Part shown: piece by piece, positions 1-64,000 of the stretch
How positions within the stretch are numbered: the stretch's first letter is position 1
Layout of the letters: the number at the start of each line of letters is the position of its first letter
Source of the DNA: a virus
Reading direction: 5' to 3' (one strand)
Virus record (IMG/VR): IMGVR_UViG_3300046474_000061
Span: 1-64,000 of that record
Length of the DNA: 64,000 nt
The notes under the pieces: model-generated
Database searches by the model: none
What the model saw: only the letters and a program-made list of their open reading frames with translations
Told to the model about the DNA's origin: nothing
Made by a program: the position numbers and the translations under genes

Positions 1-762
1 CGCGATCTTACCGTTAGAAAGCTGTTCGCCTTCCTGGAAGTCACGGTCAACAAACTTCGAATTTTCGTCCATCAGGATTTCGAGGAACACCGGATCAACA
101 ACAACCCAACGACCTTCCTTCTCAACATTCTGCTGGTCGAGCAGACGATTGAAGCGGTTGAGGATCTGAAGAGGAGTTGCATCATAGGTGCCCGAAACAC
201 CAACAGCAATCGAGTCAGAGGCAGAGCCACCCGAGACGAAGGAGTTACGTGCAAGCTTGTGGACTGCGAAGAGTTCGTCAGCATCAGCCGAAGATTCTGC
301 CTTCGTACCAACAGCAGCCGAACGAGCCGTCCAAACACCAGAGATCTTTTCGTAGCCCGTAAGGTAACCAAGAACGTCTTCGTCGTATTCCTGTGCGAGC
401 TTGTAGGCTGCACGATCAGTTGCGAGTTCGAGCCAGTTAACATGGGACTGCTTCTTTTCGATGTCGTCGATCTGGAACTGGAATGCATTCGCACGGTCAA
501 CGATCAGGGTGAAGTCCTGGTCTTCGAGGTCCTGCGAAGTCATCTGAGTACCACGAGCATACTTGCTGATCGCGATTTCAGGTTCCTTGATGATCTGTAC
601 CGAGTCACCATAGTTAGAGATTTCGCCGAAGTAGTCAGAGTTCGTGATGTCCTCAACGACCGAAGTCTTGCGGAACTGCTTCTGAACCTTCTGCGAGTAG
701 ATTACCGGGCTAAATTTGCCATTAGGCAGGTTGCCATAGCCGGTTGCGCTTTGAAATGCCAT
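1..762 (-). CDS. major capsid protein, partial (C-terminus beyond left edge)
   Basis: Reading leftward from ATG at 762-760, the frame stays open to the window edge and gives 254 residues starting MAFQSATGYGNLPNGKFSP. Composition and position fit a tailed-phage coat protein: no low-complexity sequence, many conserved-looking polar and aromatic residues, directly downstream of the scaffold gene in a late operon, and a good AGGAG Shine-Dalgarno sequence 9 bases before the ATG. It would form the icosahedral head shell. Identity rests on gene order and overall look rather than a catalytic motif. The stop codon lies outside the window. Confidence 0.85.
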   Translation of the reverse strand, partial: MAFQSATGYGNLPNGKFSPVIYSQKVQKQFRKTSVVEDITNSDYFGEISNYGDSVQIIKEPEIAISKYARGTQMTSQDLEDQDFTLIVDRANAFQFQIDDIEKKQSHVNWLELATDRAAYKLAQEYDEDVLGYLTGYEKISGVWTARSAAVGTKAESSADADELFAVHKLARNSFVSGGSASDSIAVGVSGTYDATPLQILNRFNRLLDQQNVEKEGRWVVVDPVFLEILMDENSKFVDRDFQEGEQLSNGKIA

Positions 763-847
763 TTTAATATTCTCCTAAATAAATTGATTGTTTCTTTGTG
801 AGATAGATCAAATCACTTAGTAGAGGTCATTCAGTCTAGGTTGTCCC

Positions 848-874
848 GTCCTACCAATGGTTAGTCAGTAGGAC
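848..874 (-). promoter_or_regulatory. hairpin between scaffold and capsid genes
   Basis: A 7-bp perfect inverted repeat (GTCCTAC at 848-854, GTAGGAC at 868-874) lies in the 172-bp gap between the scaffold and capsid genes. There is no U-tract on the minus-strand side, so it is not a classical terminator. An RNA processing or stability element before the highly expressed capsid gene is possible. The rest of the gap shows nothing else clear. Confidence 0.4.
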
Positions 875-934
875 AGGGGCTATTCTTTATGAGTGGTCTT
901 CTAAATTCTGTCTATGTTGCAAGACACTTATGGA

Positions 935-1735
935 TTAACGGGCACCACCCGAGATATCCATATGGATCTTACCTTTGCGATGAGCTTCCATAATCTTATC
1001 TTCATTCTGGTCAAACCAGCGAGGATTCTTACGGCTTTCGCGTTCGATCTGAGACTCAGAAAAATCGTAGTCTCCGTCACTATCAGGCTCTTCAACAGCA
1101 GCAGATTTGCGTACCACCTTGGCAGCATCTCTTGGATCAACATCATCATCCACCTTGGACTTAGATGCTTTGCCGTTAACAGCCTTATACTTGTCAATAA
1201 CAAAAGCAGCTTCATCGACATTCAGGCTCTTATAGATTGCGTCCTGATATCGAGTAGACTGAGATTGTAGCCAAGTATGGAAATCCGGAGAGCTAGTTAG
1301 CTTATCCAGATCGGGATGTAGTTTCTTGAGTTCAGCCAGAGCTTTCTCAAAATTCAAGTTGTCTTCTTTTTGTTCAAGGTCCTTAAGCTTCGCAGTAGTC
1401 TTTGCGGTAGCTTCTCCAATTCGCTTCTGGACGATCGTTTCCAGAATGTTAGCGAACTCAGGATATTCCTTAACCCAAGCTTCAATTTCTGCGTCAGACT
1501 TAGGTGCCTTGAGCTGGCCCCGGAGAGCCTGATCTAGCTTATGTTCGAGTTCAGCGACTCGATCAGATGCCTCTTTTACTTTAGCATCGGTGTGTCGCCT
1601 CAGATCCCCGTATCGATTCTTCCAGACAGTGTCCTCAACGGTCTTTGCTGGTTCCTTCATTTCGTTATCGAATGCTTCCATTGCCTCAACTTCAGCGGTT
1701 TCGAGTTCCTTACGGGGATTACGATATTTAGCCAT
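935..1735 (-). CDS. capsid assembly scaffolding protein
   Basis: The product is 266 aa, very charged and helical with heptad-like stretches, acidic in the centre (VDDDVDPRD) and basic at the C-terminus (about residues 245-266). Podovirus scaffolds have this composition, and the gene lies between the portal/lysin block and the coat gene. It would direct coat polymerisation and leave before packaging matures. The start ATG has an AGGAG-type ribosome site. Confidence 0.8.
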   Translation of the reverse strand: MAKYRNPRKELETAEVEAMEAFDNEMKEPAKTVEDTVWKNRYGDLRRHTDAKVKEASDRVAELEHKLDQALRGQLKAPKSDAEIEAWVKEYPEFANILETIVQKRIGEATAKTTAKLKDLEQKEDNLNFEKALAELKKLHPDLDKLTSSPDFHTWLQSQSTRYQDAIYKSLNVDEAAFVIDKYKAVNGKASKSKVDDDVDPRDAAKVVRKSAAVEEPDSDGDYDFSESQIERESRKNPRWFDQNEDKIMEAHRKGKIHMDISGGAR

Positions 1736-1803
1736 GTATTAGATTCTCCTTTTGGGGCCACAAGTAGTTCCATTATTGGAAGGTTATGGGTAGCCTTTAG
1801 TTG

Positions 1804-3918
1804 TTAATTTTCTCCATCAGAGCGATCTCTCGCACCCTTGGACTGTGTACCGGATGAAGACCTTTGGCCCCATCCACCTCCCGTTGATACCGTAGTAGTC
1901 TTCGTTGCCGAAGCTCCCATAGGAGAAGAAGCAAAACCAGATCTACTGGAATCGTTCGTACTCTTTGAAGTATCATTGGATGCTGGTCTGTTAGATCCCA
2001 TAGCTGTAGGTGAACTCATCAAACCCATACTCTGTCTCTGACTATCAATACTTGGAGTACTGACAGTACCGGTGACATTAGGAGTAAAAGAAGCTGATGT
2101 GTTAAATGCAGTCTTAGGACCAACAAGATTATCTGCGGTCTTTACCGTTCCGGCTGAGGCGTACTCAGGTAGGGAACCAAAGGTATGTGGACCGATTGTA
2201 GTAGCGTCCTTCATGGAAGAAGACCATTCGGGACTTACAGTATTTGCATGATACGAAGTGAACCCTGTATTATATTGTTCAGGGGCACCTGCATAAGTAG
2301 AAACAAGAGAGTCATATGCTCCTTTGTTTGCATTGTAATTTGCCTTAGCGGTTGCAGTAGAAGCTGCATTGTTCCAAGTAGAGTATTGCTTAGGTGCCTG
2401 AATGGCAGCACTAATAGAACCATACTTAGATGCTCGGTTATCCATCGTAGAGAGGATACCCATTGCTTCTTGTTTACCAATATCAGAATTAAGATCAGTC
2501 TTTGACAAATCAATTTCACCAGCCAAGGTCATAGCCATGTTGGTACGAGTATCGTTGTCAAAGCGACCGGGGTCCATCTGTCCAGGATTAGCAAAACCTC
2601 TCGCTAGAGAGTCGTCTAGCTGTCTACCGTTGGGACGAGTTTCAGGAGTTGGTGCACCATTCTCTACTGCACGGTCATAATAACAACCGGGCATTTCCTT
2701 GGTGGCACGAGCGTTATCAAGATCACCAGCCCACTGTTGACCAAGAGAAGCCCACTGAGGACCACCCGGATGTTCAGCATCAAGGGGCATAGTATCGATG
2801 TGCATCGTATTGGCACCCATATACTCTTTGCCCATACCGAAGTTGGCATCGTAACGAGCAGCCATACCTTGTGCTACATCATGGATCTGTTGTGCATCCT
2901 GTGGATTGTTAATATCTAGTTTACGTCCAGAGGGATCCCGTATGTCCAAGTCGGCGGCATATCCTTGTGGGTGTCTATGAGCTGTGCCGACTGCTTTGTG
3001 TCCTTCAGGCTCTTGCCCGGAAGTGACGTTAACAGAGTAGCCAGAGCCGAGAACGTCAGTAACAACATCAGATACCTTATTACCAATACCAGAGGTAGGA
3101 ACCTGTGATCGCCCTTTGTTCTCAAGGTCATAATTAACCTGAGCCATGTCTCTGGTAGGTAGGTCAGGATCATCAAAGGTATTAGCAAACTCACCAAGAC
3201 CAAGTCCGTGGAGAGCAACATGATTTGCACTAGGCTTAGTCCCCTGTTTGTCTTTAAGGTTGTAAACGTTCTGCTCTGGTTGATAAGGGCCAAGAGCTGA
3301 CTCTTCTTGCATACCCTTGAGATCTTGTTTGTATTCTTTGATATTCTGTTTACGCTCGTCGGGAGTAGCCTCAGTAAGACCACCTGCGAGAAGTCCACGC
3401 TTACGTGCTTCATCGGGGGTCATCTGAGTACGCTTATCTCTGTCGAGAGCACCAAGACCTACAGAGTAGACATTAGGATTTTCATTGAATTTCACATCTG
3501 CTACATAACCACGGTTATCTTTCACAAGACCCTTGATGTTCTTACCGACACCATTATCTTCGAGTCCGAGATATTCACGGGCCTTATTAACACCGTGTAC
3601 GTTACGAGCATTCATTGCCGTATTGACGCCCTTAGCTACCATGCCCGGAAGACCGGGGACCAAGGAAGCAAGTTCCATCACTTTTGGCTTATCGTAGAAC
3701 CCGAAGTTATTAGAAGCATCGGGATTATTATCTGCATTATAGTGGTCAGCCCAAGCATTACCTTCGCCACGAGGAAGGATCTTTTTGATTTCCTCAGCGT
3801 CAGCGTCTTGAACTTGAGCATCACTCTTAGCCACCTCACGCTGGCTGACCTCTTGGCCAGTCTCAGCGGAGATGAACTTTTCTTTTCCGTCCTCGATAAT
3901 TCTAAAGACCGTATCCAT
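1804..3918 (-). CDS. virion peptidoglycan hydrolase with M15-like peptidase and SleB-like domains
   Basis: A 704-aa protein. About residues 280-385 carry an M15/VanY-type zinc peptidase pattern: HRHPQGYAADLDI, with a later MHID supplying the third metal ligand. About residues 465-590 match the cell-wall hydrolase (SleB/Hydrolase_2) pattern: LAGEI near the start, an MDNR motif, QYSTW, then a YHANTVSPEW segment and GPHTFGS. The C-terminal 100 residues are Ser/Thr/Gly-rich. Lying in the structural operon beside the portal and scaffold, it is most likely a virion-carried lysin that opens peptidoglycan at entry rather than the lysis endolysin. Cleavage specificity cannot be read from sequence. Confidence 0.75.
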   Translation of the reverse strand: MDTVFRIIEDGKEKFISAETGQEVSQREVAKSDAQVQDADAEEIKKILPRGEGNAWADHYNADNNPDASNNFGFYDKPKVMELASLVPGLPGMVAKGVNTAMNARNVHGVNKAREYLGLEDNGVGKNIKGLVKDNRGYVADVKFNENPNVYSVGLGALDRDKRTQMTPDEARKRGLLAGGLTEATPDERKQNIKEYKQDLKGMQEESALGPYQPEQNVYNLKDKQGTKPSANHVALHGLGLGEFANTFDDPDLPTRDMAQVNYDLENKGRSQVPTSGIGNKVSDVVTDVLGSGYSVNVTSGQEPEGHKAVGTAHRHPQGYAADLDIRDPSGRKLDINNPQDAQQIHDVAQGMAARYDANFGMGKEYMGANTMHIDTMPLDAEHPGGPQWASLGQQWAGDLDNARATKEMPGCYYDRAVENGAPTPETRPNGRQLDDSLARGFANPGQMDPGRFDNDTRTNMAMTLAGEIDLSKTDLNSDIGKQEAMGILSTMDNRASKYGSISAAIQAPKQYSTWNNAASTATAKANYNANKGAYDSLVSTYAGAPEQYNTGFTSYHANTVSPEWSSSMKDATTIGPHTFGSLPEYASAGTVKTADNLVGPKTAFNTSASFTPNVTGTVSTPSIDSQRQSMGLMSSPTAMGSNRPASNDTSKSTNDSSRSGFASSPMGASATKTTTVSTGGGWGQRSSSGTQSKGARDRSDGEN

Positions 3919-3920
3919 AT

Positions 3921-4136
3921 TTAATCCTTCGAGTTGTTAACTTCCTCCCGAAGGTTTAGAAGTCTCTTGATCTCATTGACTGAACCCTGTAGATACTGAA
4001 CTCTATTGAAGTCTTGAGCAGCGAGGAGTTCGTTCTTTAGAAATTCAACCCGAAGGTTGACATAGTGCTCTAAGGCATCCATATCATTCTTCGAGTTTAC
4101 GAGTAGGTATAGTTTGTTAGCGTCTTCTCTTTTCAT
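3921..4136 (-). CDS. small charged helical protein, unknown function
   Basis: A 71-aa product with an almost wholly helical, charged composition. It is packed 2 bases from the downstream lysin gene and 3 bases from the portal stop, so it belongs to the same late operon. No family is recognised. A small head or connector accessory protein is possible from position only. Confidence 0.65.
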   Translation of the reverse strand: MKREDANKLYLLVNSKNDMDALEHYVNLRVEFLKNELLAAQDFNRVQYLQGSVNEIKRLLNLREEVNNSKD

Positions 4137-4139
4137 TTA

Positions 4140-6287
4140 TTACGCCTTTGGTACAGGAGCCTGATTACTGGAGAAACCTGCCTCACCCGGAGGAGGAGCA
4201 GCACCCGGTCCAATATTGCCACCACCATTCTGAGTTGGATCAGAAGGAGAAGGAGGACCACCGGCACCTGCAGCAGCAGGATCTTGTGGAGCCATACCAG
4301 ACAGAGCAGCCATCTTCTTCATTTGCATTGCTTGAATAGCAGCAGCTCTTGGGTCGTTGATTACTTTATCTTCATCGAGATCCAGACTGGAAGCATATTC
4401 GCGAAGGATGTAATCCCACTTAATGAATGGAGCCATCTGAGGATTAGGTGCAGCGAACTGTGCCAACTGGAGGAGTCTTTGTGAACGAATCTCGTTACGC
4501 ATGAGGCTTTCGGTACCCTTAGCCACGACAGTGAGATCTCCAATGAAATCCTCGGAGAAGTTAAACTGCATGTTAAAGGCGAAGAGAGCCTTACCAAGAG
4601 GCGCGAGAAGAAAGTCATCAATGTTCCTAACTACGGCTTTAATGTTCTGAGCGGCAGCACCCATAAGCATCGACATACCAGCAGCAGTTCTACCCATGCC
4701 ACCCTGAACACCTGTTTGACCATGTGCATAGGAAGGCATACCAGTTGCTTCATCTGATAGTTCACGAGCCTTATCGAAAGCCTGTAGAGCTTCGTTGGTG
4801 TGACTGTCGATCTTAATGTTATTAACTGCCTGTCCCGGAGGACCACCAGATCGTCTAAAGACTTTACCCGGAAAGAGTTCCATATTCTGGCCCGGTACGA
4901 GGTAGTCTTCATTGACTTCAAGAATGACGTTAGAGCTAAGAGCAGCATTGTCTACTGCCAGTCGCATAAAGCCATTCATGAGGAGCTGTGTATCCAGCAT
5001 GTTCTCAGCAACACCTACACCGAAGATCGAGTAAGGGTTAACTTCATAAGGGATAATGTTAAAAGGAATACGAGCAGGAGTGAATGGGTTGAAGACCAGA
5101 CGGAGGACATGAGAACCGGAGATCCAAGCATTAACTTGTACCTGATCCTGTCCCTTGAATTCCTTCGGGATCTTAATACCATTTTCCTTAGCTACCTCAG
5201 TGTCAACCAAACCCCAATACTCATAGACTTCCCAACGTTCAGTGACGGAGAGGTCATTCTGGTTGAGGGCTACGAGTGAAGTTTCCCAATCCTTCTGTTG
5301 ATAGGAAGGGCCTTCAGAGATGAGCTTTTCAATATTCTTGCCACGGAAGAAGGGACGCTTCTTGAGGGCACGAAGATCAGTCTTTGACATCCTATGACGC
5401 TGGATCATCTTTTCGACTTCAGACATGTTACGAGCATCTGCATCAGGATAAAGATCCCAACAGGATACATACTCTACATGAGGGATAGTCTTAATCTCAG
5501 GGGCATAAGAACCATCTTCATTCCACTTCGGATATTCACGATCAATTGCGAAAGGACCCTTAAAGCAACCAGTGCCGAGGAGGGCCATTTCAAAGATCGT
5601 AGAACGAAGGGACTTGGAAGCATTAGCCTCATCAAGCTGATCGAGGATTTTCTTTTCCATCTTCCGAGCTGCTTCTTTGGCAGGTTCGAAAGTGATGTCT
5701 GTAGGCAAGAAGCCAGGACCCGGTTTAACGTCATCCTTCACAGGCTCAAGCATGTTCCTCTTAGGACCAAACAGCTTAGCGATTTGCGGGGCCATCTGAG
5801 AGCTGTGAGAGGCATTCTGCGGTCCTTGGGGCTGTGGACCCTGTGGAGCAGTTTGTGGCTGTGAGGCTGCCTGTGTGTCAATGTGTACCGTTCCTTCTAC
5901 ACCCAAGGGAAGCAGAGGAGCATCGATACCAATTGGGAACTTATTGCCTGCAAATAGAACGTCACAGATCTGAGCTACAGCAGCTTGGACCTTAGTCTTC
6001 GTAATCTTGATGAATGCCTTAGACTTTTCAGTAGATGTGAACTGAGTCGTAGGACCATAGATACCACGATAATTCCTGTAGCACTCAAGCCAACGAGTTT
6101 CGTCAGATTTTCTCTTTCGCTCTGAACGGTGGAAATCTTCCATGATCGATTCAACAAGCTTAGAGAATTTAATATCATCTTGTGAGATATCGGTGGCTTC
6201 AGGAACAGAGACCGCAGCAGAAGGGTCTTGAGATGTCTCTACTGAGAGATCCTTATTAAGCGGTGGTTCATTCATAAATGAAGCCAT
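4140..6287 (-). CDS. portal (head-tail connector) protein
   Basis: A 715-aa protein with podovirus portal features: a charged N-terminal helical region (RKRKSDETRWLECYRNYRG, near residue 60), a long central wing/stem region, and a C-terminal region with GRTAAGMSMLMGAAAQNIK and a Pro/Gly-rich tail. It would form the dodecameric DNA channel at one head vertex, dock the terminase and hold the tail. Its place between terminase and scaffold genes fits. Pro/Gln-rich insertions around residues 140-160 are unlike compact portals. Confidence 0.85.
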   Translation of the reverse strand: MASFMNEPPLNKDLSVETSQDPSAAVSVPEATDISQDDIKFSKLVESIMEDFHRSERKRKSDETRWLECYRNYRGIYGPTTQFTSTEKSKAFIKITKTKVQAAVAQICDVLFAGNKFPIGIDAPLLPLGVEGTVHIDTQAASQPQTAPQGPQPQGPQNASHSSQMAPQIAKLFGPKRNMLEPVKDDVKPGPGFLPTDITFEPAKEAARKMEKKILDQLDEANASKSLRSTIFEMALLGTGCFKGPFAIDREYPKWNEDGSYAPEIKTIPHVEYVSCWDLYPDADARNMSEVEKMIQRHRMSKTDLRALKKRPFFRGKNIEKLISEGPSYQQKDWETSLVALNQNDLSVTERWEVYEYWGLVDTEVAKENGIKIPKEFKGQDQVQVNAWISGSHVLRLVFNPFTPARIPFNIIPYEVNPYSIFGVGVAENMLDTQLLMNGFMRLAVDNAALSSNVILEVNEDYLVPGQNMELFPGKVFRRSGGPPGQAVNNIKIDSHTNEALQAFDKARELSDEATGMPSYAHGQTGVQGGMGRTAAGMSMLMGAAAQNIKAVVRNIDDFLLAPLGKALFAFNMQFNFSEDFIGDLTVVAKGTESLMRNEIRSQRLLQLAQFAAPNPQMAPFIKWDYILREYASSLDLDEDKVINDPRAAAIQAMQMKKMAALSGMAPQDPAAAGAGGPPSPSDPTQNGGGNIGPGAAPPPGEAGFSSNQAPVPKA

Positions 6288-6301
6288 TTAAATCTCCTTA
6301 A

Positions 6302-7954
6302 TTATATTAGGGCAGCGTCTATCCACATGGTAGTTGCTGCATCGAGAATTGCTTGTCCACCCTTACTACCACTAGCTACACGAGGATGAGTACCATCGTC
6401 AGAGATGTACGAAATACCCGGTAGGGCAGAATAAGTATCTCCGACCTGCTGTGTGTTTGTCCATGCAGAGGACACAGTAATATCACCATTAGTGTTACTA
6501 CTACCACTTCGAAGAATACCAGCGTTTGCACCAGTGATTGCCTGAACAATACCGTTCTGAATCGTGTTAGTACCTCTGTTATAATCAGAGTTCCATCGAC
6601 TAGTAGAAATTACGGAGCTTACTGTGATAGTTTGGTTGGCTGCAAGCAATGCATCTTCGCCAGCGACTTTCCAACGACCTGCATCTCGACTTGGTTCCAT
6701 GGAGTCAGCCCATTCCATATAGCCATCAAATACTCCAGAGCGTACCCAAGTATTGAACAGTCCACGAGATGAGGCAGACCCGGCATCAAAAAATCCACTG
6801 TAAGAAGACATATGTCCAGGAGACATAGTTACCTTCCACGGAATAAGAGTAATCGTACCGGTGGCTGGAGTAGTACCAGAGCCTATAAACAAGAATGAAA
6901 CAGTGTTGGCACCAGTGTTAATCGATGTACAAATATGAGTACCGTTGTATTCAGCTTGGTTGGCACCAGAGAAAGTATAAGCCATACCTACCATGAACTG
7001 AGAAGCATCTGCAACAGTGGCAGTCATAGTAGTTCCAGATGAAGTCATCGTGGTAACGTTGATTGCCGTGATAGAAGCTTTTGTACGCGGAAGCATAGTG
7101 GTGTGAACCCACTTCATACTACTTGCACGAACCATATCTCTCATGGTTGTAATGTAACCCTGTAGAGTGGCAAGAGCCGTACCAGCACCAAAGTCATTAG
7201 TGCCCCAATTAGATACTACATGTGTGACACCAAGAGTTGCTGCCAGAGCAGTCTGTCTGGTGAAGTTAACTCCACTGCTAGCCCCGTAGGTTGCAGCAGT
7301 AGTTCCAGTGATAGAGGCATGATAGGCAGGGCATTTGCTAGCGGTGGCGTTATATACTGCACCACCATTGTTGGTCATGATACTGTCGCCGACAGCGAAT
7401 AGTGCTACCTTCTTCAGTAGGCTTTTCTTTGCCTTAGTTAATACACCAGCAAATCCAAGTCGAATAATATACTTCTGACCGTTAGGGACAGTAGAGGAGA
7501 GATTGATCTTAAAGCTTGCACCAGCAGGAATTACTGTGGCTAGGTCTACGTCATCAGTTTTGATATGAGAACCGTCTGGAACGGTGACGGTCGTGTTACC
7601 ACCAGATGCGATGTTTGTAGTAGTACCACCAATAGGGTATTCGACATTACCAGTCACGTCATAAGTATTTCCAGTAGAAATCGTACCAGATGTGGTAAGC
7701 CCCCAGCCTTGGAGTGCAACAGAAGCAGTGGTAATACTAGCACCACTCTCATTTACCAAAGTCGCTGAGTAAGTCTTGGTTGTACCATCTCCAGTCAACT
7801 GGCTAGTCTCACCGTTGTTACCTGGACCATAGAGTCTGGTAGCAAGACGAGAGATTACAACATCATTTACTTGGTTTGTACCCATATAAACAGAGAGGCT
7901 TGTAGATCCAAGGTAAATATTACCAGCCTGTGTCGAACCGATATAAATAGTCAT
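6302..7954 (-). CDS. SGNH/GDSL hydrolase-type tail fibre or spike protein
   Basis: A 550-aa protein. The N-terminal 60 residues hold short repeats (IYIGSTQ, IYLGSTS, VYMGTNQ) typical of virion attachment segments. About residues 180-290 show SGNH-family blocks: AVGDSIMTNN (block I Ser), then NWGTNDFG (block III Asn). DDGTHP near the C-terminus supplies the block V Asp-x-x-His. Such domains in phage fibres deacetylate or esterolyse surface polysaccharide. The substrate is not predictable. It overlaps the next small gene by 4 bases. Confidence 0.75.
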   Translation of the reverse strand: MTIYIGSTQAGNIYLGSTSLSVYMGTNQVNDVVISRLATRLYGPGNNGETSQLTGDGTTKTYSATLVNESGASITTASVALQGWGLTTSGTISTGNTYDVTGNVEYPIGGTTTNIASGGNTTVTVPDGSHIKTDDVDLATVIPAGASFKINLSSTVPNGQKYIIRLGFAGVLTKAKKSLLKKVALFAVGDSIMTNNGGAVYNATASKCPAYHASITGTTAATYGASSGVNFTRQTALAATLGVTHVVSNWGTNDFGAGTALATLQGYITTMRDMVRASSMKWVHTTMLPRTKASITAINVTTMTSSGTTMTATVADASQFMVGMAYTFSGANQAEYNGTHICTSINTGANTVSFLFIGSGTTPATGTITLIPWKVTMSPGHMSSYSGFFDAGSASSRGLFNTWVRSGVFDGYMEWADSMEPSRDAGRWKVAGEDALLAANQTITVSSVISTSRWNSDYNRGTNTIQNGIVQAITGANAGILRSGSSNTNGDITVSSAWTNTQQVGDTYSALPGISYISDDGTHPRVASGSKGGQAILDAATTMWIDAALI

Positions 7955-8136
7955 GGCGTGGTAATGTAAATGGTGTTTGCATCTTTAGGTGAAAGTGCAT
8001 CGTAAGCAGCCTGAGTCAATACTACAATCTTAGAACCACTACGAATTGCATTTGCCAGTGCATCACCATTTGCACCCGGTGCGATAACGTTAGCCAACTT
8101 ATCGGCAATTATACTACGTGACGTTTCGTTAGCCAT
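7951..8136 (-). CDS. small fibre-associated protein
   Basis: A 61-aa product ending VVLTQAAYDALSPKDANTIY, a short pattern often found in phage fibre and baseplate accessory proteins and at fibre trimerisation points. Its stop overlaps the start of the SGNH fibre gene, suggesting translational coupling and a role in that fibre's folding or attachment. Family assignment is from the motif alone. Confidence 0.6.
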   Translation of the reverse strand: MANETSRSIIADKLANVIAPGANGDALANAIRSGSKIVVLTQAAYDALSPKDANTIYITTP

Positions 8137-8145
8137 TGTTTACTC

Positions 8146-8433
8146 CTATTCGTCGTATGGATTCTCAGCAAAGCCCACGAAAGAATTCATGAGCAAAAAC
8201 TTCGACCTTTCCAAATCCCATATGATCTTTGCAGGATCACCAGAAGTTGTGGCAAAGTAAGTATTATCTTTGTCGTCATAAGTACCAATGATGATTACGT
8301 CATCAAAGTTCCTCTCAAGTGCAGCCTGAATAGCCTGTTCAACTTTTACCTTATCCTCTTCTACGAGAGCGGTTTCGAGTGCTTCAAAGTCAATCTCTTC
8401 AGCACCGGGGAACTTAATGACGTTATCATCCAT
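8146..8433 (-). CDS. hypothetical protein, acidic, 95 aa
   Basis: A 95-aa acidic protein beginning MDDNVIKFPGAEEIDFEAL. A FDDVIIIGTYDD strand segment suggests a compact alpha/beta fold. It is tightly packed in the late operon. The family resembles small phage proteins of unknown role; no motif allows a function call. Confidence 0.65.
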   Translation of the reverse strand: MDDNVIKFPGAEEIDFEALETALVEEDKVKVEQAIQAALERNFDDVIIIGTYDDKDNTYFATTSGDPAKIIWDLERSKFLLMNSFVGFAENPYDE

Positions 8434-8436
8434 GAA

Positions 8437-8625
8437 TTACTTACCCTTCGTGGTATGCGGGAAGAAGTCAAAATCCTTCATCGTATCGACCTGCTTGATT
8501 ACGCTATCGACTTGATCAGGACTCATTCCTCTGTCAGGAACTTTATGAGCCTGCTTAACTCTGTTGTTAATTCTTTCGGCATCACTATCGATAGCGTCTC
8601 GTCCTTGTTTTGGGAATTTGGCCAT
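8437..8625 (-). CDS. hypothetical protein with C-terminal FFPHTTK motif
   Basis: A 62-aa charged product whose last ten residues (DFFPHTTKGK) echo the C-terminal motif of its upstream neighbour (PFFQHTTKDLMK). Its ATG overlaps the neighbour's stop. The shared tail suggests duplication or a common binding partner. Function unknown. Confidence 0.65.
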   Translation of the reverse strand: MAKFPKQGRDAIDSDAERINNRVKQAHKVPDRGMSPDQVDSVIKQVDTMKDFDFFPHTTKGK

Positions 8626-8924
8626 TACTTCATCAAATCCTTTGTTGTATGTTGAAAGAACGGAAGGTCTCCGTAATTATCATTACTCTTAGTGAACTTA
8701 CCGGGAACAGGGTCCTTAATAGAAGCTGGTTTAGAAGCAGCACTCTTAGTACCGGGATTAGGACCACCCTTACCATCTACGGCATAAGCAATAGGCTCAC
8801 CCTCATTGACAGTCAGAGGTGAAGTCTTCTGTCGTTCCTGTAGAGCATAACCAGCTTCTGCAACCTTACGCTGCTTCTCTGTTTGAATCTCTACGTTATT
8901 CGACTGTCTTCCACCACGTTTCAT
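8625..8924 (-). CDS. hypothetical protein with C-terminal FFQHTTK motif
   Basis: A 99-aa hydrophilic, probably disordered protein, rich in Lys, Gly, Pro and Gln. It carries the FF(P/Q)HTTK tail shared with the next gene. It lies between the PhoH-like gene and small virion-type genes. No known domain seen. Confidence 0.65.
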   Translation of the reverse strand: MKRGGRQSNNVEIQTEKQRKVAEAGYALQERQKTSPLTVNEGEPIAYAVDGKGGPNPGTKSAASKPASIKDPVPGKFTKSNDNYGDLPFFQHTTKDLMK

Positions 8925-8943
8925 ATTCCAATCTCCGTACCAA

Positions 8944-9657
8944 TCACAGACCGTACTCCGCTATAATGAATTCTTTAATGAAGTCGGATCGGACAATGTC
9001 GTCCACACCGAACTCGATGAAATCAACAGACTTGATCTTATTAAGAATGCCCATGAGCTTCTTAAGACCAGTCTCTTCCCTGAAACGTTCACTGGAAAGA
9101 TCGTCCTGTTCGAGGTCTCCGTTTACAATGAAACGGGAGTTATCACCGATACGGGTGATGACAGAACGAACTTCCTGATAGCCCATGTTCTGAGCTTCTT
9201 CGATAATGATAACAGCATCGTCAATGGTAAGACCACGGATGAACGAAGTAGGCATGAATTCAATCAGCTTCTTCTGCTTCAGAATATCGTAAGCATCACC
9301 ACGTCCGAATAGCTGTGAACAAAGACCCACATAAGGGGCCTCATAGTTCTTCATCTTCTCGGAAACACTACCGGGCATGAAGCCGATATCACGGGTAGGG
9401 ACAGCAGAGCGGACAATAACGACCTTCTTCTGTTTCCCCAGCATGACCGACTTCAATGCCAAGTAAAGTGCTACAAATGATTTACCGGTACCGGGCAGCC
9501 CGTGAAGGAAGAGGTGCTGGCCATCTCCCCAACCCCTAAACGCTAAGTCTTGATTTTCAGTCTTAGGCTTGATTGGTGAGAGCGTCACTGAAGGAGCTAC
9601 AAACTCTTTAACAGTTAAACGACTTGCTTGGCGACGTTCCTTACGAGATGTTTTCAA
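8944..9657 (-). CDS. phoH: PhoH-like P-loop ATPase
   Basis: A 237-aa protein with Walker A GLPGTGKS (about residues 53-60), a Walker B-like IIEEAQN (151-157), and a sensor region FIVNGDLEQDD. This is the layout of PhoH-family proteins, related to helicase-type ATPases and common in phages. Its phage role is unproven; proposals include phosphate-starvation response and RNA metabolism. Unusually, it sits inside the late packaging operon just downstream of the large terminase. Confidence 0.85.
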   Translation of the reverse strand: MKTSRKERRQASRLTVKEFVAPSVTLSPIKPKTENQDLAFRGWGDGQHLFLHGLPGTGKSFVALYLALKSVMLGKQKKVVIVRSAVPTRDIGFMPGSVSEKMKNYEAPYVGLCSQLFGRGDAYDILKQKKLIEFMPTSFIRGLTIDDAVIIIEEAQNMGYQEVRSVITRIGDNSRFIVNGDLEQDDLSSERFREETGLKKLMGILNKIKSVDFIEFGVDDIVRSDFIKEFIIAEYGL

Positions 9658-9702
9658 TATCCTTGCTTCCTTTCTAGGAAAGAAGTAATAGCTTACTGAG
9701 AA

Positions 9703-11640
9703 TCAGTAACCGAATACCTCATCTGCTGGTTTCCATTTATATTGTGATTTGTTACCCCAGTCTAAAGCAGACTCAGCTCTCGGTCGTGACATGATGCCAT
9801 ACCTTAGAGCGTCATAGCTGTGGTCTGATGGGTAACGATCGTCGATGTCTTCTCCACCATCAGGGTCCGTAGGGATAGCCGGAAGGTCAGAGATTAGTTG
9901 GCGGCATGTATCAAAGAAGACGATACCAGATCTTTTCTCTCCGGTACGGATGTCTTCAGTTAGTTTGAGTAGTTCATGAAGTCTGTTCTTACCTGCAACA
10001 CGGGAACCTTGTCCACGGTCAGAAGGTCTCCAACGACAACCAGCAGCAACCATCTCTTCGGCTACTGATGGACCGTAGTGGCCTCTCTGGTGCCAGACTG
10101 AGGAGTCAAGCATACCGTAAGAAACACGTTCACCATCTTCTAGGCGGAGTACCTTTTGTGCCAAATCGACACCGGTCATTCCCGATCCATATAATTCCCT
10201 ATAGACATAAAGTGTATTATAAGCAGGATCAATCGCAAACCAAAGGACACAAGCTGGAGAAGAATAACCATAGTCAGCAGATCTAAACCTACGCCAATCA
10301 TGAGGTAGATCAAATGGCTTACAGACATGGTAGCGGGGATTAAATTCAGCAAAGGCGGCTCCTTCCACAATGGACCAGTCGCCTTCTAGAAGTTTACGTC
10401 TCTGATCTTCTGGTAGACCCAAGAGAGATCTTTCGTATGCTCCATCTGCATAAAGGTATGGGTTATCGACTAGCTTGGCAGGGATAAACCTCCTTTTAAA
10501 TAGAGGTTTGCCACGTTTGCTAATATCTTCATGATCGGCTGGATACGTCAACACGTCCCCTGTGTCTACGTCCTTAGCCCAAAATGCCTGACCCGCTGGG
10601 GCGGGATCAATGAACATCTTCTTAACCCAATGGTGACCGGGGCCACCGGGGTTAGTAGTAGCTCTCATACACAAAGTCTTCTTAAGTTCAGGATCAGCAG
10701 AACGCAAACGAGACTTAAGGTATGTATAAGCAAATGGTGTAGGGTACTGAGTTAACTCATCCATACCAATCCAAGTAAATGCCTGTCCCTGATAACGCAT
10801 AACGTCTTCGTCACGATCAAGGTAGGTAATCCAGAACTTAGCTCCAGAAGGAAAAACCCACATAGAGTCTTTCTCTTTCCAGTTAGCTCCGGGGAAGGCT
10901 TTAGGATAAATCTTCTGAGATTCCCATTTGAGTTCTCGGAGTTCGTCGTTTGTACGGCGAAGCAAAAGTCCCACGAAGTTGGGATTATGAAAGTATCTCA
11001 TAGGGTCGGCGAGCATCGCATAACTCTTCCCGCCTCCGGCGGAACCACCGTACAAAACTTCCTCTTCTGTAGCGGACAAAAAAGAAGTCTGAGGTCCCGG
11101 ATTAGGCTTAAACACCCAATTGACATCACTAGGGACTGGCGGTTTCGACTTGGGAGGTTCTTCACCAGCCGCTAGGGCCTTTAGGTGTTGTCCTCGCTGA
11201 TCGTCTTCCTTCTTAACTTTAGGAAGTCTTTTCTCTTCAAACTTATCGTATTTCTTTTTAGCTATCGTAACTGCCCTAGCAGCAGCTGCCTTCTCAAGAG
11301 ACTCTTTGGACCTCTTCATGTTAGGATTGAAGATCTTCCTATTTGTCTTCCTATTAAGGAAAGGTTTACGATGCTTCTTATAGAGGTTAGATGTAGTTTG
11401 ATGGACAAGACTTCTCAGGAGCTTTTGTGTCAACCAATCGGTGACTTCTCTCAGAGAGCTACCTGCATCGATGTAATCGAAGGCTTGTTCAATCCAAGCT
11501 ATCTGCTCAGGATCAGGGATGATGTGGAGAGGATCTTCTGGATCGACAATATAACCAACACCAATCTTACCATAAGGAAGCTTACGATACCAAGCCGGCC
11601 ATCTCTCAAGCTTAAGCTGATTACCTTCGTTATCTGACAA
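9703..11640 (-). CDS. terminase large subunit with N-terminal recombinase-like module
   Basis: A 645-aa protein. The ATPase half has Walker A GGSAGGGKS (198-206) and Walker B WIGMDE (290-295); the C-terminal half is the nuclease, with an acidic DRYPSDHSYDALRY segment. It would translocate and cut DNA at the portal. Residues about 22-90 are extra for a terminase. They follow the pattern of the helical Recombinase domain of large serine recombinases (GY.vDP...iiPD.eq...i.qaf.yi.aG.S...v...L), and a basic linker rich in Lys/Arg joins them to the motor. The N-terminal similarity is my reading of the pattern and needs a profile search. Confidence 0.9.
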   Translation of the reverse strand: MSDNEGNQLKLERWPAWYRKLPYGKIGVGYIVDPEDPLHIIPDPEQIAWIEQAFDYIDAGSSLREVTDWLTQKLLRSLVHQTTSNLYKKHRKPFLNRKTNRKIFNPNMKRSKESLEKAAAARAVTIAKKKYDKFEEKRLPKVKKEDDQRGQHLKALAAGEEPPKSKPPVPSDVNWVFKPNPGPQTSFLSATEEEVLYGGSAGGGKSYAMLADPMRYFHNPNFVGLLLRRTNDELRELKWESQKIYPKAFPGANWKEKDSMWVFPSGAKFWITYLDRDEDVMRYQGQAFTWIGMDELTQYPTPFAYTYLKSRLRSADPELKKTLCMRATTNPGGPGHHWVKKMFIDPAPAGQAFWAKDVDTGDVLTYPADHEDISKRGKPLFKRRFIPAKLVDNPYLYADGAYERSLLGLPEDQRRKLLEGDWSIVEGAAFAEFNPRYHVCKPFDLPHDWRRFRSADYGYSSPACVLWFAIDPAYNTLYVYRELYGSGMTGVDLAQKVLRLEDGERVSYGMLDSSVWHQRGHYGPSVAEEMVAAGCRWRPSDRGQGSRVAGKNRLHELLKLTEDIRTGEKRSGIVFFDTCRQLISDLPAIPTDPDGGEDIDDRYPSDHSYDALRYGIMSRPRAESALDWGNKSQYKWKPADEVFGY

Positions 11641-11642
11641 AA

Positions 11643-12053
11643 CTAATCCTCATGATCTATTGTGAGAGGTTCCTCATCCTTGGCAGGGAGGATAAACATA
11701 TTCCTAATCTCAGTGACCTGAGGGGCTTCTTCTTTAAAGACACCACCTCTATCCAGAACGTCTCTGGCGGCTGCGATGAGATTATTTGTCCCTGGCTTAT
11801 TTGGATCCATGAGGACATTAACTAGTTGGATAGCAGCAAAGCCAGAGGAAGCCTGAAGGTATTCCTTGGTTCTCTCTTTAATATGCTTGGCTAGCTTCTT
11901 GGTGACTGAGTTCATGGGGAATGACTTGGGGTAACCAACGGCATCCATAGCCGCCCGTACATTCCCGTTACATTCATCGAAGAGAACATCCAAGAAGGCT
12001 TCTTCTCTTTCATTCAGTCCGGTATCTGGATTAATAAGACTTAGATCATTCAT
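11643..12053 (-). CDS. terminase small subunit
   Basis: A 136-aa helical protein placed 2 bases upstream of the large terminase. Residues 15-70 hold a helix-turn-helix-like arrangement (EREEAFLDVLFDECNGNVR, then AMDAVGYPKS), followed by an oligomerisation region, as in small terminases that recognise packaging DNA. It is the first gene after the leftward promoter at 12.3 kb. Called from position and architecture. Confidence 0.8.
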   Translation of the reverse strand: MNDLSLINPDTGLNEREEAFLDVLFDECNGNVRAAMDAVGYPKSFPMNSVTKKLAKHIKERTKEYLQASSGFAAIQLVNVLMDPNKPGTNNLIAAARDVLDRGGVFKEEAPQVTEIRNMFILPAKDEEPLTIDHED

Positions 12054-12134
12054 TAGAATATCCCTTAAAGTATACTAGTAGTACTATCCACCGAGGACCT
12101 AGTTGAATCATTCAAGTTCTACTATAGATCCGGT

Positions 12135-12714
12135 GTTCTTCAAGTCCGTGTACTTCAACTACTTTATACTGAAGTCTTGAAAATCAAAGCCGTATGTTCG
12201 TGCTTGTGTTTAACTGAGTAAATTAATTCAAAACCAAGGAAAGTTACAAGCCGTAAGGCATAGCTTGTTTAAATCTTTTGTTCCTATAGTTTAATTATAC
12301 CATTTTCTTAAAACCTTGTCAAGTAAAAAGTGCAACCTTTAGCTGAAAAAGATTAACTTTCTACTATTGTGACAACAAATAATAAAAATAGAGTCTTGAG
12401 TACCCTAATCCAGAGTACTATGACCTAGACAGACCAACTATATTACATACTTAACTTGAAGAGTAGTTTAGACACCTAAATCATTGAAAAATATGTGGAA
12501 CTGGTATACAACTATAAGTATCCCTCCCTTGGTCCTGCCCGGATAGTACAAAAATTCTGATCAAAGTAATAGATTTTAAAGAGGAAGAGTGATTGAGTAC
12601 ACTCACAGAGTTACTGCTATACATAGACGTTGATATACTTGAAGTACTTACTTGAAGAACTATCATTGAAGTATAAGCAACTATAGTAATACTTGAAGAA
12701 CTGTACTTGAAGTA
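12135..12714. repeat. TACTT(G/C)AAGTA-type near-palindromic repeats
   Basis: TACTTGAAGTA occurs at 12636-12646 and 12704-12714. ACTTGAAGAAC occurs at 12650-12660 and 12691-12701, with its exact reverse complement GTTCTTCAAGT at 12135-12145. Looser copies sit near 12108, 12151 and 12453. The 11-mers are palindromic except for the central base, as expected for dimeric repressor operators or initiator iterons. A related perfect palindrome, TACTTAAGTA, is at 22442-22451 in another intergenic gap. Confidence 0.55.
12295..12323 (-). promoter_or_regulatory. consensus sigma70-type promoter for leftward late genes
   Basis: On the minus strand TTGACA (12323-12318) is followed by exactly 17 bases and TATAAT (12300-12295): a full-consensus host promoter about 240 bp upstream of the small terminase gene. 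It is the only strong leftward promoter I see for the packaging and head genes. Confidence 0.85.
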
Positions 12715-12916
12715 ATACGTAGTCTAATTGTACTGGCGATTATGGATTATTCTTGTCAATAAATTAGAGATTGAAAACCTGGGCGAGTTGCAACTTAGGG
12801 TACGCCAGGTCTGTAATATAATGTGATTAGCTTTTGTCCAGACTTTAGTTTACCATTCGCATCCTGATAGGAATACTTTCCTATGTTAGGACTATAGTCC
12901 TACAACTTCTAGTTAG

Positions 12917-12945
12917 TTGACACAACCTAAGGTATATGATATACT
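12917..12945 (+). promoter_or_regulatory. sigma70-type promoter, rightward
   Basis: TTGACA (12917-12922), 17-base spacer, TATACT (12940-12945). It points rightward into the structured region and the 14.9-22 kb genes. An 8-bp hairpin (CACTAGAT 12991-12998, ATCTAGTG 13012-13019) lies about 40 bases downstream of the expected start and would be in the 5' leader. Confidence 0.75.
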
Positions 12946-13195
12946 CTTAGTTGTAATGTAGAAATGTCAATAGGTTCTGAGTTGTAAATGCACTAGATCA
13001 AGAATTATTCAATCTAGTGGGTTCTTTGATAAGAAAATCTGATAAAACCTGGTGGCATATGCTGGCTTGTTCTATGGGAGCTAGGAACGCTCTTAGACCG
13101 TGGGATAGGCAATCGGCCATACTCCTATAGAGAACGCTTCTACGGGCTTCCTTGTGGCTTTTAGGGGCTGATCAACCGGAGAGAAGCTGGAAGCA
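12946..13195 (+). other. leader region, no clear gene
   Basis: Apart from the CACTAGAT/ATCTAGTG hairpin at 12991-13019 and a GAGC/GCTC hairpin near 13079, I see no gene here. It lies immediately downstream of the rightward promoter and is probably a transcribed leader. Confidence 0.5.
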
Positions 13196-13267
13196 ATGAG
13201 CAAACGTCTTTTATTGTTTGTTTTCAATGCAAAGGGCTTTCAGACTTGGCCGGTTTTGAGGAACTAA
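13196..13267 (+). CDS. possible 23-aa microprotein
   Basis: ATG at 13196 follows a GGAAG ribosome-site-like stretch and encodes MSKRLLLFVFNAKGFQTWPV then LRN. It overlaps the next TTG-started frame. The hydrophobic start fits a leader or tiny membrane peptide, but length gives no statistical support. Confidence 0.3.
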   Translation: MSKRLLLFVFNAKGFQTWPVLRN

Positions 13268-13410
13268 AAAGAGAAGCTCTAGAGAAGCTCAGAATACCTA
13301 AGTTGCCCATTTTGGTTGATTTCTATGCCATTTGCATAATTGTTCTAAAACTTGGAGCTTTGTTAGAATTATTTGTTATGAGTACGTCAATCTTTAGAAT
13401 GAGGTGCTAA
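13246..13410 (+). CDS. possible small membrane protein (TTG start)
   Basis: A frame of 54 codons from TTG at 13246, with AAGGG nine bases upstream. It encodes an amphipathic charged N-terminus (AGFEELKREALEKLRIPK) and then about 25 hydrophobic residues ending FVMSTSIFRMRC. The amphipathic-helix-plus-membrane-segment design looks like a real protein. TTG GCN starts recur in this phage at 40389, 42588, 46931 and 37450. No family recognised. Confidence 0.45.
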   Translation: MAGFEELKREALEKLRIPKLPILVDFYAICIIVLKLGALLELFVMSTSIFRMRC

Positions 13411-13419
13411 GAATTTCGA

Positions 13420-13449
13420 TTGACAGGGGTTCTCAGAAAATGCCATAAA
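13420..13449 (+). promoter_or_regulatory. candidate promoter in front of structured RNA region
   Basis: TTGACA (13420-13425), 18-base spacer, CATAAA (13444-13449). The -10 is weak. It lies directly upstream of the hairpin-dense region starting near 13452, so it could drive an independent noncoding transcript. Confidence 0.35.
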
Positions 13450-14408
13450 TTGGGCGTCGCAAATGACAACCGCCCGGAAATACCGGCTCCGGTTAAGCCC
13501 TAAGGCGGGCAAGGGTTCTAACCCCTTAAAGCCTTCTGAATTGCCTAGCCCTCTTGCTAGGTTCACTTATCCCCTTAGGGGATTTTATATGTGTAGCCTC
13601 TGATATGAGGTAGGCTTGAAGTCCGTCGTGAGACGCGCTTTAGGTTTGGTGGAAATCAGGATTAGCTGGAACGGTTTGAACCCCAATCGTAAATGATTGG
13701 TATGTGTTCCCTCAGTTTAGTTCGCAATTGACTATAGGCAACTATGCTATGGACAATGTGAGGGGCGAAACTGCGATCCTTGAACCGCAAGGGGATAGGT
13801 GAATTATAAACCTCACTATTCAATCGCTAGATACGATTGGAACAACGTTTCATGGCTAGGTGTTAGGTGAGGCAATGCAATTCGCAGCAAAGCCAAGAAC
13901 TACTAGGGACAGGCGCAAATGCTGATAACTCGCGAGGGCGAGAAACCACAATGGGAACCTAGAAAACCTAACTGAGAACACTTGCAAAGTCTAAGCTCAT
14001 GACATGGTGACGCGTGGAGTGGGTTTATTCAGGGGATGGCAAGCAACGGCTAAAATCGTTGTGATGAAAGCCCTCAGTTCGCCCGTAAGACGGCGGTAGC
14101 GCGAATGCTAGTTCAAAATGGCCACTCTCCCCTAGTGGGGCTTAACAAGCCTCATATTCAGATTGGGGGAGAAATTAAAAATAGAGAGAACTCAATAAAC
14201 TAGCATTGGTGGAATTGGTTGCTACTTTCGGAAGCTTTACCCGTTGAACGGTTTTGTGGAAAATAACAGCTTGCCACCCTAGACTTGAATGTCGGTCAGT
14301 GACGAAAACTAAAGGTTCTCTCAAAGTAAAATATAAAGATAAACATCCAAAGCGTTAAAGGCTTTAGGGTGATTTTTCCTGTTTGTAAATTTAAACAGGG
14401 GGCAAAAC

Positions 14409-14477
14409 ATGAACCTCGCCTTATCGATGCGGTATGCGGGGAACAAACTGAATTGTAATTGTGGTTGTTATGTCTAG
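14409..14477 (+). CDS. possible 22-aa Cys-rich micro-ORF
   Basis: ATG at 14409 follows AGGGGG at good spacing and encodes a peptide ending NCNCGCYV. It overlaps the 5' side of the long-range helix at 14450-14584, so translation and folding would compete. This could be a leader-peptide arrangement or a chance frame. Confidence 0.25.
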   Translation: MNLALSMRYAGNKLNCNCGCYV

Positions 14478-14697
14478 GCCAATAGTCATTTGGTAAATCC
14501 GAAACGTTCATAAGTGATGGATAATCACTAGGGCGATATGGTGCATTTGTGAGGCTAACGGCATAACAACTATAGGTACAATTCAATTGCGGCCCTTTAG
14601 GACGCTTAACCTTGCTTGCAACTGAAAACAGTTGTTTCCGGCTATGGTTGCTGAAGTATGAAGCCTTTACCCTTTGTTGCGTGTTTAGGTGGATAGT

Positions 14698-14793
14698 ATG
14701 CTTGCCTTGCCAATAGGGGGAAATAATTCAAATCAGCGAAAGGTTAAGAACCTTTTGGATATTCCGCCGTTTCTTCTTTCAAGCGATTGTTAG
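14698..14793 (+). CDS. possible 31-aa micro-ORF
   Basis: ATG at 14698 is preceded by AGGTGG with 5-base spacing. The product starts MLALPIGGNNSNQRK and ends LLSSDC. It lies at the 3' end of the structured region. No homology recognised and the length gives no coding statistics. Confidence 0.3.
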   Translation: MLALPIGGNNSNQRKVKNLLDIPPFLLSSDC

Positions 14794-14801
14794 GAGAAAT
14801 G

Positions 14802-14835
14802 GGGCAATATCGCCCGTAAGACTATGGGGATAGTC
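14802..14835 (+). promoter_or_regulatory. paired-hairpin leader element, copy 1
   Basis: Hairpin A is GGGC-AATATC-GCCC (14802-14815). Hairpin B is GACTAT-GGGG-ATAGTC (14820-14835), extended by one A-T pair. They lie 4 bases apart, 36 bases before the ATG at 14872. The same A-then-B order occurs before the genes at 15948 and 16313, and a B-type hairpin before 16741. Stem bases change in complementary pairs while the GGGG loop stays, which supports an RNA fold. Confidence 0.6.
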
Positions 14836-14871
14836 TCTCTAGTCTGGAAACCTTTGAAAGAGGATACCACA

Positions 14872-15615
14872 ATGGCTAACAAGTCCACTAATGCACCTGC
14901 TGCTGAACTCTCCATGTCACAGAAAATCGACAAGGCAATCGAAGGTATTGTAACGCGTGGCCAATCGCTTCGCACACATTGCCATGATACCCTTGTTATG
15001 GTCATGGATCATTACATTGGCGCTGGTAATGGCGACACCACCAAAATCAAGCCGTTGCTTGATGCAGTCAAGAACTCACTCGGTTCTTCGCTATCGGCTG
15101 CAATGGTGCAATGGATTGCGCTTTCCATGCCGTCTTTGACGTGGGTTAAGGATAAGCAGATGTTTGCGCATATCAAGGGTGCGAAGCGCGAGTACAAGAC
15201 GCTTGAGCGCGTGAAGCAGCGTTCGAAAATGCCCGGCACGGCAGATGCAATGTACTTCACGGGTGAACCGCGCGACCTTCCTTTCTATGAGCTGGAAAAG
15301 GAAGCCAATCAAAATCCGTTTGACTTGAAGGCTCGTATTGAGGCGCTTATCAAGTCTGCCGAAGCTGAATATAACAAGCGTTTGAAGGCCGGCGACAAGC
15401 CCACGTTCTCACACGCCGCTATCGACGAACTCGCCAAGTTTGCCGAAAATGTTAGCAAGCCCGAATGGAAATTCTCCGAAGCGGAATTGCAGGACATGAC
15501 TGAAGTCGAGGTAGAAGGCGTGACGCCTGAAGAAACCGAAGCTAAGGAAGGCAAAACCGGCCGTGTAGGTCGCCCGCGTAAACAGGAAAGTGAAGCTGCG
15601 GTAGCTCACCACTAA
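14872..15615 (+). CDS. hypothetical protein with C-terminal AT-hook-like tail
   Basis: A 247-aa protein. Start ATG 14872 is preferred over the upstream in-frame ATG 14824 because AAAGAGGAT lies just before it and 14824 sits in a hairpin loop. The C-terminus has GRVGRPRKQE, an AT-hook-like minor-groove motif, after an acidic linker; the rest is helical. Its codons are more GC-rich than in its neighbours. As the first sizeable rightward gene it could be an early DNA-binding or host-takeover protein; that is inference. Confidence 0.75.
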   Translation: MANKSTNAPAAELSMSQKIDKAIEGIVTRGQSLRTHCHDTLVMVMDHYIGAGNGDTTKIKPLLDAVKNSLGSSLSAAMVQWIALSMPSLTWVKDKQMFAHIKGAKREYKTLERVKQRSKMPGTADAMYFTGEPRDLPFYELEKEANQNPFDLKARIEALIKSAEAEYNKRLKAGDKPTFSHAAIDELAKFAENVSKPEWKFSEAELQDMTEVEVEGVTPEETEAKEGKTGRVGRPRKQESEAAVAHH

Positions 15616-15926
15616 TCGCGTCTAATCCCCCTATCAGGTTCCACCACCTGTAGAAGACGCGATAGCTCCCCCCGGATTAAGTTTCGGGGGGAGACCTTTG
15701 TACTCGAATATGCATTGATACGCCCACATAGGTTACACGTTCTATTCCACTCCCGGATGACGTGTGTAATCTTCCCGCCGCAACGGTCCTATGTGGGTTT
15801 ATGAGTGCATGTAACCGTTGCTGCAAATCAGGACGGCTAACAGACTGCTCTAAACCAGATGAATACTGATATTTCACTGTCAATCCCTTTGGAAACTTAG
15901 GGCTTGATAGGGTAATATCGCCTTTT
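15615..15926 (+). ncRNA. structured intergenic RNA
   Basis: Three nested structures fill this gap. ATCGCGTC (15615-15622) pairs with GACGCGAT (15656-15663) around an inner CAGGT/ACCTG hairpin. CTCCCCCCG (15666-15674) pairs with CGGGGGGAG (15685-15693), 9 bp, terminator-like but with no U-tract. CCCACATAGG (15723-15732) pairs with CCTATGTGGG (15788-15797) around an inner ACACGT/ACGTGT stem. No plus-strand gene is present, and a minus-strand frame at 15883-15677 lacks a ribosome site. It may be an attenuator plus a cis-acting or trans-acting RNA. Confidence 0.5.
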
Positions 15927-15954
15927 GTGTCATGTGAGGTTAAGGTTATGACAC
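15909..15954 (+). promoter_or_regulatory. paired-hairpin leader element, copy 2 (start codon in stem)
   Basis: Hairpin A is AGG-GTAATATCG-CCT (15909-15923). Hairpin B is GTGTCAT (15927-15933) paired with ATGACAC (15948-15954). The loop of hairpin B carries GAGG, and the start ATG (15948) is the first triplet of the 3' strand, so initiation would need stem opening. A translational switch is the natural reading. Confidence 0.6.
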
Positions 15955-16205
15955 GTTTTATCCAGCATCATACACTCTATGAACGAATACCAATGAAATC
16001 ATCTAGCGTCTTGCCGGATGAAGGATTTGGGGAAATGACACTTGAATTGTCAGATGGATTGACGTTCCAAGTGTATTGTAACCCACGTTCTGAGCAAACC
16101 TATGCACCTGTGAAACATCGGGTAATGGTGATTTGTTCTTGTGGCAAACATGTGCCGTTCGGTCGCATGGGACAACACTACCGTATAGGGAAGTGCAATG
16201 CATGA
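15948..16205 (+). CDS. small putative zinc-binding protein
   Basis: An 85-aa protein; ATG 15948 has GAGG and AAGG upstream. The C-terminus has CSCGKHVPFGRMGQHYRIGKC, a C-x-C...H...C spacing that could bind one zinc. The N-terminal part is plain alpha/beta. Similar small zinc-ribbon proteins are common in phage early regions. Function unknown; the start codon is predicted to be sequestered in a hairpin. Confidence 0.65.
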   Translation: MTRFIQHHTLYERIPMKSSSVLPDEGFGEMTLELSDGLTFQVYCNPRSEQTYAPVKHRVMVICSCGKHVPFGRMGQHYRIGKCNA

Positions 16206-16274
16206 TATTTCATAGTTAGTCCTATGGTTCGTTACGCTTGTGTAACACGAGTGCAACGATAGATAGGGCTAATT

Positions 16275-16310
16275 GGGTAATATCACCCGACGTATGCAAT
16301 GGGGATTGCA
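16275..16310 (+). promoter_or_regulatory. paired-hairpin leader element, copy 3
   Basis: Hairpin A is GGGT-AATATC-ACCC (16275-16288). Hairpin B is TGCAAT-GGGG-ATTGCA (16295-16310). The GGGG loop is the only Shine-Dalgarno-like sequence, 8 bases before the ATG at 16313, so the ribosome site is displayed in the loop. Confidence 0.6.
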
Positions 16311-16312
16311 GA

Positions 16313-16474
16313 ATGAGTGTAGAAGATTTCACATCTATCTATGTGTTCCTTATCCTTCCTTGCCTTATCATCAAGGTGACGAGTGACTATGGGGCTTTGT
16401 TGTATCAATTCCGTGGGCGTCGCAGTTATGAACGTGATTTGCGTCGTGCCGTTCATGGTGTACGGAAATGGTGA
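16313..16474 (+). CDS. small membrane protein
   Basis: A 53-aa product from ATG 16313, with one hydrophobic stretch at about residues 8-22 (IYVFLILPCLIIKV) followed by an Arg-rich C-terminus, so likely N-out/C-in. Translation would start from the SD shown in hairpin B of copy 3. Its end overlaps the next gene by 7 bases. Confidence 0.6.
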   Translation: MSVEDFTSIYVFLILPCLIIKVTSDYGALLYQFRGRRSYERDLRRAVHGVRKW

Positions 16475-16722
16475 GGTTGTCTCCGTTTCAACAAGTGGCG
16501 CTCATTAAGACCTGCTACGACTTAGCAGCGATAGCGCATGATGATGAAATGTTAGGTGAGTTGAATCTTGCCATACAAGCCGCGTGGACGTATTGCGCGA
16601 CTGATGTAGTAGAAGAGTTGCATAGGCATATCTTGTTTCGCTTCAAATGGCTTGTGCCCGACGGGAAACACTTCAAACTGTCAGACCGTTTCAATGAGTC
16701 TGATTCCCAATCCATCCATTAG
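16468..16722 (+). CDS. hypothetical protein, 84 aa
   Basis: Starts at ATG 16468, overlapping the previous stop (translational coupling), or at GTG 16471. Mostly helical, with the pattern LIKTCYDLAAIAHDDEML and one conserved-looking Trp/Cys pair. No motif recognised. Confidence 0.6.
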   Translation: MVRLSPFQQVALIKTCYDLAAIAHDDEMLGELNLAIQAAWTYCATDVVEELHRHILFRFKWLVPDGKHFKLSDRFNESDSQSIH

Positions 16723-16724
16723 AA

Positions 16725-16740
16725 AACTATGGGGATAGTT
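16725..16740 (+). promoter_or_regulatory. B-type hairpin displaying a ribosome site
   Basis: AACTAT-GGGG-ATAGTT is a perfect 6-bp hairpin whose GGGG loop is 6 bases before GTG 16741. Relative to the copy at 14820 the outer pair is A-T instead of G-C, a compensatory change. Confidence 0.55.
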
Positions 16741-16836
16741 GTGTCTAATTATACGTTGATTGTCGTTGTAGTCGTTGTCATCTTTGCAGGTGCATTGATG
16801 GCATTCTTTCAGTCTCAAGACAACATATGGAAGTGA
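16741..16836 (+). CDS. 31-aa single-pass membrane microprotein
   Basis: GTG start immediately after the B-type hairpin. It encodes MSNYTLIVVVVVVIFAGALM and then a short polar tail, an obvious transmembrane helix. The alternative in-frame ATG 16729 lies in the hairpin loop. Small membrane peptides are common in phage early regions; function unknown. Confidence 0.55.
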   Translation: MSNYTLIVVVVVVIFAGALMAFFQSQDNIWK

Positions 16837-16844
16837 GGTGGAAT

Positions 16845-17045
16845 ATGTCGATTCTATCACGCGACATTGTGAAGATTGGCAAAGAAGAGTTTGCTAAGGC
16901 GTGCGTACTTGATATCGCCTTGGAATTGGTATCGACAAGTCTTGATAGTGTTTTTGTGCGTGCCAATAGGTATGCACTCCGCGAGATGACACGTAACGGG
17001 TTGTCGTTCTCCTATGACTTGAGGGACAAGACTACCCGCTCCTAA
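16845..17045 (+). CDS. hypothetical protein, 66 aa
   Basis: ATG 16845 follows GAGGTGG. A helical protein with alternating charged and hydrophobic residues (DIVKIGKEEFAKACVLDIAL). An upstream in-frame ATG at 16827 has a poorer context. No family recognised. Confidence 0.6.
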   Translation: MSILSRDIVKIGKEEFAKACVLDIALELVSTSLDSVFVRANRYALREMTRNGLSFSYDLRDKTTRS

Positions 17046-17133
17046 GGCGGGTACACATGGGTACACCTATCATTGATAGTTTTCTCCCCCATTGCGCTTG
17101 ACGTGATGGGTGTATCCTTGTGTATCAACCTTT

Positions 17134-17156
17134 GCATCAATGGGGACAATCGATGC
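17134..17156 (+). promoter_or_regulatory. hairpin with SD in loop and start codon in stem
   Basis: GCATC (17134-17138) pairs with GATGC (17152-17156). The loop contains GGGGAC, and the ATG of the next gene is inside the 3' strand. This is a fourth case of a start site embedded in a hairpin within 2.3 kb. Confidence 0.45.
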
Positions 17157-17308
17157 TCTACTACATCATGCTTATCAGTGGCCTATTTGGCTATGGGACA
17201 ACTGCATTCTTTGCTGGCTTGTGGTTCATGGGCTCGCTGAAGCGTGTCTACGTCCGACCTATGTCAAGGGATATTACCCTTTGCCCTAACGAGTATAGGA
17301 GGGTGTAG
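17153..17308 (+). CDS. small membrane protein, two hydrophobic segments
   Basis: A 51-aa product from ATG 17153: MLYYIMLISGLFGYGTTAFF, then a second hydrophobic stretch to about residue 30, then a basic polar C-terminus. An upstream in-frame ATG at 17120 lacks a ribosome site. Function unknown. Confidence 0.55.
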   Translation: MLYYIMLISGLFGYGTTAFFAGLWFMGSLKRVYVRPMSRDITLCPNEYRRV

Positions 17309-17376
17309 AGGGCCAGGATTTTCAATCCCCGTCGTTTCTTCCGTGTCAACACTATTAAGTAAAGAGGATAATTCTA

Positions 17377-17538
17377 ATGGCGAAATTTGATTTCTGGAAA
17401 GTCTATCAGGGTCCCCGTGGGCCTCATCTATCACAGTTGACTAAGTATACCGTCTCGAAAGAGCGGAAAGAGACCGGCAGCATGAAACCTGGAAAACTTG
17501 CATCAGGTCGTACTCGCATCCAGCGAACTGCCGAATAG
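17377..17538 (+). CDS. small basic protein, 53 aa
   Basis: ATG 17377 is preceded by AAAGAGGAT. The product is basic (Lys/Arg about 25 percent), starts MAKFDFWKVYQGPRGPHLS, and ends in a flexible GRTRIQRTAE tail. A nucleic-acid-binding role is possible from composition only. Confidence 0.6.
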   Translation: MAKFDFWKVYQGPRGPHLSQLTKYTVSKERKETGSMKPGKLASGRTRIQRTAE

Positions 17539-17826
17539 AACCCCCTCCCCTAGTACTCGCGTATAGAAGGCGTGGTAACTCTTACCTTCTAATTGAGAGG
17601 AACATGCTAGGGGACACTTGTGGTGCCTTTACCTAATTCATGTAGGACCGCATTGATAAAGCGGAATCCATATGAAGGGATCAGTAAGGTAAACGAAAGG
17701 TCCATTTCGCTATGTCGAATGGATAAGCTTAAGGCCACTCTTTTATCAACCGTCTCTTAGGGTAGTACCCTACAGGGGCTAAACGCTTGTCAGTGGCCTT
17801 GTGTGGCCGAAATAGGAGGCATTGAA
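17539..17826 (+). ncRNA. structured leader of the 17.8 kb gene
   Basis: A 288-base gap with no gene. AAGGCCACT (17731-17739) pairs exactly with AGTGGCCTT (17792-17800), enclosing an AGGG-TAGTA-CCCT hairpin (17759-17771). A TCCATT/AATGGA hairpin lies just upstream. The structure ends 10 bases before a perfect AGGAGG ribosome site, the arrangement of a translational or riboswitch-like leader. It matches no riboswitch I can name. Confidence 0.4.
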
Positions 17827-18018
17827 ATGTTTATTCTTTATCTTGCCATCATCGGCAACATAAACACGACATCAGACGACCGTGTTTTCAAGGCTCGTGA
17901 GTATCAGTACTATGAGCAATGTGAGACTGCGGGTGAAGTGGCAGTGTCAGGCAAGGGTAACAAGCACAAGCACATCTCTTATGTTTGTGTTCCTACCGAA
18001 CCTCTAAAAGAAGACTGA
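17827..18018 (+). CDS. hypothetical small (exported or membrane) protein
   Basis: A 63-aa product from ATG 17827 behind AGGAGG. A hydrophobic start (MFILYLAIIGNIN) is followed by a polar segment with two Cys. The N-terminus could be a short signal or anchor. Function unknown. Confidence 0.6.
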   Translation: MFILYLAIIGNINTTSDDRVFKAREYQYYEQCETAGEVAVSGKGNKHKHISYVCVPTEPLKED

Positions 18019-18042
18019 GCATGTATCATCAACGAGGAAACC

Positions 18043-18318
18043 ATGACTGAGAAAATTGCTCCCAAATCTGCCCCACCTTCTGACTTCAAACCCTATGAAC
18101 GTAAGGGGGAGAAAATAGGAGGTGGGTTTTTTGTTGTCCGTCGTGGCCGATGGGCACATCGTATTAAGCCAAGTCAGAAGCCGTTTGAGCATCCGACATT
18201 GGAGAGTGCACTTGCACAACAGAAGAAGCTCTCAAAGGAACATCCTGATTGCATCTATAAAGTGCTCATCAGTGCTACTCAGGCACTTCTCATTACAGAA
18301 GCTGCTAAGCGTCGTTAA
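18043..18318 (+). CDS. hypothetical protein, 91 aa
   Basis: ATG 18043 behind GAGGAAA. A compact alpha/beta composition, with KIGGGFFVVRRGRWAHRIKP near residues 27-46 and a Lys-rich helix after it. No family recognised. Confidence 0.6.
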   Translation: MTEKIAPKSAPPSDFKPYERKGEKIGGGFFVVRRGRWAHRIKPSQKPFEHPTLESALAQQKKLSKEHPDCIYKVLISATQALLITEAAKRR

Positions 18319-18397
18319 CCCTTCCGGGTAGGTGCATACCACCTGATACCCAAACACCCACCATTGAGCCCCTATGGGGCGTTTAGAGGTACTTTAA

Positions 18398-18835
18398 ATG
18401 ATACGTAAGATCGTTCTTGCAGTATGCGCCATTGGTGCGTCTATTGCCTTGTCTGCATGTGAGCCGGCGGCTGATGTAGCCTCCAGGAATTTGTCAAAGG
18501 CGGCTGATAACTTTGAGGTTAATCGCCGTATCTCTGTCTTTGCCACTACGATGCAAGGCGTTGAGAACCTGATGACTATTCAGGGTAAGTGCTCATTGGG
18601 CAACAATGATCCAGTCAACGAACTAACTGTGACCTGTAAAGATGGTCCGGGTGAGTTCAAGAAACACTTCATTGGCCTTTCGTCCAACGTCTCGTACATC
18701 GTCGAGCAAGGCAATGCTGTTTCTGTCTCTGAGTTTCACACTCGTATCGTGTTCAGGCCACAGGCTATCCTGCCTGATCCAGACTTCATTGGCTCGACTG
18801 ATGAACTCCTGAATAATAAGAACACGGATGGTTGA
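18398..18835 (+). CDS. phage lipoprotein (beta-sandwich type)
   Basis: A 145-aa product whose signal peptide ends in lipobox LSAC (Cys 21), so it is probably lipid-anchored in the envelope after infection. The mature part is beta-rich with two more Cys (GKCSLG, VTCKDG) likely forming a disulfide. Small phage lipoproteins can block receptors and cause superinfection exclusion (T5 Llp is the classic case); that role is inferred. Upstream is a GCCCC-TAT-GGGGC hairpin, then AGAGG before the ATG. Confidence 0.7.
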   Translation: MIRKIVLAVCAIGASIALSACEPAADVASRNLSKAADNFEVNRRISVFATTMQGVENLMTIQGKCSLGNNDPVNELTVTCKDGPGEFKKHFIGLSSNVSYIVEQGNAVSVSEFHTRIVFRPQAILPDPDFIGSTDELLNNKNTDG

Positions 18836-19136
18836 TATGCCAGTCATTATTGGAACTCTCGTAGGTGCGGCTGTCTTGTTGGGCATGATTCCAATCCTTT
18901 TCGTTTGTGCGCTATACCATGCATGGGTTTTGTCCTATCTATGGGAGTGGTTCATGGTCCCATTGGGACTCCCTCAACTCACCATTGCTCAGTTGGTGGG
19001 TGTGATGTTTGTCAAGGCAATGGTCTTCTATAAGGTTGAAAATGGTGTTGACCTTAAGAAACATTGGCTGACTGCATTGATTGTACCACTGTTCGCCCTT
19101 CTTGTCGCGTATATCTGGCGCTTTTGGGTGATGTGA
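18828..19136 (+). CDS. integral membrane protein, about 3 TM segments
   Basis: Starts at ATG 18828 or 18837, overlapping the lipoprotein stop, so the two are translationally coupled. About 100 aa with hydrophobic segments at residues 6-30, 50-68 and 80-98. Pairing with a lipoprotein suggests an envelope function such as exclusion. No family recognised. Confidence 0.6.
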   Translation: MVDMPVIIGTLVGAAVLLGMIPILFVCALYHAWVLSYLWEWFMVPLGLPQLTIAQLVGVMFVKAMVFYKVENGVDLKKHWLTALIVPLFALLVAYIWRFWVM

Positions 19137-19243
19137 TGGATTATCTAGGTCTCTTCCTTATAGGCTTTGGCCTTGGCTTTGCCATTGGTCCGGTCTTCGC
19201 TGACAGGTTCAGCAAACAATGGGATAATGTCGATGAGGGATAG
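19136..19243 (+). CDS. 35-aa membrane microprotein
   Basis: ATG 19136 overlaps the previous stop (TGATG). It encodes MDYLGLFLIGFGLGFAIGPV and a polar C-terminus, a single transmembrane helix with GxxxG-like spacing. Part of the same overlapping run of membrane genes. Confidence 0.5.
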   Translation: MDYLGLFLIGFGLGFAIGPVFADRFSKQWDNVDEG

Positions 19244-19454
19244 TATCAAAGAGATTACCCTCACCATGCGCAAGATCATTCAGGATCATCCCCAGGGATT
19301 TCTGGTTGAACGCAATGAGTACCTCTATCAAGACAAGGTGGAGGCTTACAACTATAGGCATGACAAACAATTCGATGGGAACCGTGGGGCTCTCTTGGTT
19401 GCTGTCATGTTTATTCTTGTCGTAACCGTGGCTGTCGTTGCAGCCCTTAACTGA
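19227..19454 (+). CDS. tail-anchored small membrane protein
   Basis: A 75-aa product from ATG 19227: a soluble charged N-terminal 50 residues, then LLVAVMFILVVTVAVVAAL at the C-terminus, a tail anchor. It overlaps the preceding microprotein by 17 bases. Function unknown. Confidence 0.55.
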   Translation: MSMRDSIKEITLTMRKIIQDHPQGFLVERNEYLYQDKVEAYNYRHDKQFDGNRGALLVAVMFILVVTVAVVAALN

Positions 19455-19730
19455 TGGTGATGATATGCGTAGTAGAGACAGTCCGTAAGTTACCAGACTG
19501 AAAACCGGGAACCTATACATATGACCTGCTAGTAGGGGTCGATACACTAGCGCGCTGCGCAAGCCACTACTTCGCAGTACCGAAAGAAAGCATGGAACGA
19601 TGGAGGTTGTCATGACTTCGTAGGGTAATGCCTACATACAGTGCCTATCAACCTATACCCCTAGTACCCGAAGTTGGATAAGGTACTAGGGGTTTTCTAT
19701 ATTCCAACGTATGAAAGTGGGACAATAAAA
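19455..19730 (+). other. gap with terminator-like hairpin
   Basis: No convincing gene. A GTAGG-GTAATG-CCTAC hairpin (19619-19634) resembles hairpin A of the 14.8-16.3 kb leaders. It is followed by the terminator described at 19657. A 13-codon frame at 19464 is too short to call. Confidence 0.4.
19657..19697 (+). terminator. rho-independent-type terminator
   Basis: ACCCCTAGTACC (19657-19668) pairs perfectly with GGTACTAGGGGT (19682-19693), 12 bp around a 13-base loop, followed by TTTC. It ends the run of small membrane genes. The U-tract is short, so it may act as a partial terminator. Confidence 0.6.
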
Positions 19731-19922
19731 ATGTACGCAGACAGCTATGCAACTGGTGAAGCATCCCTCAATAACATCGATGCTCTCCCCCCACCAGTTG
19801 TTCACGAGGAAGAAGCTACTATTTGGTCGAAAGCGGCAAGCTATTTCGATAATTTATTGTCTGTACTCTACGAGAGCGGTCCCGTAGATAGGGTTCCTAA
19901 CGAGTTCACGCCTATCATCTAA
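19731..19922 (+). CDS. hypothetical acidic protein, 63 aa
   Basis: ATG 19731, with only a weak GGGAC ahead of it. Acidic N-terminal half with a proline cluster (DALPPPVVHEEEATIW), then a helix. No motif recognised. Confidence 0.5.
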   Translation: MYADSYATGEASLNNIDALPPPVVHEEEATIWSKAASYFDNLLSVLYESGPVDRVPNEFTPII

Positions 19923-19933
19923 TTGTTACCTGA

Positions 19934-20000
19934 TTCAATCTGTGGTGCCTAAGCTTAACTTGGGGTAAATGTTGGAGCACCAACAGCCACAGATTATGTG
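19934..20000 (+). promoter_or_regulatory. long hairpin upstream of microprotein gene
   Basis: AATCTGTGG (about 19936-19944) pairs with CCACAGATT (about 19987-19995), with a further TGC/GCA helix inside. It lies 24 bases before the 20019 gene. A leader or processing structure is likely. Confidence 0.4.
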
Positions 20001-20018
20001 ATGTAACGGGGAGGAGAC

Positions 20019-20096
20019 ATGAGTTGTGAAGTTAGGATAGTCCTTATTTGGCTATCAGTAGCATTCATATTGGGCCTCATCTTAGGGGTCTTTTGA
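20019..20096 (+). CDS. 25-aa membrane microprotein
   Basis: ATG 20019 behind a very strong GGGGAGGAGA ribosome site. It encodes MSCEVRIVLIWLSVAFILGL followed by a few hydrophobic residues: one transmembrane helix. The strong ribosome site argues for real expression. Confidence 0.55.
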   Translation: MSCEVRIVLIWLSVAFILGLILGVF

Positions 20097-20112
20097 TTAA
20101 AGGAATATTAGC

Positions 20113-20253
20113 ATGGGTAAGAGGACCAATAGACACGGGCTTATCTGGTCTCGTGTTGATAAAATTCAGACTACACCCGATATGAGGCGTGAGATTTTCA
20201 ATGAGAAACCTCCGAGATTGGAGAGGGAGCTAAAGAATGCCTACCGATTGTAG
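20113..20253 (+). CDS. small basic protein, 46 aa
   Basis: ATG 20113 behind AAGGAAT. The product (MGKRTNRHGLIWSRVDKIQT...) is strongly basic and overlaps the start of the next gene. Function unknown. Confidence 0.5.
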   Translation: MGKRTNRHGLIWSRVDKIQTTPDMRREIFNEKPPRLERELKNAYRL

Positions 20254-20578
20254 ACTTGAGGTTGGTAAGAAGTATAACCGTCTTGCTTATGGTGGCACTA
20301 AAGGTGTGGAAGTTATCACCAAACATGATGGTTCTTTCATTGGTTGTTTTGGATTTAATTCATATGCTGCAATGATCGATGATGGTAAATGGGAAGAATA
20401 CCATGAACCCGTTGTCGAAAAGTACAAAATGGTTGTACGTCAACAACCTACTAACAATAAATATGGAACATGGACTGTCCGTCCAGAATTTGCCAAGGCA
20501 TATAGTGACGGGTGGGACATTGGTGGGATCGAAGTCACCATTACCGATGGTAAGCTCACAGATGTGAGGGTAGTATGA
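20237..20578 (+). CDS. hypothetical protein, 113 aa
   Basis: ATG 20237 lies inside the end of the previous frame, behind GAGAGGGAG. The N-terminus (CRLEVGKKYNRLAYGGTKGV) follows the 'xVGxxY/V' beta-barrel start seen in the many small proteins further right, but this one lacks the acidic tail. The C-terminal half is alpha/beta. It overlaps the next gene by 4 bases. Confidence 0.65.
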   Translation: MPTDCRLEVGKKYNRLAYGGTKGVEVITKHDGSFIGCFGFNSYAAMIDDGKWEEYHEPVVEKYKMVVRQQPTNNKYGTWTVRPEFAKAYSDGWDIGGIEVTITDGKLTDVRVV

Positions 20579-21183
20579 CATTCAAGGTTGGCGATATCGT
20601 CTATGCCAAGCACAATGTGATCGACCCTATATATAAGGGCAGGAGTGTCTTCAAAGACTCTGAATACAGAGTTCGTATTGTCAATGGTACGACCCTTAGG
20701 CTTGATGGTAAAACATGTTGGTTCTCAGTGGATCACTTCCATACAAAGGAAAAAGCAATGAAGAAGTTGAAGTTTCAGACTGGTTGGTATCATCGGACGA
20801 ATACCGGAGTATATTCTGGCGTTATTGTTGAAGTAGTGTATGCCGGTGAGAAGACATGTATCGCCTATGTTCGTAAAAGTGGTATCGGGGCTGATCGTGA
20901 AGGAGAAGGTTCCGAAGTAACACTATCTCAGGACTACTGGAATGAGAATCAGTGGGAAAAGATTAACCCTCCTCGTATTGAGTACTTCGCTGCCTTCAAG
21001 GATGACAAGGGTGGGACTTCTTACCAAGGGCCTTTCACAGACCCACAGTTGGCACGAGATTATCTGACTATCTCTAATGGTGCTAGGAGTACAACATATG
21101 GTCTGCCATATGGTATCCTGAAGCTCACCCATTGGGATGACAAGGTTGATACCGTCTTCATTATTTGGAACAACGAGATCTAA
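20575..21183 (+). CDS. hypothetical protein with SH3-like start
   Basis: A 202-aa product from ATG 20575 (ATGA overlap). Residues 1-60 (MTFKVGDIVYAKHNV...) have the small beta-barrel KVGDxV opening shared by the tail-bearing family. A second copy-like barrel follows at about 65-130, and the last 70 residues form another domain. No enzyme motif. It ends just before the GGCT gene. Confidence 0.65.
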   Translation: MTFKVGDIVYAKHNVIDPIYKGRSVFKDSEYRVRIVNGTTLRLDGKTCWFSVDHFHTKEKAMKKLKFQTGWYHRTNTGVYSGVIVEVVYAGEKTCIAYVRKSGIGADREGEGSEVTLSQDYWNENQWEKINPPRIEYFAAFKDDKGGTSYQGPFTDPQLARDYLTISNGARSTTYGLPYGILKLTHWDDKVDTVFIIWNNEI

Positions 21184-21588
21184 ATGTATATTATCGTATA
21201 CGGGACCCTAAAGAAGGGTGAAAATAATAATCGTATACTCGAAACTGGTAAGGCTCGTCTTGTGGGTCCTTGTGAGGTTCGAGGGTATAAGCTTTATTGG
21301 AGTGGTTTTCCGGTGGCTGCCCCCTCAGCGGAAGACGTTATTACAGGTGAGGTATGGGATATCTCAGGTGATCACAGTGCGATGACACTCAACAGGCTTG
21401 ATAGTCTTGAGGGTGTTGATCATTCTGAACGTGATGACGGTATGTACCAACGTCGTGAAGTCACTGCCTATACTGACAATGGTACTATTCCATGCCAGAT
21501 GTATGTGGGTAATCCTCGCTTCTGGTGTAACTTCAATTCTATGAGGGAGTGCCCAAGTGAAGACCGTAAATATACCTGGAGTAGGTGA
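21184..21588 (+). CDS. gamma-glutamylcyclotransferase-like (GGCT/AIG2) protein 1
   Basis: A 134-aa protein with the GGCT signature IIVYGTLKKGENNNRIL at the N-terminus (substrate-binding YGTL loop) and LDSLEGVD near residue 78, supplying the catalytic Glu. GGCT-fold enzymes cleave gamma-glutamyl amides to pyroglutamate. In amide-ligase clusters they are predicted to edit or release isopeptide products. It begins the peptide-chemistry region together with a second copy at 32820. Confidence 0.85.
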   Translation: MYIIVYGTLKKGENNNRILETGKARLVGPCEVRGYKLYWSGFPVAAPSAEDVITGEVWDISGDHSAMTLNRLDSLEGVDHSERDDGMYQRREVTAYTDNGTIPCQMYVGNPRFWCNFNSMRECPSEDRKYTWSR

Positions 21589-21877
21589 CCTACCATTCGA
21601 GGTAATGACCAACGCTGATCAGTGGGATGTTGGTGACTACTTCATGTATTCTATGAATAATAGCATCTACAAGTGTGTCGGTAAGATAGTCCGTAATGGT
21701 GAGACGTTCTGGAAAAGCATCAGCTACTCTACCTACTACAAGAAGTGGGATGCCCTTGAGCATACTTACAAGAAATCTGATTGGTGGCTTGATCCTCATA
21801 GTCTCCGAATCCTCCTGATAAAGGGGGAACTCCAGTATGACCCTAATCAACAAGGAGATACTGATGAAGACATCTAG
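21557..21877 (+). CDS. small protein with conserved acidic C-terminal tail (copy 1)
   Basis: A 106-aa product ending ELQYDPNQQGDTDEDI. The start overlaps the GGCT frame. The head (AWDVGDYFMYSMN-like region near residue 22) resembles a small barrel. The tail codons carry an AAGGAG ribosome site and the ATG of the next gene, so the genes are coupled. Head function unknown. Confidence 0.75.
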   Translation: MKTVNIPGVGDLPFEVMTNADQWDVGDYFMYSMNNSIYKCVGKIVRNGETFWKSISYSTYYKKWDALEHTYKKSDWWLDPHSLRILLIKGELQYDPNQQGDTDEDI

Positions 21878-22007
21878 CATGACATACATTGATCGATTAG
21901 CTCAGTCCTATGTCGAAGGTAGGATTGCTTGTGCTCGTTCCCTTCGTCGTGTCCTTGAGAAGCGACGTAAGACCAAATGGGAGATCAGACGTGAAACTAA
22001 CGGGTAA
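21864..22007 (+). CDS. small basic protein, 47 aa
   Basis: ATG 21864 lies inside the tail codons of the previous gene behind AAGGAG. The product begins MKTSSMTYIDRLAQSYVEGR and is Arg/Lys-rich, likely helical. Function unknown. Confidence 0.55.
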   Translation: MKTSSMTYIDRLAQSYVEGRIACARSLRRVLEKRRKTKWEIRRETNG

Positions 22008-22191
22008 AATCCAATACCGACTACAAACCGGTTGTTTCAAGAAACCTAAGTTAATTCTTCAAGTTCAAGAAACTGGACATGAGGTAGAGTACTTTGGTGG
22101 ATACCTTGAAACACAACATGTCACTCGTTACCGTGATGCTACGGTTGAAGACCTACAGGTTTTGAATTATGCAAGTCCGTTGCCTAAGTGA
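21991..22191 (+). CDS. hypothetical beta-rich protein, 66 aa
   Basis: GTG 21991 behind GGGAG is the best start; the upstream in-frame ATG 21910 lies inside the previous gene. Alternating beta pattern (KIQYRLQTG, KLILQVQETG, EVEYFGGY). No family recognised. Confidence 0.55.
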   Translation: MKLTGKIQYRLQTGCFKKPKLILQVQETGHEVEYFGGYLETQHVTRYRDATVEDLQVLNYASPLPK

Positions 22192-22417
22192 TAAACGGAC
22201 ATCAGACGGTAAGCTCTATATGTATCTCAGGACCGGTAAGGTCTACGATGTAAGGTGGGAAACAGATAGATGTTTTGTCATCCATACAGTTCGAGGTGAC
22301 ACACATTACCCCAAAGGTAATTTCAAAGTTGTCCCTCCTGATAGAAACTGCCAGCGCAGCGGAGATTGGGAGGATTATTGTATTAATCAATTAGGTGATC
22401 GAGAGGATGACCTTTGA
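22169..22417 (+). CDS. small barrel protein with degenerate acidic tail
   Basis: An 82-aa product from ATG 22169, overlapping the previous gene. A beta-rich head and the ending NQLGDREDDL, which resembles the QQGDTDDDL tail. It may be a diverged member of the family. A poorly spaced TTGACA follows directly. Confidence 0.55.
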   Translation: MQVRCLSDKRTSDGKLYMYLRTGKVYDVRWETDRCFVIHTVRGDTHYPKGNFKVVPPDRNCQRSGDWEDYCINQLGDREDDL

Positions 22418-22627
22418 TTGACACAAAAACTGAATTGCTAGTACTTAAGTATAACTACTAGGACTTATCTAGTAGTACTGTTCTATTAGTTGTACTTATG
22501 ATTTAGATTTAAATCTTTAGGACTTACTAAGGTTAAGTCCCTATGTAGTACCTATGATTTAAGTTTATCATATTTCTTGTTTGGTTGTCAATACCAAAAT
22601 TTCATTGCTCAACAAAGGGGATTTCCA
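22418..22627 (+). promoter_or_regulatory. AT-rich intergenic region with palindrome and repeats
   Basis: A 210-base gap between blocks. It holds TTGACA (22418-22423) with only a poor TACTTA -10 at 18 bases, the palindrome TACTTAAGTA (22442-22451), and repeated GTAC(T/C)TATGATTTA units near 22493 and 22546. The palindrome relates it to the 12.1-12.7 kb repeats. A regulated promoter for the ligase cluster is likely here. Confidence 0.5.
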
Positions 22628-23278
22628 ATGAGCGTCATTCATTCTACCGTGTCTACCGTTTGCACTGCTTCTCACTTCGTTGGCTGGAATCATCCCGGTA
22701 TGGACAGTGAAGACGAGAAGGTTCGACTGAACACAAAGATTCGTGTTGTCGATGAACTGATGGCACTCGGTTACAAAGAGGACTTCTCCCTCCTCGAAAT
22801 CATCATCACTGACCACCAGCGTACCAAGTATCGTCTCGATGAATTCATTCCGAACATCGGCTTCCAGATGGTCTTCGAATCCAAGAAGGACGAAGCTGCT
22901 CAACGACAGAAGTCCACAGGTAATCTCACCGTATGGTGTGCTGAGCCTCTGGTCTACAAGAAGGCTATCGAGTCCTACAAGAAGGAGCTTGCTGTCCTCA
23001 AGGAGAAGATTGATCCTCCGAAGAAGCCTGACCCCAAGCGTCTTGCCATTGAGACACTGCTCCTCTCGAAGCTCCGTAAGGCTAAGATGGTTCAAGACAA
23101 TACGGCAGTGAACAACCCGATTGCCCAGGTTCTTCTTGTCGAAGCTGATGTGTTCCAGAAGCATATCAAGATCAAGTATGGCTTTGATGTGAACAAAGTG
23201 ATTGGTGCTACTTGGACTAAGGCAACCATTCGTCAGCTCAAAGAGGCTCATGTAAGATGGCAGAACGAACTTCTCTAA
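22628..23278 (+). CDS. hypothetical protein, 216 aa, first gene of ligase block
   Basis: ATG 22628 behind AAAGGGGAT; the longer upstream reading has no ribosome site. Helical, with a long coiled region (about residues 105-150, KAIESYKKELAVLKEKIDPP). A HFVGWNHP motif near residue 15 could be catalytic but is not one I recognise. It overlaps the next gene by 22 bases. Confidence 0.65.
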   Translation: MSVIHSTVSTVCTASHFVGWNHPGMDSEDEKVRLNTKIRVVDELMALGYKEDFSLLEIIITDHQRTKYRLDEFIPNIGFQMVFESKKDEAAQRQKSTGNLTVWCAEPLVYKKAIESYKKELAVLKEKIDPPKKPDPKRLAIETLLLSKLRKAKMVQDNTAVNNPIAQVLLVEADVFQKHIKIKYGFDVNKVIGATWTKATIRQLKEAHVRWQNELL

Positions 23279-23535
23279 GGATTGGTGATCGGGTAGAACA
23301 TTGGGCTGGTCCTAGTGGTACTGGTGGTAATCCTAACTGCTATGGAGCTACAGGAGTTATCTTGGAATTCTATCCCGGCACGAGGTGCGCTAGGGTCATG
23401 TTTGACGACCACTGTTTACAAGCGAATGGTGGTCCTATTAATACAAGGATAGGACCTTGGATTGTCGACCGCCTTCGCTTGATAGAGATTCCATATGATG
23501 CCTCTCAACAAGGTGACACCGATGAGGATATTTAG
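23257..23535 (+). CDS. SH3-like small protein with acidic tail (copy 2)
   Basis: A 92-aa product. N-terminus SLRIGDRVEHW is the barrel start typical of SH3/KOW-like folds, followed by GATGVILEFYPGTR and ending IPYDASQQGDTDEDI. The next gene starts inside the tail codons. A binding module rather than an enzyme is likely. Confidence 0.75.
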   Translation: MAERTSLRIGDRVEHWAGPSGTGGNPNCYGATGVILEFYPGTRCARVMFDDHCLQANGGPINTRIGPWIVDRLRLIEIPYDASQQGDTDEDI

Positions 23536-23791
23536 TGTAGGTCAGGAGGTCGAATACACTGCTGGCCATAGAACTGGTGAGAAGACTTGGAAAGGTTCTC
23601 GGGGTACTGTAGTCAACATAGATGGTGATGATGGGCATCCTCATGTCAATTGGCACTCAGGCCCATTAGTAGAATGGCTTGTTTCCAAGGGTATGATTCT
23701 TAGAACCATGAGTCATCATCCAAACAATCTTGGTCCTACTGAATACACATATGACCCAAATCAACAAGGAGATACTGACGATGACCTCTAA
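23522..23791 (+). CDS. SH3-like small protein with acidic tail (copy 3)
   Basis: ATG 23522 is inside the previous tail behind AAGGTG. An 89-aa product: MRIFSVGQEVEYTAGHRTGE..., GSRGTVVNIDGDDGHPHV, ending YTYDPNQQGDTDDDL. The MRIFSV start recurs at 33999 because the same tail codons are read in the +1 frame. Confidence 0.75.
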   Translation: MRIFSVGQEVEYTAGHRTGEKTWKGSRGTVVNIDGDDGHPHVNWHSGPLVEWLVSKGMILRTMSHHPNNLGPTEYTYDPNQQGDTDDDL

Positions 23792-24392
23792 GGGTAAGGT
23801 CTATATCGTTGGCACTGATAGGTTGGTAGCTTCCCTCTTCTTCGAGAGGAACTATACCATCTGTAACAATCAAGATGATGCAGATATCCTCTGCTTCCTT
23901 GGTGGTGCTGACATTCACCCACGATACTACAATCAGGAGATCAATCGGGATGCTCACGTTAATGTAAGCAACATCGATGACACCCGTGATGAACATGCTT
24001 GGCGTCGTAAACGAAAGGACCAGCTTGCGGTAGGTATCTGCCGTGGTGGTCAGTTCATCAATGTCATGTCTGGTGGCAAGATGCTCCAGCATGTCTCTGG
24101 TGGACACACCAGTCCACATATGGTTCGTGATGTGTACTGGCATTCAGACATTCTTGTATCCTCACATCATCACCAAATGATGGTTCCTGGAGAGGATGCA
24201 GAAATGATGGCTTACTCTCATGGTCTTCTCAATGAGGCTATGAATGACAAGGGTAAGTGCAATATCCCTGAGTTCGAACCAGAAGTTCTCTGGTATGAAC
24301 ACTCGAAGTCTTTGTGTGTCCAGAGCCATCCTGAATGGAACCCGAAGAGTGGTGCTGACTACTTCTTCAAACTTGTGGACCTCGTAAAATGA
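23781..24392 (+). CDS. class I glutamine amidotransferase-like protein
   Basis: A 203-aa protein from ATG 23781 within the previous tail. GATase I pattern: LCFLGGADIHP (oxyanion strand), nucleophile elbow VGICRGGQF (Cys near residue 82), and catalytic His-x-Glu in QSHPEWNP near the C-terminus. This fold (with gamma-Glu-GABA hydrolase, PuuD) cleaves amide or gamma-glutamyl bonds or supplies ammonia. Among the ligases it could deamidate, edit or feed NH3. Confidence 0.8.
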   Translation: MTSKGKVYIVGTDRLVASLFFERNYTICNNQDDADILCFLGGADIHPRYYNQEINRDAHVNVSNIDDTRDEHAWRRKRKDQLAVGICRGGQFINVMSGGKMLQHVSGGHTSPHMVRDVYWHSDILVSSHHHQMMVPGEDAEMMAYSHGLLNEAMNDKGKCNIPEFEPEVLWYEHSKSLCVQSHPEWNPKSGADYFFKLVDLVK

Positions 24393-24643
24393 GACTCAAG
24401 GTTGGCGACAGAGTTCGAGTTTGTACCCAAAAATGGGGTGAGAACCAATTTGGTTTAACTGGCGTTATCTCTTCTCGATACCAACCCAACAGTTCCATCT
24501 ACAGATTGGATTGGGAGATAAAATACGACACTCCTTGGGGAACTCTTCGGTACAACCAGTATGCTGAAGACGATCTAGAACTCCTTTATAAAGAACTTCA
24601 ATATGACCCTAATCAACAAGGTGATACAGACGATGACATCTAA
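24389..24643 (+). CDS. SH3-like small protein with acidic tail (copy 4)
   Basis: An 84-aa product whose ATGA start overlaps the previous stop. Barrel start RLKVGDRVRVCTQKWG, then LTGVISSRYQPNSS, ending ELQYDPNQQGDTDDDI. The next gene starts in the tail codons. Confidence 0.75.
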   Translation: MRLKVGDRVRVCTQKWGENQFGLTGVISSRYQPNSSIYRLDWEIKYDTPWGTLRYNQYAEDDLELLYKELQYDPNQQGDTDDDI

Positions 24644-25529
24644 GAAGACAGACTTCCTTTCCCTCTCTGGGATTTCATACATCATCTATACCGATGGTGA
24701 CATCCAGAACGTTCGTCAGCAACAGCCGTGCTATGGCGAACTCCGTAAGTACGAGAAGACCCATCCGGGTGAATGCACTCAGCCGAAGAATGGAAAACCG
24801 GGAGATCTTCACTCTCCGTTCCCTGCTGGTACTCCTACCTCTCTGGAAGTTCCATTTGGTCAGTTCGCTGGTCAGTATGGTGGTGCTCCTCTTTCGGAGG
24901 AAACAGACCGTCTGTTCCAAGCGATGTTCTCCACCAACTCTCCTTGGGTTGCTGGCTTCGGTGAGGTAGAGTTTGTTCGTAAGGACAAGTTCATCCATGG
25001 TATCCGTATTCCGGACCTGACGATTGACCCTACCGTTCTTGTCAACTGCTTCAAGAACTTCCGTGCTACCCTTCCCCGTGCTGCTGAGTTCGCTGAGCTG
25101 GTGGATGCTGGTCTTACGGAGAATGAAGCTCTCGTTGCCCTCACTCTAAACAATGGTGGCTCTCTGAAGAATGGTATTGGTGCCACTGGTGCCTACTCTG
25201 GTCCAGTCATCTTCTCTGCCAAGAGGTTCTTCCAGCAGAAGCCCAATGACCTGACTGGTGGTTATCTCAAGGATCGTATTGACTACAATCGTACGAACAT
25301 GGGAGACCCCTTCCTGTCCACCATTGAAGCCGGTGGTGTACGTTGGCAGGAGATTGCCACTAAGCATGGCCTGAAGAAGATGTACGAAGGTACTAATGAT
25401 ATCAAGTCGATTGTCAAGGCTACGAAGGATGCGTTTGCAGAAGCGATCCAGAATGAGCCGGAGCCAGTCATCAAGCCTTGGATCTGGACAACCACATCGG
25501 GGAAAACCAATGGACCAATCGCAGCCTAA
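24633..25529 (+). CDS. hypothetical protein, 298 aa
   Basis: Translation most likely starts at ATG 24633 inside the previous tail (MTSKKTDFLSLSG...). Well-formed protein composition with KNGIGATGAYSGPVIF near residue 180. No enzyme motif recognised. It is one of the main-body genes of the cluster, so a structural or substrate role in the same pathway is plausible. Its end overlaps an 18-aa tail-only peptide frame. Confidence 0.65.
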   Translation: MTSKKTDFLSLSGISYIIYTDGDIQNVRQQQPCYGELRKYEKTHPGECTQPKNGKPGDLHSPFPAGTPTSLEVPFGQFAGQYGGAPLSEETDRLFQAMFSTNSPWVAGFGEVEFVRKDKFIHGIRIPDLTIDPTVLVNCFKNFRATLPRAAEFAELVDAGLTENEALVALTLNNGGSLKNGIGATGAYSGPVIFSAKRFFQQKPNDLTGGYLKDRIDYNRTNMGDPFLSTIEAGGVRWQEIATKHGLKKMYEGTNDIKSIVKATKDAFAEAIQNEPEPVIKPWIWTTTSGKTNGPIAA

Positions 25530-25566
25530 CTCTGGTCAACAGGGGGATACTGAAGATGACATTTAA
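25510..25566 (+). CDS. 18-aa peptide consisting almost only of the acidic tail
   Basis: ATG 25510 encodes MDQSQPNSGQQGDTEDDI. This is the family tail with practically no head. It overlaps the end of the 298-aa gene, and the next gene starts at 25556 inside it behind CAGGGGGAT. It could be a minimal peptide substrate or only a surviving coupling element. Confidence 0.5.
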   Translation: MDQSQPNSGQQGDTEDDI

Positions 25567-25828
25567 TCCGGGTGATAGGGTGATGTACGAAGGCGACCCT
25601 ATTGAATTCTCTCTTTCCTATAAGGCATGGCATGGCTCCCTTGGCACTGTAATGGCAACGAACAACACATTTCCTGAGAGAACACTTGTAGTGTGGGACG
25701 AAGACTCTTTGTTTGCTAAAGATAAAGATAATCGTGCTCGAAAAGGGGATCATCGTACTCATCTCCTTCGTAGTGCAGAACTTCAATACGATCCGTCACA
25801 ACAAGGTGACACCGAAGAAGATATCTAA
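25556..25828 (+). CDS. SH3-like small protein with acidic tail (copy 6)
   Basis: A 90-aa product: MTFNPGDRVMYEGDP, GSLGTVMATNNTFPERT, ending AELQYDPSQQGDTEEDI. Here the tail has no overlapping ATG; the next gene starts 14 bases later with its own AAAGGA site. So the tail is conserved even when it does not carry the next start codon. Confidence 0.75.
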   Translation: MTFNPGDRVMYEGDPIEFSLSYKAWHGSLGTVMATNNTFPERTLVVWDEDSLFAKDKDNRARKGDHRTHLLRSAELQYDPSQQGDTEEDI

Positions 25829-25842
25829 CAAAGGATAATAAC

Positions 25843-27021
25843 ATGTGCGGTCACGCTGGCATGATTGGTACTGGAATGAGCCGGGACGACATTCATATCC
25901 TTCGGGAGTTGGGTATTGTCTCACAGCTTAGGGGATTGGATGGGGCTGGTATCTTCCAGGTTCGTTCAACAAAGCCTAACTATGTGTCGAGCAATTCGAC
26001 ATACCTCGATTGGGATTCGTTCTACAAGACGCCATATCCCTATTCGAACATGCTTCTCGAAGTAGAGGCAAGCAAGAATCCACAGGTACGAGACGTACTC
26101 AACAACACGATGGTTGACGTTGTGATGATGCATGTACGAGCCTCTACTCGTGGTGTCGTATCGATGGATAACGCTCACCCGTTTGAATTCGATAACCTTG
26201 TTGGTGCTCATAATGGTACTCTCAAGGATCAGAAGTACAATCAACATCCCACAAAGACAGATTCGGAAATGATGTTCCGTGATATCTCTCAGAATGGGTT
26301 GGGGAATATACTGAACAAGATGGATCGTGACAGTGCATATGCCATTGTCATGTACAATAAGGCTGATCGTTGTGTGTACTTTGCACGTAACGAACTTCGG
26401 ACGATGGCCTTTGCCTTCTTGAAAGATCGTTCGGTGATGTACTATGCGTCGGACTACAACATGCTCAAGTATGTTCTTGATCGTGCCAACGAAGAGTACA
26501 CCATCTATCACATGAAGCCACGTGTCATCATCAAGGTGAAGGCATCTGACATCAACAAAACTAAGTGGAATGCTCCTCTTGATACTCTTCAGGTTCATGA
26601 GAAGCTCACTCAGTCGCATCCTGTTGCTTGGAATAAGTTCTATGAGGCAGAAGCTCGTAAGCAGAAGGCTGAAAAGAAAGAAGAGCAAGTCAAGAAGGTG
26701 GATGAAAAGTTCAAGATCCCCATGGCCGCCCCTTCCCAACAGGCTCTCGTCACTGTCCCTGAAAAGAAGGAGGATACGAACAACATCGTAAATTTTCCGA
26801 AGGGGCAGACACCTCAGACCAAGGAGCCAGGGCTCAAGTTCTCACCGAAGGGTTCCTACGTAAAGTGTGTATGTGGTTGTTCAACACTTAACCTGTTTCA
26901 GGCTGATCTTGCAATGAGAGGTCAACACAAGTCCGTGACATACCATTCGGATGACCAATTCCGTTGCACCAATTGCCCTGAATATAAGCTTGGAAAGGCT
27001 GAGGAGAATGCGGTCGGATAA
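25843..27021 (+). CDS. class II glutamine amidotransferase 1
   Basis: A 392-aa protein starting MCGHAGMIG. Cys2 is the N-terminal nucleophile of Ntn GATase II enzymes (after Met removal), followed by LRGLDGAGI, HVRASTRG (His/Arg of the glutamine pocket) and GAHNGTL. The last 100 residues are a Lys-rich linker and a Cys-x-Cys...Cys-x-x-Cys zinc-ribbon-like end (CVCGCSTLNL ... CTNCPEY). It would release NH3 from glutamine for an amide-forming partner, probably one of the neighbouring ligases. Confidence 0.85.
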   Translation: MCGHAGMIGTGMSRDDIHILRELGIVSQLRGLDGAGIFQVRSTKPNYVSSNSTYLDWDSFYKTPYPYSNMLLEVEASKNPQVRDVLNNTMVDVVMMHVRASTRGVVSMDNAHPFEFDNLVGAHNGTLKDQKYNQHPTKTDSEMMFRDISQNGLGNILNKMDRDSAYAIVMYNKADRCVYFARNELRTMAFAFLKDRSVMYYASDYNMLKYVLDRANEEYTIYHMKPRVIIKVKASDINKTKWNAPLDTLQVHEKLTQSHPVAWNKFYEAEARKQKAEKKEEQVKKVDEKFKIPMAAPSQQALVTVPEKKEDTNNIVNFPKGQTPQTKEPGLKFSPKGSYVKCVCGCSTLNLFQADLAMRGQHKSVTYHSDDQFRCTNCPEYKLGKAEENAVG

Positions 27022-27235
27022 TCCTTGGAATGATGTGATGTTCCCTTGTATTCTGATCTCTAATGAGACTGGAAATAAGTACCTCTTTCAAGGTGTTGGA
27101 ACAGCACAAAGAGTGTATGATGACGGAACTCTAGGCCCTATGTCTGCCACATTGGCCAGGAGGCGTGCTCATTGGGAAATTGGTGAATTAAAATACGACC
27201 CTACTCAACAGGGCGACTTAGATGAGGATATTTAA
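27008..27235 (+). CDS. small protein with acidic tail (copy 7)
   Basis: A 75-aa product from ATG 27008 behind GAGGAGA, overlapping the amidotransferase end. The head differs from the SH3-like ones (MRSDNPWNDVMFPCILISNE...). It ends ELKYDPTQQGDLDEDI and its stop overlaps the next ATG (TAATG). Confidence 0.7.
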   Translation: MRSDNPWNDVMFPCILISNETGNKYLFQGVGTAQRVYDDGTLGPMSATLARRRAHWEIGELKYDPTQQGDLDEDI

Positions 27236-27444
27236 TGAAGATACGCATTTGGAAAGCAGTTACTGACAATGGTGATGGGAGTAATTCATCCCATATTTTC
27301 AAATCAAAGCAGGAAATGATTGAAGTCCTCGAATTGTTTGAAGTCGATGGCAACATGCAAGGCTCTGCTATTGATAGCGATGACTACACCGTCGAGTGGG
27401 CGTCGGAGATTTTTGATACAAAAGGTTTTGAGGTAATCGAATAA
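27235..27444 (+). CDS. hypothetical protein, 69 aa
   Basis: ATG 27235 overlaps the previous stop. A compact alpha/beta protein (MKIRIWKAVTDNGDGSNSSH...), acidic. No tail. Its stop overlaps the remnant frame at 27444. Confidence 0.6.
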   Translation: MKIRIWKAVTDNGDGSNSSHIFKSKQEMIEVLELFEVDGNMQGSAIDSDDYTVEWASEIFDTKGFEVIE

Positions 27445-27482
27445 TGACTACTATTAAGATTGGTGCTGATGGCCCAAGTTGA
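27444..27482 (+). pseudogene. orphan 5' end of an amidoligase gene
   Basis: ATG 27444 encodes only MTTIKIGADGPS. It matches the amidoligase start at 27909 (MTNIRIGCDPEGF) at Met, Thr, Ile, Ile, Gly and Asp, and has the TAATG overlap expected of the original gene start. The homing endonuclease gene begins inside it. It looks like the old first codons, displaced when the endonuclease inserted. Confidence 0.55.
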
Positions 27483-27912
27483 CTTCAATGGGTATACATA
27501 CGAAATTGATGAGTATGGTAACGTTTCAAAAAGAAGCGGCAAAGGTTTTGTAAAATGTTTTCCTGATAAGGATGGGTATTTAAAAATCACTATCAGAAAT
27601 AAAAAGACAGAGCCTACTTATAATGAATATATTCATCGGGCAGTATTTCGTACTTTCAATGGTGAAATACCAGAAGAGATGAGCGTTGACCATATAGATA
27701 AAGATCGTTTGAATAACCATAAAGACAATCTTCAACTTATGACAATGGAAGACAATGCTGTAAAAGGTAATGCAGAAAATTGGTTTGTTATGTCACCTGA
27801 TGGGAATGTTTTTGAAATCTATAATCTCAGAGCATTCTGTAGGGAGAATAATCTCCATTCATCACATCTTGTGACACACTCATATAAAGGTTGGAAGGCT
27901 ATTAAACAATGA
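27469..27912 (+). CDS. HNH homing endonuclease
   Basis: A 147-aa protein. An N-terminal NUMOD4-like GYTYEIDEYGNVSKRSGKG segment precedes HNH core residues: the IHRAVFRTF helix, VDHIDKDRLNNHKDNL (His and Asn of the beta-beta-alpha metal site), and a C-terminal NUMOD-like helix (LRAFCRENNL). Freestanding HNH genes make site-specific cuts to copy themselves into sister phages. AT-rich codons unlike both neighbours mark it as an insertion at the 5' end of the amidoligase gene. Confidence 0.85.
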   Translation: MAQVDFNGYTYEIDEYGNVSKRSGKGFVKCFPDKDGYLKITIRNKKTEPTYNEYIHRAVFRTFNGEIPEEMSVDHIDKDRLNNHKDNLQLMTMEDNAVKGNAENWFVMSPDGNVFEIYNLRAFCRENNLHSSHLVTHSYKGWKAIKQ

Positions 27913-28625
27913 CAAATATTCGTATAGGATGCGACCCTGAGGGCTTCCTTGTGGATGGCAATGGTGAGTTTGTTGCTGCATACGGTTACGTACCCGGTGA
28001 CAAAGAGAACCCACATAAGCTCGACGGTGGTGCTGTCCAAGTGGATGGCTTTGCTGTCGAGTTCAACATTGATCCTGTCGAGACTGCAGATCAGTTTCAT
28101 AAGAACATCAAGAAAGTCCTCTATCAGATCAATGAAATGATCCATTCGGTCGACAAGGGTATGAGCATTCGGTGGACTCCGATTGCAAAGTTCCGTTCGA
28201 CCATTTGGAATATGGCCCCCGAACAGTGCAAGGTTCTTGGTTGTGATCCTGACTTTAATGTCAGTGGTCAGATGAATGAAAACCCTACGCAGAAGTTGGA
28301 AAACAATCCCATTCGTACGGCAGCAGGTCATATCCATATCGGTTGGCTCGATGAATTGTTGGAAGATGCAACAATCAAGGACCATTTTGATATGTGCACT
28401 GACATTGCACGAGGGTTCTATCGTAGCAACCTGTCTTCCTATATTCCTCATACCAAGGAAGAAGTAGAACGTCTGAACTACTATGGTCACAGTGGTTCGT
28501 TCCGTCCCAAGAAGTATGGGATTGAACTTCGTTCTCCGAGTAACATTTGGGTTGCTCATGAGGAGTCGCAGAAGTTGATCTTCGATCAGACAAGGAAACG
28601 CTTCCATGAACTCACCGGTCTATAA
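27909..28625 (+). CDS. phiEco32-type carboxylate-amine (COOH-NH2) ligase
   Basis: A 238-aa protein of the glutamine-synthetase/gamma-glutamylcysteine-ligase fold seen in phiEco32-like phages. Seen: GCDPEGFLVDGNGEFV, DGGAVQVDGFAVEFNI (metal-binding Glu strand), RTAAGHIHIGW (nucleotide/metal His) and YGIELRSPSN. Such enzymes form amide bonds between carboxylates and amines using ATP. Its ATG lies just after the HNH gene. Relatives include the Pup ligase fold; the substrate here is unknown. Confidence 0.85.
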   Translation: MTNIRIGCDPEGFLVDGNGEFVAAYGYVPGDKENPHKLDGGAVQVDGFAVEFNIDPVETADQFHKNIKKVLYQINEMIHSVDKGMSIRWTPIAKFRSTIWNMAPEQCKVLGCDPDFNVSGQMNENPTQKLENNPIRTAAGHIHIGWLDELLEDATIKDHFDMCTDIARGFYRSNLSSYIPHTKEEVERLNYYGHSGSFRPKKYGIELRSPSNIWVAHEESQKLIFDQTRKRFHELTGL

Positions 28626-28881
28626 AGTTGGCAATAGAGTTAGTACTGGTACCCTCTTCAAACGACATGGATATAAAGTAGGGACTGTAGTTTATGTATC
28701 TCCATCTCTTACATACTATGTTCGTGTAGAAGGTTATCCCTACGATAGTAGAGAGTATCCGGGTTTTCCTAGTGGTGATGTTCATATGTGGAGTATCGAT
28801 TCTATGAATACCTATGGAATGTGTTTGGATGAATTAGAATATGATCCTACTCAGCAAGGTGATTTGGATGATGACATTTAA
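28606..28881 (+). CDS. SH3-like small protein with acidic tail (copy 8)
   Basis: A 91-aa product overlapping the ligase end. VYKVGNRVSTGTLFKRHG, YKVGTVVYVSPS, ending ELEYDPTQQGDLDDDI. Tail overlap with a short MTFNHHWF frame. Confidence 0.75.
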   Translation: MNSPVYKVGNRVSTGTLFKRHGYKVGTVVYVSPSLTYYVRVEGYPYDSREYPGFPSGDVHMWSIDSMNTYGMCLDELEYDPTQQGDLDDDI

Positions 28882-28923
28882 TCATCATTGGTTTTAGCAG
28901 AGCTAAAGAGGACGACATTTAAG
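28882..28923 (+). pseudogene. degenerate copy of the 34.6 kb tail-only peptide
   Basis: The frame reads IIGFSRAKEDDI before a stop and matches MIFDIIGFSGAKDDDL at 34595-34645, but it has no usable start codon. Both stretches sit right after a tail gene and directly before a longer gene, showing duplication of this spacer. Confidence 0.5.
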
Positions 28924-29553
28924 ATGAGACAGAAGTATAAAGGTGAAGATATCAAGGCTCGTCTTCATCACACGATCATTCGTTACGACAATGTGCCGTA
29001 TATGTGTGACGTGGACAGTGCTGGTTCGATTGGTCTGATGGACCTCGCAACCGGTTCGAGTGTTGGTCGCGTATTGTCAGACGACCCCAAGCTCGACATT
29101 TCCAGTATCAATATTGGGTTTGTCAATGTCATTCATCCTAATTACAAGTGCGCTGTATACCTAAAGCGTGAGCCTTTTCGGAAGTTCAAGCAGGGTATCG
29201 AGCTGCACTCGTTGACGCAGAAGGTTCTGCACAATGGGGTGACGACGGTCGATCATTCAGTACTCTCTTCGAAACAATTCGTTGATGCAGTATTGGGTAA
29301 GTTCCCATCGTACAAGGATGCCCTTGACCTTCTGACGAAGAAGGGTTTTCAGTCAGTTGCTATCTCTCGTGACGTAGCACTGAAGAAAGAGGATGAACTC
29401 CTCAAGGTTTACCTGAAGGATACAGAGGTTGGGTTCATTAAGCTCAGCCTTAATCTGACTAAGGTGTTTGTTCCCCGGACGGAACAGAGCTACTACCATA
29501 TGGTACTGCTCGAAGACATCAAGGGTTGGGACGTAGTTGAAGGTGTAAGGTAA
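28924..29553 (+). CDS. hypothetical protein, 209 aa
   Basis: ATG 28924 (MRQKYKGEDIKARL...) preceded by AAAGAGGA; the in-frame upstream GTT-rich extension is not protein-like. Well-mixed alpha/beta composition and no motif recognised. It sits between two carboxylate-amine ligases, which argues for a role in the same pathway. Confidence 0.6.
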   Translation: MRQKYKGEDIKARLHHTIIRYDNVPYMCDVDSAGSIGLMDLATGSSVGRVLSDDPKLDISSINIGFVNVIHPNYKCAVYLKREPFRKFKQGIELHSLTQKVLHNGVTTVDHSVLSSKQFVDAVLGKFPSYKDALDLLTKKGFQSVAISRDVALKKEDELLKVYLKDTEVGFIKLSLNLTKVFVPRTEQSYYHMVLLEDIKGWDVVEGVR

Positions 29554-29554
29554 C

Positions 29555-30601
29555 ATGGCACAGCAAGTTTCTACAATTTATGATATCATGAAGTCTCAGG
29601 GTCGCTTCACTGGCAACAAGGTTAAGGGTGCTGTCGGTGTTGAAATCGAGACTGAGACCAAAAAGAAATACGACTATCCATTGATGAAGTACTGGAACAC
29701 AGTCAAGGACAACTCCTTGCGTGACTTCGGTGTCGAGTATGTCCTCAAGGCCCCCATGGATATGCCCGAATTTGAGAAGGCTCTGGCAGAATTTGATCAG
29801 GCAGAGAAGAAATATAAGTTCGAGAAGGGTTCAATCTCGACTTCAGTGCATGTCCATGTAAATATGTTGGACGATACGTACTTGACATTGGCGAACTTTG
29901 CCACTGCGTATACTCTGGTGGAGAATCCTCTCATCAGATACTCAGGTCCAGATCGTCTCTCGAACCTGTTTTGTCTCCCGATCTGTGATGCAGAAGGTGT
30001 TAAGGACAATCTTGTTCACCTATTCCAGAATGTCAACAGGAATATGTGGAATCGTGTATCTGTTGATGCCAATAGGTGTAAGTATGGTGCCCTTAATCCG
30101 GCTCCTATCTCCACTCTTGGTACTTTTGAGATCCGTTCTTTCCGTGGTGAGACAGATGTCAAGGTAATTCAGAGTTGGGTTGACATCGTTTTGAAGCTGA
30201 AAGAGTTTGCCCGTCGTCCGGGACTGACACCTCCGGATATTCTTCTCATGTGGAAGAACAATAAGAGTGCCATCTTAGAGATTATCTTCCAAGAATATGC
30301 ATCTGAACTTCGCTTCAAGGACCCAAAGACAGGCAAGGATGCAACAGAGGATTTGATCTATCAGAACCTCAAATATGCTGCTGACATTGCTGCTGTCTCT
30401 AAGGATTGGACGAAGTTTGGTATCCTCAAGCTCAAGCCAGTCTATTTAGAGAAGTGCAAGGATGCCTTGGATGCTTTGTCACAGAAGCGTTTCCAGGTTC
30501 CCTTCGATAGTCTTCCCTACCATGAACGATTGGTTGTCCTTGAGCTTTATCATCGGAACAATCCCAATCAGAAGGTAGTGTCTATCAATGAAGACCTATG
30601 A
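29555..30601 (+). CDS. amidoligase (Amidoligase_2-type) enzyme
   Basis: A 348-aa protein with the phage amidoligase pattern: VGVEIETETKK (metal-binding Glu pair) near residue 29, TSVHVHVNM (His-x-His) near residue 96, and LGTFEIRSFRG near residue 190. It is in the carboxylate-amine ligase superfamily and predicted to make peptide or isopeptide bonds. The second ligase of this fold in the window. Its end overlaps the next tail gene by 14 bases. Confidence 0.85.
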   Translation: MAQQVSTIYDIMKSQGRFTGNKVKGAVGVEIETETKKKYDYPLMKYWNTVKDNSLRDFGVEYVLKAPMDMPEFEKALAEFDQAEKKYKFEKGSISTSVHVHVNMLDDTYLTLANFATAYTLVENPLIRYSGPDRLSNLFCLPICDAEGVKDNLVHLFQNVNRNMWNRVSVDANRCKYGALNPAPISTLGTFEIRSFRGETDVKVIQSWVDIVLKLKEFARRPGLTPPDILLMWKNNKSAILEIIFQEYASELRFKDPKTGKDATEDLIYQNLKYAADIAAVSKDWTKFGILKLKPVYLEKCKDALDALSQKRFQVPFDSLPYHERLVVLELYHRNNPNQKVVSINEDL

Positions 30602-30872
30602 ACCACTGACAAAGAAAATCTCTGAACTTCCTGATGGTACAGAGTTTGGTCCTATCAATTGGTTAAAAGGAAATAATCCCATCGGTCTATATTGGATTTC
30701 TCACAGGAAAAATAATCAGATGTTTCTAGGCCATAATGACTGGTCCGGAAGCCTCCTCGAATGGAATCTAGAAGCTTTCGATGGCTATGTTAATAAAATG
30801 GGATGGGTTATGTCCACCCAAGAACTTCAATATGATCCGACCCAACAGGGCGACACAGAAGAGGATATTTGA
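30588..30872 (+). CDS. small protein with acidic tail (copy 9)
   Basis: A 94-aa product: MKTYEPLTKKISELPDGTEF, a Trp-rich middle, ending ELQYDPTQQGDTEEDI. The head is not SH3-like, so the tail is carried by unrelated heads. The stop is 1 base from the next ATG. Confidence 0.75.
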   Translation: MKTYEPLTKKISELPDGTEFGPINWLKGNNPIGLYWISHRKNNQMFLGHNDWSGSLLEWNLEAFDGYVNKMGWVMSTQELQYDPTQQGDTEEDI

Positions 30873-30873
30873 A

Positions 30874-31674
30874 ATGTCTATTACCGCAATGTTCTCATAC
30901 AATCAGTTCTCCGAAGGTGGTAAGGAACTGGCTGATGCACTCTCTATTCCACGTATCAAGCATTCTGGTTCGAAGTTCAAGGCGACTTCCAGCAAGACCC
31001 TGTTGAATTGGGGTGCTACCTCTGACCGGTTCCCGAAGGAATATCTTTCGTGCCGAGTCCTGAACCCACCATCTGCTGTCGACAATGCAGTGGATAAGAT
31101 TCGTTCCTTTGATATCTTCAAGGCTGCGAAGGTTTCCATCCCTGAGTTCACGACAAATAGGCAACAGGCTATCGAGTGGCTGAATGCTGGTTCGATGGTG
31201 TTTGCTCGTACTCAGCTTCGTGCACACTCTGGTCGTGGTATTGTCATCATGGACCCTGAGTTCCCTGAAACTTGGGAAGTGACTGCCCCTCTCTTTGTCA
31301 AGTACGTACCGAAGAAGGATGAGTATCGTATCCATGTGATGCGTGGTCAGGTTGTGGACATCCAGCGTAAAGGTCTGAAGGCAGAGCTTCAGGGTACGGA
31401 AGGAGTCAACTTTAAGATCCGTAACCTTGCCAACGGCTTCATCTATACCCGTAATGACAATGCTGGTATGGCTCTGATCTTGTCTGCATCTGTCCCTCAG
31501 AATGTCAAGGAAGTAGCTGTTCAGGCAGTTGCTGCTCTTAGTCTCGACTTCGGTGCAGCAGACATCATCTGGAATGATAAACAGAAGAAGGCGTATTGCC
31601 TTGAAGTGAATACGGCTCCGGGTCTCTCGGGTTCTACCATCACCAACTATGCCGAAGCAATGGCCGGTTTCTAA
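30874..31674 (+). CDS. ATP-grasp ligase (RimK-like)
   Basis: A 266-aa protein from ATG 30874. ATP-grasp elements: KAAKVSIPEF, VFARTQLRAHSGRGIVIM (nucleotide-binding strand and Gly loop), FVKYVPKKDEYRIHVM, and C-terminal AADIIWNDKQKKAYCLEVNT then APGLSGST (Mg-binding Glu-x-Asn). RimK-type enzymes add glutamate or other amino acids to carboxyl groups. The third amide-forming enzyme of the cluster. Confidence 0.85.
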   Translation: MSITAMFSYNQFSEGGKELADALSIPRIKHSGSKFKATSSKTLLNWGATSDRFPKEYLSCRVLNPPSAVDNAVDKIRSFDIFKAAKVSIPEFTTNRQQAIEWLNAGSMVFARTQLRAHSGRGIVIMDPEFPETWEVTAPLFVKYVPKKDEYRIHVMRGQVVDIQRKGLKAELQGTEGVNFKIRNLANGFIYTRNDNAGMALILSASVPQNVKEVAVQAVAALSLDFGAADIIWNDKQKKAYCLEVNTAPGLSGSTITNYAEAMAGF

Positions 31675-31693
31675 TACAAGGTTTGATATTTAA

Positions 31694-32842
31694 ATGTGTG
31701 TGATTTTTCACTTTACTCCAGGCTCTAGTCTGAACAAGCAGCAGTTCATCAATGCTGTCCACAACAATTGGCATGGCTACGGTCTTGTCATGGTGGATGG
31801 TAACAAACAAATCCAAATGGTGAAGGGCTTCAATGAAGAGGGTACTGACCCTGAAGTCCTCTGGAAGTTGATTACCGACAACAATGATATCGATCGGTAT
31901 CTCCACATCCGTCATTCGACCAAGGGTGCAACAGATGAAACAAACGTACAACCGTTCCCGGTCTATTCATCTAATGATCGGATTGTGTATTTTATGCACA
32001 ATGGTACTCTTGGGTATGCTTTTGGTTCAAACAACACTGGCAAGTCTGACACCCTAGAGTTTTGTGAAAAGATCCTTCAGCCAGCACTCCTCCGTTGGAC
32101 TGGTGCAGAAGGTAAGGGTGATTACACGGATGAAGAGTTCTTTCGGCTAGTAGTGGACAAACAGTGGGTTGATAGCTCGACTGGTTTGTTCTGCTCGAAT
32201 GATCTTGCCCCTCGTCGTATCGGGAAGAACTGGTCCCAGTACAAACATCCTGACATCTCATCATCAGGTGAGGTTTGGGTGTCCAACACGCTATACTTTG
32301 AGAAGGTGTCGCGTGGTCCAATGTTTCAAAAGCTCGAAGCTGAACGCAAAGCAGCAGAGGCGGCAAGAGCGGCGCAAACGTCGAAGAAGGAGGTAGCTCC
32401 TGAACATGGTGGCCCTTTTTGGGAGGACCACATGGACGACCACTGGGGGTGGCCTCACCAGTATCCAGGCCACAACGGGCATCCGACTACGGGTGGGGCT
32501 CAGAGTGGTGTGGGGTCGAATATTAGGAAGTGGTCAGACTCCAACGCAGCAAAATCTCCTAAGCTCCTCAAGGCGATGTCAGAGGTTGTCAACACTTGGG
32601 ACTTCGAAGATGAGGAAGATATCAAAGAACTCATCAACCTGACTCAGGAAGAGTGGTATGATATCATCGAAGAGAATCATGGTGAATGGTTCGCTATCGC
32701 CATGCTCGGTCAGATCCTTGAACACTACAATCGTATGTTCATTCGAAACAAGTTCCTTGAGAACAAGCTGAAGAAGGCTGAAGCTCGTATTATTGCAATG
32801 AAGAAGGGAGAAGAACCTAATGCAAATTCGGAAGCCGCGTAG
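31694..32842 (+). CDS. class II glutamine amidotransferase 2
   Basis: A 382-aa protein starting MCVIFHFTPG with Cys2 as Ntn nucleophile; WHGYGLVMV, RYLHIRHSTKG and YFMHNGTLG are GATase II landmarks. A Lys/Ala-rich linker (about 220-240) and an acidic helical C-terminal half follow. Paralogous in design to the 25843 gene but without the zinc-ribbon end. It would supply ammonia or transfer glutamyl groups. Confidence 0.8.
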   Translation: MCVIFHFTPGSSLNKQQFINAVHNNWHGYGLVMVDGNKQIQMVKGFNEEGTDPEVLWKLITDNNDIDRYLHIRHSTKGATDETNVQPFPVYSSNDRIVYFMHNGTLGYAFGSNNTGKSDTLEFCEKILQPALLRWTGAEGKGDYTDEEFFRLVVDKQWVDSSTGLFCSNDLAPRRIGKNWSQYKHPDISSSGEVWVSNTLYFEKVSRGPMFQKLEAERKAAEAARAAQTSKKEVAPEHGGPFWEDHMDDHWGWPHQYPGHNGHPTTGGAQSGVGSNIRKWSDSNAAKSPKLLKAMSEVVNTWDFEDEEDIKELINLTQEEWYDIIEENHGEWFAIAMLGQILEHYNRMFIRNKFLENKLKKAEARIIAMKKGEEPNANSEAA

Positions 32843-33425
32843 TAATAGCTTCACTATGATGAAGGAGGCTAACTCGAACACTCCAGACTTCCGTGCTCTG
32901 AAAAGAGGAACGCATGATGAATTCCCCGTGCTAGTTACGGGGAACATGCGACACGGGAGGAACAAGAATGATATCCTTGAGGGCTGCCATTACTACGGGC
33001 CAGCTATGTCCTTCGATGATAACTATATCATGCAGAGGAACAAGAATGTCAAATCGGTCCACAATATCCCTGAGCCTTTTGTGTTCACCTTTGAGAAGGG
33101 TGAGATCCAGACATCTCATGGACTATTCAGAGATCAAGACCAGAAGCATATCGAAGGTGATGTGTATGGTGTACCCCTCCGTAAACTGACACAACTTGAC
33201 CGTATCGAAGGTAACGGAGATATGATTGAACGTCAGCAACGTTGGGTCACCTTCATGTCTCCAATTCAGAAGGAGAAGAGTATCCGTGCTTGGGTCTACG
33301 TGGTCGATCTTAAACAATACCTTGACGCCTTCTCGGGATCGAACAATCTGGAAATCTGCCGCAGTTATGGATGTAATAATCCAAGGGATGAGGAGTTTGT
33401 CGATGTCTACTACCATTCCTATTAA
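32820..33425 (+). CDS. gamma-glutamylcyclotransferase-like protein 2
   Basis: A 201-aa product from ATG 32820, overlapping the amidotransferase end. GGCT-like signature VLVTGNMRHGRNKNDIL (in place of YGTL) and GDVYGVPLRKLTQLDRIEG with the catalytic Glu. Diverged from the first copy at 21184; the altered first loop may mean changed specificity. Confidence 0.75.
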   Translation: MQIRKPRSNSFTMMKEANSNTPDFRALKRGTHDEFPVLVTGNMRHGRNKNDILEGCHYYGPAMSFDDNYIMQRNKNVKSVHNIPEPFVFTFEKGEIQTSHGLFRDQDQKHIEGDVYGVPLRKLTQLDRIEGNGDMIERQQRWVTFMSPIQKEKSIRAWVYVVDLKQYLDAFSGSNNLEICRSYGCNNPRDEEFVDVYYHSY

Positions 33426-33681
33426 TATAGGGGATGAAATTACTCACAATCAGTACAGTCACCTCAAAGGAGAAGTCCTTGAAGTGTTCTTGAATAGTAA
33501 AGGATATGGTCCAACTCCTAATAAAATGGAGCCATTCATCAGAGCAAGATGGGTAGCACACTATGAGGGTTCGGAAAAGACTGGATCCCCATACACCGCC
33601 ACTGAGCCTGCTGAAAATGTTCGTCCTGCACAACTTCAATACGATCCCACGCAGCAGGGAGATTTAGAGGAAGATATTTGA
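33403..33681 (+). CDS. SH3-like small protein with acidic tail (copy 10)
   Basis: A 92-aa product from ATG 33403: IPINIGDEITHNQYSHLKGE, ending AQLQYDPTQQGDLEEDI. It overlaps the GGCT end. The tail contains no ATG; the next gene starts 1 base after the stop. Confidence 0.75.
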   Translation: MSTTIPINIGDEITHNQYSHLKGEVLEVFLNSKGYGPTPNKMEPFIRARWVAHYEGSEKTGSPYTATEPAENVRPAQLQYDPTQQGDLEEDI

Positions 33682-33682
33682 A

Positions 33683-34012
33683 ATGAAATTTGCATTAGGT
33701 AGTTTTATTAAGTATACTAATAAGAATACTAAGACTGAGATCTTCGGCACCGTTATTGCTGGTGAACACGATATGCATCTCGTTCTTGTGGAAGGTGGGA
33801 AGACGAATTCACAACTAGGTCGAACTTCTTTCTATAAGAATTATGCCTCGACATTTCTCTCTCAGTATTTTAACAAAGACGCAACCTATAATACTCTTTA
33901 TAGAACCAAGAGTGATAAGGCTATCTGGATATCTGCTCGGAGTAAGAATCTTGTCTCAGGTGTCTTGACGTATGACGCCACACAACAAGGGGATACCGAT
34001 GAGGATATTTAG
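33683..34012 (+). CDS. small protein with acidic tail (copy 11)
   Basis: A 109-aa product: MKFALGSFIKYTNKNTKTEI, FGTVIAGEHDMHLVLVEGG, a barrel-like head, ending VLTYDATQQGDTDEDI. The next gene starts in the tail behind AAGGGG. Confidence 0.75.
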   Translation: MKFALGSFIKYTNKNTKTEIFGTVIAGEHDMHLVLVEGGKTNSQLGRTSFYKNYASTFLSQYFNKDATYNTLYRTKSDKAIWISARSKNLVSGVLTYDATQQGDTDEDI

Positions 34013-34307
34013 TGTAATCAAAGAGGTCTTGATATATCTCGGAATTATGACTGCCAAACCTAAATTTCAAATAGGGGATAAGGTAAGCTATAGAACGTTT
34101 GATGAGTTTTGTTTGTGGAAAGACGGAGAAATTGTTTCCATCGAATACTCTATTGGTAGCCACATATACTATGGTGTCATCTTTCATGACAGTCTTTCAT
34201 ACAAAGAGTTTGCGATATCAACATCAGAGCGATCTCTTATTTTGGTTGCCCCTAAGCAACTAGAGTATGATCCTAAGCAGCAAGGAGATCTAGATGAAGA
34301 CATTTAA
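33999..34307 (+). CDS. SH3-like small protein with acidic tail (copy 12)
   Basis: ATG 33999 gives MRIFSVIKEVLIYLGIMTAK (102 aa); an internal ATG near 34048 before FQIGDKVSYRTFDEF is an alternative. It ends QLEYDPKQQGDLDEDI. A barrel start and tail as in the other members. Confidence 0.7.
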   Translation: MRIFSVIKEVLIYLGIMTAKPKFQIGDKVSYRTFDEFCLWKDGEIVSIEYSIGSHIYYGVIFHDSLSYKEFAISTSERSLILVAPKQLEYDPKQQGDLDEDI

Positions 34308-34605
34308 TATAGGTGATATCGTCAACATAGATATCCCCGGTAGTTCCATGGGTATCAAAGCCGGTATCATTGAACAAGTGGATTCATGGACAGAAACCTA
34401 TGACGACTGGGATGAGGATGAAGATGGTGAACCACCAGAGCCTCAAGAATTCGTTGAGTACATAATCTACGTCACTGATCCGCCAGATCTCAAAGTAGGT
34501 CATGGTAGGGACAACAAGTGTTGGTATGTTGACCAATCTTACGTAACACTTGGTGAACTTCAATACGATCCAACAAAACAAGAGGATGGTGATGATGATC
34601 TTTGA
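34294..34605 (+). CDS. SH3-like small protein with acidic tail (copy 13, variant)
   Basis: A 103-aa product: MKTFNIGDIVNIDIPG, a very acidic insert (DDWDEDEDGEPPEPQE), and a variant tail ELQYDPTKQEDGDDDL. The start lies in the previous tail behind AAGGAG. Confidence 0.75.
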   Translation: MKTFNIGDIVNIDIPGSSMGIKAGIIEQVDSWTETYDDWDEDEDGEPPEPQEFVEYIIYVTDPPDLKVGHGRDNKCWYVDQSYVTLGELQYDPTKQEDGDDDL

Positions 34606-34645
34606 CATCATTGGATTTAGCGGAGCTAAAGATGACGACCTATAG
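34595..34645 (+). CDS. 16-aa tail-like peptide
   Basis: ATG 34595, overlapping the previous tail, encodes MIFDIIGFSGAKDDDL. It ends in the same acidic DDD(I/L) pattern, and a start-less copy is found at 28882-28923. The next gene's ATG (34632) is inside it. Confidence 0.4.
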   Translation: MIFDIIGFSGAKDDDL

Positions 34646-35129
34646 AGAAAGGACAAAGCCTTGGGAAAGTCGAACTGCTTTCAAGAAGGATGCTCCTCGT
34701 CAAGAACAGAAGAAGACTTATTCTACAAGGACTGAAAGGATTTCTGAATGGCGAGACTGGTTTGACAATAACAATGATTGGGGTTGGACTTCAATGACAA
34801 GTAATCCAGTGAAGGACCCACTGAAAATAGACGACAGTATTCCAACTGAACAGTTTTCATCATGGGATGATCTTCAGAAGGGTGATGAAATCATCTGGTA
34901 TGATGAAAAAGGTGTTGACAAAAAGTACCATCTGATCTTCGAGAAATATGGAAGTGTGGTGGAAGCTCGTGATAAGAATGGGGCACTAGGATGTTATTCT
35001 TCTTATATTTATCCTCATAAAGGTTGGGTTACTCTTGGTAATCCAGACAGAAAGATTGGGTGGAAAAAAGTAGTCACTGAACTACAGTACAACCCTGAAC
35101 AACAGGGTGATACGGAAGATGATCTCTAG
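34632..35129 (+). CDS. 165-aa protein with acidic tail (copy 14)
   Basis: From ATG 34632. A basic, probably disordered N-terminal 60 residues are followed by a barrel-like SWDDLQKGDEIIWYDEKGV region and the tail ELQYNPEQQGDTEDDL. The last tail gene, directly before a consensus promoter. Confidence 0.75.
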   Translation: MTTYRERTKPWESRTAFKKDAPRQEQKKTYSTRTERISEWRDWFDNNNDWGWTSMTSNPVKDPLKIDDSIPTEQFSSWDDLQKGDEIIWYDEKGVDKKYHLIFEKYGSVVEARDKNGALGCYSSYIYPHKGWVTLGNPDRKIGWKKVVTELQYNPEQQGDTEDDL

Positions 35130-35131
35130 TA

Positions 35132-35160
35132 TTGACAACCTCAAATAGAAATGGTATAAT
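35132..35160 (+). promoter_or_regulatory. consensus sigma70-type promoter
   Basis: TTGACA (35132-35137), 17-base spacer, TATAAT (35155-35160), a perfect match, immediately after the last tail gene and 9 bases before ATG 35169. The transcript start would then nearly coincide with the ATG. Either the 35169 gene is read leaderless or by upstream transcription, or the promoter mainly serves the primase. Confidence 0.8.
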
Positions 35161-35168
35161 TAAATTTC

Positions 35169-35408
35169 ATGAGTAAACTAGAAGAATTTCAGGACCTAAT
35201 CAAATACGACAATAAGAGTGGACACCATCGTTGCTCAATCTGCAACTGCGTGACAAATGAAAGTATCGCCACAGAGATTGGTGACTTCCGTTCACGTATG
35301 TCCTTCACCCCTGATCCCAAAGACCGAATGCATGATATCTGTATTGAATGTGCTGAGGTCATTCAAGAGCAGCGTGATGAGTATTCTTATTACGACGAAG
35401 AGGAATAA
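35169..35408 (+). CDS. small zinc-finger protein
   Basis: A 79-aa product with CSICNC (residues 22-27) and CIEC (about 58-61), a four-Cys zinc site as in DksA-like or ribbon proteins, and an acidic end YYDEEE. Its TAA is followed in the same frame, without any other stop, by the primase zinc domain. Confidence 0.7.
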   Translation: MSKLEEFQDLIKYDNKSGHHRCSICNCVTNESIATEIGDFRSRMSFTPDPKDRMHDICIECAEVIQEQRDEYSYYDEEE

Positions 35409-35411
35409 GAG

Positions 35412-36965
35412 ATAGGAAAGTGGGCTAAGACAGCACAGCCTTGTCCCTGCGGTAAGTCATCAGATGCCTATTCCATTGACACAGATGGCAAGGGTTTCTG
35501 CTTTGGCTCATGTGGGGGTAAATTCTTTAGAAACGAAAAAGAAGAGGATATGGATAATACACAATTTAAATTTGAATTCCATGAACACAGAGGACTAAAG
35601 AGACGTATCCTAGAATTGTATGGGGTACAGACTAAGTTCTATGAAGGTACACCAATCGAAGATGCTTTCTTCTATCCGAATGGAAGTATCAAGATTAGGA
35701 ACCTTGCAGAGAAGAAGTTCCGAACTCAGGGTAATTTTACTGAAGCCCACTTGTTCGGTAAGAACGTATTTGATGCTGGTTCACGTAGAGCCATCACCAT
35801 TACGGAAGGTGAATATGATACGATGTCTGTAGCACAGATGCTAGGCGAAGAGAGTGCAGTTGTCTCTGTTCGTAATGCAGCAAGTGCCAAGGCTGATTGT
35901 ATCGCAGAACATGAATATATTAATTCATTTGATCGTATTATTATTAATTTTGATAATGATGCCCCCGGACAAGACGCTGCGAAAAAGGTAGCAGCTCTAT
36001 TTGACTTTAAGAAGACGTACAATCTTTGCTTGTCAAAAGGCAAGGATGCCAACGGTTATCTGACCGATGGTTTAATGAAGGAGTACTACGATGCCTGGAA
36101 GGGTGTCCGACGTTACACTCCTGACAATCTCTTGAGTACACTCAGTGAGTTCAAGGAAGCCCTTAAGTCTAAGAGGGAAGAAAAGCTTGCTGACTATCCA
36201 TTCGAGAATCTACAACGAATGCTCTTCGGTCTACACCGAGGGGAAGTCATTGTGGTTAAGGCACCAGAAGGTGTTGGTAAATCGGAGTTCTTCCGAGCAC
36301 TCGAAAACCATGTGCTCAAGACAACCAAGCATCCTGTTGGATTGATCCACTTGGAAGAGGATAACGGCACAACTCTTAGAGCTATGGCCGGATACTTCTC
36401 TGAGAAACCAATCCTACATCCAGAAGAAAACTTTGAAGATGATGAAGTCCTCAAGATCCTCTCAGATATTATGGGAGAGCAAGAGAACCGATTTGTCCTT
36501 CACAGTTCCTTCGATGTTGAGGATGAAGATGCATTCATAGATAACGTAAGGTTTATGGTTGCAGCATGTGGAGCAGAGGTTATTTTCTTTGACCACATCT
36601 CTTGGTTGGCAACTGGTGGTGGAGACAAAGGTGACGACGAACGTAAGCGACTTGACCGTATCTCTCAGAGGCTGAAGCTTCTGGCAAAGGAACTAGGGTT
36701 CTGTCTGGTCATGATCTCTCACGTTAATGATGATGGACTCACCAGAGGGTCTAGAAACATCAGTAAGGTAGCAAACACTGTTATCTCACTGGCTCGTGAC
36801 AAAACGTCTACAGACGCACTAGAGAGGCTTAAAACACACATCCTTGTTGAGAAGGCACGACTGATTGGTTCGAAGGAAGGACCAGCCGGTTATGGCATAT
36901 ATGATGAGGAGCGTCTCATGTTGGTGGACCCTCATAAAATGGGACTGGAGTTACCTAATGAATAA
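35412..36965 (+). CDS. primase-helicase (T7 gp4-like), apparent ATA start
   Basis: From ATA 35412 the frame gives 517 aa. The zinc ribbon Cys11-x-Cys13...Cys30-x3-Cys34 comes first, then TOPRIM motifs ITEGEYD and FDNDAPG, then the helicase Walker A APEGVGKS and an FDHISWL Walker B. The first ATG (35550) would remove the whole zinc ribbon, like T7 gp4B. No ATG, GTG, TTG or CTG lies between the in-frame TAA (35406) and 35550; GAGGA sits 7 bases before ATA. Alternatives are readthrough of TAA from the zinc-finger gene, or use of only the 471-aa short form. It unwinds DNA and primes lagging strands at the fork. Confidence 0.85.
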   Translation: MGKWAKTAQPCPCGKSSDAYSIDTDGKGFCFGSCGGKFFRNEKEEDMDNTQFKFEFHEHRGLKRRILELYGVQTKFYEGTPIEDAFFYPNGSIKIRNLAEKKFRTQGNFTEAHLFGKNVFDAGSRRAITITEGEYDTMSVAQMLGEESAVVSVRNAASAKADCIAEHEYINSFDRIIINFDNDAPGQDAAKKVAALFDFKKTYNLCLSKGKDANGYLTDGLMKEYYDAWKGVRRYTPDNLLSTLSEFKEALKSKREEKLADYPFENLQRMLFGLHRGEVIVVKAPEGVGKSEFFRALENHVLKTTKHPVGLIHLEEDNGTTLRAMAGYFSEKPILHPEENFEDDEVLKILSDIMGEQENRFVLHSSFDVEDEDAFIDNVRFMVAACGAEVIFFDHISWLATGGGDKGDDERKRLDRISQRLKLLAKELGFCLVMISHVNDDGLTRGSRNISKVANTVISLARDKTSTDALERLKTHILVEKARLIGSKEGPAGYGIYDEERLMLVDPHKMGLELPNE

Positions 36966-37089
36966 GTTCATTCTTTTATTTGGTGTTGTAGTAGCTCTTG
37001 CACTCATACTTCATGGGTGTGGGGCATTGCAACAGTATCGACAAACACAAGAAGAAAATTCTTTGTATAAAACCCTCCCAAGGGGTTGA
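36958..37089 (+). CDS. 43-aa putative lipoprotein
   Basis: ATG 36958 overlaps the helicase stop. MNKFILLFGVVVALALILHG then Cys: a signal peptide with a lipobox-like LHGC, followed by a short polar tail. A small envelope lipoprotein; function unknown. Confidence 0.55.
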   Translation: MNKFILLFGVVVALALILHGCGALQQYRQTQEENSLYKTLPRG

Positions 37090-37114
37090 CAGTGTTTTGT
37101 ACTAATGCTATAAT
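37086..37114 (+). promoter_or_regulatory. consensus sigma70-type promoter
   Basis: TTGACA (37086-37091), 17-base spacer, TATAAT (37109-37114), a perfect match, 26 bases before ATG 37140. It overlaps the stop of the lipoprotein gene and would serve the DNA polymerase block. Confidence 0.85.
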
Positions 37115-37139
37115 TAAACTATAGGAACAAAAGAAGTAG

Positions 37140-37280
37140 ATGAAAACCTTAGATGAAATGAAAGAAGACTACCTAAAGACTAACCAAATTAAGTATATTG
37201 GTAGAAAGAAAAAACCTAAGTTTGAAACTTCTGATATCCTTACAGTATACTCTGGCCATACCATTGAGAAAGTACTTTAG
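37140..37280 (+). CDS. small basic protein, 46 aa
   Basis: First gene after the promoter. MKTLDEMKEDYLKTNQIKYI then GRKKKPKF: a helix and a basic patch. Function unknown. Confidence 0.55.
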   Translation: MKTLDEMKEDYLKTNQIKYIGRKKKPKFETSDILTVYSGHTIEKVL

Positions 37281-37282
37281 TT

Positions 37283-37447
37283 ATGGACTTCTTTTTTGTG
37301 TATATTATAGTAGGGCTTATTGTTGCCCTTTGTAATCTCTTCTATCGAAAGGAAAGCACCTCAAGGTTTTATTTTCTTTTGTGGATTGTTATGTGGCCAC
37401 TTGTGTTTGGCTACCTTGTATATGATTGGATTGAGGAAGAAGGTTAG
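37283..37447 (+). CDS. small membrane protein, two TM segments
   Basis: A 54-aa product: MDFFFVYIIVGLIVALCNLF, a basic turn (YRKESTSR), a second hydrophobic segment, and an acidic end. A hairpin membrane topology is likely. It ends 2 bases before the polymerase start. Confidence 0.55.
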   Translation: MDFFFVYIIVGLIVALCNLFYRKESTSRFYFLLWIVMWPLVFGYLVYDWIEEEG

Positions 37448-37449
37448 TA

Positions 37450-39530
37450 TTGGCGAATGGAATATGGGTATTTGATTGTGAAGGAGACGGTCTTAATCCG
37501 ACAAAACTATATTGTTTAGCTGCCTGTAGCCCCCAAGGCAAGAATGTATTTGTAACAAATGATTATGACAAGATGCGGAAGTTTTTATTGTCCGCAAAAG
37601 TTCTCATCGGACATAATATTAGGCGATGGGACATTCCCCACATAGAGCGTATCCTTGGTATTAAGATCACTGCTAAGTTGGTAGACACACTGTCTCTATC
37701 TTGGTATCTCTATCCTGAAAGGTTCAATCATGGACTTGACGGATGGGGTGAGGATCTTGGTGTCAAGAAACCGGTGATCACCGACTGGCTGAACCAGACA
37801 CAAGAAGAGTACGAGCATCGTTGTTCTGAAGACGTTAAGATTAACGTAATGCTTTGGAATAAGATGTATCGTTACCTCTTCGATATTTATGGATCATCTG
37901 ATGGAGTATGGAAACTCCTCAAGTATCTCGACTTCAAACTCTATTGTGCCATGCTTCAAGAGCGATCACAGTGGAAGCTAGATATCGAGAATGCTGAACA
38001 AGCTCTTGCTGAGTTGACAGAGTTGCAGTCCCAAAAGATTGACACTCTAGCGAGAAAGATGCCACCAGTTCCTGTGGTGACATTCAAACATAAGCCCAAA
38101 CGGTTCCTTAATAAAGATGGGTCATACTCGAAGATGGGTATGGACTGGATGGCTCTACTGTCAGAGAGAAAGCTTCCACCAAGTCATGAGGAACCAATCG
38201 AGATTACCAAGGGGTATGAACAAGGTAATCCGAACTCTACTTCGCAGATAAAAGATTGGCTTACTACTTTGGGGTGGGTCCCAAGGACATTCAAGGAAGT
38301 CAAAAACAAAACGACTGGTGAGGTCAAGAGTAACTCTCAGATCAATCTTGAGCACGGCAAAGGAATTTGTGGTAGCATCAAGGCTCTGTATCCTAAAGAA
38401 CCATCCCTAGAACTCCTAGATGGTTTGTCTGTCCTACAACATAGGATTGGCATCCTCAAAGGTTTCCTGAGAGATCAGGAGAATGGATGGATCAAGGCAC
38501 AGGTTGCTGGTCTGACAAACACTCTTCGTTTCAAACATACCACAATCGTTAATCTGCCAAAACCTGGAAAGCTATATGCAGATGGCATTCGTGCCTCTCT
38601 TGTTGCTGGAGAAGGTATGATTTTGTGTGGTGCTGATATGTCTTCTCTTGAGGATCGTATCAAACAACACTTCATCTATCCTTATGACCCTGACTTCGTC
38701 AAAGAAATGATGGAAGAAGGTTATGACCCACATCTGTCCCTAGCACTATCGGCATCCGCTGTAACTATTGAGCAAGTGCTGAAGTATAAGGATGGAACAG
38801 ATAAGGGCATCTCACCTACCCGTGATGTCTTCAAGAACGGTAATTATGCCTAAATTTGGGCATGTAAAATCGTGTGAACTCAGGGAAACTCCAGAACGGA
38901 CAATCCTGAGCCAAGCCCGAAAGGGAAGGTGCAACGACTATCTCGAAAGAGAGTACACAGAAGTCTGTGGAAGCGCACGACACTCACAAAGAGTGATGAT
39001 ATAGTCTGGTCTATATAGGAATATATAGCAGCGAAAGCGGGTAGAGATTAACGACCTCTATCGAACATAACGGTCAGTATGGTTCAGGTGTGGCTCGATT
39101 GGCCAAGACTGCTGGTATCGACTTAGAGACAGCGGCGATGGTCCATGCAGCTTATTGGAAGAAGAATTGGGCAATCAAGAAGATCGCTTCGGTTCAGATC
39201 ACAAAGGTCGTCAATGATCAGATGTGGTTGTACAATCCAGTAAGTCAGCTCTGGTACTCACTTCGATTTGAAAAGGACATCTTCAGTACACTGGTGCAGG
39301 GAACTGCAAGTTATGTGTTCGACAGATGGGTAGAGTTCATCCTCGAAGTCAGAGAGCAACTCACAGGACAGATGCATGACGAATTCATCTTGTGCATTCG
39401 TGAGGGTTTTGAAGACCAATGTACCGCCCTCGTTGAGGAGGCAATGACTAAACTAAATGAAGAACTGAAACTTAACAGAGAGCTTGCCTGTGGTATCGCC
39501 TACGGTAAGAAATATAGCGACATCCATTAA
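37450..39530 (+). CDS. family A DNA polymerase, split by a group I intron
   Basis: TTG start at 37450 behind AGAAGG. The exons 37450-38851 and 39073-39530 join into 619 codons. Exon 1 has the 3'-5' exonuclease (FDCEGDGL, with Asp/Glu metal ligands) and palm motif A (CGADMSSLEDR). Exon 2 has motif C (GQMHDEF). Finger motif B (RDVFK...QYGSG) is formed only after splicing: the spacing Lys-x7-Tyr-Gly is then as in T7 polymerase. Replicative enzyme. It lacks about 85 residues compared with T7 polymerase. Confidence 0.9.
38852..39072 (+). other. group I intron (IA2-like), no ORF
   Basis: A 221-nt intron. P1 is ATGCCT (exon end) pairing with GGGCAT inside the intron, with the terminal T-G wobble at the splice site. 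The P7/R region GCAACGACTATC, the S region GATATAGTC and the end GAGATTAACGACCT...GAACATAACG closely follow the 3' part of the T4 td intron. The last base is the conserved G. It is much shorter than td because no endonuclease ORF is present. Inserted in the codon after NGNYA, within polymerase motif B. Confidence 0.9.
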
Positions 39531-39542
39531 GGAAAAATTAAC

Positions 39543-40367
39543 GTGGATATCCTCGTAAAAAGCGTACTTAATTATGTACAAGCACAGAAGGGACACGCTA
39601 ACAGTGTCCTTGCCGGAGGAGCAGTCAGGGACATTATCCTTGGTCTTCCTCCAAAAGACTACGACATTGTTATTCCAAGTGACAATCACAGACAGATTGA
39701 TGACCTAGCTCAGTCCATTGTTGCTGAGTTCGGTGTCACTGATATGGTCCTCAAGACTAAGGAGTATGGTGGAGACAAAAAGAAGAGGTCCAAGGTAGGG
39801 CGTGAGAATCCTCAACGACTCACATCTGTATGGGGCTTTACCTTCGAAGGCAAGAGGATCGATCTGATCGGACATCGAGAGGTAGATGATGAGGACTTCC
39901 CTCAGATCGTTATCGACAAGTTCGACTTCGGTATCAACATGGCATACGACACTGGTTCGTATCTTCATGAGGAAGATGGTCGCTTTGTTGAGGACGTAGG
40001 TTGGCGCAAGATGACACTCTACAATCTCGATGGGATGGAGTTCCTTCCGAATGCCATTGGTCGATACAATACTCTGAATGCTCGATATCAGGGTGCTAAG
40101 GGTATTGGACTTAAGTTCGATGCTCGTTGCCTCAAGCTTGACCGTAAGGAAGAGCCAAAGGAATACTACGAGGCACCTAAGAAGAAGAACTATACTCTGA
40201 CTGGTCTTGCTGGTGCTGGTGGTGGTACTGGTGCTACACAGGCTGCGTGGAATCCTACTTCATTCACTGTCCCTGATTGGAACGCTGCACCTGCATGGGA
40301 TGCTCCTGTATTTCAACCTGCTGTCTTTGAGGACGAACCTCAAGAAACTATTAACAACGAATTCTAA
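39543..40367 (+). CDS. nucleotidyltransferase (poly(A)/CCA-type head domain)
   Basis: A 274-aa product, GTG start behind AAGGAAA. The motif LAGGAVRDIILGLPPKDYDI (residues 24-43) is the Gly-Gly/Arg-Asp/Asp-x-Asp signature of CCA-adding and poly(A) polymerase head domains; a third acidic motif appears in RIDLIGHRE. The C-terminal tRNA-binding domain of CCA enzymes is replaced by a Gly/Pro/Ala-rich tail. Role in phage: possible RNA 3'-end addition; unproven. Confidence 0.75.
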   Translation: MDILVKSVLNYVQAQKGHANSVLAGGAVRDIILGLPPKDYDIVIPSDNHRQIDDLAQSIVAEFGVTDMVLKTKEYGGDKKKRSKVGRENPQRLTSVWGFTFEGKRIDLIGHREVDDEDFPQIVIDKFDFGINMAYDTGSYLHEEDGRFVEDVGWRKMTLYNLDGMEFLPNAIGRYNTLNARYQGAKGIGLKFDARCLKLDRKEEPKEYYEAPKKKNYTLTGLAGAGGGTGATQAAWNPTSFTVPDWNAAPAWDAPVFQPAVFEDEPQETINNEF

Positions 40368-40388
40368 TAACTGAAAGGAATTACTAAT

Positions 40389-40961
40389 TTGGCAACTCGC
40401 TACCTCACCCTTCGCGGTTCGATTAAGTGGGCAAAGGTTTATGAACCGGATGCCTTTATGGGAGCAGAAAACTGGAAGGTAACCTTCTATCCCCGTGACG
40501 ATAAGGAATGGGATAAGTTTAAAGCCAGTGGCCTTCAGTTGAAGGTTAAGACTGATGAGAATGATGGTGCTGATTACTTCCAGCTTCGTCGTCCTGTCAA
40601 GAAGGTAATTAAGGATGACTTGGTTATTTTCTCTCCACCGGAAATCACCGGTAAGGTAAATGTATCCTATCAGGATGCAGAAGGTAACAAGGTTCGTCAG
40701 TACACAAAGGGTGATGGAACTGTTGTCACTCGTGTAGGTGACCCAGTCGAACTTGGTAATGGTACTGAGGTTCTGGTTAACCTGTCGTACTACGATACCA
40801 TCAAAGGTAAGGGTCATCGACTTGAAAACATCACCGTGCTCGATCTTGTTGAGTACATCAGTGGTGGGGCCGAACAATCTCAGGAACCAACGAAGGAAGC
40901 TTCGAAGGAAGATGTGGTTAAGGTCGATAAGAAAGAACTGAACGACGACATTCCTTGGTAA
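40389..40961 (+). CDS. single-stranded DNA-binding protein (T7 gp2.5-like)
   Basis: A 190-aa product, TTG start behind GAAAGG. An OB-fold-like beta-rich body (residues 1-150), a Glu/Lys linker, and an acidic end KKELNDDIPW with a terminal aromatic residue, the hallmark by which gp2.5-type and bacterial SSBs contact polymerase and helicase. Position after polymerase and before exonuclease agrees. Confidence 0.8.
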   Translation: MATRYLTLRGSIKWAKVYEPDAFMGAENWKVTFYPRDDKEWDKFKASGLQLKVKTDENDGADYFQLRRPVKKVIKDDLVIFSPPEITGKVNVSYQDAEGNKVRQYTKGDGTVVTRVGDPVELGNGTEVLVNLSYYDTIKGKGHRLENITVLDLVEYISGGAEQSQEPTKEASKEDVVKVDKKELNDDIPW

Positions 40962-40970
40962 TCAACAAAG

Positions 40971-41189
40971 TTGAGTGATATGAACCACCTAGAATACCAT
41001 ATTGAATACGACCTCGAACTCCTCATGGTGTATGTCTCCGGACTTACATCAGATGGGTTTTGGGACCATGTAGTTGACTTTGACGAGGTGAATGATCCTG
41101 AGAGTTTTGCTCAGGGTCTAGCTGAGGGCTACAAGCTTAACGGCAAGTTCGCCACAATAGAAAGTGTATTGATTGAAGCTGTGGAATGA
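40971..41189 (+). CDS. hypothetical acidic protein, 72 aa
   Basis: TTG 40971 or ATG 40980. Acidic, with YHIEYDLELLMVYVSG then DHVVDFDEVNDPES. No family recognised. Lies between SSB and exonuclease. Confidence 0.6.
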   Translation: MSDMNHLEYHIEYDLELLMVYVSGLTSDGFWDHVVDFDEVNDPESFAQGLAEGYKLNGKFATIESVLIEAVE

Positions 41190-41252
41190 ATTGAAGAAAT
41201 GTATAATGATTTGCTCAAATTGTCATCGAATTCGGCATCATGGGGAGACTGA

Positions 41253-41972
41253 ATGAAACTCCTCATCGACGCCGACATACTCCTGTATACATCAGCAGCA
41301 ACTCATGAAGAAGCTTTAGAAGTAGAGCCAGGATATTGGACATGGCATGTCAAGGAGTACTTGGTATGGAAAACCATTAAAGATAAGCTGGCATTCTACA
41401 TGGATCATCTGAAGGGCACAGAGTACATCCTGTGTCTTTCGGATACCACTAACTTCAGAAAGACTATTGTTGCTGACACATACAAAGGGAAACGTTCTAA
41501 CCTACGTCGCCCCATTCTCCTAAAGAAACTCAGACAAGATCTCATCGATCAGGGTGCAGTCATTTATCCAAACCTTGAAGCTGATGATGTCATGGGTATT
41601 ATCTCAACCTCAGAAGAGAATTGTATTGTTGTTTCCTCTGACAAGGATCTCAAGACAATCCCCGGTCTATATTTTAAGGACTCTGAAAGTGGATTACAAA
41701 CAATTACGACTGAAGATGCTGACTACTACCACCTCTATCAGACGCTCATTGGGGATGCCATCGACGGATATGGAGGCATCAAAGGTGTTGGACCGGTGGC
41801 TGCTCATAAACTCCTTAAACAACCTACTTGGGAAACGGTCCTCAATGCGTACCTAAAAGCAGGTTATACAGAAGACTATGCTCTCCAGCAAGCACGTATG
41901 GCACGTATCTTGAGGGCATCAGATTGGAACTCAGAAACACAGGAACCTATACTATGGGAACCGGGACAATAG
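41253..41972 (+). CDS. 5'-3' exonuclease (T7 gp6-like, FEN family)
   Basis: A 239-aa product. MKLLIDADILLY is the first metal-binding strand, YPNLEADDVMG and VSSDKDLKTIPG supply further Asp ligands, and GGIKGVGPVAAHKLL is the helix-hairpin-helix DNA-binding motif. It removes RNA primers and degrades host DNA. ATG with GGGGAGA upstream. Confidence 0.9.
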   Translation: MKLLIDADILLYTSAATHEEALEVEPGYWTWHVKEYLVWKTIKDKLAFYMDHLKGTEYILCLSDTTNFRKTIVADTYKGKRSNLRRPILLKKLRQDLIDQGAVIYPNLEADDVMGIISTSEENCIVVSSDKDLKTIPGLYFKDSESGLQTITTEDADYYHLYQTLIGDAIDGYGGIKGVGPVAAHKLLKQPTWETVLNAYLKAGYTEDYALQQARMARILRASDWNSETQEPILWEPGQ

Positions 41973-42124
41973 CGGGTGATCTAACAAAGATCTCTCAGAT
42001 CCTGAATGATATAAGGGTAGTCGATAAGAATCTAAACAGTTACTTGAACACTGCCATCTATGCACTTCATTGTGCAGTAAAGGAGTTAGACAATAGCAAA
42101 AAGGAAATTCAAGAACCCGAGTGA
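41954..42124 (+). CDS. small helical protein, 56 aa
   Basis: ATG 41954, inside the exonuclease end. MGTGTIAGDLTKISQILNDI, then a second helix with one Cys and an acidic end. Its end overlaps the endonuclease I start, and the AGGAG used by that gene lies within it. Function unknown. Confidence 0.55.
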   Translation: MGTGTIAGDLTKISQILNDIRVVDKNLNSYLNTAIYALHCAVKELDNSKKEIQEPE

Positions 42125-42488
42125 AGAGAAGTGCTTTAATGTACTTAAGGAAATGGTTCCAAAGGTAACATACGAGACTGTTAAACTCCCCTACATCATC
42201 AAGCATGACTACATACCAGACTATGTCGTGACAAAAGCTGATGGCTCCATTGTTTATGTGGAGTATAAAGGAAACGGTAGGGCTTTCGATGCTTCAGTTA
42301 AAAGGAAGATGATTGAAGTAAAGAAGCAACATCCAGAGATTACAATCTATATCGTATTTCATACCAATGGGAAGAGTGGTTCCAGACGTAAGGATGGGAC
42401 TTATATGAAACAAAGCGACTGGGCAGAGAAGCATGGCTTCGAGTATTGCATCGGTCGTGAGAACATTCCAACATCATGGTTTGAATAA
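42093..42488 (+). CDS. endonuclease I (T7 gp3-like Holliday junction resolvase), ATA start
   Basis: From ATA 42093, 131 aa beginning (M)AKRKFKNPSEEKCFNVL. The catalytic set of T7 endonuclease I is present: Glu in SEEK, Asp in YIPDY, Glu/Lys in YVEYKG. The first Glu lies upstream of the only ATG (42153), so the ATG form would be dead. In-frame TAG at 42087 limits the start to the 21 codons between; none is ATG, GTG, TTG or CTG. AAAGGAG stands exactly 7 bases before ATA. It resolves branched DNA before packaging and degrades host DNA. Confidence 0.85.
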   Translation: MAKRKFKNPSEEKCFNVLKEMVPKVTYETVKLPYIIKHDYIPDYVVTKADGSIVYVEYKGNGRAFDASVKRKMIEVKKQHPEITIYIVFHTNGKSGSRRKDGTYMKQSDWAEKHGFEYCIGRENIPTSWFE

Positions 42489-42586
42489 TGGATATTCTGA
42501 CACATCTTTCATTTATTCCATTTTACCTTTTTGTAGGTTCAATGGTTATTGTCATTGCATATAATTATTTTAAAAAAGGAAATTAA
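42488..42586 (+). CDS. 32-aa membrane microprotein
   Basis: ATG overlaps the endonuclease stop (TAATG). MDILTHLSFIPFYLFVGSMV then a short hydrophobic run and KKGN: a single TM helix. Function unknown. Confidence 0.45.
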   Translation: MDILTHLSFIPFYLFVGSMVIVIAYNYFKKGN

Positions 42587-42587
42587 T

Positions 42588-42755
42588 TTGGCTAAGTATC
42601 AGATCCAGAAACCTATGTCTTATGACCTTTATGTAGAAGCAGATTACTTTGAAATCGAAGGTCCGACTGTTGTATTTTATGTAGGTTCTAAAAAGGTAGC
42701 TGCATTTAAAGAGTGGGTGTCTGTGGATACCATTAAGGACCAGCCTGTTGAGTAA
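42588..42755 (+). CDS. hypothetical protein, 55 aa
   Basis: TTG 42588 with AAAAGGAAA upstream (MAKYQIQKPMSYDLYVEADY...). A small beta-rich domain. Overlaps the next start by 8 bases. Confidence 0.55.
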   Translation: MAKYQIQKPMSYDLYVEADYFEIEGPTVVFYVGSKKVAAFKEWVSVDTIKDQPVE

Positions 42756-43512
42756 GGTTCATTTGGTCCTCCCCGATCCCCACGCACACCCTGATCACAA
42801 TAATGATCGAGCAGAGTGGATTGGTAAACTGATCCTAGATCTCAAGCCTGATGTGGTAGTTAACCTTGGTGACATGTTCGACATGCCATCTATGGCTGAT
42901 TACGACAAGGGTAAGAAGTCCTTTTGGGGTCGTACCTTTAAACGAGACATTAATGCAGGACTAGACTTTGATGAGAAACTTTGGGATCCCATCCGTAAGG
43001 CAAAGAAGAAGAGACCTTATAGTATCTTCACGGAAGGCAACCATGAGTTCCGCGTTAAGCGGGCTGTTAATCTCCAACCCGAACTCGAAGGTACTATCGG
43101 ATTTAGTGACTTTGGTCTCGATCGAAACTATGATGAGGTTGTAGAATATGCTGGGAATACGCCAGGAATCGTGGAAGTTGATGGCATCCATTACGCTCAC
43201 TATTTTGTGTCTGGCGTTATGGGCCGCCCTGTCGGTGGGGAGCATCCGGCTTATAGCCTACTTACTAAGGAGTTTGTATCCTGTACATGTGGGCATATAC
43301 ACATCACTGATTATTCTGTACGGACTACTGTTAGCGGTCGTAGGATCATGGGTCTTGTCGCCGGTGTTGGACAAGATTACGAAAGTGGTTGGGCTGGAGA
43401 AGTCAACAAGCTCTGGTGGCGTGGAGTAGTAATCAAGCGTAATGTAGAAGATGGTTCTTATGACCCTGAGTGGGTATCACTTGAACGACTTCGTAAAGAA
43501 TATGGTAGTTAA
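42748..43512 (+). CDS. metallophosphoesterase
   Basis: A 254-aa product, TTG start. Calcineurin-like motifs: DPHAHPDH (Asp-x-His), VVNLGDMFDMP (Gly-Asp), FTEGNHEFR (Gly-Asn-His-Glu) and CGHIHITDY (Gly-His-x-His). A two-metal phosphatase or nuclease-like enzyme; the phage substrate is unknown. Confidence 0.85.
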   Translation: MSKVHLVLPDPHAHPDHNNDRAEWIGKLILDLKPDVVVNLGDMFDMPSMADYDKGKKSFWGRTFKRDINAGLDFDEKLWDPIRKAKKKRPYSIFTEGNHEFRVKRAVNLQPELEGTIGFSDFGLDRNYDEVVEYAGNTPGIVEVDGIHYAHYFVSGVMGRPVGGEHPAYSLLTKEFVSCTCGHIHITDYSVRTTVSGRRIMGLVAGVGQDYESGWAGEVNKLWWRGVVIKRNVEDGSYDPEWVSLERLRKEYGS

Positions 43513-43945
43513 GGAATGTAAAGCTTGTGGAGTTTCAAAAGAACTCCATGAGTTCCCTAAAGCTGCAACAAATAAATATGGTGTACACTCTTATTGTAAA
43601 CCTTGTTATAATGCAAAACGTAAAGCGGGTTATAAGAAGGGTGGTTTCGTATACTCAAAGGATAAACAACTTTGGGCTAGATACAAAATAAGATTGTCAG
43701 ATTTTGAAAAACTTTGGAAACAACAAAATGGTAAATGTGACATATGTAATATAGATTTAACAGATCATTCTGACAAATCAAAAAATAATAGAGTAGTTGT
43801 GGATCATTGTCACACTACAGATAAGGTTCGTGGATTGTTATGTAATGCATGTAATTCAGGAATAGGTTATTTCTTTGATAAAGTTGAAAATATCTTTAAA
43901 GCAGCGGCATATGTAAGCAAGCATAAGGAATTTGACAGTGAATGA
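43502..43945 (+). CDS. recombination endonuclease VII-like HNH protein
   Basis: A 147-aa product from ATG 43502. Zinc ribbon CKACGVSKEL...CKPCYNAKR, then KCDICNIDL, VVDHCHTTDKVRGLLCNACN then SGIG: the T4 endonuclease VII / HNH core with Cys ligands and catalytic His-Asn. It may resolve junctions or be a mobile endonuclease. Since endonuclease I is already present and this gene is strongly AT-rich, a mobile origin is likely. Confidence 0.85.
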   Translation: MVVKECKACGVSKELHEFPKAATNKYGVHSYCKPCYNAKRKAGYKKGGFVYSKDKQLWARYKIRLSDFEKLWKQQNGKCDICNIDLTDHSDKSKNNRVVVDHCHTTDKVRGLLCNACNSGIGYFFDKVENIFKAAAYVSKHKEFDSE

Positions 43946-44117
43946 TGACTTCGAAAAAACTCGAAGGGATTTTAAGAAGAGAAATAAATATGCTGCTGCT
44001 CTAAGAGAACAAGGCGAAATGCGTGGAGCCTTCTCCCTGAAGGTAGTTGACAGTAGGAAACAAGATTATAAACGATCAAAGATGAAAGTGACAGACATCT
44101 ACGATGAAGAAGAATAG
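43932..44117 (+). CDS. small charged protein, 61 aa
   Basis: TTG 43932 overlapping the endonuclease end (MTVNDDFEKTRRDFKKRNKY...). Lys/Arg-rich helix with an acidic end DIYDEEE. AT-rich like its neighbours. Function unknown. Confidence 0.55.
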   Translation: MTVNDDFEKTRRDFKKRNKYAAALREQGEMRGAFSLKVVDSRKQDYKRSKMKVTDIYDEEE

Positions 44118-44739
44118 TAGTAAAGAATACTATCGTAGACTTAGAGAAGATCCTGAAAAGTATGAAAAACTATTGGAAAGAAATCGGCAACGATATCACG
44201 AACGTTCAGAAATTCAAAAGAGTAAGGACGACGAAAGAAATAAACTTCGTTATAAAAACTTAGTTAACATTTGGGATGAAGATCCAAGAATATTTCTTTT
44301 CGGTCAAGCAAAGTATAGGTCCTCTAAATATAAAGAGGTCTTTGACTTGAAACTAGAAGATATAAAAATTCCTAAAGTTTGTCCAGTATTTAAAGTTCCT
44401 TTCCAAAGAAATACTCCTTATGCTTACTCAATAGATCGTATTGATAGTTCCAAAGGATATTTCAAAGGAAATGTTCAAGTAATTTCTAAGTTAGCAAATG
44501 CAATGAAACAAAATGCAACTCAAGAACAATTAAAAATGTTCGCTGACTGGATTAATGAAAAGGAAGATGAAATCATGAATGAAAAACAAATAGAGGATTA
44601 TATCTCTAATGAACTAGAAGAAAAGTCTTTTGAAGAAATCCTTGAAGAACATGACCTAAGTCCCTCAGATGTTTTTATTATTCTCTTCAATAATGGACAC
44701 ATTGATACGGAACTACTAGAAAATATGATGGGAGCTTAA
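44104..44739 (+). CDS. HNH-type homing endonuclease-like protein
   Basis: A 211-aa product. An N-terminal basic helical region with REDPEKYEKLLERNRQRYHE, then CPVFKVPFQ and YSIDRIDSSKGYFKGNVQVI then SKLAN, the pattern of a phage HNH endonuclease family (Asp-Arg-Ile-Asp, Gly-Asn-Val). The C-terminal 50 acidic residues are an extra module. Strongly AT-rich, so likely mobile. Confidence 0.7.
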   Translation: MKKNSSKEYYRRLREDPEKYEKLLERNRQRYHERSEIQKSKDDERNKLRYKNLVNIWDEDPRIFLFGQAKYRSSKYKEVFDLKLEDIKIPKVCPVFKVPFQRNTPYAYSIDRIDSSKGYFKGNVQVISKLANAMKQNATQEQLKMFADWINEKEDEIMNEKQIEDYISNELEEKSFEEILEEHDLSPSDVFIILFNNGHIDTELLENMMGA

Positions 44740-44742
44740 ATA

Positions 44743-44931
44743 TTGGATAACAAAAGTGACTTCACGGTACATTTTCCAATTGAACTAGTTGAAGAATGGG
44801 TTAAGCAGAACGGTGTTGACGACGGCCAGATGCTTGAATACCAAGATCTACTTATCAATGAAATTAAATTAGATGTTGACACCGGGTATATTACAATCGG
44901 TGGTAGTTTGGAGACAAAATTAGATGGTTAA
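44743..44931 (+). CDS. hypothetical protein, 62 aa
   Basis: TTG 44743 (MDNKSDFTVHFPIELVEEWV...). Acidic and compact, and overlaps the next microprotein gene. No family recognised. Confidence 0.55.
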   Translation: MDNKSDFTVHFPIELVEEWVKQNGVDDGQMLEYQDLLINEIKLDVDTGYITIGGSLETKLDG

Positions 44932-45025
44932 GTTTAAAGAATTCTTTAATCAGTATGGTAGTACAATTGATGTTCTATTGATTATCTCCCTTACGATTAA
45001 TACAGTGGTGATGTTTTGGAAGTAA
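44924..45025 (+). CDS. 33-aa membrane microprotein
   Basis: ATG 44924 overlaps the previous stop. A polar start, then IDVLLIISLTINTVVMFWK: one TM helix. Its end overlaps the thyX start by 10 bases, so translation is probably coupled. Confidence 0.5.
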   Translation: MVKFKEFFNQYGSTIDVLLIISLTINTVVMFWK

Positions 45026-45651
45026 CCCTCATCGATTCGATGGGAACTGACACCCTCGTAGTTAACGCTGCGAGGGTTTCTTTTTCTAAGGAAGCTAGTA
45101 ACTATACGGAAGAGCAAAATGTTAAGCTTATTCGTTATCTCGCTACTCATCAACATTTTACCCCTTTTACTCATCCACAAATTGTGCTCAGGGAAAAGGT
45201 TCCTATTTTTGTCGCTCGCCAGCGTTTCAAGCACACTGTTGGTTTTAGTTACAATGAAGAGTCTAGGCGCTATGTAAGTGATGACCCTGACTTCTTTATG
45301 CCAGATGGTTGGCGTAAGGCAGCAGAGAACAAGAAGCAAGGATCTTCAGAAGAACTCATCAAAGCCGAAGAAGTCGATCTCGATGGAATGTACGCGGAAT
45401 TAGTTACACATGCCTCCACTCTTTACAAAGCGATGATTACATACGGAGTCGCACCTGAACAAGCACGTATGGTGTTGCCTCAGAGTATGTTCACTGAGTA
45501 TTACGTAACGGGTAGTCTCGCTGCCTTTGCTCGTGCTTATCGATTGAGGAAAGATCCACATGCCCAAAGAGAAATCCAAGACCTCGCAGTCAGGTGGGAC
45601 GAAGTCATCCGACCTCTTTTCCCGGTATCCTGGTCTGCTCTTGTTGACTGA
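45016..45651 (+). CDS. thyX: flavin-dependent thymidylate synthase
   Basis: A 211-aa product, TTG start. The ThyX signature is present as RQRFKHTVGFSYNEESRRY (the usual first RHR is RQR here), with EQARMVLPQ and an Arg-rich C-terminal helix. It makes dTMP from dUMP using FAD, NADPH and methylene-THF. It goes with the nearby reductase and MazG genes in supplying dNTPs. Confidence 0.9.
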   Translation: MEVTLIDSMGTDTLVVNAARVSFSKEASNYTEEQNVKLIRYLATHQHFTPFTHPQIVLREKVPIFVARQRFKHTVGFSYNEESRRYVSDDPDFFMPDGWRKAAENKKQGSSEELIKAEEVDLDGMYAELVTHASTLYKAMITYGVAPEQARMVLPQSMFTEYYVTGSLAAFARAYRLRKDPHAQREIQDLAVRWDEVIRPLFPVSWSALVD

Positions 45652-45751
45652 GGAAGAAGAGGAAAAAGGTTTCTGTCAAGGACTCAAGATTTCTGACTAT
45701 GAGAAATTTATAAAGAGTATGGAACATTGGAAGGAATATATAAAGTGGTAA
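45560..45751 (+). CDS. possible 63-aa protein overlapping thyX end
   Basis: ATG 45560 has AGGAAAG upstream and the frame runs 100 bases beyond the thyX stop with protein-like content (KGFCQGLKISDYEKFIKSME). The first 30 codons are out of frame within thyX. The region between thyX and the glutaredoxin would otherwise be empty, so it may be real. Confidence 0.45.
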   Translation: MPKEKSKTSQSGGTKSSDLFSRYPGLLLLTEEEEEKGFCQGLKISDYEKFIKSMEHWKEYIKW

Positions 45752-46017
45752 CATGGTACACCATCTATACAAGAAGCGACCCTCCTTGCAAGTATTGTAT
45801 CGAGGCTAAAGAGTTGTTGCAAATTTATGGAATGGATTATTTCGAAAAGGATATTAGTACCAATGCTACAGCAAAAGAAGAATTTCTGGCAGCAGGTCAT
45901 CGAACGATACCTCAAGTCTATCGTGAAGGGGCGCTTATCGGAGGCTGCGACATGTTGAAGAACCACCTTCGTATCAATCATAATATCAAAGCAAGAAAAG
46001 AAAGTGAAGCACACTAA
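45745..46017 (+). CDS. glutaredoxin
   Basis: A 90-aa product from GTG 45745 behind GGAAGGA. TRSDPPCKYCIEAKELL holds the redox CxxC, with the TIPQVY cis-Pro motif and GGCDML. It reduces ribonucleotide reductase after each turnover; the reductase gene is 0.9 kb downstream. Confidence 0.85.
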   Translation: MVTWYTIYTRSDPPCKYCIEAKELLQIYGMDYFEKDISTNATAKEEFLAAGHRTIPQVYREGALIGGCDMLKNHLRINHNIKARKESEAH

Positions 46018-46289
46018 TGGGATTTAAGTCATACCAAGCATTTGTAGAGTCTATGCCAGACTTTGATGACGCAGCACTAGGACTTCCGGGAGAAGTAGGT
46101 GAAGTTCTTGAACTTGTAAAGAAGGATCGTCGAGTAGGTGATAGACGACAACCACTGGATCTTGAGAAGTTTAAGGCTGAATGTGGTGATGTTCTTTTCT
46201 ACCTCACTCGATTGGCATACAAGAATGGTGTCAGTCTGAAAGAGGTAGCCGAATATAACGAAGAGAAACTTTCTAAGAGGCATGGATGA
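46017..46289 (+). CDS. MazG-like nucleotide pyrophosphohydrolase
   Basis: A 90-aa product. GLPGEVGEVLELVKK and AECGDVLFYLTRLA are the Glu-x-x-Glu and Glu-x-x-Asp metal-binding helices of the all-alpha NTP-PPase family. It hydrolyses (d)NTPs or alarmone-related nucleotides. It starts directly at the glutaredoxin stop. Confidence 0.8.
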   Translation: MGFKSYQAFVESMPDFDDAALGLPGEVGEVLELVKKDRRVGDRRQPLDLEKFKAECGDVLFYLTRLAYKNGVSLKEVAEYNEEKLSKRHG

Positions 46290-46648
46290 AAATTCTTGTT
46301 TGTGGGTCAAGGGTATTCAATGACAAACGAAAGTTCAATGATGTCCTTGCTCCATATCTCAAAGAATATGGGAGTGACCTAGAGATCATCACAGGAATGG
46401 CCAAGGGAGCAGACCACTTTGCTTGGTTGTTCGCTTACCACTATGATCTCATCACTCATGAGTTTCCTGCTGATTGGGACAATAATGGTAAGGCTGCTGG
46501 ACCTATTCGTAATCAACAAATGATTGATGAGGGTAGACCAGACCTTGTGATTGCTTTTCCAGTAGGAGAGTCAAGAGGTACATACGACATGATTAAGAGA
46601 GCACGTAAACATAACATTGAGGTAATCGTCATTGAGCCAGACAATTAA
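46286..46648 (+). CDS. SLOG-family (YspA/DUF2493-like) protein
   Basis: A 120-aa product. MKILVCGSRVFND, IITGMAKGADHFAW and NQQMIDEGRPDLVIAFP are the nucleotide-binding landmarks of the SLOG/YspA Rossmann-like family. It may sense or bind a nucleotide-derived ligand. Function in phage unknown. Confidence 0.75.
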   Translation: MKILVCGSRVFNDKRKFNDVLAPYLKEYGSDLEIITGMAKGADHFAWLFAYHYDLITHEFPADWDNNGKAAGPIRNQQMIDEGRPDLVIAFPVGESRGTYDMIKRARKHNIEVIVIEPDN

Positions 46649-46811
46649 TTTTATCGACAATGAGGTCAATAAACTACAGGCCCTCATTAGTAAGACAGAA
46701 CGAGAGATCACAGACCTTGAGAAGATCATTCTTGCTAAGACACAGGCGATTGGTAAATGGAATGAGATGATTGATGCATTGAGTGCAGATAAGGACACAC
46801 TTAATGGATAA
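46632..46811 (+). CDS. coiled-coil protein, 59 aa
   Basis: TTG 46632, inside the previous gene's end. NKLQALISKTEREITDLEKI and the following residues form regular heptads for most of the length. Likely an oligomerising helix. Function unknown. Confidence 0.5.
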   Translation: MSQTINFIDNEVNKLQALISKTEREITDLEKIILAKTQAIGKWNEMIDALSADKDTLNG

Positions 46812-46938
46812 GGACTTAGAAGAGACTTTCAATAACCTTCTACAAGAACTAGACGCATACAGAGAAGAGTTTGGTCCTCCAGATGATGACGACGAGGACT
46901 TGTATATTTATGAAGAGGAAGAAGAAGATATTGGCTAA
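46804..46938 (+). CDS. very acidic 44-aa protein
   Basis: ATG 46804, overlapping both neighbours. MDKDLEETFNNLLQELDAYR, then Asp/Glu clusters to the end. Its last codons overlap the reductase TTG start. Possibly a DNA-mimic or regulatory peptide by composition only. Confidence 0.45.
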   Translation: MDKDLEETFNNLLQELDAYREEFGPPDDDDEDLYIYEEEEEDIG

Positions 46939-48859
46939 TCCATTTAATGCATACTACCAAGAATTTATTTATAAGTCACGCTACAGCCGTTGGATTGAAA
47001 GTGAAAAACGTCGTGAAAACTGGGATGAAACTGTTAATCGGTATCTTACCTTTATACGTGACCATCTCGCTGATAGCCATTCTTACAAGCTTAGCGACGA
47101 TCTTTATAATCGACTATATAAGGCTATCTATAATCTAGACGTTATGCCGTCCATGCGTTCTGTTATGACGGCAGGAAAGGCATTGGCTCGTGATAACACC
47201 GCTGGCTATAATTGCTCGTATCTTCCAATCGATGACCTCAAGTCATTCGACGAAGCAATGTACATTCTCCTCTGTGGAACCGGAGTCGGTTTCTCTGTCG
47301 AGCGACAATACATTAGTAAACTACCAGAAGTTCCGGACCAGCTTTTTGACTCTGATACTACAATCGTTGTCAAGGATAGCAAAGAGGGATGGGCTAAGTC
47401 CTATCGGCAACTTATCGCCCTCCTATATTCGGGTGAAATTCCCAAATGGGATACTTCTCTGGTTCGACCTGCGGGAGCTAGACTTAAAACATTTGGTGGA
47501 CGAGCCTCTGGTCCTGGACCTCTTGAAGATCTATTCAAATTCACTATCGCTAAGTTTAGAGGTGCAGTTGGAAGGCGACTTAATTCCCTCGAAGCACACG
47601 ACATTCTTTGTAAAATTGGAGAGGTCGTCGTTGTCGGAGGAGTACGTCGCAGTGCCATGATCTCCCTCAGTAATCTCACTGATGACCGTATGCGTAATGC
47701 TAAGGCGGGTAATTGGTGGGAGAATGAGGCTCAGCGAGCACTGGCAAACAACTCGGTATCCTACACAGAGACACCGGATGTTGGTGCCTTTATGAAAGAG
47801 TGGTTGTCCCTCTATCAATCTAAGTCTGGCGAACGAGGTATTTTCAATCGTGTTGCAGCAGTTAAGCAAGTTAAGTCTCTTAGCCGTCGTGATCCTAATT
47901 TTGAGTTCGGGACCAACCCTTGCTCAGAGATCATCCTACGACCATATCAATTCTGTAACCTTAGCGAAGTTGTGGTGCGAGCAACTGACACTGAAGCAGT
48001 ACTCCTTGAGAAAGTGGAACTCGCCACGATTCTTGGAACATTCCAAAGCACCCTTACGAATTTCCCGTATCTTAGAAAAATATGGCAACGAAATACAGAG
48101 GAGGAAAGACTCCTTGGGGTGTCCCTGACGGGTATTATGGACAACCAGTTTACCAATGGTAAGTCTGGTGATCTCAAGGAACTTCTCGAAGAACTCAAAA
48201 AGAGGACTGTCGAAGTAAATGCTAACCTTGCTAATGACATTGGCATTAATGCTAGCACCAGCATTACTTGTGTTAAGCCTTCCGGCACGGTTTCGCAACT
48301 TGTGGATTCTGCTTCCGGTATTCACGCTCGCCACTCTGCTTTCTACATTCGGAGTGTTCGAGGTGATAACAAGGACCCACTGACTCAGTTCCTTAAGGAC
48401 AGTGGTGTCCCGAATGAACCCGATGTCATGAAGCCTGACCAGACGACTGTCTTCTACTTCCCGATGAAAGCTCCTGATGGTGCTGTCACTCGTGATGATA
48501 TGACAGCTATCGAACAGCTTGAACTCTGGAAGACATACCAGTTGTATTGGTGTGAACACAAACCATCAGTAACAATCTCTGTACGTGAAAAGGAATGGCC
48601 AGCCGTAGGTGCTTGGGTCTATGACAACTTTGACCTCATTAGTGGTGTATCTTTCCTTCCTCATTCTGACCATAGTTATCGTCAGGCCCCGTATCAGGAA
48701 TGCTCTGAAGCCAAGTACAATGAGTTCAAGGAAAAGATGCCGAAGGGAATCAACTGGTCGGACCTGAGCTTCTATGAGGCTGAGGATACAACGACTGGTA
48801 TGCAAAGTTTGGCTTGCTCCTCTGATAGCGGCTGCGAGATCGTGGATATCGGTCAATGA
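46931..48859 (+). CDS. adenosylcobalamin-dependent (class II) ribonucleotide reductase
   Basis: A 642-aa product, TTG start (MANPFNAYYQEFIYKSRYSR). Seen: YNCSYLP (active-site Cys), LLCGTGVGFSVE, PNPCSEI-like NPCSEIIL (radical-chain Cys), SITCVKPSGTVSQL (phosphate-binding), and a C-terminal CSSDSGCE Cys pair re-reduced by glutaredoxin or thioredoxin. The single-chain layout matches monomeric class II enzymes, which need B12 and no oxygen. It supplies dNTPs. Confidence 0.9.
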   Translation: MANPFNAYYQEFIYKSRYSRWIESEKRRENWDETVNRYLTFIRDHLADSHSYKLSDDLYNRLYKAIYNLDVMPSMRSVMTAGKALARDNTAGYNCSYLPIDDLKSFDEAMYILLCGTGVGFSVERQYISKLPEVPDQLFDSDTTIVVKDSKEGWAKSYRQLIALLYSGEIPKWDTSLVRPAGARLKTFGGRASGPGPLEDLFKFTIAKFRGAVGRRLNSLEAHDILCKIGEVVVVGGVRRSAMISLSNLTDDRMRNAKAGNWWENEAQRALANNSVSYTETPDVGAFMKEWLSLYQSKSGERGIFNRVAAVKQVKSLSRRDPNFEFGTNPCSEIILRPYQFCNLSEVVVRATDTEAVLLEKVELATILGTFQSTLTNFPYLRKIWQRNTEEERLLGVSLTGIMDNQFTNGKSGDLKELLEELKKRTVEVNANLANDIGINASTSITCVKPSGTVSQLVDSASGIHARHSAFYIRSVRGDNKDPLTQFLKDSGVPNEPDVMKPDQTTVFYFPMKAPDGAVTRDDMTAIEQLELWKTYQLYWCEHKPSVTISVREKEWPAVGAWVYDNFDLISGVSFLPHSDHSYRQAPYQECSEAKYNEFKEKMPKGINWSDLSFYEAEDTTTGMQSLACSSDSGCEIVDIGQ

Positions 48860-48927
48860 CAAAACGTTCTGAATTAACAGGACGAGACTTTGGAGAGCTT
48901 CACGTTGTGGGGCTAGACATTGGATAA
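48856..48927 (+). pseudogene. remnant of an HNH homing endonuclease N-terminus
   Basis: ATG 48856 overlaps the reductase stop and encodes 23 residues, MTKRSELTGRDFGELHVVGL then DIG. The D/E-LTG-x-x-FG-x-L-x-V pattern is the usual N-terminal ribbon start of phage HNH endonucleases; here it stops at once. It looks like a decayed insertion after the reductase gene. Confidence 0.45.
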
Positions 48928-49108
48928 TGTAATGTATGTAGAACTAGGACTCTATATTGGTCCTTGGAAACTATATGCAGGAGAGGAAGGAAATCTTAGT
49001 AGATATACTAATGAAGGTCCTCAATATGCATCGGTTCCTAATCCTGACGATTTTATTGATACATTTAAGACTTATATCGACGTAGAGAAAGCTAATAGTA
49101 TAACATGA
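48920..49108 (+). CDS. hypothetical protein, 62 aa
   Basis: TTG 48920 (MDNVMYVELGLYIGPWKLYA...) overlapping the remnant. A small beta-rich domain. Overlaps the methylase-like start. No family recognised. Confidence 0.5.
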   Translation: MDNVMYVELGLYIGPWKLYAGEEGNLSRYTNEGPQYASVPNPDDFIDTFKTYIDVEKANSIT

Positions 49109-49692
49109 AAGTTCTTGTCGCTTGCGAAATGAGCGGCAGGGTTAGAGATGCATTTATCAAGAGGGGTCATGAGGCTATGTCTTGTGATCTCCTTGACACC
49201 CTAGTAGAGGGTCCACATTACACAGGTAGTGTCTTGGACATTCTCTATGATGGGTGGGATATGATGATCGCTCATCCTCCGTGTACAGATATTGCCATTT
49301 CAGGTAGTAGATATTTTAAAGAAAAGATAGCAGATGGAAGACAACAACGAGCCCTCGATTTTGTACGAACTCTCATGGACGCCCCCATCGATAGAATCTG
49401 TATTGAAAATCCCGTTTCCGTTATCAGCACAAAAATCAGAAAACCAGACCAGATTATTCAGCCTTACGAATACGGACATAACGCATCTAAGAGAACATGT
49501 CTCTGGCTCAAAAATCTCCCACTTCTCAGAGGTACTGAAAGGATTTCTGGAAGATTTGTCGATGGAAGAGAGAGATGGGATAATCAAACAGATACTGGAC
49601 AGAATAGACTTGGACCTAGCGAAGAACGAGCAGCAATTAGGAGTATGACATATGAAGGAATCGCAAGAGCAATGGCAGAACAGTGGGGTTAA
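49105..49692 (+). CDS. DNA cytosine methyltransferase-like protein
   Basis: A 195-aa product. VLVACEMSGRVRDAF (SAM-binding strand 1), GHEAMSCDL (acidic strand 2), AHPPCTDIA (catalytic Pro-Cys), CIENPVSV (Glu-Asn-Pro, motif VI). It is short: no recognisable target-recognition domain. It could methylate DNA or be a reduced base-modifying relative. A second long frame inside it (49334-49648) is a shadow. Confidence 0.75.
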   Translation: MKVLVACEMSGRVRDAFIKRGHEAMSCDLLDTLVEGPHYTGSVLDILYDGWDMMIAHPPCTDIAISGSRYFKEKIADGRQQRALDFVRTLMDAPIDRICIENPVSVISTKIRKPDQIIQPYEYGHNASKRTCLWLKNLPLLRGTERISGRFVDGRERWDNQTDTGQNRLGPSEERAAIRSMTYEGIARAMAEQWG

Positions 49693-49800
49693 ATGAATAA
49701 GGATGCACTATTATGGCTTGGAGGTATCCTACTAGGACTTCCAGTTGTCGCAGGACTTATGATTAAATGGTGTGATTTTGTATTTGGAGTAATGTTTTGA
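49693..49800 (+). CDS. 35-aa membrane microprotein
   Basis: ATG 49693 directly after the methylase stop. MNKDALLWLGGILLGLPVVA then a further hydrophobic stretch. One TM helix. Its stop overlaps the next TTG start (TTGA). Confidence 0.5.
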   Translation: MNKDALLWLGGILLGLPVVAGLMIKWCDFVFGVMF

Positions 49801-50024
49801 ATAACGATTGTGATTGTACCCATGATGTCCGTATCGCATATATGGGGGCCTTTTTGTCTCGTGATGAAGCAGAAGTATATCGAGAGGAATTCTTCTCTCA
49901 GTACGGTTCAGATGTGGAGGACGGTTTCCTTCATCTCATTCAAGATGACCTAGTGATGATTAATGCACATTGGGTTGTCCGTATTATGGCAGAGAATGCA
50001 CAAGGAGAATTGCCGCTTGAGTGA
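49797..50024 (+). CDS. hypothetical protein, 75 aa
   Basis: TTG 49797 overlapping the previous stop. CDCTHDVRIAYMGAFLSRDE: small, acidic, two close Cys. Overlaps the next gene by 8 bases. No family recognised. Confidence 0.55.
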   Translation: MNNDCDCTHDVRIAYMGAFLSRDEAEVYREEFFSQYGSDVEDGFLHLIQDDLVMINAHWVVRIMAENAQGELPLE

Positions 50025-50328
50025 TGAAAAAGTATTAGGTGGAGTATTGATGCCGGGAATGTACCACCATTATGATGCCTCCAAGTATCAACCTTGGAAG
50101 CCAAGTCCCGAAAAGGAAGTCCTCCAACGGGATCGACAGATTGGTGGTGATCATTACAAGAACCTAGCCATCCAGCCAGGTGAGTACATTACAAAGAATA
50201 ATCTCAATTGGTACGAGGGTAATGTAATCAAGTATGTTACTCGCCATCGTTACAAGAATGGTCGAGAAGATATCGAGAAGGCTATCCATTATCTACAACT
50301 ACTGCTCGAACAGGAGTATGGTGTTTGA
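50017..50328 (+). CDS. DUF3310-family protein (T7 gp1.7-like)
   Basis: A 103-aa product from TTG 50017, chosen because AAGGAG lies nine bases before it (ATG 50050 is a second choice). The C-terminal 65 residues have the DUF3310 pattern: QIGGDHYKNLAIQPGEYI, NWYEGNVIKYVTRHRYKNG, EDIEKAIHYLQLLL. In T7, gp1.7 is a nucleotide kinase involved in dideoxythymidine sensitivity. A role in dNTP supply is likely. Confidence 0.8.
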   Translation: MSDEKVLGGVLMPGMYHHYDASKYQPWKPSPEKEVLQRDRQIGGDHYKNLAIQPGEYITKNNLNWYEGNVIKYVTRHRYKNGREDIEKAIHYLQLLLEQEYGV

Positions 50329-50642
50329 AAATCGCACTGGACTATGACGGAACTTACGATCAAGATCCTTCTATTTGGCAAGCAATCATCTACCTGTTGA
50401 AACAGGCTAGTCATGATATCCGTGTTGTGACTCATCGACACTGGACGCTAGACAATATCGACAAGGAGTTTGATATCCCAATCATCTACACAGACGGTAT
50501 CGCTAAGAAATGGTACTGTGAGCATCGAGAACCTTATTGGGTTCCAGACATCTGGATCGATGACAAGCCCAAGGGTATCCTTGAGAATGGACCACTGACA
50601 CAGACTGAAATCGAAGAGTGGCGTAAGTCACAAGGAAGATAA
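50325..50642 (+). CDS. HAD-like phosphatase domain protein 1
   Basis: A 105-aa product from TTG 50325 (TTGA overlap). MKIALDYDGTYDQDP is HAD motif I, VVTHRHWT motif II and DIWIDDKPKG motif IV. Small HAD proteins in phages are probably nucleotide or polynucleotide phosphatases. Confidence 0.75.
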   Translation: MKIALDYDGTYDQDPSIWQAIIYLLKQASHDIRVVTHRHWTLDNIDKEFDIPIIYTDGIAKKWYCEHREPYWVPDIWIDDKPKGILENGPLTQTEIEEWRKSQGR

Positions 50643-50643
50643 T

Positions 50644-50922
50644 ATGAATATCATGATTGATTACGATAATACTTTCACAGCGGATGCTCCAATGTGGCAA
50701 GATGTTATTTTTGAATTTCTACAAAAGCATAGGGTGTTTCTCGTAACCAGTCGTGGGATGGACACTCCTGTAGAACATACCGAGTACTTCGTAGACATGG
50801 GTATTCCAATTGTCTATTGTGACTATTATGCCAAAAAAGATGTCTGTGAAAAACAAGGCATCAAAATAGATATTTGGATCGACGATGATCCTAAGTATAT
50901 CATAGAAGGTTTCCGAACCTAA
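50644..50922 (+). CDS. HAD-like phosphatase domain protein 2
   Basis: A 92-aa product. MIDYDNTFTADAPMWQD (motif I with DYDNT), FLVTSRG (motif II), DIWIDDDPKY (motif IV). A tandem paralogue of the previous gene; in both, motif I is followed by the same spacing to a Trp-Gln. Last rightward gene before the terminator. Confidence 0.7.
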   Translation: MNIMIDYDNTFTADAPMWQDVIFEFLQKHRVFLVTSRGMDTPVEHTEYFVDMGIPIVYCDYYAKKDVCEKQGIKIDIWIDDDPKYIIEGFRT

Positions 50923-50927
50923 AACGC

Positions 50928-50989
50928 AAAAAGCCCCGGAGGGGCCTTCCTTTGGTATTACCATTGGAGGGTCTCTGCCGGGGCTTTTT
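50928..50989. terminator. bidirectional rho-independent terminator
   Basis: AAAAAGCCCCGG (50928-50939) and CCGGGGCTTTTT (50978-50989) pair over 12 bp with U-tracts on both strands; the plus side continues as nine T. It lies between the convergent early/middle and late operons. Confidence 0.9.
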
Positions 50990-50995
50990 TTTTGT

Positions 50996-53900
50996 TTATG
51001 GTATGAATTTTCTACCAGTCTCAATTGCACCATTGAGTAACTTTTCAGTTTCATCAAGAGTGGGAATGAGTTCCATGTCACGATCGGAGAGAGCTTCACG
51101 ACCTATGGCACGAGTAACACTCCTTTTAAACCATGACTTGTCCTCATCCTTAAGAGTACTAGTCTTTACATCCTTAAGCATCTGTTCGACACGAGCAGGA
51201 TCTTCAGCCAGTTTCTGAAAGAAGTCATTACGGCGGGCAACAACTTCATCAAGATTGTCCACAGTCAATGGAGTAGTGAACCTACGGATCTTAGTAGCCC
51301 GTGGGTTAAGCTGCCCAAAGAGAATGGTGATAGCGTTAGACGTACCTACTTGTGGGTTCTGAGACTTCGGAACTTTACCGAGAGGGTTCTTTTCACCAGT
51401 CGTAGAAACCTTACGACCCAACTTCTCTAGAAGCTGACCGATATCATCAAACGCTTGGATAGTCTCTGGCTTATCCTTAAAGATCTCCCTAGCCACTTTC
51501 ATGTCATTACCGATTTCATCATTGAAGATTTCATCGATTTTACGATCATTAGGACGACGAGCGATATGACCTTCAGGCGGAACACTATCCATCTTAGCTC
51601 CACCTTTCATCTTGTTGGCAAGATACTGAGCGTAGTTACCCTCAAGAGCCTCACGGATAACTTTACCTTCCGGTAGAGTGTCAGCGTGTTTCACAAGGTT
51701 ACGGATATTAGTTACAGCCTCTCCACCAGAGAAGATCTGATAGAGTTTCTTTTGCATATCTTCACCAGCAACAGGAGCAAGTTTCCCACCTTCAGAGCTA
51801 ACAAAACGAGCAAGGATAGAATCCTTAGCGTTCTTCTCCATTTCAGCAGCTTGAGTCTTGATCTTTTCAAAAGCAGTAGCCTTATCAACACCAGTTTGTT
51901 CAAGCTGTTTGATTGTATCTTCCATGTCCGTAAACATTTTCAGATTAGGGTGGTTAGAGTCTTTCATATGGAGAACAACATCTCTTAGACTATTCCTCAG
52001 AGTGGCTACGTTTTGTTTACCACCCTTTGCAATATTGTCAGAGATTTTATTGATAGCTTTCGAGAGATAATAATCTCCAAGATCCTTAGAGATGGTTTCA
52101 CCACCACCAATAGCAGCCGCTTCTATTTCATCACGGAAGATTTTACCTTCGTTGGTTGAGAGGTTGTTGTTGATGAACTGAGAAACACTTTTGCGATAGT
52201 CACCAGCACCCTTAGTGATAGGAGCATTACGAGAGCCGATTACCTTCTCTCCGGTTCTAGAAACATTCTGAAACTCAGAAGTAGTATCACCATAGAAATT
52301 ATTTTGGTAATCGATATACTTCGTCTTAGCATCATTGACTAGGGTTTTGATATTCTCATCACCCTGTTGAGCAACAAAGTCAAGCTGATGATTGTTTAGA
52401 TTGTCTCGGAGTTCTTCAAGAGTCTGTAGTCGTCCTTGCGGATCGATGTTAGCCCTTTTGATTGCTCCGATCTCTTTGTTTACCTGATTACGAACATTGT
52501 TGTAGAGGTTACCAACAGAAGGATCAGACTCGATTTGTTCAGCCAAGTTTTTGAACAGATTGTCATTGAGGTCAACTCCACCCTTGTCATTCTTGACACC
52601 AGTTTGATGAATGATTTCCAACAGTGATACAGGATCACCATCAGCATCAATTGCACCAACCTTCTTATAGGCTTCATCAACATCAGCCTTCATCTTACCC
52701 TGCGACCTAAGAAGCTTAGGGGTAATCTGGCCTTCAACAATTTTCTGTTGTGTTTCAGGAGCACCAAGAGTGTCATTCTGTGATCTTACATAACCACCGA
52801 ACTCAGGGTCATTGAGCATTGCATTCTCTGCATTGAACTTAGCCTGATCTGCATCCAGTCCTGCCTGACGAACATCTTCATTCAGTCCAGTCCTTTGAGC
52901 AATGTTCTCTTTGCCCATAACTTGAGCAGCCTTCTCATTAGCAAAGCCAAGACCTTGAGGATTTACACTCTCGGAAGCCTCACCCAACAGACCACGAAGA
53001 TCTTCGATGGCAACAGAGGAAGTCTTTTCAGCACCCAAGGTAGCACGAAGTTTGTACAACTTCTGAGAACTGTCGAAAGACTGTTGTTCTACCCACTTAT
53101 CAAATGAACCGGGGCTTTCCCTGTCCATGCGGAACTTCATAGGAGCATAGGCCGAACGGTAGTAGTCCTCAAGGCCGAGATCAAGAGCAGTAGTCGTATC
53201 GAGCTTAGTGGTTTTCTCTGCACCCATAAGCTTAAGGTTTTTCTCACCATTACGATTGATGACATTCATCAGCATAGACATTCTGCCAGCAGCTTCTTCA
53301 GGGGAGACGTTGTTGACCATGTTAGGGTCCAACCAAGCAAGGAAAGAAATACCAGCTTCCTTATCCTTATAGTCAAGAGCCTTAGCAGTTTTAAGGTTAG
53401 TACCAGCGATGGTCATTTCACGAAGACCACCCAATGCAGGGACAGCAAGCTTATCGACAAGAAGTTTCTTTACTCCACCCATAGCAGCAAGACCACCAGA
53501 GAGGACAGGAGTATCTAGAAGGAACGACATATCATCTGCTCGTTCACGAGACATACCAAAAGTCTTCTGGAGATACTCAGATGATACCGCAGTACCAGTT
53601 GAGTCTGTAGGAGCCACAGCAGCCTCTACAACGCCTTTCGTTGCCATAGAGCCAATGGTCTTAGCACGATTAAGAGTAGCCTCTCCACGGACTCCTACGA
53701 GACCAGCAAGGACATTCTTAGATGCAGCATCAGCAGACATCTTAGCAAGCTTTGCATCACCAGTAGCAGCAAGAGTTTCTTGGTAGGCAGTACGTACAGC
53801 TTGACGAGCTTCTGGAGAAATCGTCCTTGCCGTCTTAGAGACAAGAGAGCTAATCCCACCAATAGCCTTTTCAGCACCAATACCACCAAGTAGAATTGAG

Positions 53901-54727
53901 CTAAGGCCAGTAGCAAAACCTTCACCAGTCTTATCAGGAACAGTTTCACCTGCACCCGGAAGGGAGTTAGTAAAGGAACCCTTACCAGTCAATTTGCCCT
54001 CTGTAAGATCGACAGTACCACCACCAACGTTCGAAAGGATCTGATATCCCATACGTTCGAGTGCTGTAGCATCCGGTGGGTCGAGCATATAGCGGTTAGT
54101 TACTTCGAGAGGGTTGTCCTCAGATGGAGGCCGTAACTTATCATAGTTCGGATTAGGAACTCGTCGTTCTTGTTCCATGACAGGAAAGCCACCAAGCATT
54201 TCTACACCCTCAGCAAGCCAAGAGTTAGACTTAGTACCACTGTCAACATATTTTTCAAGCTTAGCTTCTGTCTTGTCTCTACGTAGATTTTCAACAGCTT
54301 CAGGGGTCTTACCAGCAAAAGACCATTCACCACTAGGGACGTATGGAATGTTGTGATCAGGTAGTCGAACGTGACCAGCCTTGTAAGATAGTTGATTTTC
54401 AAAGTCATTAACTGGTTGGTACTTAGGATCAGCATCAATTTCTGAGTAAAGTTCAGAGTTAGATTGTAGCCCATCTTGAGCACCACCAGTCGGACTAGCT
54501 TCAAAGACACCACTCTCACGCATAGTATTGAGAGCATCCTGATCGTACATAGCCTGATTGGCATTAACAGTGCTATCAAAAGTCTCTACTTTCTTTGAAG
54601 GAGGAGTGAGAGGCAAAGGGTTTTCCTCTGCCACCACCGGTTCCTGAGCAGGAGCTTGGGCGTATTTCAAGAACGGGTTCTCGGGCTTAGCCGTCGGCCT
54701 CGCGTACTTCAGAAACGGATTATCCAT
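50996..54727 (-). CDS. large internal virion / DNA ejection protein
   Basis: A 1243-aa protein beginning with a duplicated NPFLKYA motif (residues 3-9 and 18-24). Long helical regions dominate, with Gly/Ala-rich hydrophobic stretches near residues 270-300 and 400-425 that could insert in membranes. Last gene of the late block, beside other virion proteins, as T7 gp16-type ejection proteins are. No transglycosylase motif was recognised, so assignment is by size, position and composition. Confidence 0.65.
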   Translation of the reverse strand: MDNPFLKYARPTAKPENPFLKYAQAPAQEPVVAEENPLPLTPPSKKVETFDSTVNANQAMYDQDALNTMRESGVFEASPTGGAQDGLQSNSELYSEIDADPKYQPVNDFENQLSYKAGHVRLPDHNIPYVPSGEWSFAGKTPEAVENLRRDKTEAKLEKYVDSGTKSNSWLAEGVEMLGGFPVMEQERRVPNPNYDKLRPPSEDNPLEVTNRYMLDPPDATALERMGYQILSNVGGGTVDLTEGKLTGKGSFTNSLPGAGETVPDKTGEGFATGLSSILLGGIGAEKAIGGISSLVSKTARTISPEARQAVRTAYQETLAATGDAKLAKMSADAASKNVLAGLVGVRGEATLNRAKTIGSMATKGVVEAAVAPTDSTGTAVSSEYLQKTFGMSRERADDMSFLLDTPVLSGGLAAMGGVKKLLVDKLAVPALGGLREMTIAGTNLKTAKALDYKDKEAGISFLAWLDPNMVNNVSPEEAAGRMSMLMNVINRNGEKNLKLMGAEKTTKLDTTTALDLGLEDYYRSAYAPMKFRMDRESPGSFDKWVEQQSFDSSQKLYKLRATLGAEKTSSVAIEDLRGLLGEASESVNPQGLGFANEKAAQVMGKENIAQRTGLNEDVRQAGLDADQAKFNAENAMLNDPEFGGYVRSQNDTLGAPETQQKIVEGQITPKLLRSQGKMKADVDEAYKKVGAIDADGDPVSLLEIIHQTGVKNDKGGVDLNDNLFKNLAEQIESDPSVGNLYNNVRNQVNKEIGAIKRANIDPQGRLQTLEELRDNLNNHQLDFVAQQGDENIKTLVNDAKTKYIDYQNNFYGDTTSEFQNVSRTGEKVIGSRNAPITKGAGDYRKSVSQFINNNLSTNEGKIFRDEIEAAAIGGGETISKDLGDYYLSKAINKISDNIAKGGKQNVATLRNSLRDVVLHMKDSNHPNLKMFTDMEDTIKQLEQTGVDKATAFEKIKTQAAEMEKNAKDSILARFVSSEGGKLAPVAGEDMQKKLYQIFSGGEAVTNIRNLVKHADTLPEGKVIREALEGNYAQYLANKMKGGAKMDSVPPEGHIARRPNDRKIDEIFNDEIGNDMKVAREIFKDKPETIQAFDDIGQLLEKLGRKVSTTGEKNPLGKVPKSQNPQVGTSNAITILFGQLNPRATKIRRFTTPLTVDNLDEVVARRNDFFQKLAEDPARVEQMLKDVKTSTLKDEDKSWFKRSVTRAIGREALSDRDMELIPTLDETEKLLNGAIETGRKFIP

Positions 54728-54729
54728 TA

Positions 54730-56718
54730 TTAAATGCCTCCTTTAAGAGCCTTATCGGCAGCCCCCGGACCAAAAGCTTCATCAAACATTTTCTTTGCCT
54801 CGGGCGTCGGGGAAGCCTTCAGCTCTTTAAGTGCACCTTCTTGCTGATCCTTTGGAATAGACGAGAAGTCTACATGCTGTATCTCTGGTGCAACAGGTTG
54901 AGCTACCGGAGTAGGCATACCCTGCGGCATACTTGCTTTAGCAATATTGTTGTTGAGATCTTTAAGGTAAGCAGTTTGAGGACTATTCTCACCATACAAA
55001 TCAACAATACTCTGTTCAACACGCTCAGGACGAAGGCCAGTTTTGATACCTTTACGAGTCTCAAATTCAGTTACAGCATCATTTTTGCTGAGCATGGTAT
55101 TTTCAGCCTTAAGTTTATTGTAACCATCAGCAACCATGATTTTCAGAGTAGGCAAAATTTGGTCATCAGTACGACCCTGACTAACAAGTTTCATAGCTTT
55201 ATCGTAATCTGCATTAGAAACTCGGTTATCAGTAGACATGGACTGAGCCAACTGGTTAGCAGTGGTCATCTTAAGGACATTGAACTTAGCAGCATTGATC
55301 GCAGACTGATCGTTCTCAGCGCCAATAGAGGTCGAACTGAAAAACTTCTCAGCAGCTTCCTTCTGTTGAAGAACAAGTTGTTCGTACTTACCCGGATCCT
55401 TTTCGGGATTCGTAGTAGCAATCTGTTTCTGGAAGTCATCAACAGCAGCAAACAAAGCCTGAGCTTCACCCTTCAGATCCTTGACAGTACCAAGGCCATT
55501 GTTGACCATGGAGGCAGCACGAGGATCGTCATGAAGAATCTGAGCCATCTGAGTTGCAGAGTTCAGAGCCTGAGAGAAGTTAACAACCTTAGCTCGGTAC
55601 AAAGTAGAGTCCTTAGAGTACTGAGTAACAAGACCCTGATAGTACTTAAGGTCTTCTTTGTCCATAGGAACAGGAGGTTTACCAGTGATATACTGTGGTC
55701 TACCGGCCGGATCAGAAGTAGTATCTCTAATACCATGTTCATCCCTAACACCAAAAAATTGCTTGACACCTTCTGGAGTCTCTTGGAAGTAGATCTGTCC
55801 ACCAGTACCTTCAGCTTCAGCCTTGATAGCAGCCTCTGTGACCTTAGCCGTGCGAATAGCTGCAATCTTTGTATCGGCCTTACGAAGTGCATCAGCATTT
55901 TTAGTATCGATTGCATTTTGTCTGTCAAAGTAAGCCTGACCCAAATCACCAACTTCAGTGACATTGGTAGGAACACGCTTGTATGCAAGGTTCATATTTG
56001 AAGTATCGACAGTAGGTTCTTCGTAGTCAGTGATACCACCACCAGCCAACTGATTGGCAGCAACAAGACGCTGCTTGATACCAGGCATAAGATCCATTCC
56101 AGAGAGAAGGTCAGTATGCTTAGGAGCCTGTTCAGCACGAGCAGGGGAAGCAGCATCGATAGCAGACTGAGGATTAGTGACAGCCATAGGCATAACTACT
56201 TTCTTTGTAGAAGGCTTGTAGTTAAGATCCTTCTGATAGTAGCCAGCGTCAAGTTCTTTGGCCACTGTGGCTACACCACGAACACGAATTTCTGGCAAAA
56301 GGGAATTAGCTAGTTCAGAATCACCCTTAGCCAATGTCTTAGCTTGGTTTGCCCATTCATTTTCTTGGTCTTGTTTTTCTTTACGCTTATCAGCATACTT
56401 ACCGAGGGCCTGCCAACCTACAGAGAACTGGTTGTTAGCGAGTTCTGCATCACGGGTAATCTTAGCCTGTTCATCAGAATGCTTCCAAGCGGCTGCTTGA
56501 TCTGACAAGGCAAAACCACGTTGTTTCTCATCACGAGCATCCTGAGCAGCTTGATTACGAGCATAGAGAGTCTCCTCGTGAGCATAGGCTTCCTTAGTCT
56601 TTTGAGCGTCGTACTCCCGAGCTTCTTTCAGCTTCTTATCTTCACGCTTGTTCTCTTCAGTACGTTCACGAGCACGATTAAAGGCTTCAGCAAAGCCTGT
56701 CATAAAGTTCTGAGCCAT
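54730..56718 (-). CDS. internal virion protein, helical
   Basis: A 662-aa protein. The N-terminal 120 residues are highly charged coiled-coil (AFNRARERTEENKREDKKLK), the rest Gln/Asp/Ala-rich helix. It lies between two other presumed ejection proteins, like T7 gp15. No enzymatic motif seen. Confidence 0.65.
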   Translation of the reverse strand: MAQNFMTGFAEAFNRARERTEENKREDKKLKEAREYDAQKTKEAYAHEETLYARNQAAQDARDEKQRGFALSDQAAAWKHSDEQAKITRDAELANNQFSVGWQALGKYADKRKEKQDQENEWANQAKTLAKGDSELANSLLPEIRVRGVATVAKELDAGYYQKDLNYKPSTKKVVMPMAVTNPQSAIDAASPARAEQAPKHTDLLSGMDLMPGIKQRLVAANQLAGGGITDYEEPTVDTSNMNLAYKRVPTNVTEVGDLGQAYFDRQNAIDTKNADALRKADTKIAAIRTAKVTEAAIKAEAEGTGGQIYFQETPEGVKQFFGVRDEHGIRDTTSDPAGRPQYITGKPPVPMDKEDLKYYQGLVTQYSKDSTLYRAKVVNFSQALNSATQMAQILHDDPRAASMVNNGLGTVKDLKGEAQALFAAVDDFQKQIATTNPEKDPGKYEQLVLQQKEAAEKFFSSTSIGAENDQSAINAAKFNVLKMTTANQLAQSMSTDNRVSNADYDKAMKLVSQGRTDDQILPTLKIMVADGYNKLKAENTMLSKNDAVTEFETRKGIKTGLRPERVEQSIVDLYGENSPQTAYLKDLNNNIAKASMPQGMPTPVAQPVAPEIQHVDFSSIPKDQQEGALKELKASPTPEAKKMFDEAFGPGAADKALKGGI

Positions 56719-57287
56719 TACTTAGCCTCTCCTTCTCCACCCGATGGGTCACCACCAGTCATAGCCATAAAGCCTTGCTGTTGTAGATCGTTGTTTTGTT
56801 CAGGTTCACCAGAGGCATCACCCTGCCCTTCAGAAGCAGCATCTTTAATCTCTGGAAGCTGTTCATCAAGAAGTTTAAAGCCACCCGGAGGAGTCTTAAA
56901 ATTCTGAACATTCTGAAGGTATGTACCAGTCGTGAAGTTATCTTCATCATCATCGATACCAAGATTGTATTCAATACCAAACTGCATACAAATGAGTTCG
57001 ACCATACGAGTAAGTGGACCTGCCATAAGCAATGTAAAGTCTACCGTCCACTTTCCTTCTCCCACACCCTGAGTAAGAAGCATATCAGCAATCTGCCAAA
57101 GAGGGACACCAATTTCAGCCATAGTGAGAAGACCATTGGCCACCTTGAACTGGGTGATCTTTTTTGCAAGGAAGTCTAGGGCATCATCCAAATCACTAAA
57201 TTCCGGAGGCTGTCTCCAAGGATAGTTCTTCGTATCAGACGTAAAGTTTTCACCCGGAATGGGTCCAGAATTAAATGTGGCTGCCAT
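56718..57287 (-). CDS. hypothetical virion protein, 189 aa
   Basis: A 189-aa product with a structured N-terminal 120 residues and a Gln/Gly/Pro-rich C-terminus. It has 1-base overlaps with both neighbours. It may be a small internal core protein (position like T7 gp14). No family recognised. Confidence 0.6.
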   Translation of the reverse strand: MAATFNSGPIPGENFTSDTKNYPWRQPPEFSDLDDALDFLAKKITQFKVANGLLTMAEIGVPLWQIADMLLTQGVGEGKWTVDFTLLMAGPLTRMVELICMQFGIEYNLGIDDDEDNFTTGTYLQNVQNFKTPPGGFKLLDEQLPEIKDAASEGQGDASGEPEQNNDLQQQGFMAMTGGDPSGGEGEAK

Positions 57288-57496
57288 TAGATCTCTCCAT
57301 CTTCCTCTGCAGGAATTTCTTTGTTTGCATAACGCTTAGCTGCACCAAGTTTACGACGAGCAGTCTTTCCCATATCATCAAAGAACTTATGATTATACTT
57401 CATTGGTTTACCAGTTGCCTTTTCATACTCATCGAAGTTGGCACCATCGTAAAACTTCTTAACTGCACGCCTAAAGATTTCATCATCCATAGCCAT
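57287..57496 (-). CDS. small basic virion-region protein, 69 aa
   Basis: A 69-aa product: MAMDDEIFRRAVKKFYDGAN, a Lys/Arg-rich middle, an acidic end. It overlaps neighbours by one base at each side. Function unknown. Confidence 0.6.
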   Translation of the reverse strand: MAMDDEIFRRAVKKFYDGANFDEYEKATGKPMKYNHKFFDDMGKTARRKLGAAKRYANKEIPAEEDGEI

Positions 57497-59112
57497 TAAA
57501 AGATACCTTTCATCATTTCACCAAAGCTGTCAGAACCAACAAACGAACCTACGATAGATCCGATTGCTGCACTAGTAGCACCCTTAGAATTGATCTTACC
57601 TTGGAGTTTAGTCATTGCAACAGCAGCCTGTCTGTCCTTTTCGGATTCAGAAGACTTCCATGCATAGTCAAGCAGAGCATCTGAACGATCCCAAAGCTGA
57701 TTAAGCTGGTTGACTGTAAGATCGAACTTGTTCTTAGCATCAGTCGTAGCAGCTTCGTACTTCTGTTGGTCATCTTGAAGCTGTACCTGCTGTCTCCAGT
57801 TGGCATTAGCTACAGCGATATTATACTGTTGTTCAGAGTAAAACTTCTGACGAGAGTCTTCCATATTAGCATTGAACTTATCAGCATCCAAAGTCTGTGA
57901 ACTGTTGAACTGAGAGATCTGAGTATTCAAAGAAGCATAGAACTTATCGAGATCATTCTGACTCTCAGCCATGAACTGATTCTTTACATTCTCAGCATTA
58001 GCATCAGTCAAGATACTCTGGATACGTGCTTGGTTGTTAATAACCTGAGCCTGTTGTTCATTGTCGAGGTTCTTAAGGTCCATAGCGAGAAATGCCTGAG
58101 CGTTAGTAACAGCAGCAGTCATTCGGTTGTCTAGATTAGTCTGTTCGAACTTAGCAAGAACGTTGGCAGCATTGATAGTTGCCTGTTGCTTGTTATCAAG
58201 GTTTTTGACAGTAAGTGTCTGGAAGAATGCAGCATCCTGTTGAGCAATCGGAAGTGATGCTTCAAGGAGAGCCTGAGACATAGCCGCTGTAGCAGCCGTA
58301 CCAGTCATACCACCAAAGGCAGCAATCTTAGATACGTTACGAGCAGTAGCAGCAGCCCAAGAAGGAATCTTAGGTTCACCTGTAGCTGGATCAACAAACT
58401 GATCCTGAAGGAGTGCTAGCTGTCCCTGAAGGGTTGCCTTGGAATCTACGTAGTTACCTTCACCAAGCTGTTGAGCAAGAAGCTTACCAGCACTAGTTGA
58501 GGTATCAATGATATTCGAGAGATCCTGTTTGGCATAGTCCTTAAGGGCTGCACCAAGCTCATTCTTCGTACCATCTTTATTAACACCAGTAGCGATACCA
58601 GTTGTATCAGCCTGTGGTACATCCTTAATTTGAGCATTGTCAGAGACAGTACCCTGAGCTGCTTCCATCTGGTTGTCAGCTACTTTATCTTCAGTCTTTG
58701 TTACATCGTAGCCATGAGCAGCGGTTGGATCCTGTTGATCTACCTGACCGGAAGTAACCGTAGGGCTATTACCAAGAGCTAGATTAGGATCATTAGGATT
58801 GATCTGAGCGGCTTGTCCAGTCTGACTTGGATTTGCAAGAGCGTCCGTTACAGACATTCCAGAAGTATTACCTGCAAGTTGTCCACCAGCAGAGGTTACA
58901 TTCTGAGGAGTGACTGTACCACCATTATAGGTAGAGGCAGCTTTATCAGCAGTAGCCTGATCGGCTGAGTTCAACCAAGTAGAACCTTTAGCCTGATAGT
59001 CAGCCCATGCTCTAGCGCCTTCATGTTCTTTATCGACATTATCGCCACCCTTTAGGTTAGGGTTAGCAGCTACGTAACCAGCCCAGTCGAAATTATCTTG
59101 TGTATATGCCAT
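57496..59112 (-). CDS. structural / internal virion protein, 538 aa
   Basis: Begins DNFDWAGYVAANPNLKGGDN, a short YVAANPDL-type repeat known from surface and virion proteins. Then comes a Thr/Gln/Asn-rich linker, a long coiled-coil (about residues 330-480, Gln/Asn/Asp-rich) and a C-terminal Gly-rich amphipathic segment (GSIVGSFVGSDSFGEM). Probably a core or ejection protein. Confidence 0.6.
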   Translation of the reverse strand: MAYTQDNFDWAGYVAANPNLKGGDNVDKEHEGARAWADYQAKGSTWLNSADQATADKAASTYNGGTVTPQNVTSAGGQLAGNTSGMSVTDALANPSQTGQAAQINPNDPNLALGNSPTVTSGQVDQQDPTAAHGYDVTKTEDKVADNQMEAAQGTVSDNAQIKDVPQADTTGIATGVNKDGTKNELGAALKDYAKQDLSNIIDTSTSAGKLLAQQLGEGNYVDSKATLQGQLALLQDQFVDPATGEPKIPSWAAATARNVSKIAAFGGMTGTAATAAMSQALLEASLPIAQQDAAFFQTLTVKNLDNKQQATINAANVLAKFEQTNLDNRMTAAVTNAQAFLAMDLKNLDNEQQAQVINNQARIQSILTDANAENVKNQFMAESQNDLDKFYASLNTQISQFNSSQTLDADKFNANMEDSRQKFYSEQQYNIAVANANWRQQVQLQDDQQKYEAATTDAKNKFDLTVNQLNQLWDRSDALLDYAWKSSESEKDRQAAVAMTKLQGKINSKGATSAAIGSIVGSFVGSDSFGEMMKGIF

Positions 59113-59408
59113 TATTTGTCCCCTTGAACTAGTCCATCCCGTAGGACGATGTAATCGACAAAAGCCTTATGTCTGTAATAACAATCAATCAATGATACCC
59201 TATCTGTGATCCAGAGCCTCTCAACCTGCTTCTGTGTCAAGGGGCCTTCCTTGAAGTCTACAGGGATGTTGCAGTCTTTCATCATTTCTTGTTCAGCGGG
59301 AGTCAGTCTTATTGGATTTGGGTATAGTGATTTGTTTGACACGCAGGCTGCTAGAAGCACTGAGAGCAGGCTCATTAGCACGAGGGTCTTTATCGGCTGC
59401 ATCTTCAA
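59112..59408 (-). CDS. o-spanin (Rz1-like outer-membrane lipoprotein)
   Basis: A 98-aa product. Signal peptide MKMQPIKTLVLMSLLSVLLA then ACVSN (lipobox LAAC). The first 39 codons overlap the i-spanin gene in a different frame, the classic Rz/Rz1 layout. With the i-spanin it fuses inner and outer membranes in the last step of lysis. Confidence 0.8.
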   Translation of the reverse strand: MKMQPIKTLVLMSLLSVLLAACVSNKSLYPNPIRLTPAEQEMMKDCNIPVDFKEGPLTQKQVERLWITDRVSLIDCYYRHKAFVDYIVLRDGLVQGDK

Positions 59409-59661
59409 ACTCCCTGATCTGTTGTCTGAGGTTATTCATTTTTGTATTGTATTCGGCGATCTGCTCTGCCTCTTTTTTCTTTGCATAGAGGTTAGCAGCA
59501 TCAAGCCTGTTTCTTTGTTCAGTTACCTGTTGAGCAACTTCTAGTTTGTAGGCATTCAGTTTAGAGATACCTAGCTTGTAACCAAGGTGGGCAGAGACTA
59601 AGATAGCCAGCACAGCGGCTAGTACAAAGTAAATCTCTTTCTTAAACAGGAGTTGAATCAT
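59293..59661 (-). CDS. i-spanin (Rz-like inner-membrane protein)
   Basis: A 122-aa product from ATG 59661. N-terminal TM IYFVLAAVLAILVSAHLGYK, then a long periplasmic coiled-coil (QQVTEQRNRLDAANLYAKKK, KMNNLRQQIREFEDAAD). The start overlaps the endolysin end by 20 bases and the gene overlaps the o-spanin. A longer upstream frame lies wholly inside the endolysin and is not used. Confidence 0.8.
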   Translation of the reverse strand: MIQLLFKKEIYFVLAAVLAILVSAHLGYKLGISKLNAYKLEVAQQVTEQRNRLDAANLYAKKKEAEQIAEYNTKMNNLRQQIREFEDAADKDPRANEPALSASSSLRVKQITIPKSNKTDSR

Positions 59662-60109
59662 TACAGAATCTCTCCTCTTTAGCTCTACGAATTTGAAGAC
59701 CCTTCCAGACCTTACCACCTGCCTTATTGAATGAAGCAAGTGTCTTACAAGCCTGAGAGTACATTTTGTCATTAAGTTTCTGAGGTAGGCTTGACTTACA
59801 GAAGCCACCAGTACCAATGTTAAACGTCAGAGATACCATTGAGATGTAAGTTCTGATCGGGATAGCATCAGGTTCCTTGAGACACTTTCTCATACCTTCT
59901 TCGTGTACCTGAATCTCCTTAATGAACTCTACGTCACATTCTGCCTTAGTCTTTACCATACCGGGCTTGACACCCTTCGTTAGACCTTGGCAGATAGTCC
60001 AGACACCAATAACATCTTTGTATGCTTTGGCAGAGTATCCTTCGAAACCACCAATCAGAGAGATTGCCACTGCGGCAGCAATGCTACCCTTCTGTAATCT
60101 ACTCGCCAT
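59642..60109 (-). CDS. endolysin, GH24 lysozyme-type with N-terminal membrane segment
   Basis: A 155-aa product from ATG 60109 behind AGGAG (an upstream ATG lacks a site). Residues 7-22 (GSIAAAVAISLIGGFEG) form a weakly hydrophobic, Ala/Gly-rich helix as in signal-arrest-release endolysins. It is followed by the catalytic Glu-x8-Asp/Cys-x5-Thr region FEGYSAKAYKDVIGVWTICQ then GLT. Cleaves glycan strands. A SAR type would need no large-pore holin. Confidence 0.85.
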   Translation of the reverse strand: MASRLQKGSIAAAVAISLIGGFEGYSAKAYKDVIGVWTICQGLTKGVKPGMVKTKAECDVEFIKEIQVHEEGMRKCLKEPDAIPIRTYISMVSLTFNIGTGGFCKSSLPQKLNDKMYSQACKTLASFNKAGGKVWKGLQIRRAKEERFCNDSTPV

Positions 60110-60329
60110 CTTTTTCTCCTGACAATTCCTTTTGTGAGATAATACGTGCAATGTTTGATCCGATGATAGTCAGGAGGGCACCCACAGCAAAGGTTCCCCT
60201 TGGTATGTCGTACCACTCCTGGATATACGGAAGCATGAACTCAGCAAAGCTAAGAGCACCAGCAAGGGTATTAAGCTTAACTGACCATGCATATTTGATA
60301 ATGTCTTTCCAATCGTCACGTAATGCCAT
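60099..60329 (-). CDS. holin
   Basis: A 76-aa product. DWKDIIKYAWSVKLNTLAGA is a common phage holin start, followed by two hydrophobic stretches (ALSFAEFMLPYI, TFAVGALLTIIGSNIARII) and a charged end. It overlaps the endolysin start, as holins often do. Controls lysis timing. Confidence 0.75.
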   Translation of the reverse strand: MALRDDWKDIIKYAWSVKLNTLAGALSFAEFMLPYIQEWYDIPRGTFAVGALLTIIGSNIARIISQKELSGEKDGE

Positions 60330-61783
60330 TAGTAATACACCTTTATCACATAAAAACCTTCAAAATTTTGTGTGCTAGATAGCTGTATAGCATTGATAGG
60401 ACCTTGACCTATCCACGAACTAACAATCCCGTGATATAGACTACTGGTTGCGTTTGCGTAATACGTCGCTGTCCCTAATGAGTTCGAGTATCCAGAACGC
60501 GTCGCAATCGAAAACTTAGCCTGTGCTCCAAATCCACTTGTACTCTTAGGTATTATTGAAGAAAACCATCCGAATGATCCGGCTGAAGAATTTGTCGAAC
60601 TGTCTGTACTTTGTGCAGTAGTCGTGGTGTGTCGTGTATAAAGAAAGTTATTTCCATAGTCAGCCGCACCAGAATAGTATGAAGACCCATTGTTCGTGCT
60701 GTATCGAAGAATAATTGTCGCTGCAACTGTCGAAGGGATTGCCCAAATGTCGCACTCAATTAGTTTAGGAGTACCCTGCACTCCAAGATCAGTAATGTTA
60801 ACAGGACCAGCACCAGAAAACGACGCTGCAAACACACGAGTATTAAGGCCCAAGGTCTGACGAGCTGTCGCATCATCTGCATCATCGATTAAGGTACGAC
60901 CATAAGCCGAAAGGTCAGTGATAGAAGCAGTTCCCGAACCAGTGAAGTACGGGAGTTTATTGGCAGCTGAAGTCAAACCAGCAATAGCCTGTAGTTCTGC
61001 ATCTTGTGCTTGGACATCTGTACCGATAACAAGACCGAGGTTCGTTCTGGCCCCTGATGCAGTAGAACTTCCAGTACCACCATCAGCTACAGCTAGATCA
61101 GTGATGCCAGTAATAGAGCCACCAGTAATGGTAGCAGAGGAAGATGTTACAGCACCATTGGTGTTACCCGTTACGTTACCTGTTATATTCCCCGTGAAAG
61201 TACCAGCGATAGTACCACCGGTGATCGTAACAGAAGAAGCATCCTGAGTGGCTATAGTGCCTAGACCTAGATTAGTCCTCGCAATAGAGGCTGTGCTTGC
61301 CCCCGTTCCACCATCAGCAATTGCCAGATCCGTGATCCCGGTGATACTACCACCAGTCACACTGACCGAGTTACTGTTTTGTGTCGCTATTGTGCCCAGT
61401 CCCAGGTTAGTTCGGGCAGCCGAAGCGGTAGAGGCACCAGTGCCCCCATCAGCAACTGCTAGGTCAGTAATACCAGTGATTGTACCACCGGTAATAGAAA
61501 CTGTACCTGAATTCTGTTCGGCCATCGTACCAAGACCGAGGTTGGTTTTAACACCTGCCACATCAGTAGCTCCAGTACCACCATTAGCGATGGGAAGAGT
61601 TCCTGTGACAGCGGAGGTGAGGAGAATCTTTTGACCCTCCCCAACTGTTCCGTCATGTGAGTGGCCAGAGTTACCATCAAAAGCAGCTTGAAGCTGGTTA
61701 TATTCATTGTTGAAATGTTCAGCCTGAATCCTGTTACCATTGATGATATCAGCGGCAGACTGTCTGACGTATCCCTGTCCCAT
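60329..61783 (-). CDS. tail fibre protein with tandem repeats
   Basis: A 484-aa product. The N-terminus (MGQGYVRQSAADIINGNRIQ, SGHSHDGTVGEGQ) is shared with the second fibre at 62328, so both attach to the same virion site. The middle is repeated units of roughly 43 residues (ADGGTGASTASAARTNLGLG, VTGGSITGITDLA), typical trimeric beta-helix shaft. The C-terminal 140 residues are a separate receptor-binding domain. Confidence 0.8.
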   Translation of the reverse strand: MGQGYVRQSAADIINGNRIQAEHFNNEYNQLQAAFDGNSGHSHDGTVGEGQKILLTSAVTGTLPIANGGTGATDVAGVKTNLGLGTMAEQNSGTVSITGGTITGITDLAVADGGTGASTASAARTNLGLGTIATQNSNSVSVTGGSITGITDLAIADGGTGASTASIARTNLGLGTIATQDASSVTITGGTIAGTFTGNITGNVTGNTNGAVTSSSATITGGSITGITDLAVADGGTGSSTASGARTNLGLVIGTDVQAQDAELQAIAGLTSAANKLPYFTGSGTASITDLSAYGRTLIDDADDATARQTLGLNTRVFAASFSGAGPVNITDLGVQGTPKLIECDIWAIPSTVAATIILRYSTNNGSSYYSGAADYGNNFLYTRHTTTTAQSTDSSTNSSAGSFGWFSSIIPKSTSGFGAQAKFSIATRSGYSNSLGTATYYANATSSLYHGIVSSWIGQGPINAIQLSSTQNFEGFYVIKVYY

Positions 61784-61793
61784 TATTTATTCC

Positions 61794-62315
61794 TTATTTA
61801 AATCTCCAAGGTCGTGTCTTAATCTGGTGATAGCCACCATAGTTCAGGTAGTTCCATCCTACCCAAGCCTTCTTCCCTCGATAACCAAAGAACTTCCAAC
61901 CTTTGTCAGACTGGATGACATACCAATAATGGTCTTCAGGGTAGGGAATACCGTCTTCGAAGATAATCTGGACTTTAGGTGTATCTTTGAAGCCAAGGAG
62001 GAAGGCATTAAAGCCATACCCCGGATTACGACAAATCCATTTCATTCTCTGTAAGAAGAGTTTCCCCTTGGAGAGTGTGGCAGGATCTTCGAACCCTCGG
62101 ACCTGATCATCCCAACCACCATCCAACGTGTTGTCATGAGTGTAGAAGTAGACCCACCAACCACCCGGTTTGTTATTGTCCGTCAGGACAGACCAAGCAG
62201 CTAGGAAAGGGCTTAGTATCCATGAGCCGAAAGTTCCTACGAACCATGACAGCAACGCAAGAACCGGATAAGCAAGCATAGAATACCAAGCCTGTTTAAA
62301 TACTTTCCAGAACAT
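61794..62315 (-). CDS. hypothetical phage protein, membrane segments, Trp-rich
   Basis: A 173-aa product. Two hydrophobic segments at the start (WYSMLAYPVLALLSWFVGTF, ILSPFLAAWSV), then a soluble Trp/Tyr/Gly-rich domain ending WVGWNYLNYGGYHQIKTRPW. Found between two fibre genes. Similar proteins occur widely in phages without known role; a virion or host-surface function is possible. Confidence 0.65.
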   Translation of the reverse strand: MFWKVFKQAWYSMLAYPVLALLSWFVGTFGSWILSPFLAAWSVLTDNNKPGGWWVYFYTHDNTLDGGWDDQVRGFEDPATLSKGKLFLQRMKWICRNPGYGFNAFLLGFKDTPKVQIIFEDGIPYPEDHYWYVIQSDKGWKFFGYRGKKAWVGWNYLNYGGYHQIKTRPWRFK

Positions 62316-62327
62316 TATGACTCCTTA

Positions 62328-63830
62328 TTAAGTTTTGATGATGTACATAAGAGCGATATTACGAGGACGAGCCTCGGTGCCACCATTGTTCTGGATAGAA
62401 ATACCAGTACCAGCAGCAGCGATAGTAATACCAACACCAACCGTAGTCGTTACTGCACCAGTACCAGACGCTGTAATATAACCACCGTTAGAACCAGTAC
62501 CAGAGCCGATGTACGAAGCACCGACTTGGTGGGCGTGACCAGGATCAGAGTAACCATGGGCGTGTCCCGGATCAGTAATAGCGTGATTGTGTGCAAGATT
62601 TTGAGAAGTTTGAGAGGTACCAATTGCACGACCAGAGTCAGTACCCTTACTATGATCCCAACCACGAATGAATTCACCACGGAGGTCAGGGATCTTAAAG
62701 GTCGTAGACCCATCACCTGCACCATAAGTCGTACCGATTGCAGCAAAGAGCGCAGCATAGGTTGTACGAGAGATAGTAGATCCGTCACACTCAAGCCAGT
62801 TACTAGGAGCAGTGGATCCACCAAAGGCGGCTACGATACCGGCAGGAGCAGCGTTAGCAATCGTCTCAGCCTTAGAGTAGACATCAAGATTGGTACGTGC
62901 ATTAGCGGCATCAGAGGCTCCAGTACCACCATCAGTCAGTGCGATATCAGTAATACCTGTGATAGTACCACCAGTAATCGTACCTCCCGTAATGGCGACA
63001 GAGTTAGCATTCTGTGTGCTCATTGTGCCTAGACCAAGATTGGTTCTAGCAGTAGCAGCATCGGAAGCTCCAGTACCACCATCAGCAACAGTGATATCCG
63101 TAATGCCTGAGACAGAGCCTCCAGTGATTGAAACAGAGTTACTATTCTGAGTAGCTATTGATCCAAGGCCAAGGGTCGTACGAGCAGTTCCTGCATCAGC
63201 GTCATCGAGTAGGGTTTTGATGTATGTAGAGACACCGAGAGTAGTCTGCGCTGTAGAGGCATCAGCATCGTCAAGGAGCGTCTTTATGTAAGTAGAGATA
63301 CCTAGAGTCGTCTGAGCCGTAGAAGCGTCTGCATCGTCCAGTATGGATCGAGCATAGGCTGTCAGAGGTGTGACTGCATAAGTGTCAGAAGCAGTCGTGT
63401 AGATCATCTTATCTGCTGAGGTTGTTTGTCCAGCAATGGAGTTCAGTGCAGTATTGTAAGGTTGAAACCTACGCCAGATAGCAGCACTAGGAGTCGAGTC
63501 TAGGCAGGTATACATGAGATCGCTAGTCGTATCGATCCATCGAGAACCTACTGCATAACCGTCATTAGCATCGTCATTGGCCGTAGGGGCAGTAGTGGCA
63601 TCAACCTTATCGATACCACCAGTACCACCATTCACAACAGGAAGAACACCAGTGATGGAGTTAGTAAGGTTGATCTTAGGACCTTCACCTACAGTACCAT
63701 CATGGGTGTGTCCAAGAGTTCCATCGAAGGCAGACTGAAGAGCGTTGAACTCGTTATTGATTGGAGTAGCTTCAACAATGTTACCATCGACGATTTCAGC
63801 AGAGCTTTGTCGAGTATAACTATTACCCAT
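62328..63830 (-). CDS. tail fibre protein with tail-collar domain
   Basis: A 500-aa product. The same N-terminal attachment region as the 60329 gene (SYTRQSSAEIVDGN, HTHDGTVGEGP), DADASTAQTTLG and GGTGASDAA shaft repeats, then a tail-collar-type domain: PAGIVAAFGGSTAPSNWLEC, YGAGDGSTTFKIPDLRGEFI, and a His-rich end with AHNHAITDPGHAHGY. Likely the main receptor-binding fibre. The stop of the next gene overlaps its ATG. Confidence 0.85.
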   Translation of the reverse strand: MGNSYTRQSSAEIVDGNIVEATPINNEFNALQSAFDGTLGHTHDGTVGEGPKINLTNSITGVLPVVNGGTGGIDKVDATTAPTANDDANDGYAVGSRWIDTTSDLMYTCLDSTPSAAIWRRFQPYNTALNSIAGQTTSADKMIYTTASDTYAVTPLTAYARSILDDADASTAQTTLGISTYIKTLLDDADASTAQTTLGVSTYIKTLLDDADAGTARTTLGLGSIATQNSNSVSITGGSVSGITDITVADGGTGASDAATARTNLGLGTMSTQNANSVAITGGTITGGTITGITDIALTDGGTGASDAANARTNLDVYSKAETIANAAPAGIVAAFGGSTAPSNWLECDGSTISRTTYAALFAAIGTTYGAGDGSTTFKIPDLRGEFIRGWDHSKGTDSGRAIGTSQTSQNLAHNHAITDPGHAHGYSDPGHAHQVGASYIGSGTGSNGGYITASGTGAVTTTVGVGITIAAAGTGISIQNNGGTEARPRNIALMYIIKT

Positions 63831-64000
63831 TATTTTCTTCCTTCTACATTAAAGTCATATAGAGCACCCTGAATTGTGTAGGAGGGGCCAGTATCATATG
63901 TCGAGTATTTCATCTGGACAGAGAACCCTGAGCCTTCTACGTTAGATAGCAGGACAGGAGTTGTAGCAACCGAGTAAGTAGCAACACCATAGATAGCATC
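63830..64000 (-). CDS. C-terminal end of another virion (tail) protein, partial
   Basis: Open at the right edge; 56 residues visible, ending TIQGALYDFNVEGRK. Beta-rich composition like tail tube or fibre-adapter ends. The stop overlaps the ATG of the collar-domain fibre gene. Too little to name. Confidence 0.6.
   Translation of the reverse strand, partial: DAIYGVATYSVATTPVLLSNVEGSGFSVQMKYSTYDTGPSYTIQGALYDFNVEGRK

Follow-up and report, generated by a model that had tools for sequence, protein, structure and literature searches.

Identical hairpin loops before three neighbouring early genes of one phage raise the question of whether a single genome can carry a family of leader RNAs and, if so, what fold its members share and what they do for the genes behind them. 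The DNA analysed here, a stretch of 64,000 nt referred to as the window, belongs to a 69,935-base IMG/VR virus record of a soil-type phage. Its large terminase is 70–72% identical, over nearly the full length, to those of RHph_N3_19, RHph_I3_11 and RHph_N3_13 (Rhizobium) and of the Sinorhizobium phage phiM6, whose host is the laboratory strain Sinorhizobium meliloti 1021. Near the leader region, structural genes occupy the minus strand and early genes the plus strand, the latter beginning at 14872, downstream of a lengthy interval in which no gene is convincing. A first-pass annotation had described a two-hairpin module before the genes at 14872, 15948 and 16313, and had proposed a family of cis-regulatory RNAs with covarying stems.

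The first hairpin of this module, hairpin A, is indeed found with its AATATC loop before all three genes (14802–14815, 15910–15923 and 16275–16288), and the second, hairpin B, follows after 3, 3 and 6 nt, as had been claimed. In all three copies the AATATC loop is also the reverse complement of a GATATT box 40–69 nt upstream. This 6-nt box is paired with the 6-nt downstream strand in a helix termed S1, with a hairpin (P1) in between, while the downstream S1 strand is flanked by two four-base strands that pair with each other in a further helix (P2), which is the stem of hairpin A and crosses S1. As read from the sequence, all on the plus strand, copy W1 (14758–14815) consists of the box GATATT (14758–14763), the P1 hairpin, P2a GGGC (14802–14805), the loop or S1 strand AATATC (14806–14811) and P2b GCCC (14812–14815). 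Copy W2 (15868–15923) consists of the box GATATT (15868–15873), a P1 with one mismatch, P2a GGGT (15910–15913), the loop (15914–15919) and P2b GCCT (15920–15923); its hairpin A, GGGT-AATATC-GCCT, contains two G·U pairs. The stem previously given for this copy, AGG/CCT, is the same stem read one base out of register. Copy W3 (16204–16288) has the box GATATT (16204–16209), which overlaps the stop codon of the preceding gene (15948–16205), a long P1, P2a GGGT (16275–16278), the loop (16279–16284) and P2b ACCC (16285–16288). A related copy of a second class, read as an inverted repeat without the P2b strand, lies in the untranslated leader at 14446–14588 on the plus strand.

Chance accounts poorly for this arrangement. 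Against 200 dinucleotide shuffles of the window, hairpins with an AATATC loop and a stem of at least four pairs, at least two of them G–C, were observed three times (shuffle mean 0.24, maximum 3), and those with GATATT 15–115 nt upstream likewise three times (mean 0.005, maximum 1). Leader folding gave z-scores of −3.27 (W1), −3.15 (W2) and −5.76 (W3), and of −2.48 to −4.36 in four other leaders. The minimum-energy fold contains S1 in 19 of 21 leaders, the P2 hairpin taking its place in G002b and L140. When P2 was forced with S1 open, the result was 1.5–9.8 kcal/mol less stable than the S1–P1 hairpin in all 11 copies computed, a comparison that folded the box-to-P2b stretch only; at this cost, hairpin A is unlikely to stand alone. 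A reading of it as a separate hairpin with a conserved loop was rejected on this lower stability and on the joint variation of loop and box. An intrinsic-terminator reading of hairpin A was also set aside, as among the three window copies a short T run follows W2 only. The sequences are better fitted by a pseudoknot of the loop-to-linear-strand type, or by a two-state switch, and we infer that S1 and P2 are present simultaneously. An extension of S1 by 2–3 pairs partly uses P2 bases, and no loop nucleotides intervene between the strands of the two helices. Zero loop nucleotides between helices suit a kissing-type 6-bp helix, not a classical stacked pseudoknot, and for this reason the two helices may alternate.

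The second hairpin is less uniform. In W1 it is AGACTAT-GGGG-ATAGTCT (14819–14836, plus strand; the same hairpin occurs in L008), and it stops 35 nt short of the start codon. In W2 it is GTGTCAT...ATGACAC (15927–15954, plus strand), enclosing the Shine–Dalgarno region and the ATG at 15948, with the start codon in its 3′ arm. In W3, by sequence reading, it is TGCAAT-GGGG-ATTGCA (16295–16310, plus strand), whose loop, the Shine–Dalgarno-like GGGGA, likely serves the ATG at 16313. A lone hairpin of this type, AACTAT-GGGG-ATAGTT (16725–16740, plus strand), precedes a small ORF with a GTG start at 16742. GGGG-loop hairpins with at least six Watson–Crick pairs were observed three times (mean 0.10, maximum 2 in the 200 shuffles). 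Hairpin B is optional and not one module, being absent or different in several copies. A candidate CsrA/RsmA site in the GGGG loop was set aside because B is not uniform.

The leader is a real structured RNA element, the shape of which is kept while its letters change. The covariation proposed within the genome is confirmed there and is far clearer across relatives, and the absence of the element before orthologous genes, named beforehand as the observation that would speak against it, was looked for and not found: 13 related phages, phiM6 and RHph_I3_11 among them, carry it ahead of their orthologous first early gene. In these 13 first-gene leaders, S1 runs for five or more contiguous pairs in all but L140, which has one A–C mismatch, and P2 has at least four pairs in 11, the exceptions being G001, with only AGG/CCT in a shifted register, and L146, with an insertion in P2. 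The box/loop pairs of the first gene are GATATT/AATATC, GATGTT/AACATC, GTTATT/AATAAC, ACTATT/AATAGT, GCTATT/AATAGT and GAATTG/CAATTC, and P2 occurs among the relatives as GGGC/GCCC, GGGT/ACCC, GAGC/GCTC, GTGC/GCAC and ATGC/GCAT. The AATATC loop had been taken for a kept, exposed protein target; it pairs with the upstream box and both change together, so that this part of the proposal finds no support in its original form. Across 14 composite leader rows (12 distinct), 95.8% of the S1 and P2 cells are paired, and two-sided changes affect 7 of the 10 pairs in 18 cells; none of 500 shuffles was as high on any of five covariation measures, and pairing falls to 32–55% when the partner is slid by 1–3 columns.

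As the boxes in this alignment were picked by hand, a blind automatic check was added on 15 leaders, each comprising the 180 nt upstream of a start, with 100 shuffles per leader. It ranked the element best in 10 of the 15 leaders, nine of them with no shuffle as good and L140 with 4 of 100, and passed none of 18 other gene leaders in the window. It missed the element in G001, N3_13, L145, L146 and L147, where S1 rests on the chosen register and the nested minimum-energy fold. Among unpaired bases, YCRC after the box is kept in the first class of copies only, and none is common to all classes. Two phages with identical first-gene proteins, I3_11 and N3_13, carry knots of different classes (GATATT versus GAATTG; L005 ~1860–2205 and L006 ~1830–2018), as if the element had been swapped by recombination.

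Copies are not confined to the first gene. A descriptor without sequence preference, written after the first copies were known, was run on both strands of 18 sequences (640,185 bases) and gave 17 matches at a score of at least 22, versus 4 with the loop reversed, 2 with the loop complemented and 3.4 in shuffles. The reversed-loop control is conservative, as its four matches include the true G001 element. Eleven of the 17 matches precede a start codon. Two of these copies had appeared in no previous scan, in G003 at 13600 (GGGATT/AATCTC) and in G004 at 66494 (TTGTAC/GTACAA), and two further ones, in phiM6 at 63061 on the minus strand (ACCAGC/GCTGGT) and in G001 at 11456 (GATAGC/GCTGTT), had surfaced earlier only in prior versions of the same scan. 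With predicted genes masked, the descriptor gave 18 matches at the same score versus 3 and 3 in controls, together with looser matches of uncertain meaning, one of which repeats near 3869–4068 in three RHph phages. In all, five phages besides that of the window (G001, G002, G003, G004 and phiM6) carry the element before further early genes, and the boxes across copies include GATATT, GATGTT, GGTATT, GTTATT, ACTATT, GATAGC, ACCAGC, TTGTAC and GGGATT.

Beyond the clade, a scan of viral contigs for the pattern, with a rough chance expectation of about one match, hit three contigs. In L122 the match faces a long ORF and seems to be fortuitous. The copy of the element in L123 and L124, which belong to an unrelated phage, lies 18 nt upstream of an ATG and looks real. 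A looser scan hit 12 contigs, among which only L123/L124 keep the box complementarity (11 of the 12 were examined, L124 being a twin of L123), and other scans of viral contigs added no phages to those already found. Five matches in a pattern scan of genome contigs were dismissed as coding sequence by eye. In HMO-2011 and more distant terminase loci (68 loci, 695,636 bases), 10 descriptor matches scored at least 22 versus 4 and 3 in controls, and four of the 10 are copies of one gene; none of the 12 matches listed for these loci resembles the present leaders, a weak negative given that many of the loci do not extend over the early region. Rfam 15 at gathering thresholds matched nothing in the whole window except a group I intron at 38842–39028 (RF00028, 91.6 bits), at the end of ORF 37450–38853, which looks like a split polymerase gene. 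With E up to 5, positions 12000–17400 gave one sub-threshold miRNA match at 15710–15810, away from every leader copy. Nine relative loci matched tRNAs only. The segment 15710–15810 is a long imperfect inverted repeat directly upstream of W2, and a similar hairpin, GCCYACAT...ATGTGGGT, precedes genes in I3_11, G003 and G004. No paper on these leaders was found in the open-licence PMC literature, and the main text of the phiM6 genome paper (PMC6256558) does not mention them. The element is apparently undescribed so far.

The first early gene, after W1 (14872–15615, plus strand), belongs to phrog_1448 in the window, I3_11 and phiM6, the three members scanned, and was linked by BLAST-type matches in the remaining phages. 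This family has no named function, confident Pfam match or clear fold match; the predicted structure of the protein has a mean pLDDT of 70.8, its best viral structure matches are unnamed phage proteins with low TM-scores, and its best solved-structure match has Z 5.2 over 52 residues, so that the protein is given no function. The gene after W2 (15948–16205, plus strand) encodes 85 aa and has no family match. In the 12 records searched its only relative is a 56% identical protein in G005, whose leader contains GATTT and then GGGC-AAAATC-GCCC 19 nt before the ATG. Five of six S1 pairs (GATTT/AAATC) with compensated letters and a P2 of GGGC/GCCC are kept there, with no clear P1 or hairpin B, and this orthologue supports the element at a second gene. 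The gene after W3 (16313–16474, plus strand; 53 aa, no family match) has no relative in the 12 records, and the window gene at 17377, which by eye resembles an orthologue of G002 gene 10319, has no intact element upstream by eye or by automatic search. Elsewhere on the plus strand, ten different ORFs of the window, ending near 21806, 23720, 24572, 25757, 27164, 28810, 30801, 33610, 34236 and 35058, share the C-terminal peptide YDPxQQGDx(D/E)(D/E)D(I/L)-stop. Related tags are found at the ends of ORFs in G001 (13), G002 (9), G004 (6), I3_11 (5), N3_13 (4), N3_19 (5) and G005 (3), but not in G003 or phiM6; a tag common to different proteins suggests a shared targeting, processing or degradation signal.

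A strong sigma-70-like match of 11/12 with an extended −10, TTGACA-17-TATACT (12917–12945, plus strand), lies in a conserved block and is likely the early promoter. It would start the transcript ~1.92 kb before the first gene, which may thus have a conserved untranslated leader of ~1.9 kb. Comparable matches precede the first gene by 1.86 kb in G001 and by 1.56 kb in phiM6; a strict match was not found in G002, G003, I3_11, N3_13 or N3_19, and in G004 the only one is weak, while the three RHph phages have, by eye, an alignable TTGCAT-17-TATAAT. A promoter-like TTGACA-17-TATAAT on the minus strand (12322–12294) is divergent to the plus-strand match, and between divergent promoters the noncoding region 12054–14871 is conserved in blocks across relatives. 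Its plus strand folds moderately better than chance in parts (z −2 to −3.3 in some segments and near 0 in others; the coding mean is −0.98), and the region may be a large leader RNA. Repeated ATACTTGAAGTACT-like units occur in its noncoding part at 12072–12716, with similar units in other records of the clade.

What the element does is suggested mainly by where it lies. P2b ends 14–57 nt before the start codon in the copies measured (14 nt in G003b, 18 in G002b and L123, 24 in W2 and W3, 29 in G004b and 57 in G002a), and in longer leaders a second hairpin usually occupies the gap. From this position we would give about an even chance to each copy being a cis-acting pseudoknot in the early mRNA, which would give selected early genes a structural landing or control site in the initiation of translation. 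The box would pair with the downstream 6-nt strand around P1, P2 would cross this helix to form the knot, and the ribosome-binding site would be left mostly free unless hairpin B covers it. Either the ribosome itself, in standby or docking, or a shape-reading protein of phage or host origin could then use the knot; translation as the step controlled, and any trans-acting partner, are read from the arrangement of the sequence. Because copies differ in almost every paired base, any one binding protein would have to read shape, and the lack of unpaired bases kept across classes argues against a ligand pocket and for shape recognition. W3 begins in a stop codon, and its only plus-strand promoter-like match within 350 nt upstream is a 9/12 match inside the previous gene (15948–15976), which together favour an RNA-level role in a polycistronic transcript. 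More tentatively, a family of pseudoknot leaders may multiply and diversify within the genome, setting one three-helix shape before a changing series of early genes in different, internally compensated sequences; located where the conserved ~1.9-kb untranslated leader ends, the shape alone would mark early mRNAs for preferential treatment by the ribosome or a phage protein.

The main rival, in our judgement unlikely, is an mRNA stabiliser or processing boundary, in which the knot halts a 5′-to-3′ or scanning ribonuclease or serves as a cleavage signal, and the mRNA of certain early genes lasts longer as a result. Exonucleases are known to be stopped by compact knots, a series of copies on a transcript would shield its segments separately, and the keeping of shape rather than sequence agrees with such a role; yet a pure stabiliser would not need to end 14–57 nt before start codons. 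The same position weighs on an antitermination element acting on RNA polymerase, like the put RNA of HK022. A folded RNA before early genes and a possible 1.9-kb untranslated leader would suit it, but the copies adjoin ribosome-binding sites, not the promoter, W1 being ~1.8 kb downstream; the terminator-like sites that a scan lists on the plus strand are only those at 13569 and 13683, with none between W1 and W3; and the essential feature here is a crossing helix, unlike the two long stem-loops of put RNA. We regard antitermination as improbable, and think no better of a two-state switch (riboswitch, thermosensor or sensor of upstream translation) in which the S1–P1 and P2 hairpins alternate. 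The energy gap of 1.5–9.8 kcal/mol could be closed by a ligand or ribosome in the weaker cases, and a ribosome terminating at the stop codon that overlaps the W3 box would open S1; but the S1 core and P2 share no nucleotides and can form together, the classes keep no unpaired bases that would make an obvious ligand pocket, and neither state directly hides the Shine–Dalgarno sequence.

GATATT/AATATC is also an inverted repeat, as an operator or recombination site in DNA would be, but the spacing of the arms varies from ~40 to >80 nt, the half-site changes freely between copies and the extra P1 and P2 complementarity is explained well only by RNA pairing, which makes a DNA site very improbable. 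Least credible of all are chance hairpins: the stems are short, but covariation refutes this account, and the shuffles, descriptor controls and blind search also stand against it. The translation-initiation site in early mRNA therefore remains our preferred reading and, if true, it would mean that a phage sets early-gene translation by RNA shape and not by sequence. To our knowledge, leader pseudoknots controlling phage genes are known mostly as single cases. The presence of one fold several times per genome, with many compensatory changes, makes it amenable to genetic breaking and restoring of S1 or P2.

Among well-studied leader RNAs, the closest are the gene 32 operator of T4/RB69 and the leaders of tisB and timP. 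The gene 32 operator is similar in being a phage mRNA pseudoknot 5′ of the ribosome-binding site that tolerates sequence change if the fold is kept. It is described as a single copy at one gene, ~28 nt long and followed by UUAAA repeats, and is bound by the gene's own product (PMC535899). The predicted knot lies likewise 5′ of the ribosome-binding site, with S1 and P2 crossing and covarying; in contrast to gene 32, there are several copies per genome before different genes, P1 is inserted and no UUAAA array was noticed. The toxin mRNAs tisB and timP also have leader pseudoknots, essential for 30S/S1 binding and translation in tisB (PMC7708055) and for translation in timP (PMC11228461). Those mRNAs encode chromosomal type I toxins, come with an antisense RNA and have their ribosome-binding site sequestered, whereas the present leaders belong to phage early genes and would leave the binding site mostly open. 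The put RNAs (~70 nt, two long stem-loops; PMC9378689) resemble these leaders, in a comparison of architecture alone, as structured RNAs of similar size in phage early leaders; HK022 put RNA acts on RNA polymerase through two stem-loops with a triplex, whereas the element described here would place two crossing helices beside the start codon.

Follow-up and report, generated by a model that had tools for sequence, protein, structure and literature searches.

The Shared Tails

Why would fourteen small genes of one virus end in the same acidic peptide? The window analyzed here is a stretch of 64,000 nucleotides (positions 1 to 64,000 of the IMG/VR record IMGVR_UViG_3300046474_000061), and its tails follow the consensus Y-D-P-x-Q-x-G-D-x-[DE]-[DE]-D-[IL]. 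Its 456 open reading frames of at least 40 aa yield 101 high-scoring pairs of C-terminal 13-mers, whereas 500 residue shuffles never gave more than 6 and 500 random sets of internal 13-mers never more than 9, a difference that rules out a chance origin. At the level of the exact pattern, no further copies occur elsewhere in the 69,935-base record.

The preliminary description of this DNA had listed fourteen tails. All of these sequences are present at the positions given, but only 13 of the 14 end real genes. The exception, PNSGQQGDTEDDI (25525–25566), is out of frame behind a 308-aa gene that ends at 25529; the reading frame upstream of it overlaps this gene, and in two Rhizobium phages the homologous gene is without a tail at this place. 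Since the homologs lack the tail, a frameshift adding it to the 308-aa protein is ruled out as well, and the relic persists by providing the gene that follows with its ribosome site and start. A decayed tail that had been overlooked, YCINQLGDREDDL, ends the gene at 22169–22417, whose ortholog in another phage (L079_1133, E = 1.9e-8) has the canonical YDPNQQGDRDEDI. With one tail dropped and one added, the number stays at fourteen.

All these genes lie on the plus strand. The first encodes a 106-aa protein (21557–21877) with the tail YDPNQQGDTDEDI at 21836–21877, and its head has a homolog with the related tail YDPNGEGETDDDI in L077. SH3-like heads are found in the proteins encoded at 23257–23535 (tail YDASQQGDTDEDI), 23522–23791 (YDPNQQGDTDDDL; the probable start is inside the preceding tail), 24389–24643 (YDPNQQGDTDDDI), 25556–25828 (YDPSQQGDTEEDI), 28606–28881 (YDPTQQGDLDDDI), 33403–33681 (YDPTQQGDLEEDI), 33683–34012 (YDATQQGDTDEDI; with an ortholog in Rhizobium phages), 34047–34307 (YDPKQQGDLDEDI), and 34294–34605 (YDPTKQEDGDDDL). 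The protein of 175 aa at 34602–35129 (YNPEQQGDTEDDL; alternative start at 34632) includes an SH3-like region, the head encoded at 26951–27235 (YDPTQQGDLDEDI) is unclassified, and the one at 30588–30872 (YDPTQQGDTEEDI) has no detectable homolog.

The Heads

Most heads are diverged SH3-like/KOW barrels of one superfamily, with profile matches to Spt5 KOW, HERC2, and MIB1; the idea of a tag on unrelated proteins is thus in part rejected. The AF2 model, available for one head only (that of 25556–25828; pLDDT 79, pTM 0.65), matches the KOW domains of Spt5/NusG and eL21 in the PDB with a probability of 1.0, but with E of about 4e-3 and a TM-score of about 0.5, and this one head is predicted to be a five-stranded small barrel. 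The 162 heads compared fall into 79 clusters, a divergence beyond the reach of BLAST that the tails do not share. Tailed heads are accordingly hard to find by sequence: a tblastn search with 28606–28881 has no match in 50,697 phage records, and a direct nucleotide search of the region against phages has none either. Although the predicted fold is that of the known SH3-like/KOW small barrels (Spt5, NusG, eL21, and Mib/HERC2 repeats), the phage heads differ from these in being single short barrels, with many paralogs per phage and a common tail.

Selection Acts on the Peptide

Several genes begin within the tail that precedes them, and the conserved DNA might merely result from ribosome-binding sites and from start codons that overlap the tails, i.e., from translational coupling. 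In that case codons should be reused and a GGAG-type word should lie at a fixed distance from the next start, which is not what the window shows. Glycine is encoded by GGA, GGT, GGC, and GGG (4, 6, 2, and 1 times, respectively), proline by all four of its codons, and tyrosine, aspartate, and glutamine each by both, in agreement with the free synonymous variation claimed in the preliminary description. Identity among tails is 0.81, 0.87, and 0.41 at the first, second, and third codon positions, and the probability that two tails use the same codon is 0.46, against 0.45 expected from codon usage. Shine-Dalgarno-like words are missing from some copies or differently placed among them, and the peptide is kept where no start overlaps it, as in the copies ending at 25828, 30872, and 33681, for which the absence of overlap with the next start codon had been correctly noted.

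Substitution patterns point the same way. Between the Rhizobium phages N3_13 and N3_19, pN/pS is 0.083 in the tails and 0.271 in the heads, and across lineages it is 0.26 and 0.55, respectively; related phages also keep the same tail on different heads. Codon-position identity, codon repetition, and pN/pS thus all support the earlier claim that the peptide, not a ribosome signal, is under selection; the claim withstands the checks suggested along with it.

Citrobacter phage CVT22 and Salinivibrio phage CW02 have the same kind of heads, the same neighboring ligase genes (see following), and a common end (LENE and LLEENV, respectively). Unlike the tails of the window, these ends consist of codons frozen by the ribosome site, with GGAG beside start codons, and in CVT22, which serves as a positive control, the same-codon probability is 0.70 against 0.43 expected. 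Because the shared ends of CVT22 and CW02 coincide with ribosome-binding sites, they cannot be distinguished from them. Translational coupling remains a confounder in these two phages, but the codon analysis rules it out for the phage group of the window, where we give it practically no credence.

A Ligase Cassette among the Tailed Genes

The tailed genes alternate with those of an enzyme cassette that the preliminary description had overlooked, comprising a RimK-like ATP-grasp, two amidoligases, two glutamine amidotransferases, a peptidase C26, and two γ-glutamyl cyclotransferases, all on the plus strand. A γ-glutamyl cyclotransferase (GGACT) at 21184–21588 (Pfam PF06094, 3.4e-18) is followed by the peptidase C26, similar to γ-glutamyl hydrolase, at 23781–24392 (PF07722, 1.8e-10), by a conserved protein of unknown function at 24633–25529, and by a class II glutamine amidotransferase at 25843–27021 (PF13522, 1.3e-10). 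The phiEco32-like COOH-NH2 ligase type 2 is encoded at 27909–28625 (phrog_3815, 7.4e-56; weak match to PF14395) and the Amidoligase_2 at 29555–30601 (phrog_7469, 9.5e-47; PF12224, 7e-6); between them lies a conserved protein at 28888–29553 (phrog_11055), which other cassette phages have in this place as well. The RimK-like ATP-grasp ligase at 30874–31674 (phrog_2599, 7.7e-74) matches Escherichia coli RimK (5zct, 4.8e-6) at the profile level. The second class II glutamine amidotransferase, at 31694–32842, has a match to PF13230 (1.1e-3) that is below the cut-off, and Rhizobium phages have a gene so annotated in the corresponding place. The second GGACT is at 32820–33425 (PF06094, 8.9e-9). Peptide or isopeptide ligase activity of these enzymes is a prediction from family membership only.

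Since Amidoligase_2, COOH-NH2 ligase type 2, RimK-like ATP-grasp, and class II glutamine amidotransferase stand in one operon upstream of the primase-helicase, the locus belongs with the cassettes of RIO-1, PA11, phiEco32, PaP3, and phiM6, where neither the enzymes nor their order beside the primase-helicase differ; it is syntenic with phiM6 and the Rhizobium phages. The cassette is known but uncharacterized. It has been described in phiM6 (PMC6256558) and in RIO-1-like phages (PMC5498523), with cell wall modification proposed as its role, and neither description mentions small tailed SH3-like proteins or a shared C-terminal peptide. The ATP-grasp alone is present in 310 phage records, and a scan of genome contigs for it finds a single MAG contig, so the cassette appears to be essentially viral at this sensitivity.

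Distribution in Other Phages

The preliminary description knew of no protein family with a C-terminal tag so distributed within one phage, and we found no earlier description of the tail in the open-access literature. The tail is not confined to this phage: there are 17 copies in Rhizobium phages and 13 copies of a diverged form (YKIDQEPMEEEETL) in phiM6, whose tailed genes do not alternate with the ligases but stand together at one end of the region. Each of the nine contigs retrieved solely by the tail pattern has cassette genes, and no shared tail is found in three sister phages that lack the cassette. A control set based on the primase comprised two loci only.

Tails also co-evolve within genomes. 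The similarity between tails is 0.752 for unrelated heads of the same genome and 0.698 for orthologous heads of different genomes, close to the 0.679 that random tails give there, and none of 200 permutations of the genome labels reaches the observed value. The tails hence track the genome and not the head, which makes a shared partner likely. Unrelated shared tails, PExYEEWFK and TLEELMEEYL, in which synonymous codons are free, occur in other cassette phages rich in such heads.

The presence of a tail is far from general. Among 80 loci that have a related ATP-grasp, some of them truncated, about 69 show no shared tail in the automatic scan, and neither do phiEco32, PaP3, VPp1, LAh_9, RIO-1, and Privateer, so the notion that every cassette phage has a tail is rejected and the cassette does not need one. 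A weak additional lineage, with the end ALSN in three copies (L121), was noticed only after the heads had been found.

In phages without tails, the head domain is instead found covalently joined to cassette proteins, as expected of adaptors to a shared enzyme. Among 7,782 small open reading frames, those that best match the RIO-1 COOH-NH2 ligase at its N-terminus are tailed heads (1.9e-7 and 6.5e-7). At several loci, the homolog of the conserved protein at 24633–25529 (hhalign E = 5e-6, probability 86%) is fused, at its N-terminus, to one to five SH3-like units (1.9e-8 to 1.7e-3; best reversed decoy, 0.13), with tandem KOW folds predicted there. Because SH3/KOW domains are common in phages, some of the fusions may be incidental.

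What the Tail May Do

Diverged heads with nearly identical tails, of which related phages have their own version, suggest a common plug to a shared machine, and this machine is probably the set of peptide-bond-making enzymes encoded among the tailed genes. Many small, fast-diverging SH3-like/KOW heads, each ending in the same presumably disordered acidic peptide, would all engage one partner, most likely a cassette protein, although the partner is unproven; the conserved protein at 24633–25529, the COOH-NH2 ligase, and the RimK-like ATP-grasp are candidates. The heads would then be interchangeable adaptors bringing the ligase machinery to different targets. We favor this docking of adaptor heads onto the ligases tentatively and would not put it at an even chance, as neither binding nor catalysis has been demonstrated; both the binding of the tail to a cassette protein and the choice of targets by the heads are inferred.

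The tail may alternatively be a substrate, with the RimK-like ATP-grasp and the amidoligases adding amino acids or amines to its acidic C-terminus, the C26 peptidase and GGACT trimming the product, and the tailed proteins acting as carriers or targets. RimK modifies the acidic C-terminus of ribosomal protein S6, and LysX that of LysW; here too a RimK-type ATP-grasp adjoins small proteins with acidic C-terminal tails. RimK glutamate ligases are the closest solved relatives of the ATP-grasp, the cassette has enzymes that form and enzymes that remove γ-glutamyl bonds, and the co-evolution of tails within genomes would also be expected. However, the tails end in Ile or Leu (in other lineages in Lys, Glu, or other residues) and not in the Glu of LysW, their chemically attractive residues vary by lineage, the many divergent heads (10–19 different ones) would be superfluous for a carrier, and most cassettes lack tailed proteins. 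A LysW/ArgW-type carrier, zinc-binding and with the C-terminal Glu acceptor EDWGE, does not fit these ends, and no column of the head alignment that is invariant or nearly so holds a cysteine. Neither does a Pup tag, with its C-terminal Gly-Gly-Glu/Gln and Dop/PafA ligase, as the tails end in DEDI, DDDI, or similar and the cassette ligases are of the Amidoligase_2, COOH-NH2 ligase, and RimK-like types. We regard a substrate role as rather unlikely, though it deserves to be kept in mind.

Operon linkage alone could possibly reflect common early expression, and the tail might dock outside the cassette, on a capsid or scaffold for cargo loading or on a hub of the host, RNA polymerase or the ribosome for example. 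Encapsulin cargo loading uses shared C-terminal peptides, the C-terminal tip of SSB is another shared docking tail, and KOW-type heads resemble domains that bind RNA polymerase and ribosomes. As in these precedents, one short C-terminal peptide is carried by different proteins, presumably for one partner, but the phage tail has another sequence, varies by lineage, sits on one head fold, and has an unknown partner. The invariable presence of the cassette in contigs found by the tail, the fusion of heads to cassette proteins, and the position of the genes beside replication genes and not structural ones make such docking elsewhere a clearly weaker proposal. A short and probably disordered peptide that is strictly C-terminal and ends in a conserved residue could also set stability by shielding proteins from, or presenting them to, proteases that read C-termini (ClpXP, Tsp); this is improbable, as it leaves unexplained the YDPxQxGD half, the lineage-specific sequences, and the link to one cassette and one fold. 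Still less credible is a family amplified not long ago in which the tail is merely the end that changes most slowly, homogenized by recombination and without a shared partner. The common superfamily of most heads and the dS of orthologs (1.1 in tails versus 0.32 in heads, as exchange between copies would give) are compatible with it, but no part of the protein has a lower pN/pS than the tail, different shared tails arose on this type of head in unrelated phages, and copies are close to saturated at third codon positions, which excludes recent homogenization.

Significance for Cassette Phages

The cassette occurs in hundreds of phages, the well-studied phiEco32 and PaP3 among them, but its substrates are not known and its action on the cell wall is no more than a proposal. 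The tailed proteins offer a handle on it: a short synthetic tail peptide should capture the partner, and the heads should capture the targets. They also provide a natural experiment of a rare kind, separate lineages having re-invented docking peptides on one and the same fold. It is conceivable, if rather speculative, that these phages have a multi-adaptor ligase, in which many fast-evolving SH3-like receptors use a lineage-specific C-terminal plug to reach a common carboxylate-amine ligase complex that covalently modifies many host targets, with plugs re-invented or heads fused elsewhere. If the adaptor reading is true, phages would have a counterpart of their own to substrate-receptor ligase systems.

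Inventory of the Shared Tail

The window has 456 ORFs of at least 40 aa, and comparing their C-terminal 13-mers yields 101 similar pairs, against a maximum of 6 in 500 residue shuffles and of 9 in 500 draws of internal 13-mers. The preliminary description had listed fourteen small genes ending in one acidic peptide (YDPxQQGDxDEDI), and all the listed copies are found where they had been placed, but the one at 25566 does not terminate a gene. This copy (25525–25566) is out of frame, directly 3′ of a 308-aa gene ending at 25529, and the homologs of this gene in two Rhizobium phages have nothing tail-like at that place. It looks like a relic retained in the role of ribosome site for the following gene, which suggests that a tailed gene was lost by a deletion sparing its end along with that site. 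One copy had been overlooked, a decayed tail on the protein ending at 22417, whose ortholog in an IMG/VR contig (L079) has a canonical tail. As an exact pattern, the tail does not occur elsewhere in the 69,935-base record. A second short repeat lies directly 3′ of two tails and out of frame with them (34606–34645 and 28882–28922). Its DNA, TCATCATTGG-TTTAGC-GAGCTAAAGA-GACGAC, can be read as IIGFSGAKDDDL / IIGFSRAKEDDI and contains the next gene's ribosome site; this repeat may be what is left of the end of a further tailed gene.

Selection on the Peptide

Codon positions 1, 2, and 3 of the fourteen genuine tails show identities of 0.81, 0.87, and 0.41, and all four glycine codons are in use. 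Recognisable Shine-Dalgarno words are absent from several copies and differently placed in others. Two tail copies have a 0.46 chance of using the same codon (0.45 expected from the codon usage of the phage), whereas the corresponding values are 0.70 and 0.43 in Citrobacter phage CVT22, whose LENE ends are a genuine by-product of ribosome sites. Between Rhizobium phages N3_13 and N3_19, pN/pS is 0.083 in tails versus 0.271 in heads (the bodies of the tailed proteins), and across lineages 0.26 versus 0.55, with the caveat that few sites underlie these ratios in tails of 13 codons. Selection targets the peptide, as had been claimed, and the stated refuting condition of a tail dN/dS near 1, the mark of a by-product of translation signals, does not hold. 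The dS of orthologous tails in N3_13 and N3_19 is 1.1, about 3.5 times that of heads (0.32), which may reflect exchange between copies.

The portal protein of the record is ∼75% identical to those of RHph_N3_13, I3_11, and N3_19 (Rhizobium) and phiM6 (Sinorhizobium). There are 17 tailed ORFs in each of the two Rhizobium phages examined (QTGDTEDDI type) and 13 in phiM6, in a diverged form, Y[KR][IV]DQEPxEDEExL, that aligns through Y-x-x-D-Q. The tail is present in every IMG/VR locus whose ATP-grasp reaches 57% identity, in 9–19 copies where there is enough flank, and every locus has a dialect of its own (QMGDR, QQGE, QQPDEED, or QNGD). Tails resemble those of unrelated heads in the same genome (0.752) more than the tail of the orthologous head in another genome (0.698; random tails there, 0.679), and none of 200 permutations of genome labels reaches the observed excess. 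Hence tails track the genome, not the head, a pattern that a shared partner inside each phage would yield. In N3_13, one tailed gene (L023 32188–32472, FTQGQTGDTGEDI) lies amid replication genes ∼10 kb from the others, and it has an ortholog in N3_19.

Association with the Amidoligase Cassette

Tailed genes alternate in the window with those of a cassette: one ATP-grasp, whose closest solved relatives are RimK glutamate ligases, one Amidoligase_2, one phiEco32-type COOH-NH2 ligase, one C26 peptidase, two gamma-glutamyl cyclotransferases, and a pair of class II glutamine amidotransferases. The second amidotransferase (31694–32842) falls below the Pfam cut-off in the window, but the Rhizobium phages have it annotated as one. 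The cassette is already known from RIO-1, PA11, phiEco32, PaP3, and phiM6, with a proposed role in peptidoglycan modification (PMC6256558, PMC5498523). Small tailed proteins go unmentioned in the consulted passages of both papers, within a literature search confined to open-access articles. In MN988507, a tailed gene 3′ of the COOH-NH2 ligase (∼15833–16113, ending at 16113) is unannotated in the GenBank record.

A scan with the tail pattern alone returned nine contigs, all with cassette genes, and the cassette-less sister phages CRP-3, HMO-2011, and HTVC033P have no shared tails. The converse fails, since in ∼69 of 80 cassette loci and in six named phages no shared tail was seen, part of these loci being truncated.

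Heads and Recurrent Shared Ends

The heads are strongly diverged, 162 of them falling into 79 BLAST clusters, yet 55% contain the motif [VIL]G[DE]x[VIL], versus ∼2% of other small ORFs (8/438, three reference genomes). The aligned-head profile points to KOW/SH3-like barrels (Spt5, HERC2, MIB1, and eL21), and an AlphaFold model of one head (pLDDT 79) matches the Spt5/NusG KOW and eL21 barrels (probability 1.0, TM ∼0.5) with modest E-values. Such domains are frequent in phages. For some members the assignment rests on weak profiles, and heads 26951–27235 and 30588–30872 have no class. Just upstream of the cassette, a 202-aa protein without tail (20575–21183) starts with MTFKVGDIVY and has an SH3-like N-terminus (E 0.012).

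In a head-profile search, at least three head copies per locus are found only where there is a common C-terminus. Outside the profile training, loci with at least three heads are CVT22, CW02, and L121, and the contrast of 3/3 versus 0/71 calls for caution, since the ending of L121 is weak and came to light only once its heads were known. The ends are unrelated in sequence between lineages. Synonymous codons are free in PExYEEWFK (five copies, L126) and TLEELMEEYL (nine copies, L094); in LENE (CVT22) and LLEENV (CW02) the codons coincide with ribosome sites. At 13173 of CVT22 the next start is 47 nt off and the Shine-Dalgarno word is lost, with LENE kept; at 10216 of CW02 the codons are not of Shine-Dalgarno type, yet the peptide persists. 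A quick ATP-grasp tree, not a finished careful search, places the QGD-type group in one clade (support 99) and other tailed lineages in at least three other places.

Fusions and the Role of the Tail

Phages without tails have the same type of head inside cassette proteins. For residues 1–155 of the RIO-1 COOH-NH2 ligase, the best matches among 7,782 small ORFs are L094 tailed heads (1.9e-7 and 6.5e-7). A conserved cassette protein, with 46 ORFs across cassette loci, is homologous to window 24633–25529 (profile comparison, E 5e-6, probability 86%), and in L128, L105, L100, L122, L140, and L076 it contains one to five SH3-like units (best profile E 1.9e-8 to 1.7e-3; best reversed decoy 0.13), with weak support in L100. 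The L128 model has two N-terminal barrels matching tandem KOW domains, and among its viral structural neighbours are proteins from the cassette phages CVT22, CW02, and RIO-1. The cassette proteins of L122 (1999–4068) and L140 (2744–4729), 661–689 aa long, have four or five SH3-like repeats followed by the conserved domain, whose fold is unknown.

The tail might itself be modified by the RimK-like ligase, a reading favoured by its acidic C-terminus and the kinship of the ATP-grasp to RimK; the variety of heads on one tail favours mere docking onto the ligase machinery, and sequence cannot decide between the two. It is also possible that the partner lies outside the cassette, but then both the linkage to the cassette and the head–cassette fusions need explaining. 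The simplest explanation would make the heads functional members of the cassette, joined to it by fusion or via a shared peptide, with the tail as the plug.

Follow-up and report, generated by a model that had tools for sequence, protein, structure and literature searches.

Probable AUA initiation of a phage primase-helicase, with AUA in place of NTG starts in other replication genes of its clade

Introduction

Gene product 4 (gp4) of phage T7 carries a zinc ribbon, a Toprim domain and a RecA-like helicase in one chain. The zinc ribbon is required for its primase function.

Start codons outside the NTG set have been described in several bacteria. The AUU of infC in Escherichia coli and the GUC of sigR in Streptomyces are conserved non-NTG starts that hold expression low, and repression through IF3 was demonstrated for both (PMC5472188). 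In Staphylococcus aureus AUA is the true start of infC, ccpN and citZ, where it lies behind a Shine-Dalgarno (SD) sequence and was missed by earlier annotation; the AUA of ccpN is conserved across species (PMC13009471). In S. aureus reporters AUA and AUU starts gave approximately 10% of the AUG level, and up to 30% (PMC13009471). In E. coli AUA initiation reaches up to approximately 1% of AUG, a value cited second-hand, and a strain with an ATG-to-ATA change in rpoS had RpoS reduced up to 5-fold (PMC12864459). A ribosome profiling study of Sinorhizobium meliloti names ATG, GTG and TTG as start codons (PMC10117765). A literature search of partial coverage yielded no account of phage genes, those of replication modules included, that start with AUA, which is not proof of absence.

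Materials and Methods

The window is the whole stretch of DNA analyzed, 64,000 nucleotides of a 69,935-base phage record in IMG/VR (IMGVR_UViG_3300046474_000061). Primase starts were compared across 12 distinct N-termini including the window, drawn from viral contigs and named phages. Loci L001, L002, L019 and L020 were excluded as copies of the window, N3_13 as a repeat of I3_11, and L029 because its N-terminus is missing. L022/L023 and L024/L026 are near-identical pairs within the set of 12. An automatic consensus-column census of 57 groups placed the column inside several genes including the primase and was used only as a lead to the gene in the single-stranded DNA binding protein (SSB) position. 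A list of 61 flagged rows consisted mostly of upstream sequence conserved between N3_19 and I3_11, which are near-identical, and it was read by eye.

Results

The window phage and its relatives

The source phage of the window is rhizobium-type. It is kin to Rhizobium phages RHph_N3_19, RHph_I3_11 and RHph_N3_13 and to Sinorhizobium phage phiM6, with orthologous replication genes forming one clade. The primases of these four phages are 71-74% identical to the window primase and, unlike it, start with ATG. Phage phiM6 has been grouped with marine HMO-2011-type phages (PMC6256558). A more distant relative, L028, is a 68,964-base record with a primase 64% identical to that of the window. The IMG/VR contig 3300049460_000066 (locus L001) was identical to the window over all 7,554 bases compared, and the two may come from the same sample. 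In the relatives, genes for an amidoligase, ATP-grasp, glutamine amidotransferase and peptidase C26 lie together at L007 12633-21514 and L010 6368-13561. Peptidoglycan modification is cited in the phiM6 paper as a proposed role (PMC6256558).

The primase-helicase locus

The features of the locus are as follows.

35132..35160, plus strand: sigma-70-type promoter-like TTGACA-17-TATAAT ahead of the zinc-finger/primase pair (12/12 consensus matches, TG before the -10; a consensus match only)
35169..35408, plus strand: small zinc-finger gene, 79 aa, ATG to TAA, an ORF separate from the primase (homolog at most 700 nt from the primase start in 12/12 rows, at varying distance and phase)
35400..35404, plus strand: primase SD GAGGA, with a 7-nt spacer to the ATA (duplex energy -5.8 kcal/mol)
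35412..35414, plus strand: AUA proposed to initiate the primase-helicase, decoded as fMet (aligns with TTG, ATG, GTG and ATA starts of relatives)
35412..36965, plus strand: full-length primase-helicase, 517 aa, with zinc ribbon, Toprim and DnaB-like helicase (phrog_239, PF13155, PF03796, 6n7i)
35442..35513, plus strand: primase zinc ribbon CPC...CFGSC, Cys 11, 13, 30 and 34 (Cys invariant in 4/4 aligned primases)
35550..35552, plus strand: earliest ATG in the frame, from which a helicase-only short form of 471 aa might start (not conserved)

The primase frame reads TAA at 35406-35408, GAG at 35409 and ATA at 35412, followed by GGA AAG TGG GCT AAG ACA GCA CAG CCT. The ribbon cysteines are encoded by TGT 35442, TGC 35448, TGC 35499 and TGT 35511. 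No NTG occurs in this frame from TAA 35406 until ATG 35550, which is downstream of the ribbon. The original prediction had described a zinc ribbon upstream of the first helicase ATG without an NTG start, a GAGGA-7 nt-ATA arrangement shared with endonuclease I, and a zinc-finger gene in the primase frame with a single TAA between. Direct reading confirmed each of these, and the coordinates given were correct. Endonuclease I has AAGGAG 42080-42085, a 7-nt spacer and ATA 42093, and the zinc-finger ORF is 35169-35408. A second perfect TTGACA-17-TATAAT with TG before the -10 was seen at 37086-37114, upstream of the polymerase.

The full-length product matched phrog_239 over residues 3-508 (E 1.4e-107), both PF13155 and PF03796, and T7 gp4 chain 6n7i (E 5.2e-36). 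As in T7 gp4, a zinc ribbon is joined in a single chain to a Toprim primase core and a DnaB/RecA-like helicase. The ribbon gave a weak local match to gp4 residues 16-38. Cysteine spacing differs, being CPC and CFGSC in the window against Cx2C pairs in T7, of which the alignment covers residues 16-38. The window primase also differs from gp4 in its AUA start and in its internal start, which is not conserved. In each of 10 relatives 24-31 of the 35-52 base differences in the zinc-ribbon region fell at third codon positions, so this is a selected coding region.

The primase start column

ATG was the start codon in seven of the 12 primases (L022, L023, L024, L027, N3_19, I3_11 and phiM6), TTG in two (L021 and L025), GTG in one (L026) and ATA in two (window and L028). 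The column was gap-free and exact in 8/12. The start was one codon downstream in N3_19 and I3_11 and one codon upstream in L022 and L023. L028 reads AAAGGAG-ATTAAGC-ATA GGT AAC TGG compared to ATA GGA AAG TGG in the window. The AAAGGAG is a strong SD, its spacer to the ATA is also 7 nt, and the frame has no NTG until codon 55. The upstream stop precedes the ATA by 3 nt in the window and 2 nt in L028. On the protein tree L028 was sister to L027 (ATG) and apart from the window, requiring two NTG/ATA changes. ATA is present in just these two of the 12 relatives, on separate branches.

The primases of Roseobacter phages CRP-9 (L126 301-442) and CRP-6 (L127 301-409) are annotated from a downstream ATG, with an open zinc-ribbon region upstream that contains in-frame NTG starts. 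These are probably simple misannotations.

Endonuclease I

42080..42085, plus strand: SD AAGGAG of endonuclease I, 7 nt before the ATA (duplex energy -6.6 kcal/mol)
42093..42488, plus strand: endonuclease I gene, 131 aa, with a proposed AUA start, the second such gene of the window (PF05367, E 2.1e-14; relatives carry ATA at the equivalent position)

There was no NTG from TAG 42087 to the conserved Glu-11, and the first NTG was at 42153. A catalytic Glu of T7 endonuclease I falls in this region; the structure search did not show it to match Glu-11 of the window. Rows without an NTG from the upstream stop to approximately residue 11 made up 8/14 of the clade (six distinct) compared to 1/78 outer rows, that one being cut at the locus end. 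The start column of the NTG-less rows was ATA in the window, L013, L030 (equal to L035), L032 and I3_11 (equal to N3_13), while N3_19 had ATC. The SD energies at these sites lay between -6.2 and -11.4 kcal/mol. L012, L031 and phiM6 had ATA at the equivalent place plus another in-frame NTG. The gene of L033 started with ATG, as did that of L044/L045, which had been considered as ATC starts and were dropped on finding ATG two codons upstream.

Annotation of this gene varied. In N3_19 (L007 31119-31559, start ATC 31119) it was missed in GenBank and an antisense ORF (31176-31634, minus strand) was annotated instead. In phiM6 it was annotated from a TTG 15 nt inside. The ATA spans rows approximately 43-82% identical to the window, which suggests selection or long tolerance. 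As judged by eye, this start codon may be further constrained by the upstream reading frame that overlaps it.

DNA polymerase and the SSB-position gene

A group I intron at 38842-39028 of the window (Rfam RF00028, E 3.5e-22) splits the DNA polymerase A gene, giving two polymerase ORFs at 37450-38853 and 39045-39530. The polymerase starts with ATA in N3_19 and I3_11/N3_13, with ATG in phiM6, L022, L023, L025 and L028, and with TTG in the window, L027 and L029. The 5' ends are ATA AGA GTA TTT GTT TTC GAT in N3_19 and ATA ACA AAG ATT TGG GTA in I3_11/N3_13. Each ATA forms a TAATA overlap in N3_19 and I3_11, and the open frame lacks any NTG upstream of codon 36 in N3_19 and of codon 42 in I3_11. 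The GenBank starts of N3_19 and I3_11/N3_13 lie approximately 30-40 codons inside (approximately 40 in I3_11) and omit an N-terminal D-x-E stretch. We take a D-x-E near the polymerase N-terminus to be an exonuclease motif.

The gene that starts with TTG 40389 in the window had no PHROG match, and its position points to an SSB. In L028 this gene has ATA behind AAAGGAG, and its open frame lacks any NTG upstream of codon 93. In phiM6 it reads ATA GCA ACT compared to TTG GCA ACT in the window and L112. For the phiM6 gene the annotated start is a GTG that lies 12 codons further upstream, and the gene has in-frame NTGs besides the ATA. A further phiM6 ORF (L009 34864-35661, minus strand) has a possible CTG start (AGA CTG ACT AAG CAC, compared to TTG AGT ACA TAC in I3_11), with the annotated start upstream.

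The genes with candidate AUA starts differ between the phages: polymerase and endonuclease I in I3_11 and N3_13, polymerase in N3_19 (where endonuclease I has ATC), and the SSB-position gene and endonuclease I in phiM6. Six of seven wider phage relatives had NTG starts and the seventh, Saratov-12, could not be judged. The trait therefore seems limited to the clade of the window phage.

SD strength, folding and genetic code

The primase SD (-5.8 kcal/mol) equaled the median of 56 annotated plus-strand I3_11 gene starts, hand-picked from 82 features, and was matched or exceeded by 9.8% of 369 internal ATA codons. Energies at all 16 tabulated sites ranged from -4.0 to -11.4 kcal/mol. Folding was compared at six start regions, and that of the primase ATA was the most folded, at -9.8 kcal/mol over 60 nt. 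The merely average strength of the SD and the folded region speak against an AUA start of the primase.

Reassignment of ATA to Met was rejected. Internal ATA codons of the window aligned with Ile (28%), Leu (23%) and Val (16%) over 103 residue comparisons. Alignment columns that were otherwise all Met had ATG in the window at 58/62, and one of the remainder was a gap. Judged by these alignments, internal ATA is still read as Ile under the standard code. A search of the window found no tRNA genes, and so no phage-borne initiator tRNA there.

Alternative explanations of the primase start

Readthrough of UAA 35406 would fuse the upstream zinc-finger protein to the primase. It was offered as an alternative in the original prediction, since in the window the two share a frame one stop apart. 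Among the 12 rows this close in-frame adjacency occurs in the window alone. The distance from upstream stop to primase start in the 12 rows was 3 (window), -1, -1, -1, 1, 2, 16, 191, 191, 333, 468 and 469 nt. The frame is the same by distance in only two of the 11 other relatives (L021 and I3_11), both more than 300 nt away, and upstream genes that lie nearby outside the window are in a different frame from the primase. All 10 NTG relatives have a start codon of their own for the primase. UAA followed by G is not known to be leaky. The double-zinc fusion is thus extremely improbable, and frameshifting from the zinc-finger gene was ruled out as the phases differ among relatives. Somewhat less improbable, and still very unlikely, is that the main product is a helicase-only, gp4B-like form from ATG 35550, with the zinc ribbon little used or being lost. 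A purine-rich stretch lies upstream of this ATG, the short form would retain complete Toprim and helicase domains, and the position is ATG in 6/12 relatives and TTG in one. However, it is a non-start codon in the other five, including L028, the other ATA phage, the cysteines are invariant, and the mainly third-position change indicates purifying selection on the ribbon. A short form may also be made alongside the long one, from a start that is not conserved.

ATA is one base from ATG, the commonest codon of the column, and could reflect a sequencing or assembly error or a loss-of-function mutation in one contig. A chance ATG-to-ATA change of rpoS did arise in laboratory E. coli (PMC12864459). 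This explanation has very little probability. The second contig is identical, although it may share a sample with the window, the L028 primase also has ATA, and ATA starts occur in other genes of the separately GenBank-recorded isolates phiM6, I3_11, N3_13 and N3_19. Nine long window ORFs, with 6,086 codons between them, contain ATA just 14 times, yet it occupies the homologous start column. Among window ORFs homologous to two relatives only the primase and endonuclease I lacked an NTG before the conserved N-terminus, in a check made by eye that did not count ORFs truncated at either end of the window or the polymerase exon downstream of the intron. The original prediction had named ATG in relatives together with a sequencing error here as grounds against the ATA; relatives with ATG were found (7/12), while the identical contig and the ATA of L028 speak against the error. 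For the ATA start at 35412 that it proposed there is strong support, both from the relatives' start column and from the ATA starts in other genes of the clade.

Discussion

The primase-helicase is very probably translated from AUA 35412, and the replacement by AUA appears to recur in endonuclease I, the polymerase and the SSB-position gene. GAGGA, 7 nt upstream, would place the 30S subunit at the AUA, possibly assisted by ribosomes that have just terminated at the UAA 3 nt before. Two of the three bases of the AUA would pair with the initiator fMet-tRNA, giving a protein that begins with Met. AUA would thereby substitute for AUG, UUG or GUG at a start position common to the relatives. We infer a ribosome start at AUA 35412 with a yield below that of AUG and discrimination by IF3 against AUA.

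The closest parallels are the S. aureus genes, where AUA likewise lies behind an SD and escaped annotation. Those are host genes with proof from ribosome profiling and reporters (PMC13009471), and the evidence for the phage replication genes comes from sequence. SDs at the phage AUA starts are ordinary to strong and not always extended, in contrast to the S. aureus set (PMC13009471). As with infC and ccpN, no NTG precedes the first indispensable residue in the window, and an SD precedes the codon, which occupies the start column of the orthologs. Unlike infC and sigR, most primase relatives use NTG (10/12), and the IF3 repression demonstrated for those genes is only inferred for the window phage (PMC5472188).

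With ATG in 7/12 relatives, the ATA of the primase may have arisen recently and be poorly tolerated. Its two isolated occurrences amid NTG relatives are explained by tolerance no worse than by selection.

Conserved non-NTG starts are already known in bacteria, and the primase AUA most likely adds a phage replication gene to such sites. Recurrence of the same codon in four genes of a single replication module gives it added interest. A more speculative reading, which we consider rather doubtful, is that AUA (rarely AUC) is a regulatory start-codon class for the replication module of this clade. Yield would then follow the ratio of free IF3 to ribosomes, because IF3 would reject AUA and AUC starts. 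Output of the SSB-position gene, endonuclease I, primase-helicase and polymerase would track this ratio, which may shift during infection, and the toxic nuclease and the replisome would be held in proportion. Core enzymes of the clade are lost or truncated in databases because gene callers mostly accept only ATG, GTG and TTG. With several AUA starts in one module, AUA/NTG swaps on the same column form a natural allele set for tests of rare-start tolerance or selection; the phages are in culture, phiM6 on the laboratory host S. meliloti 1021.
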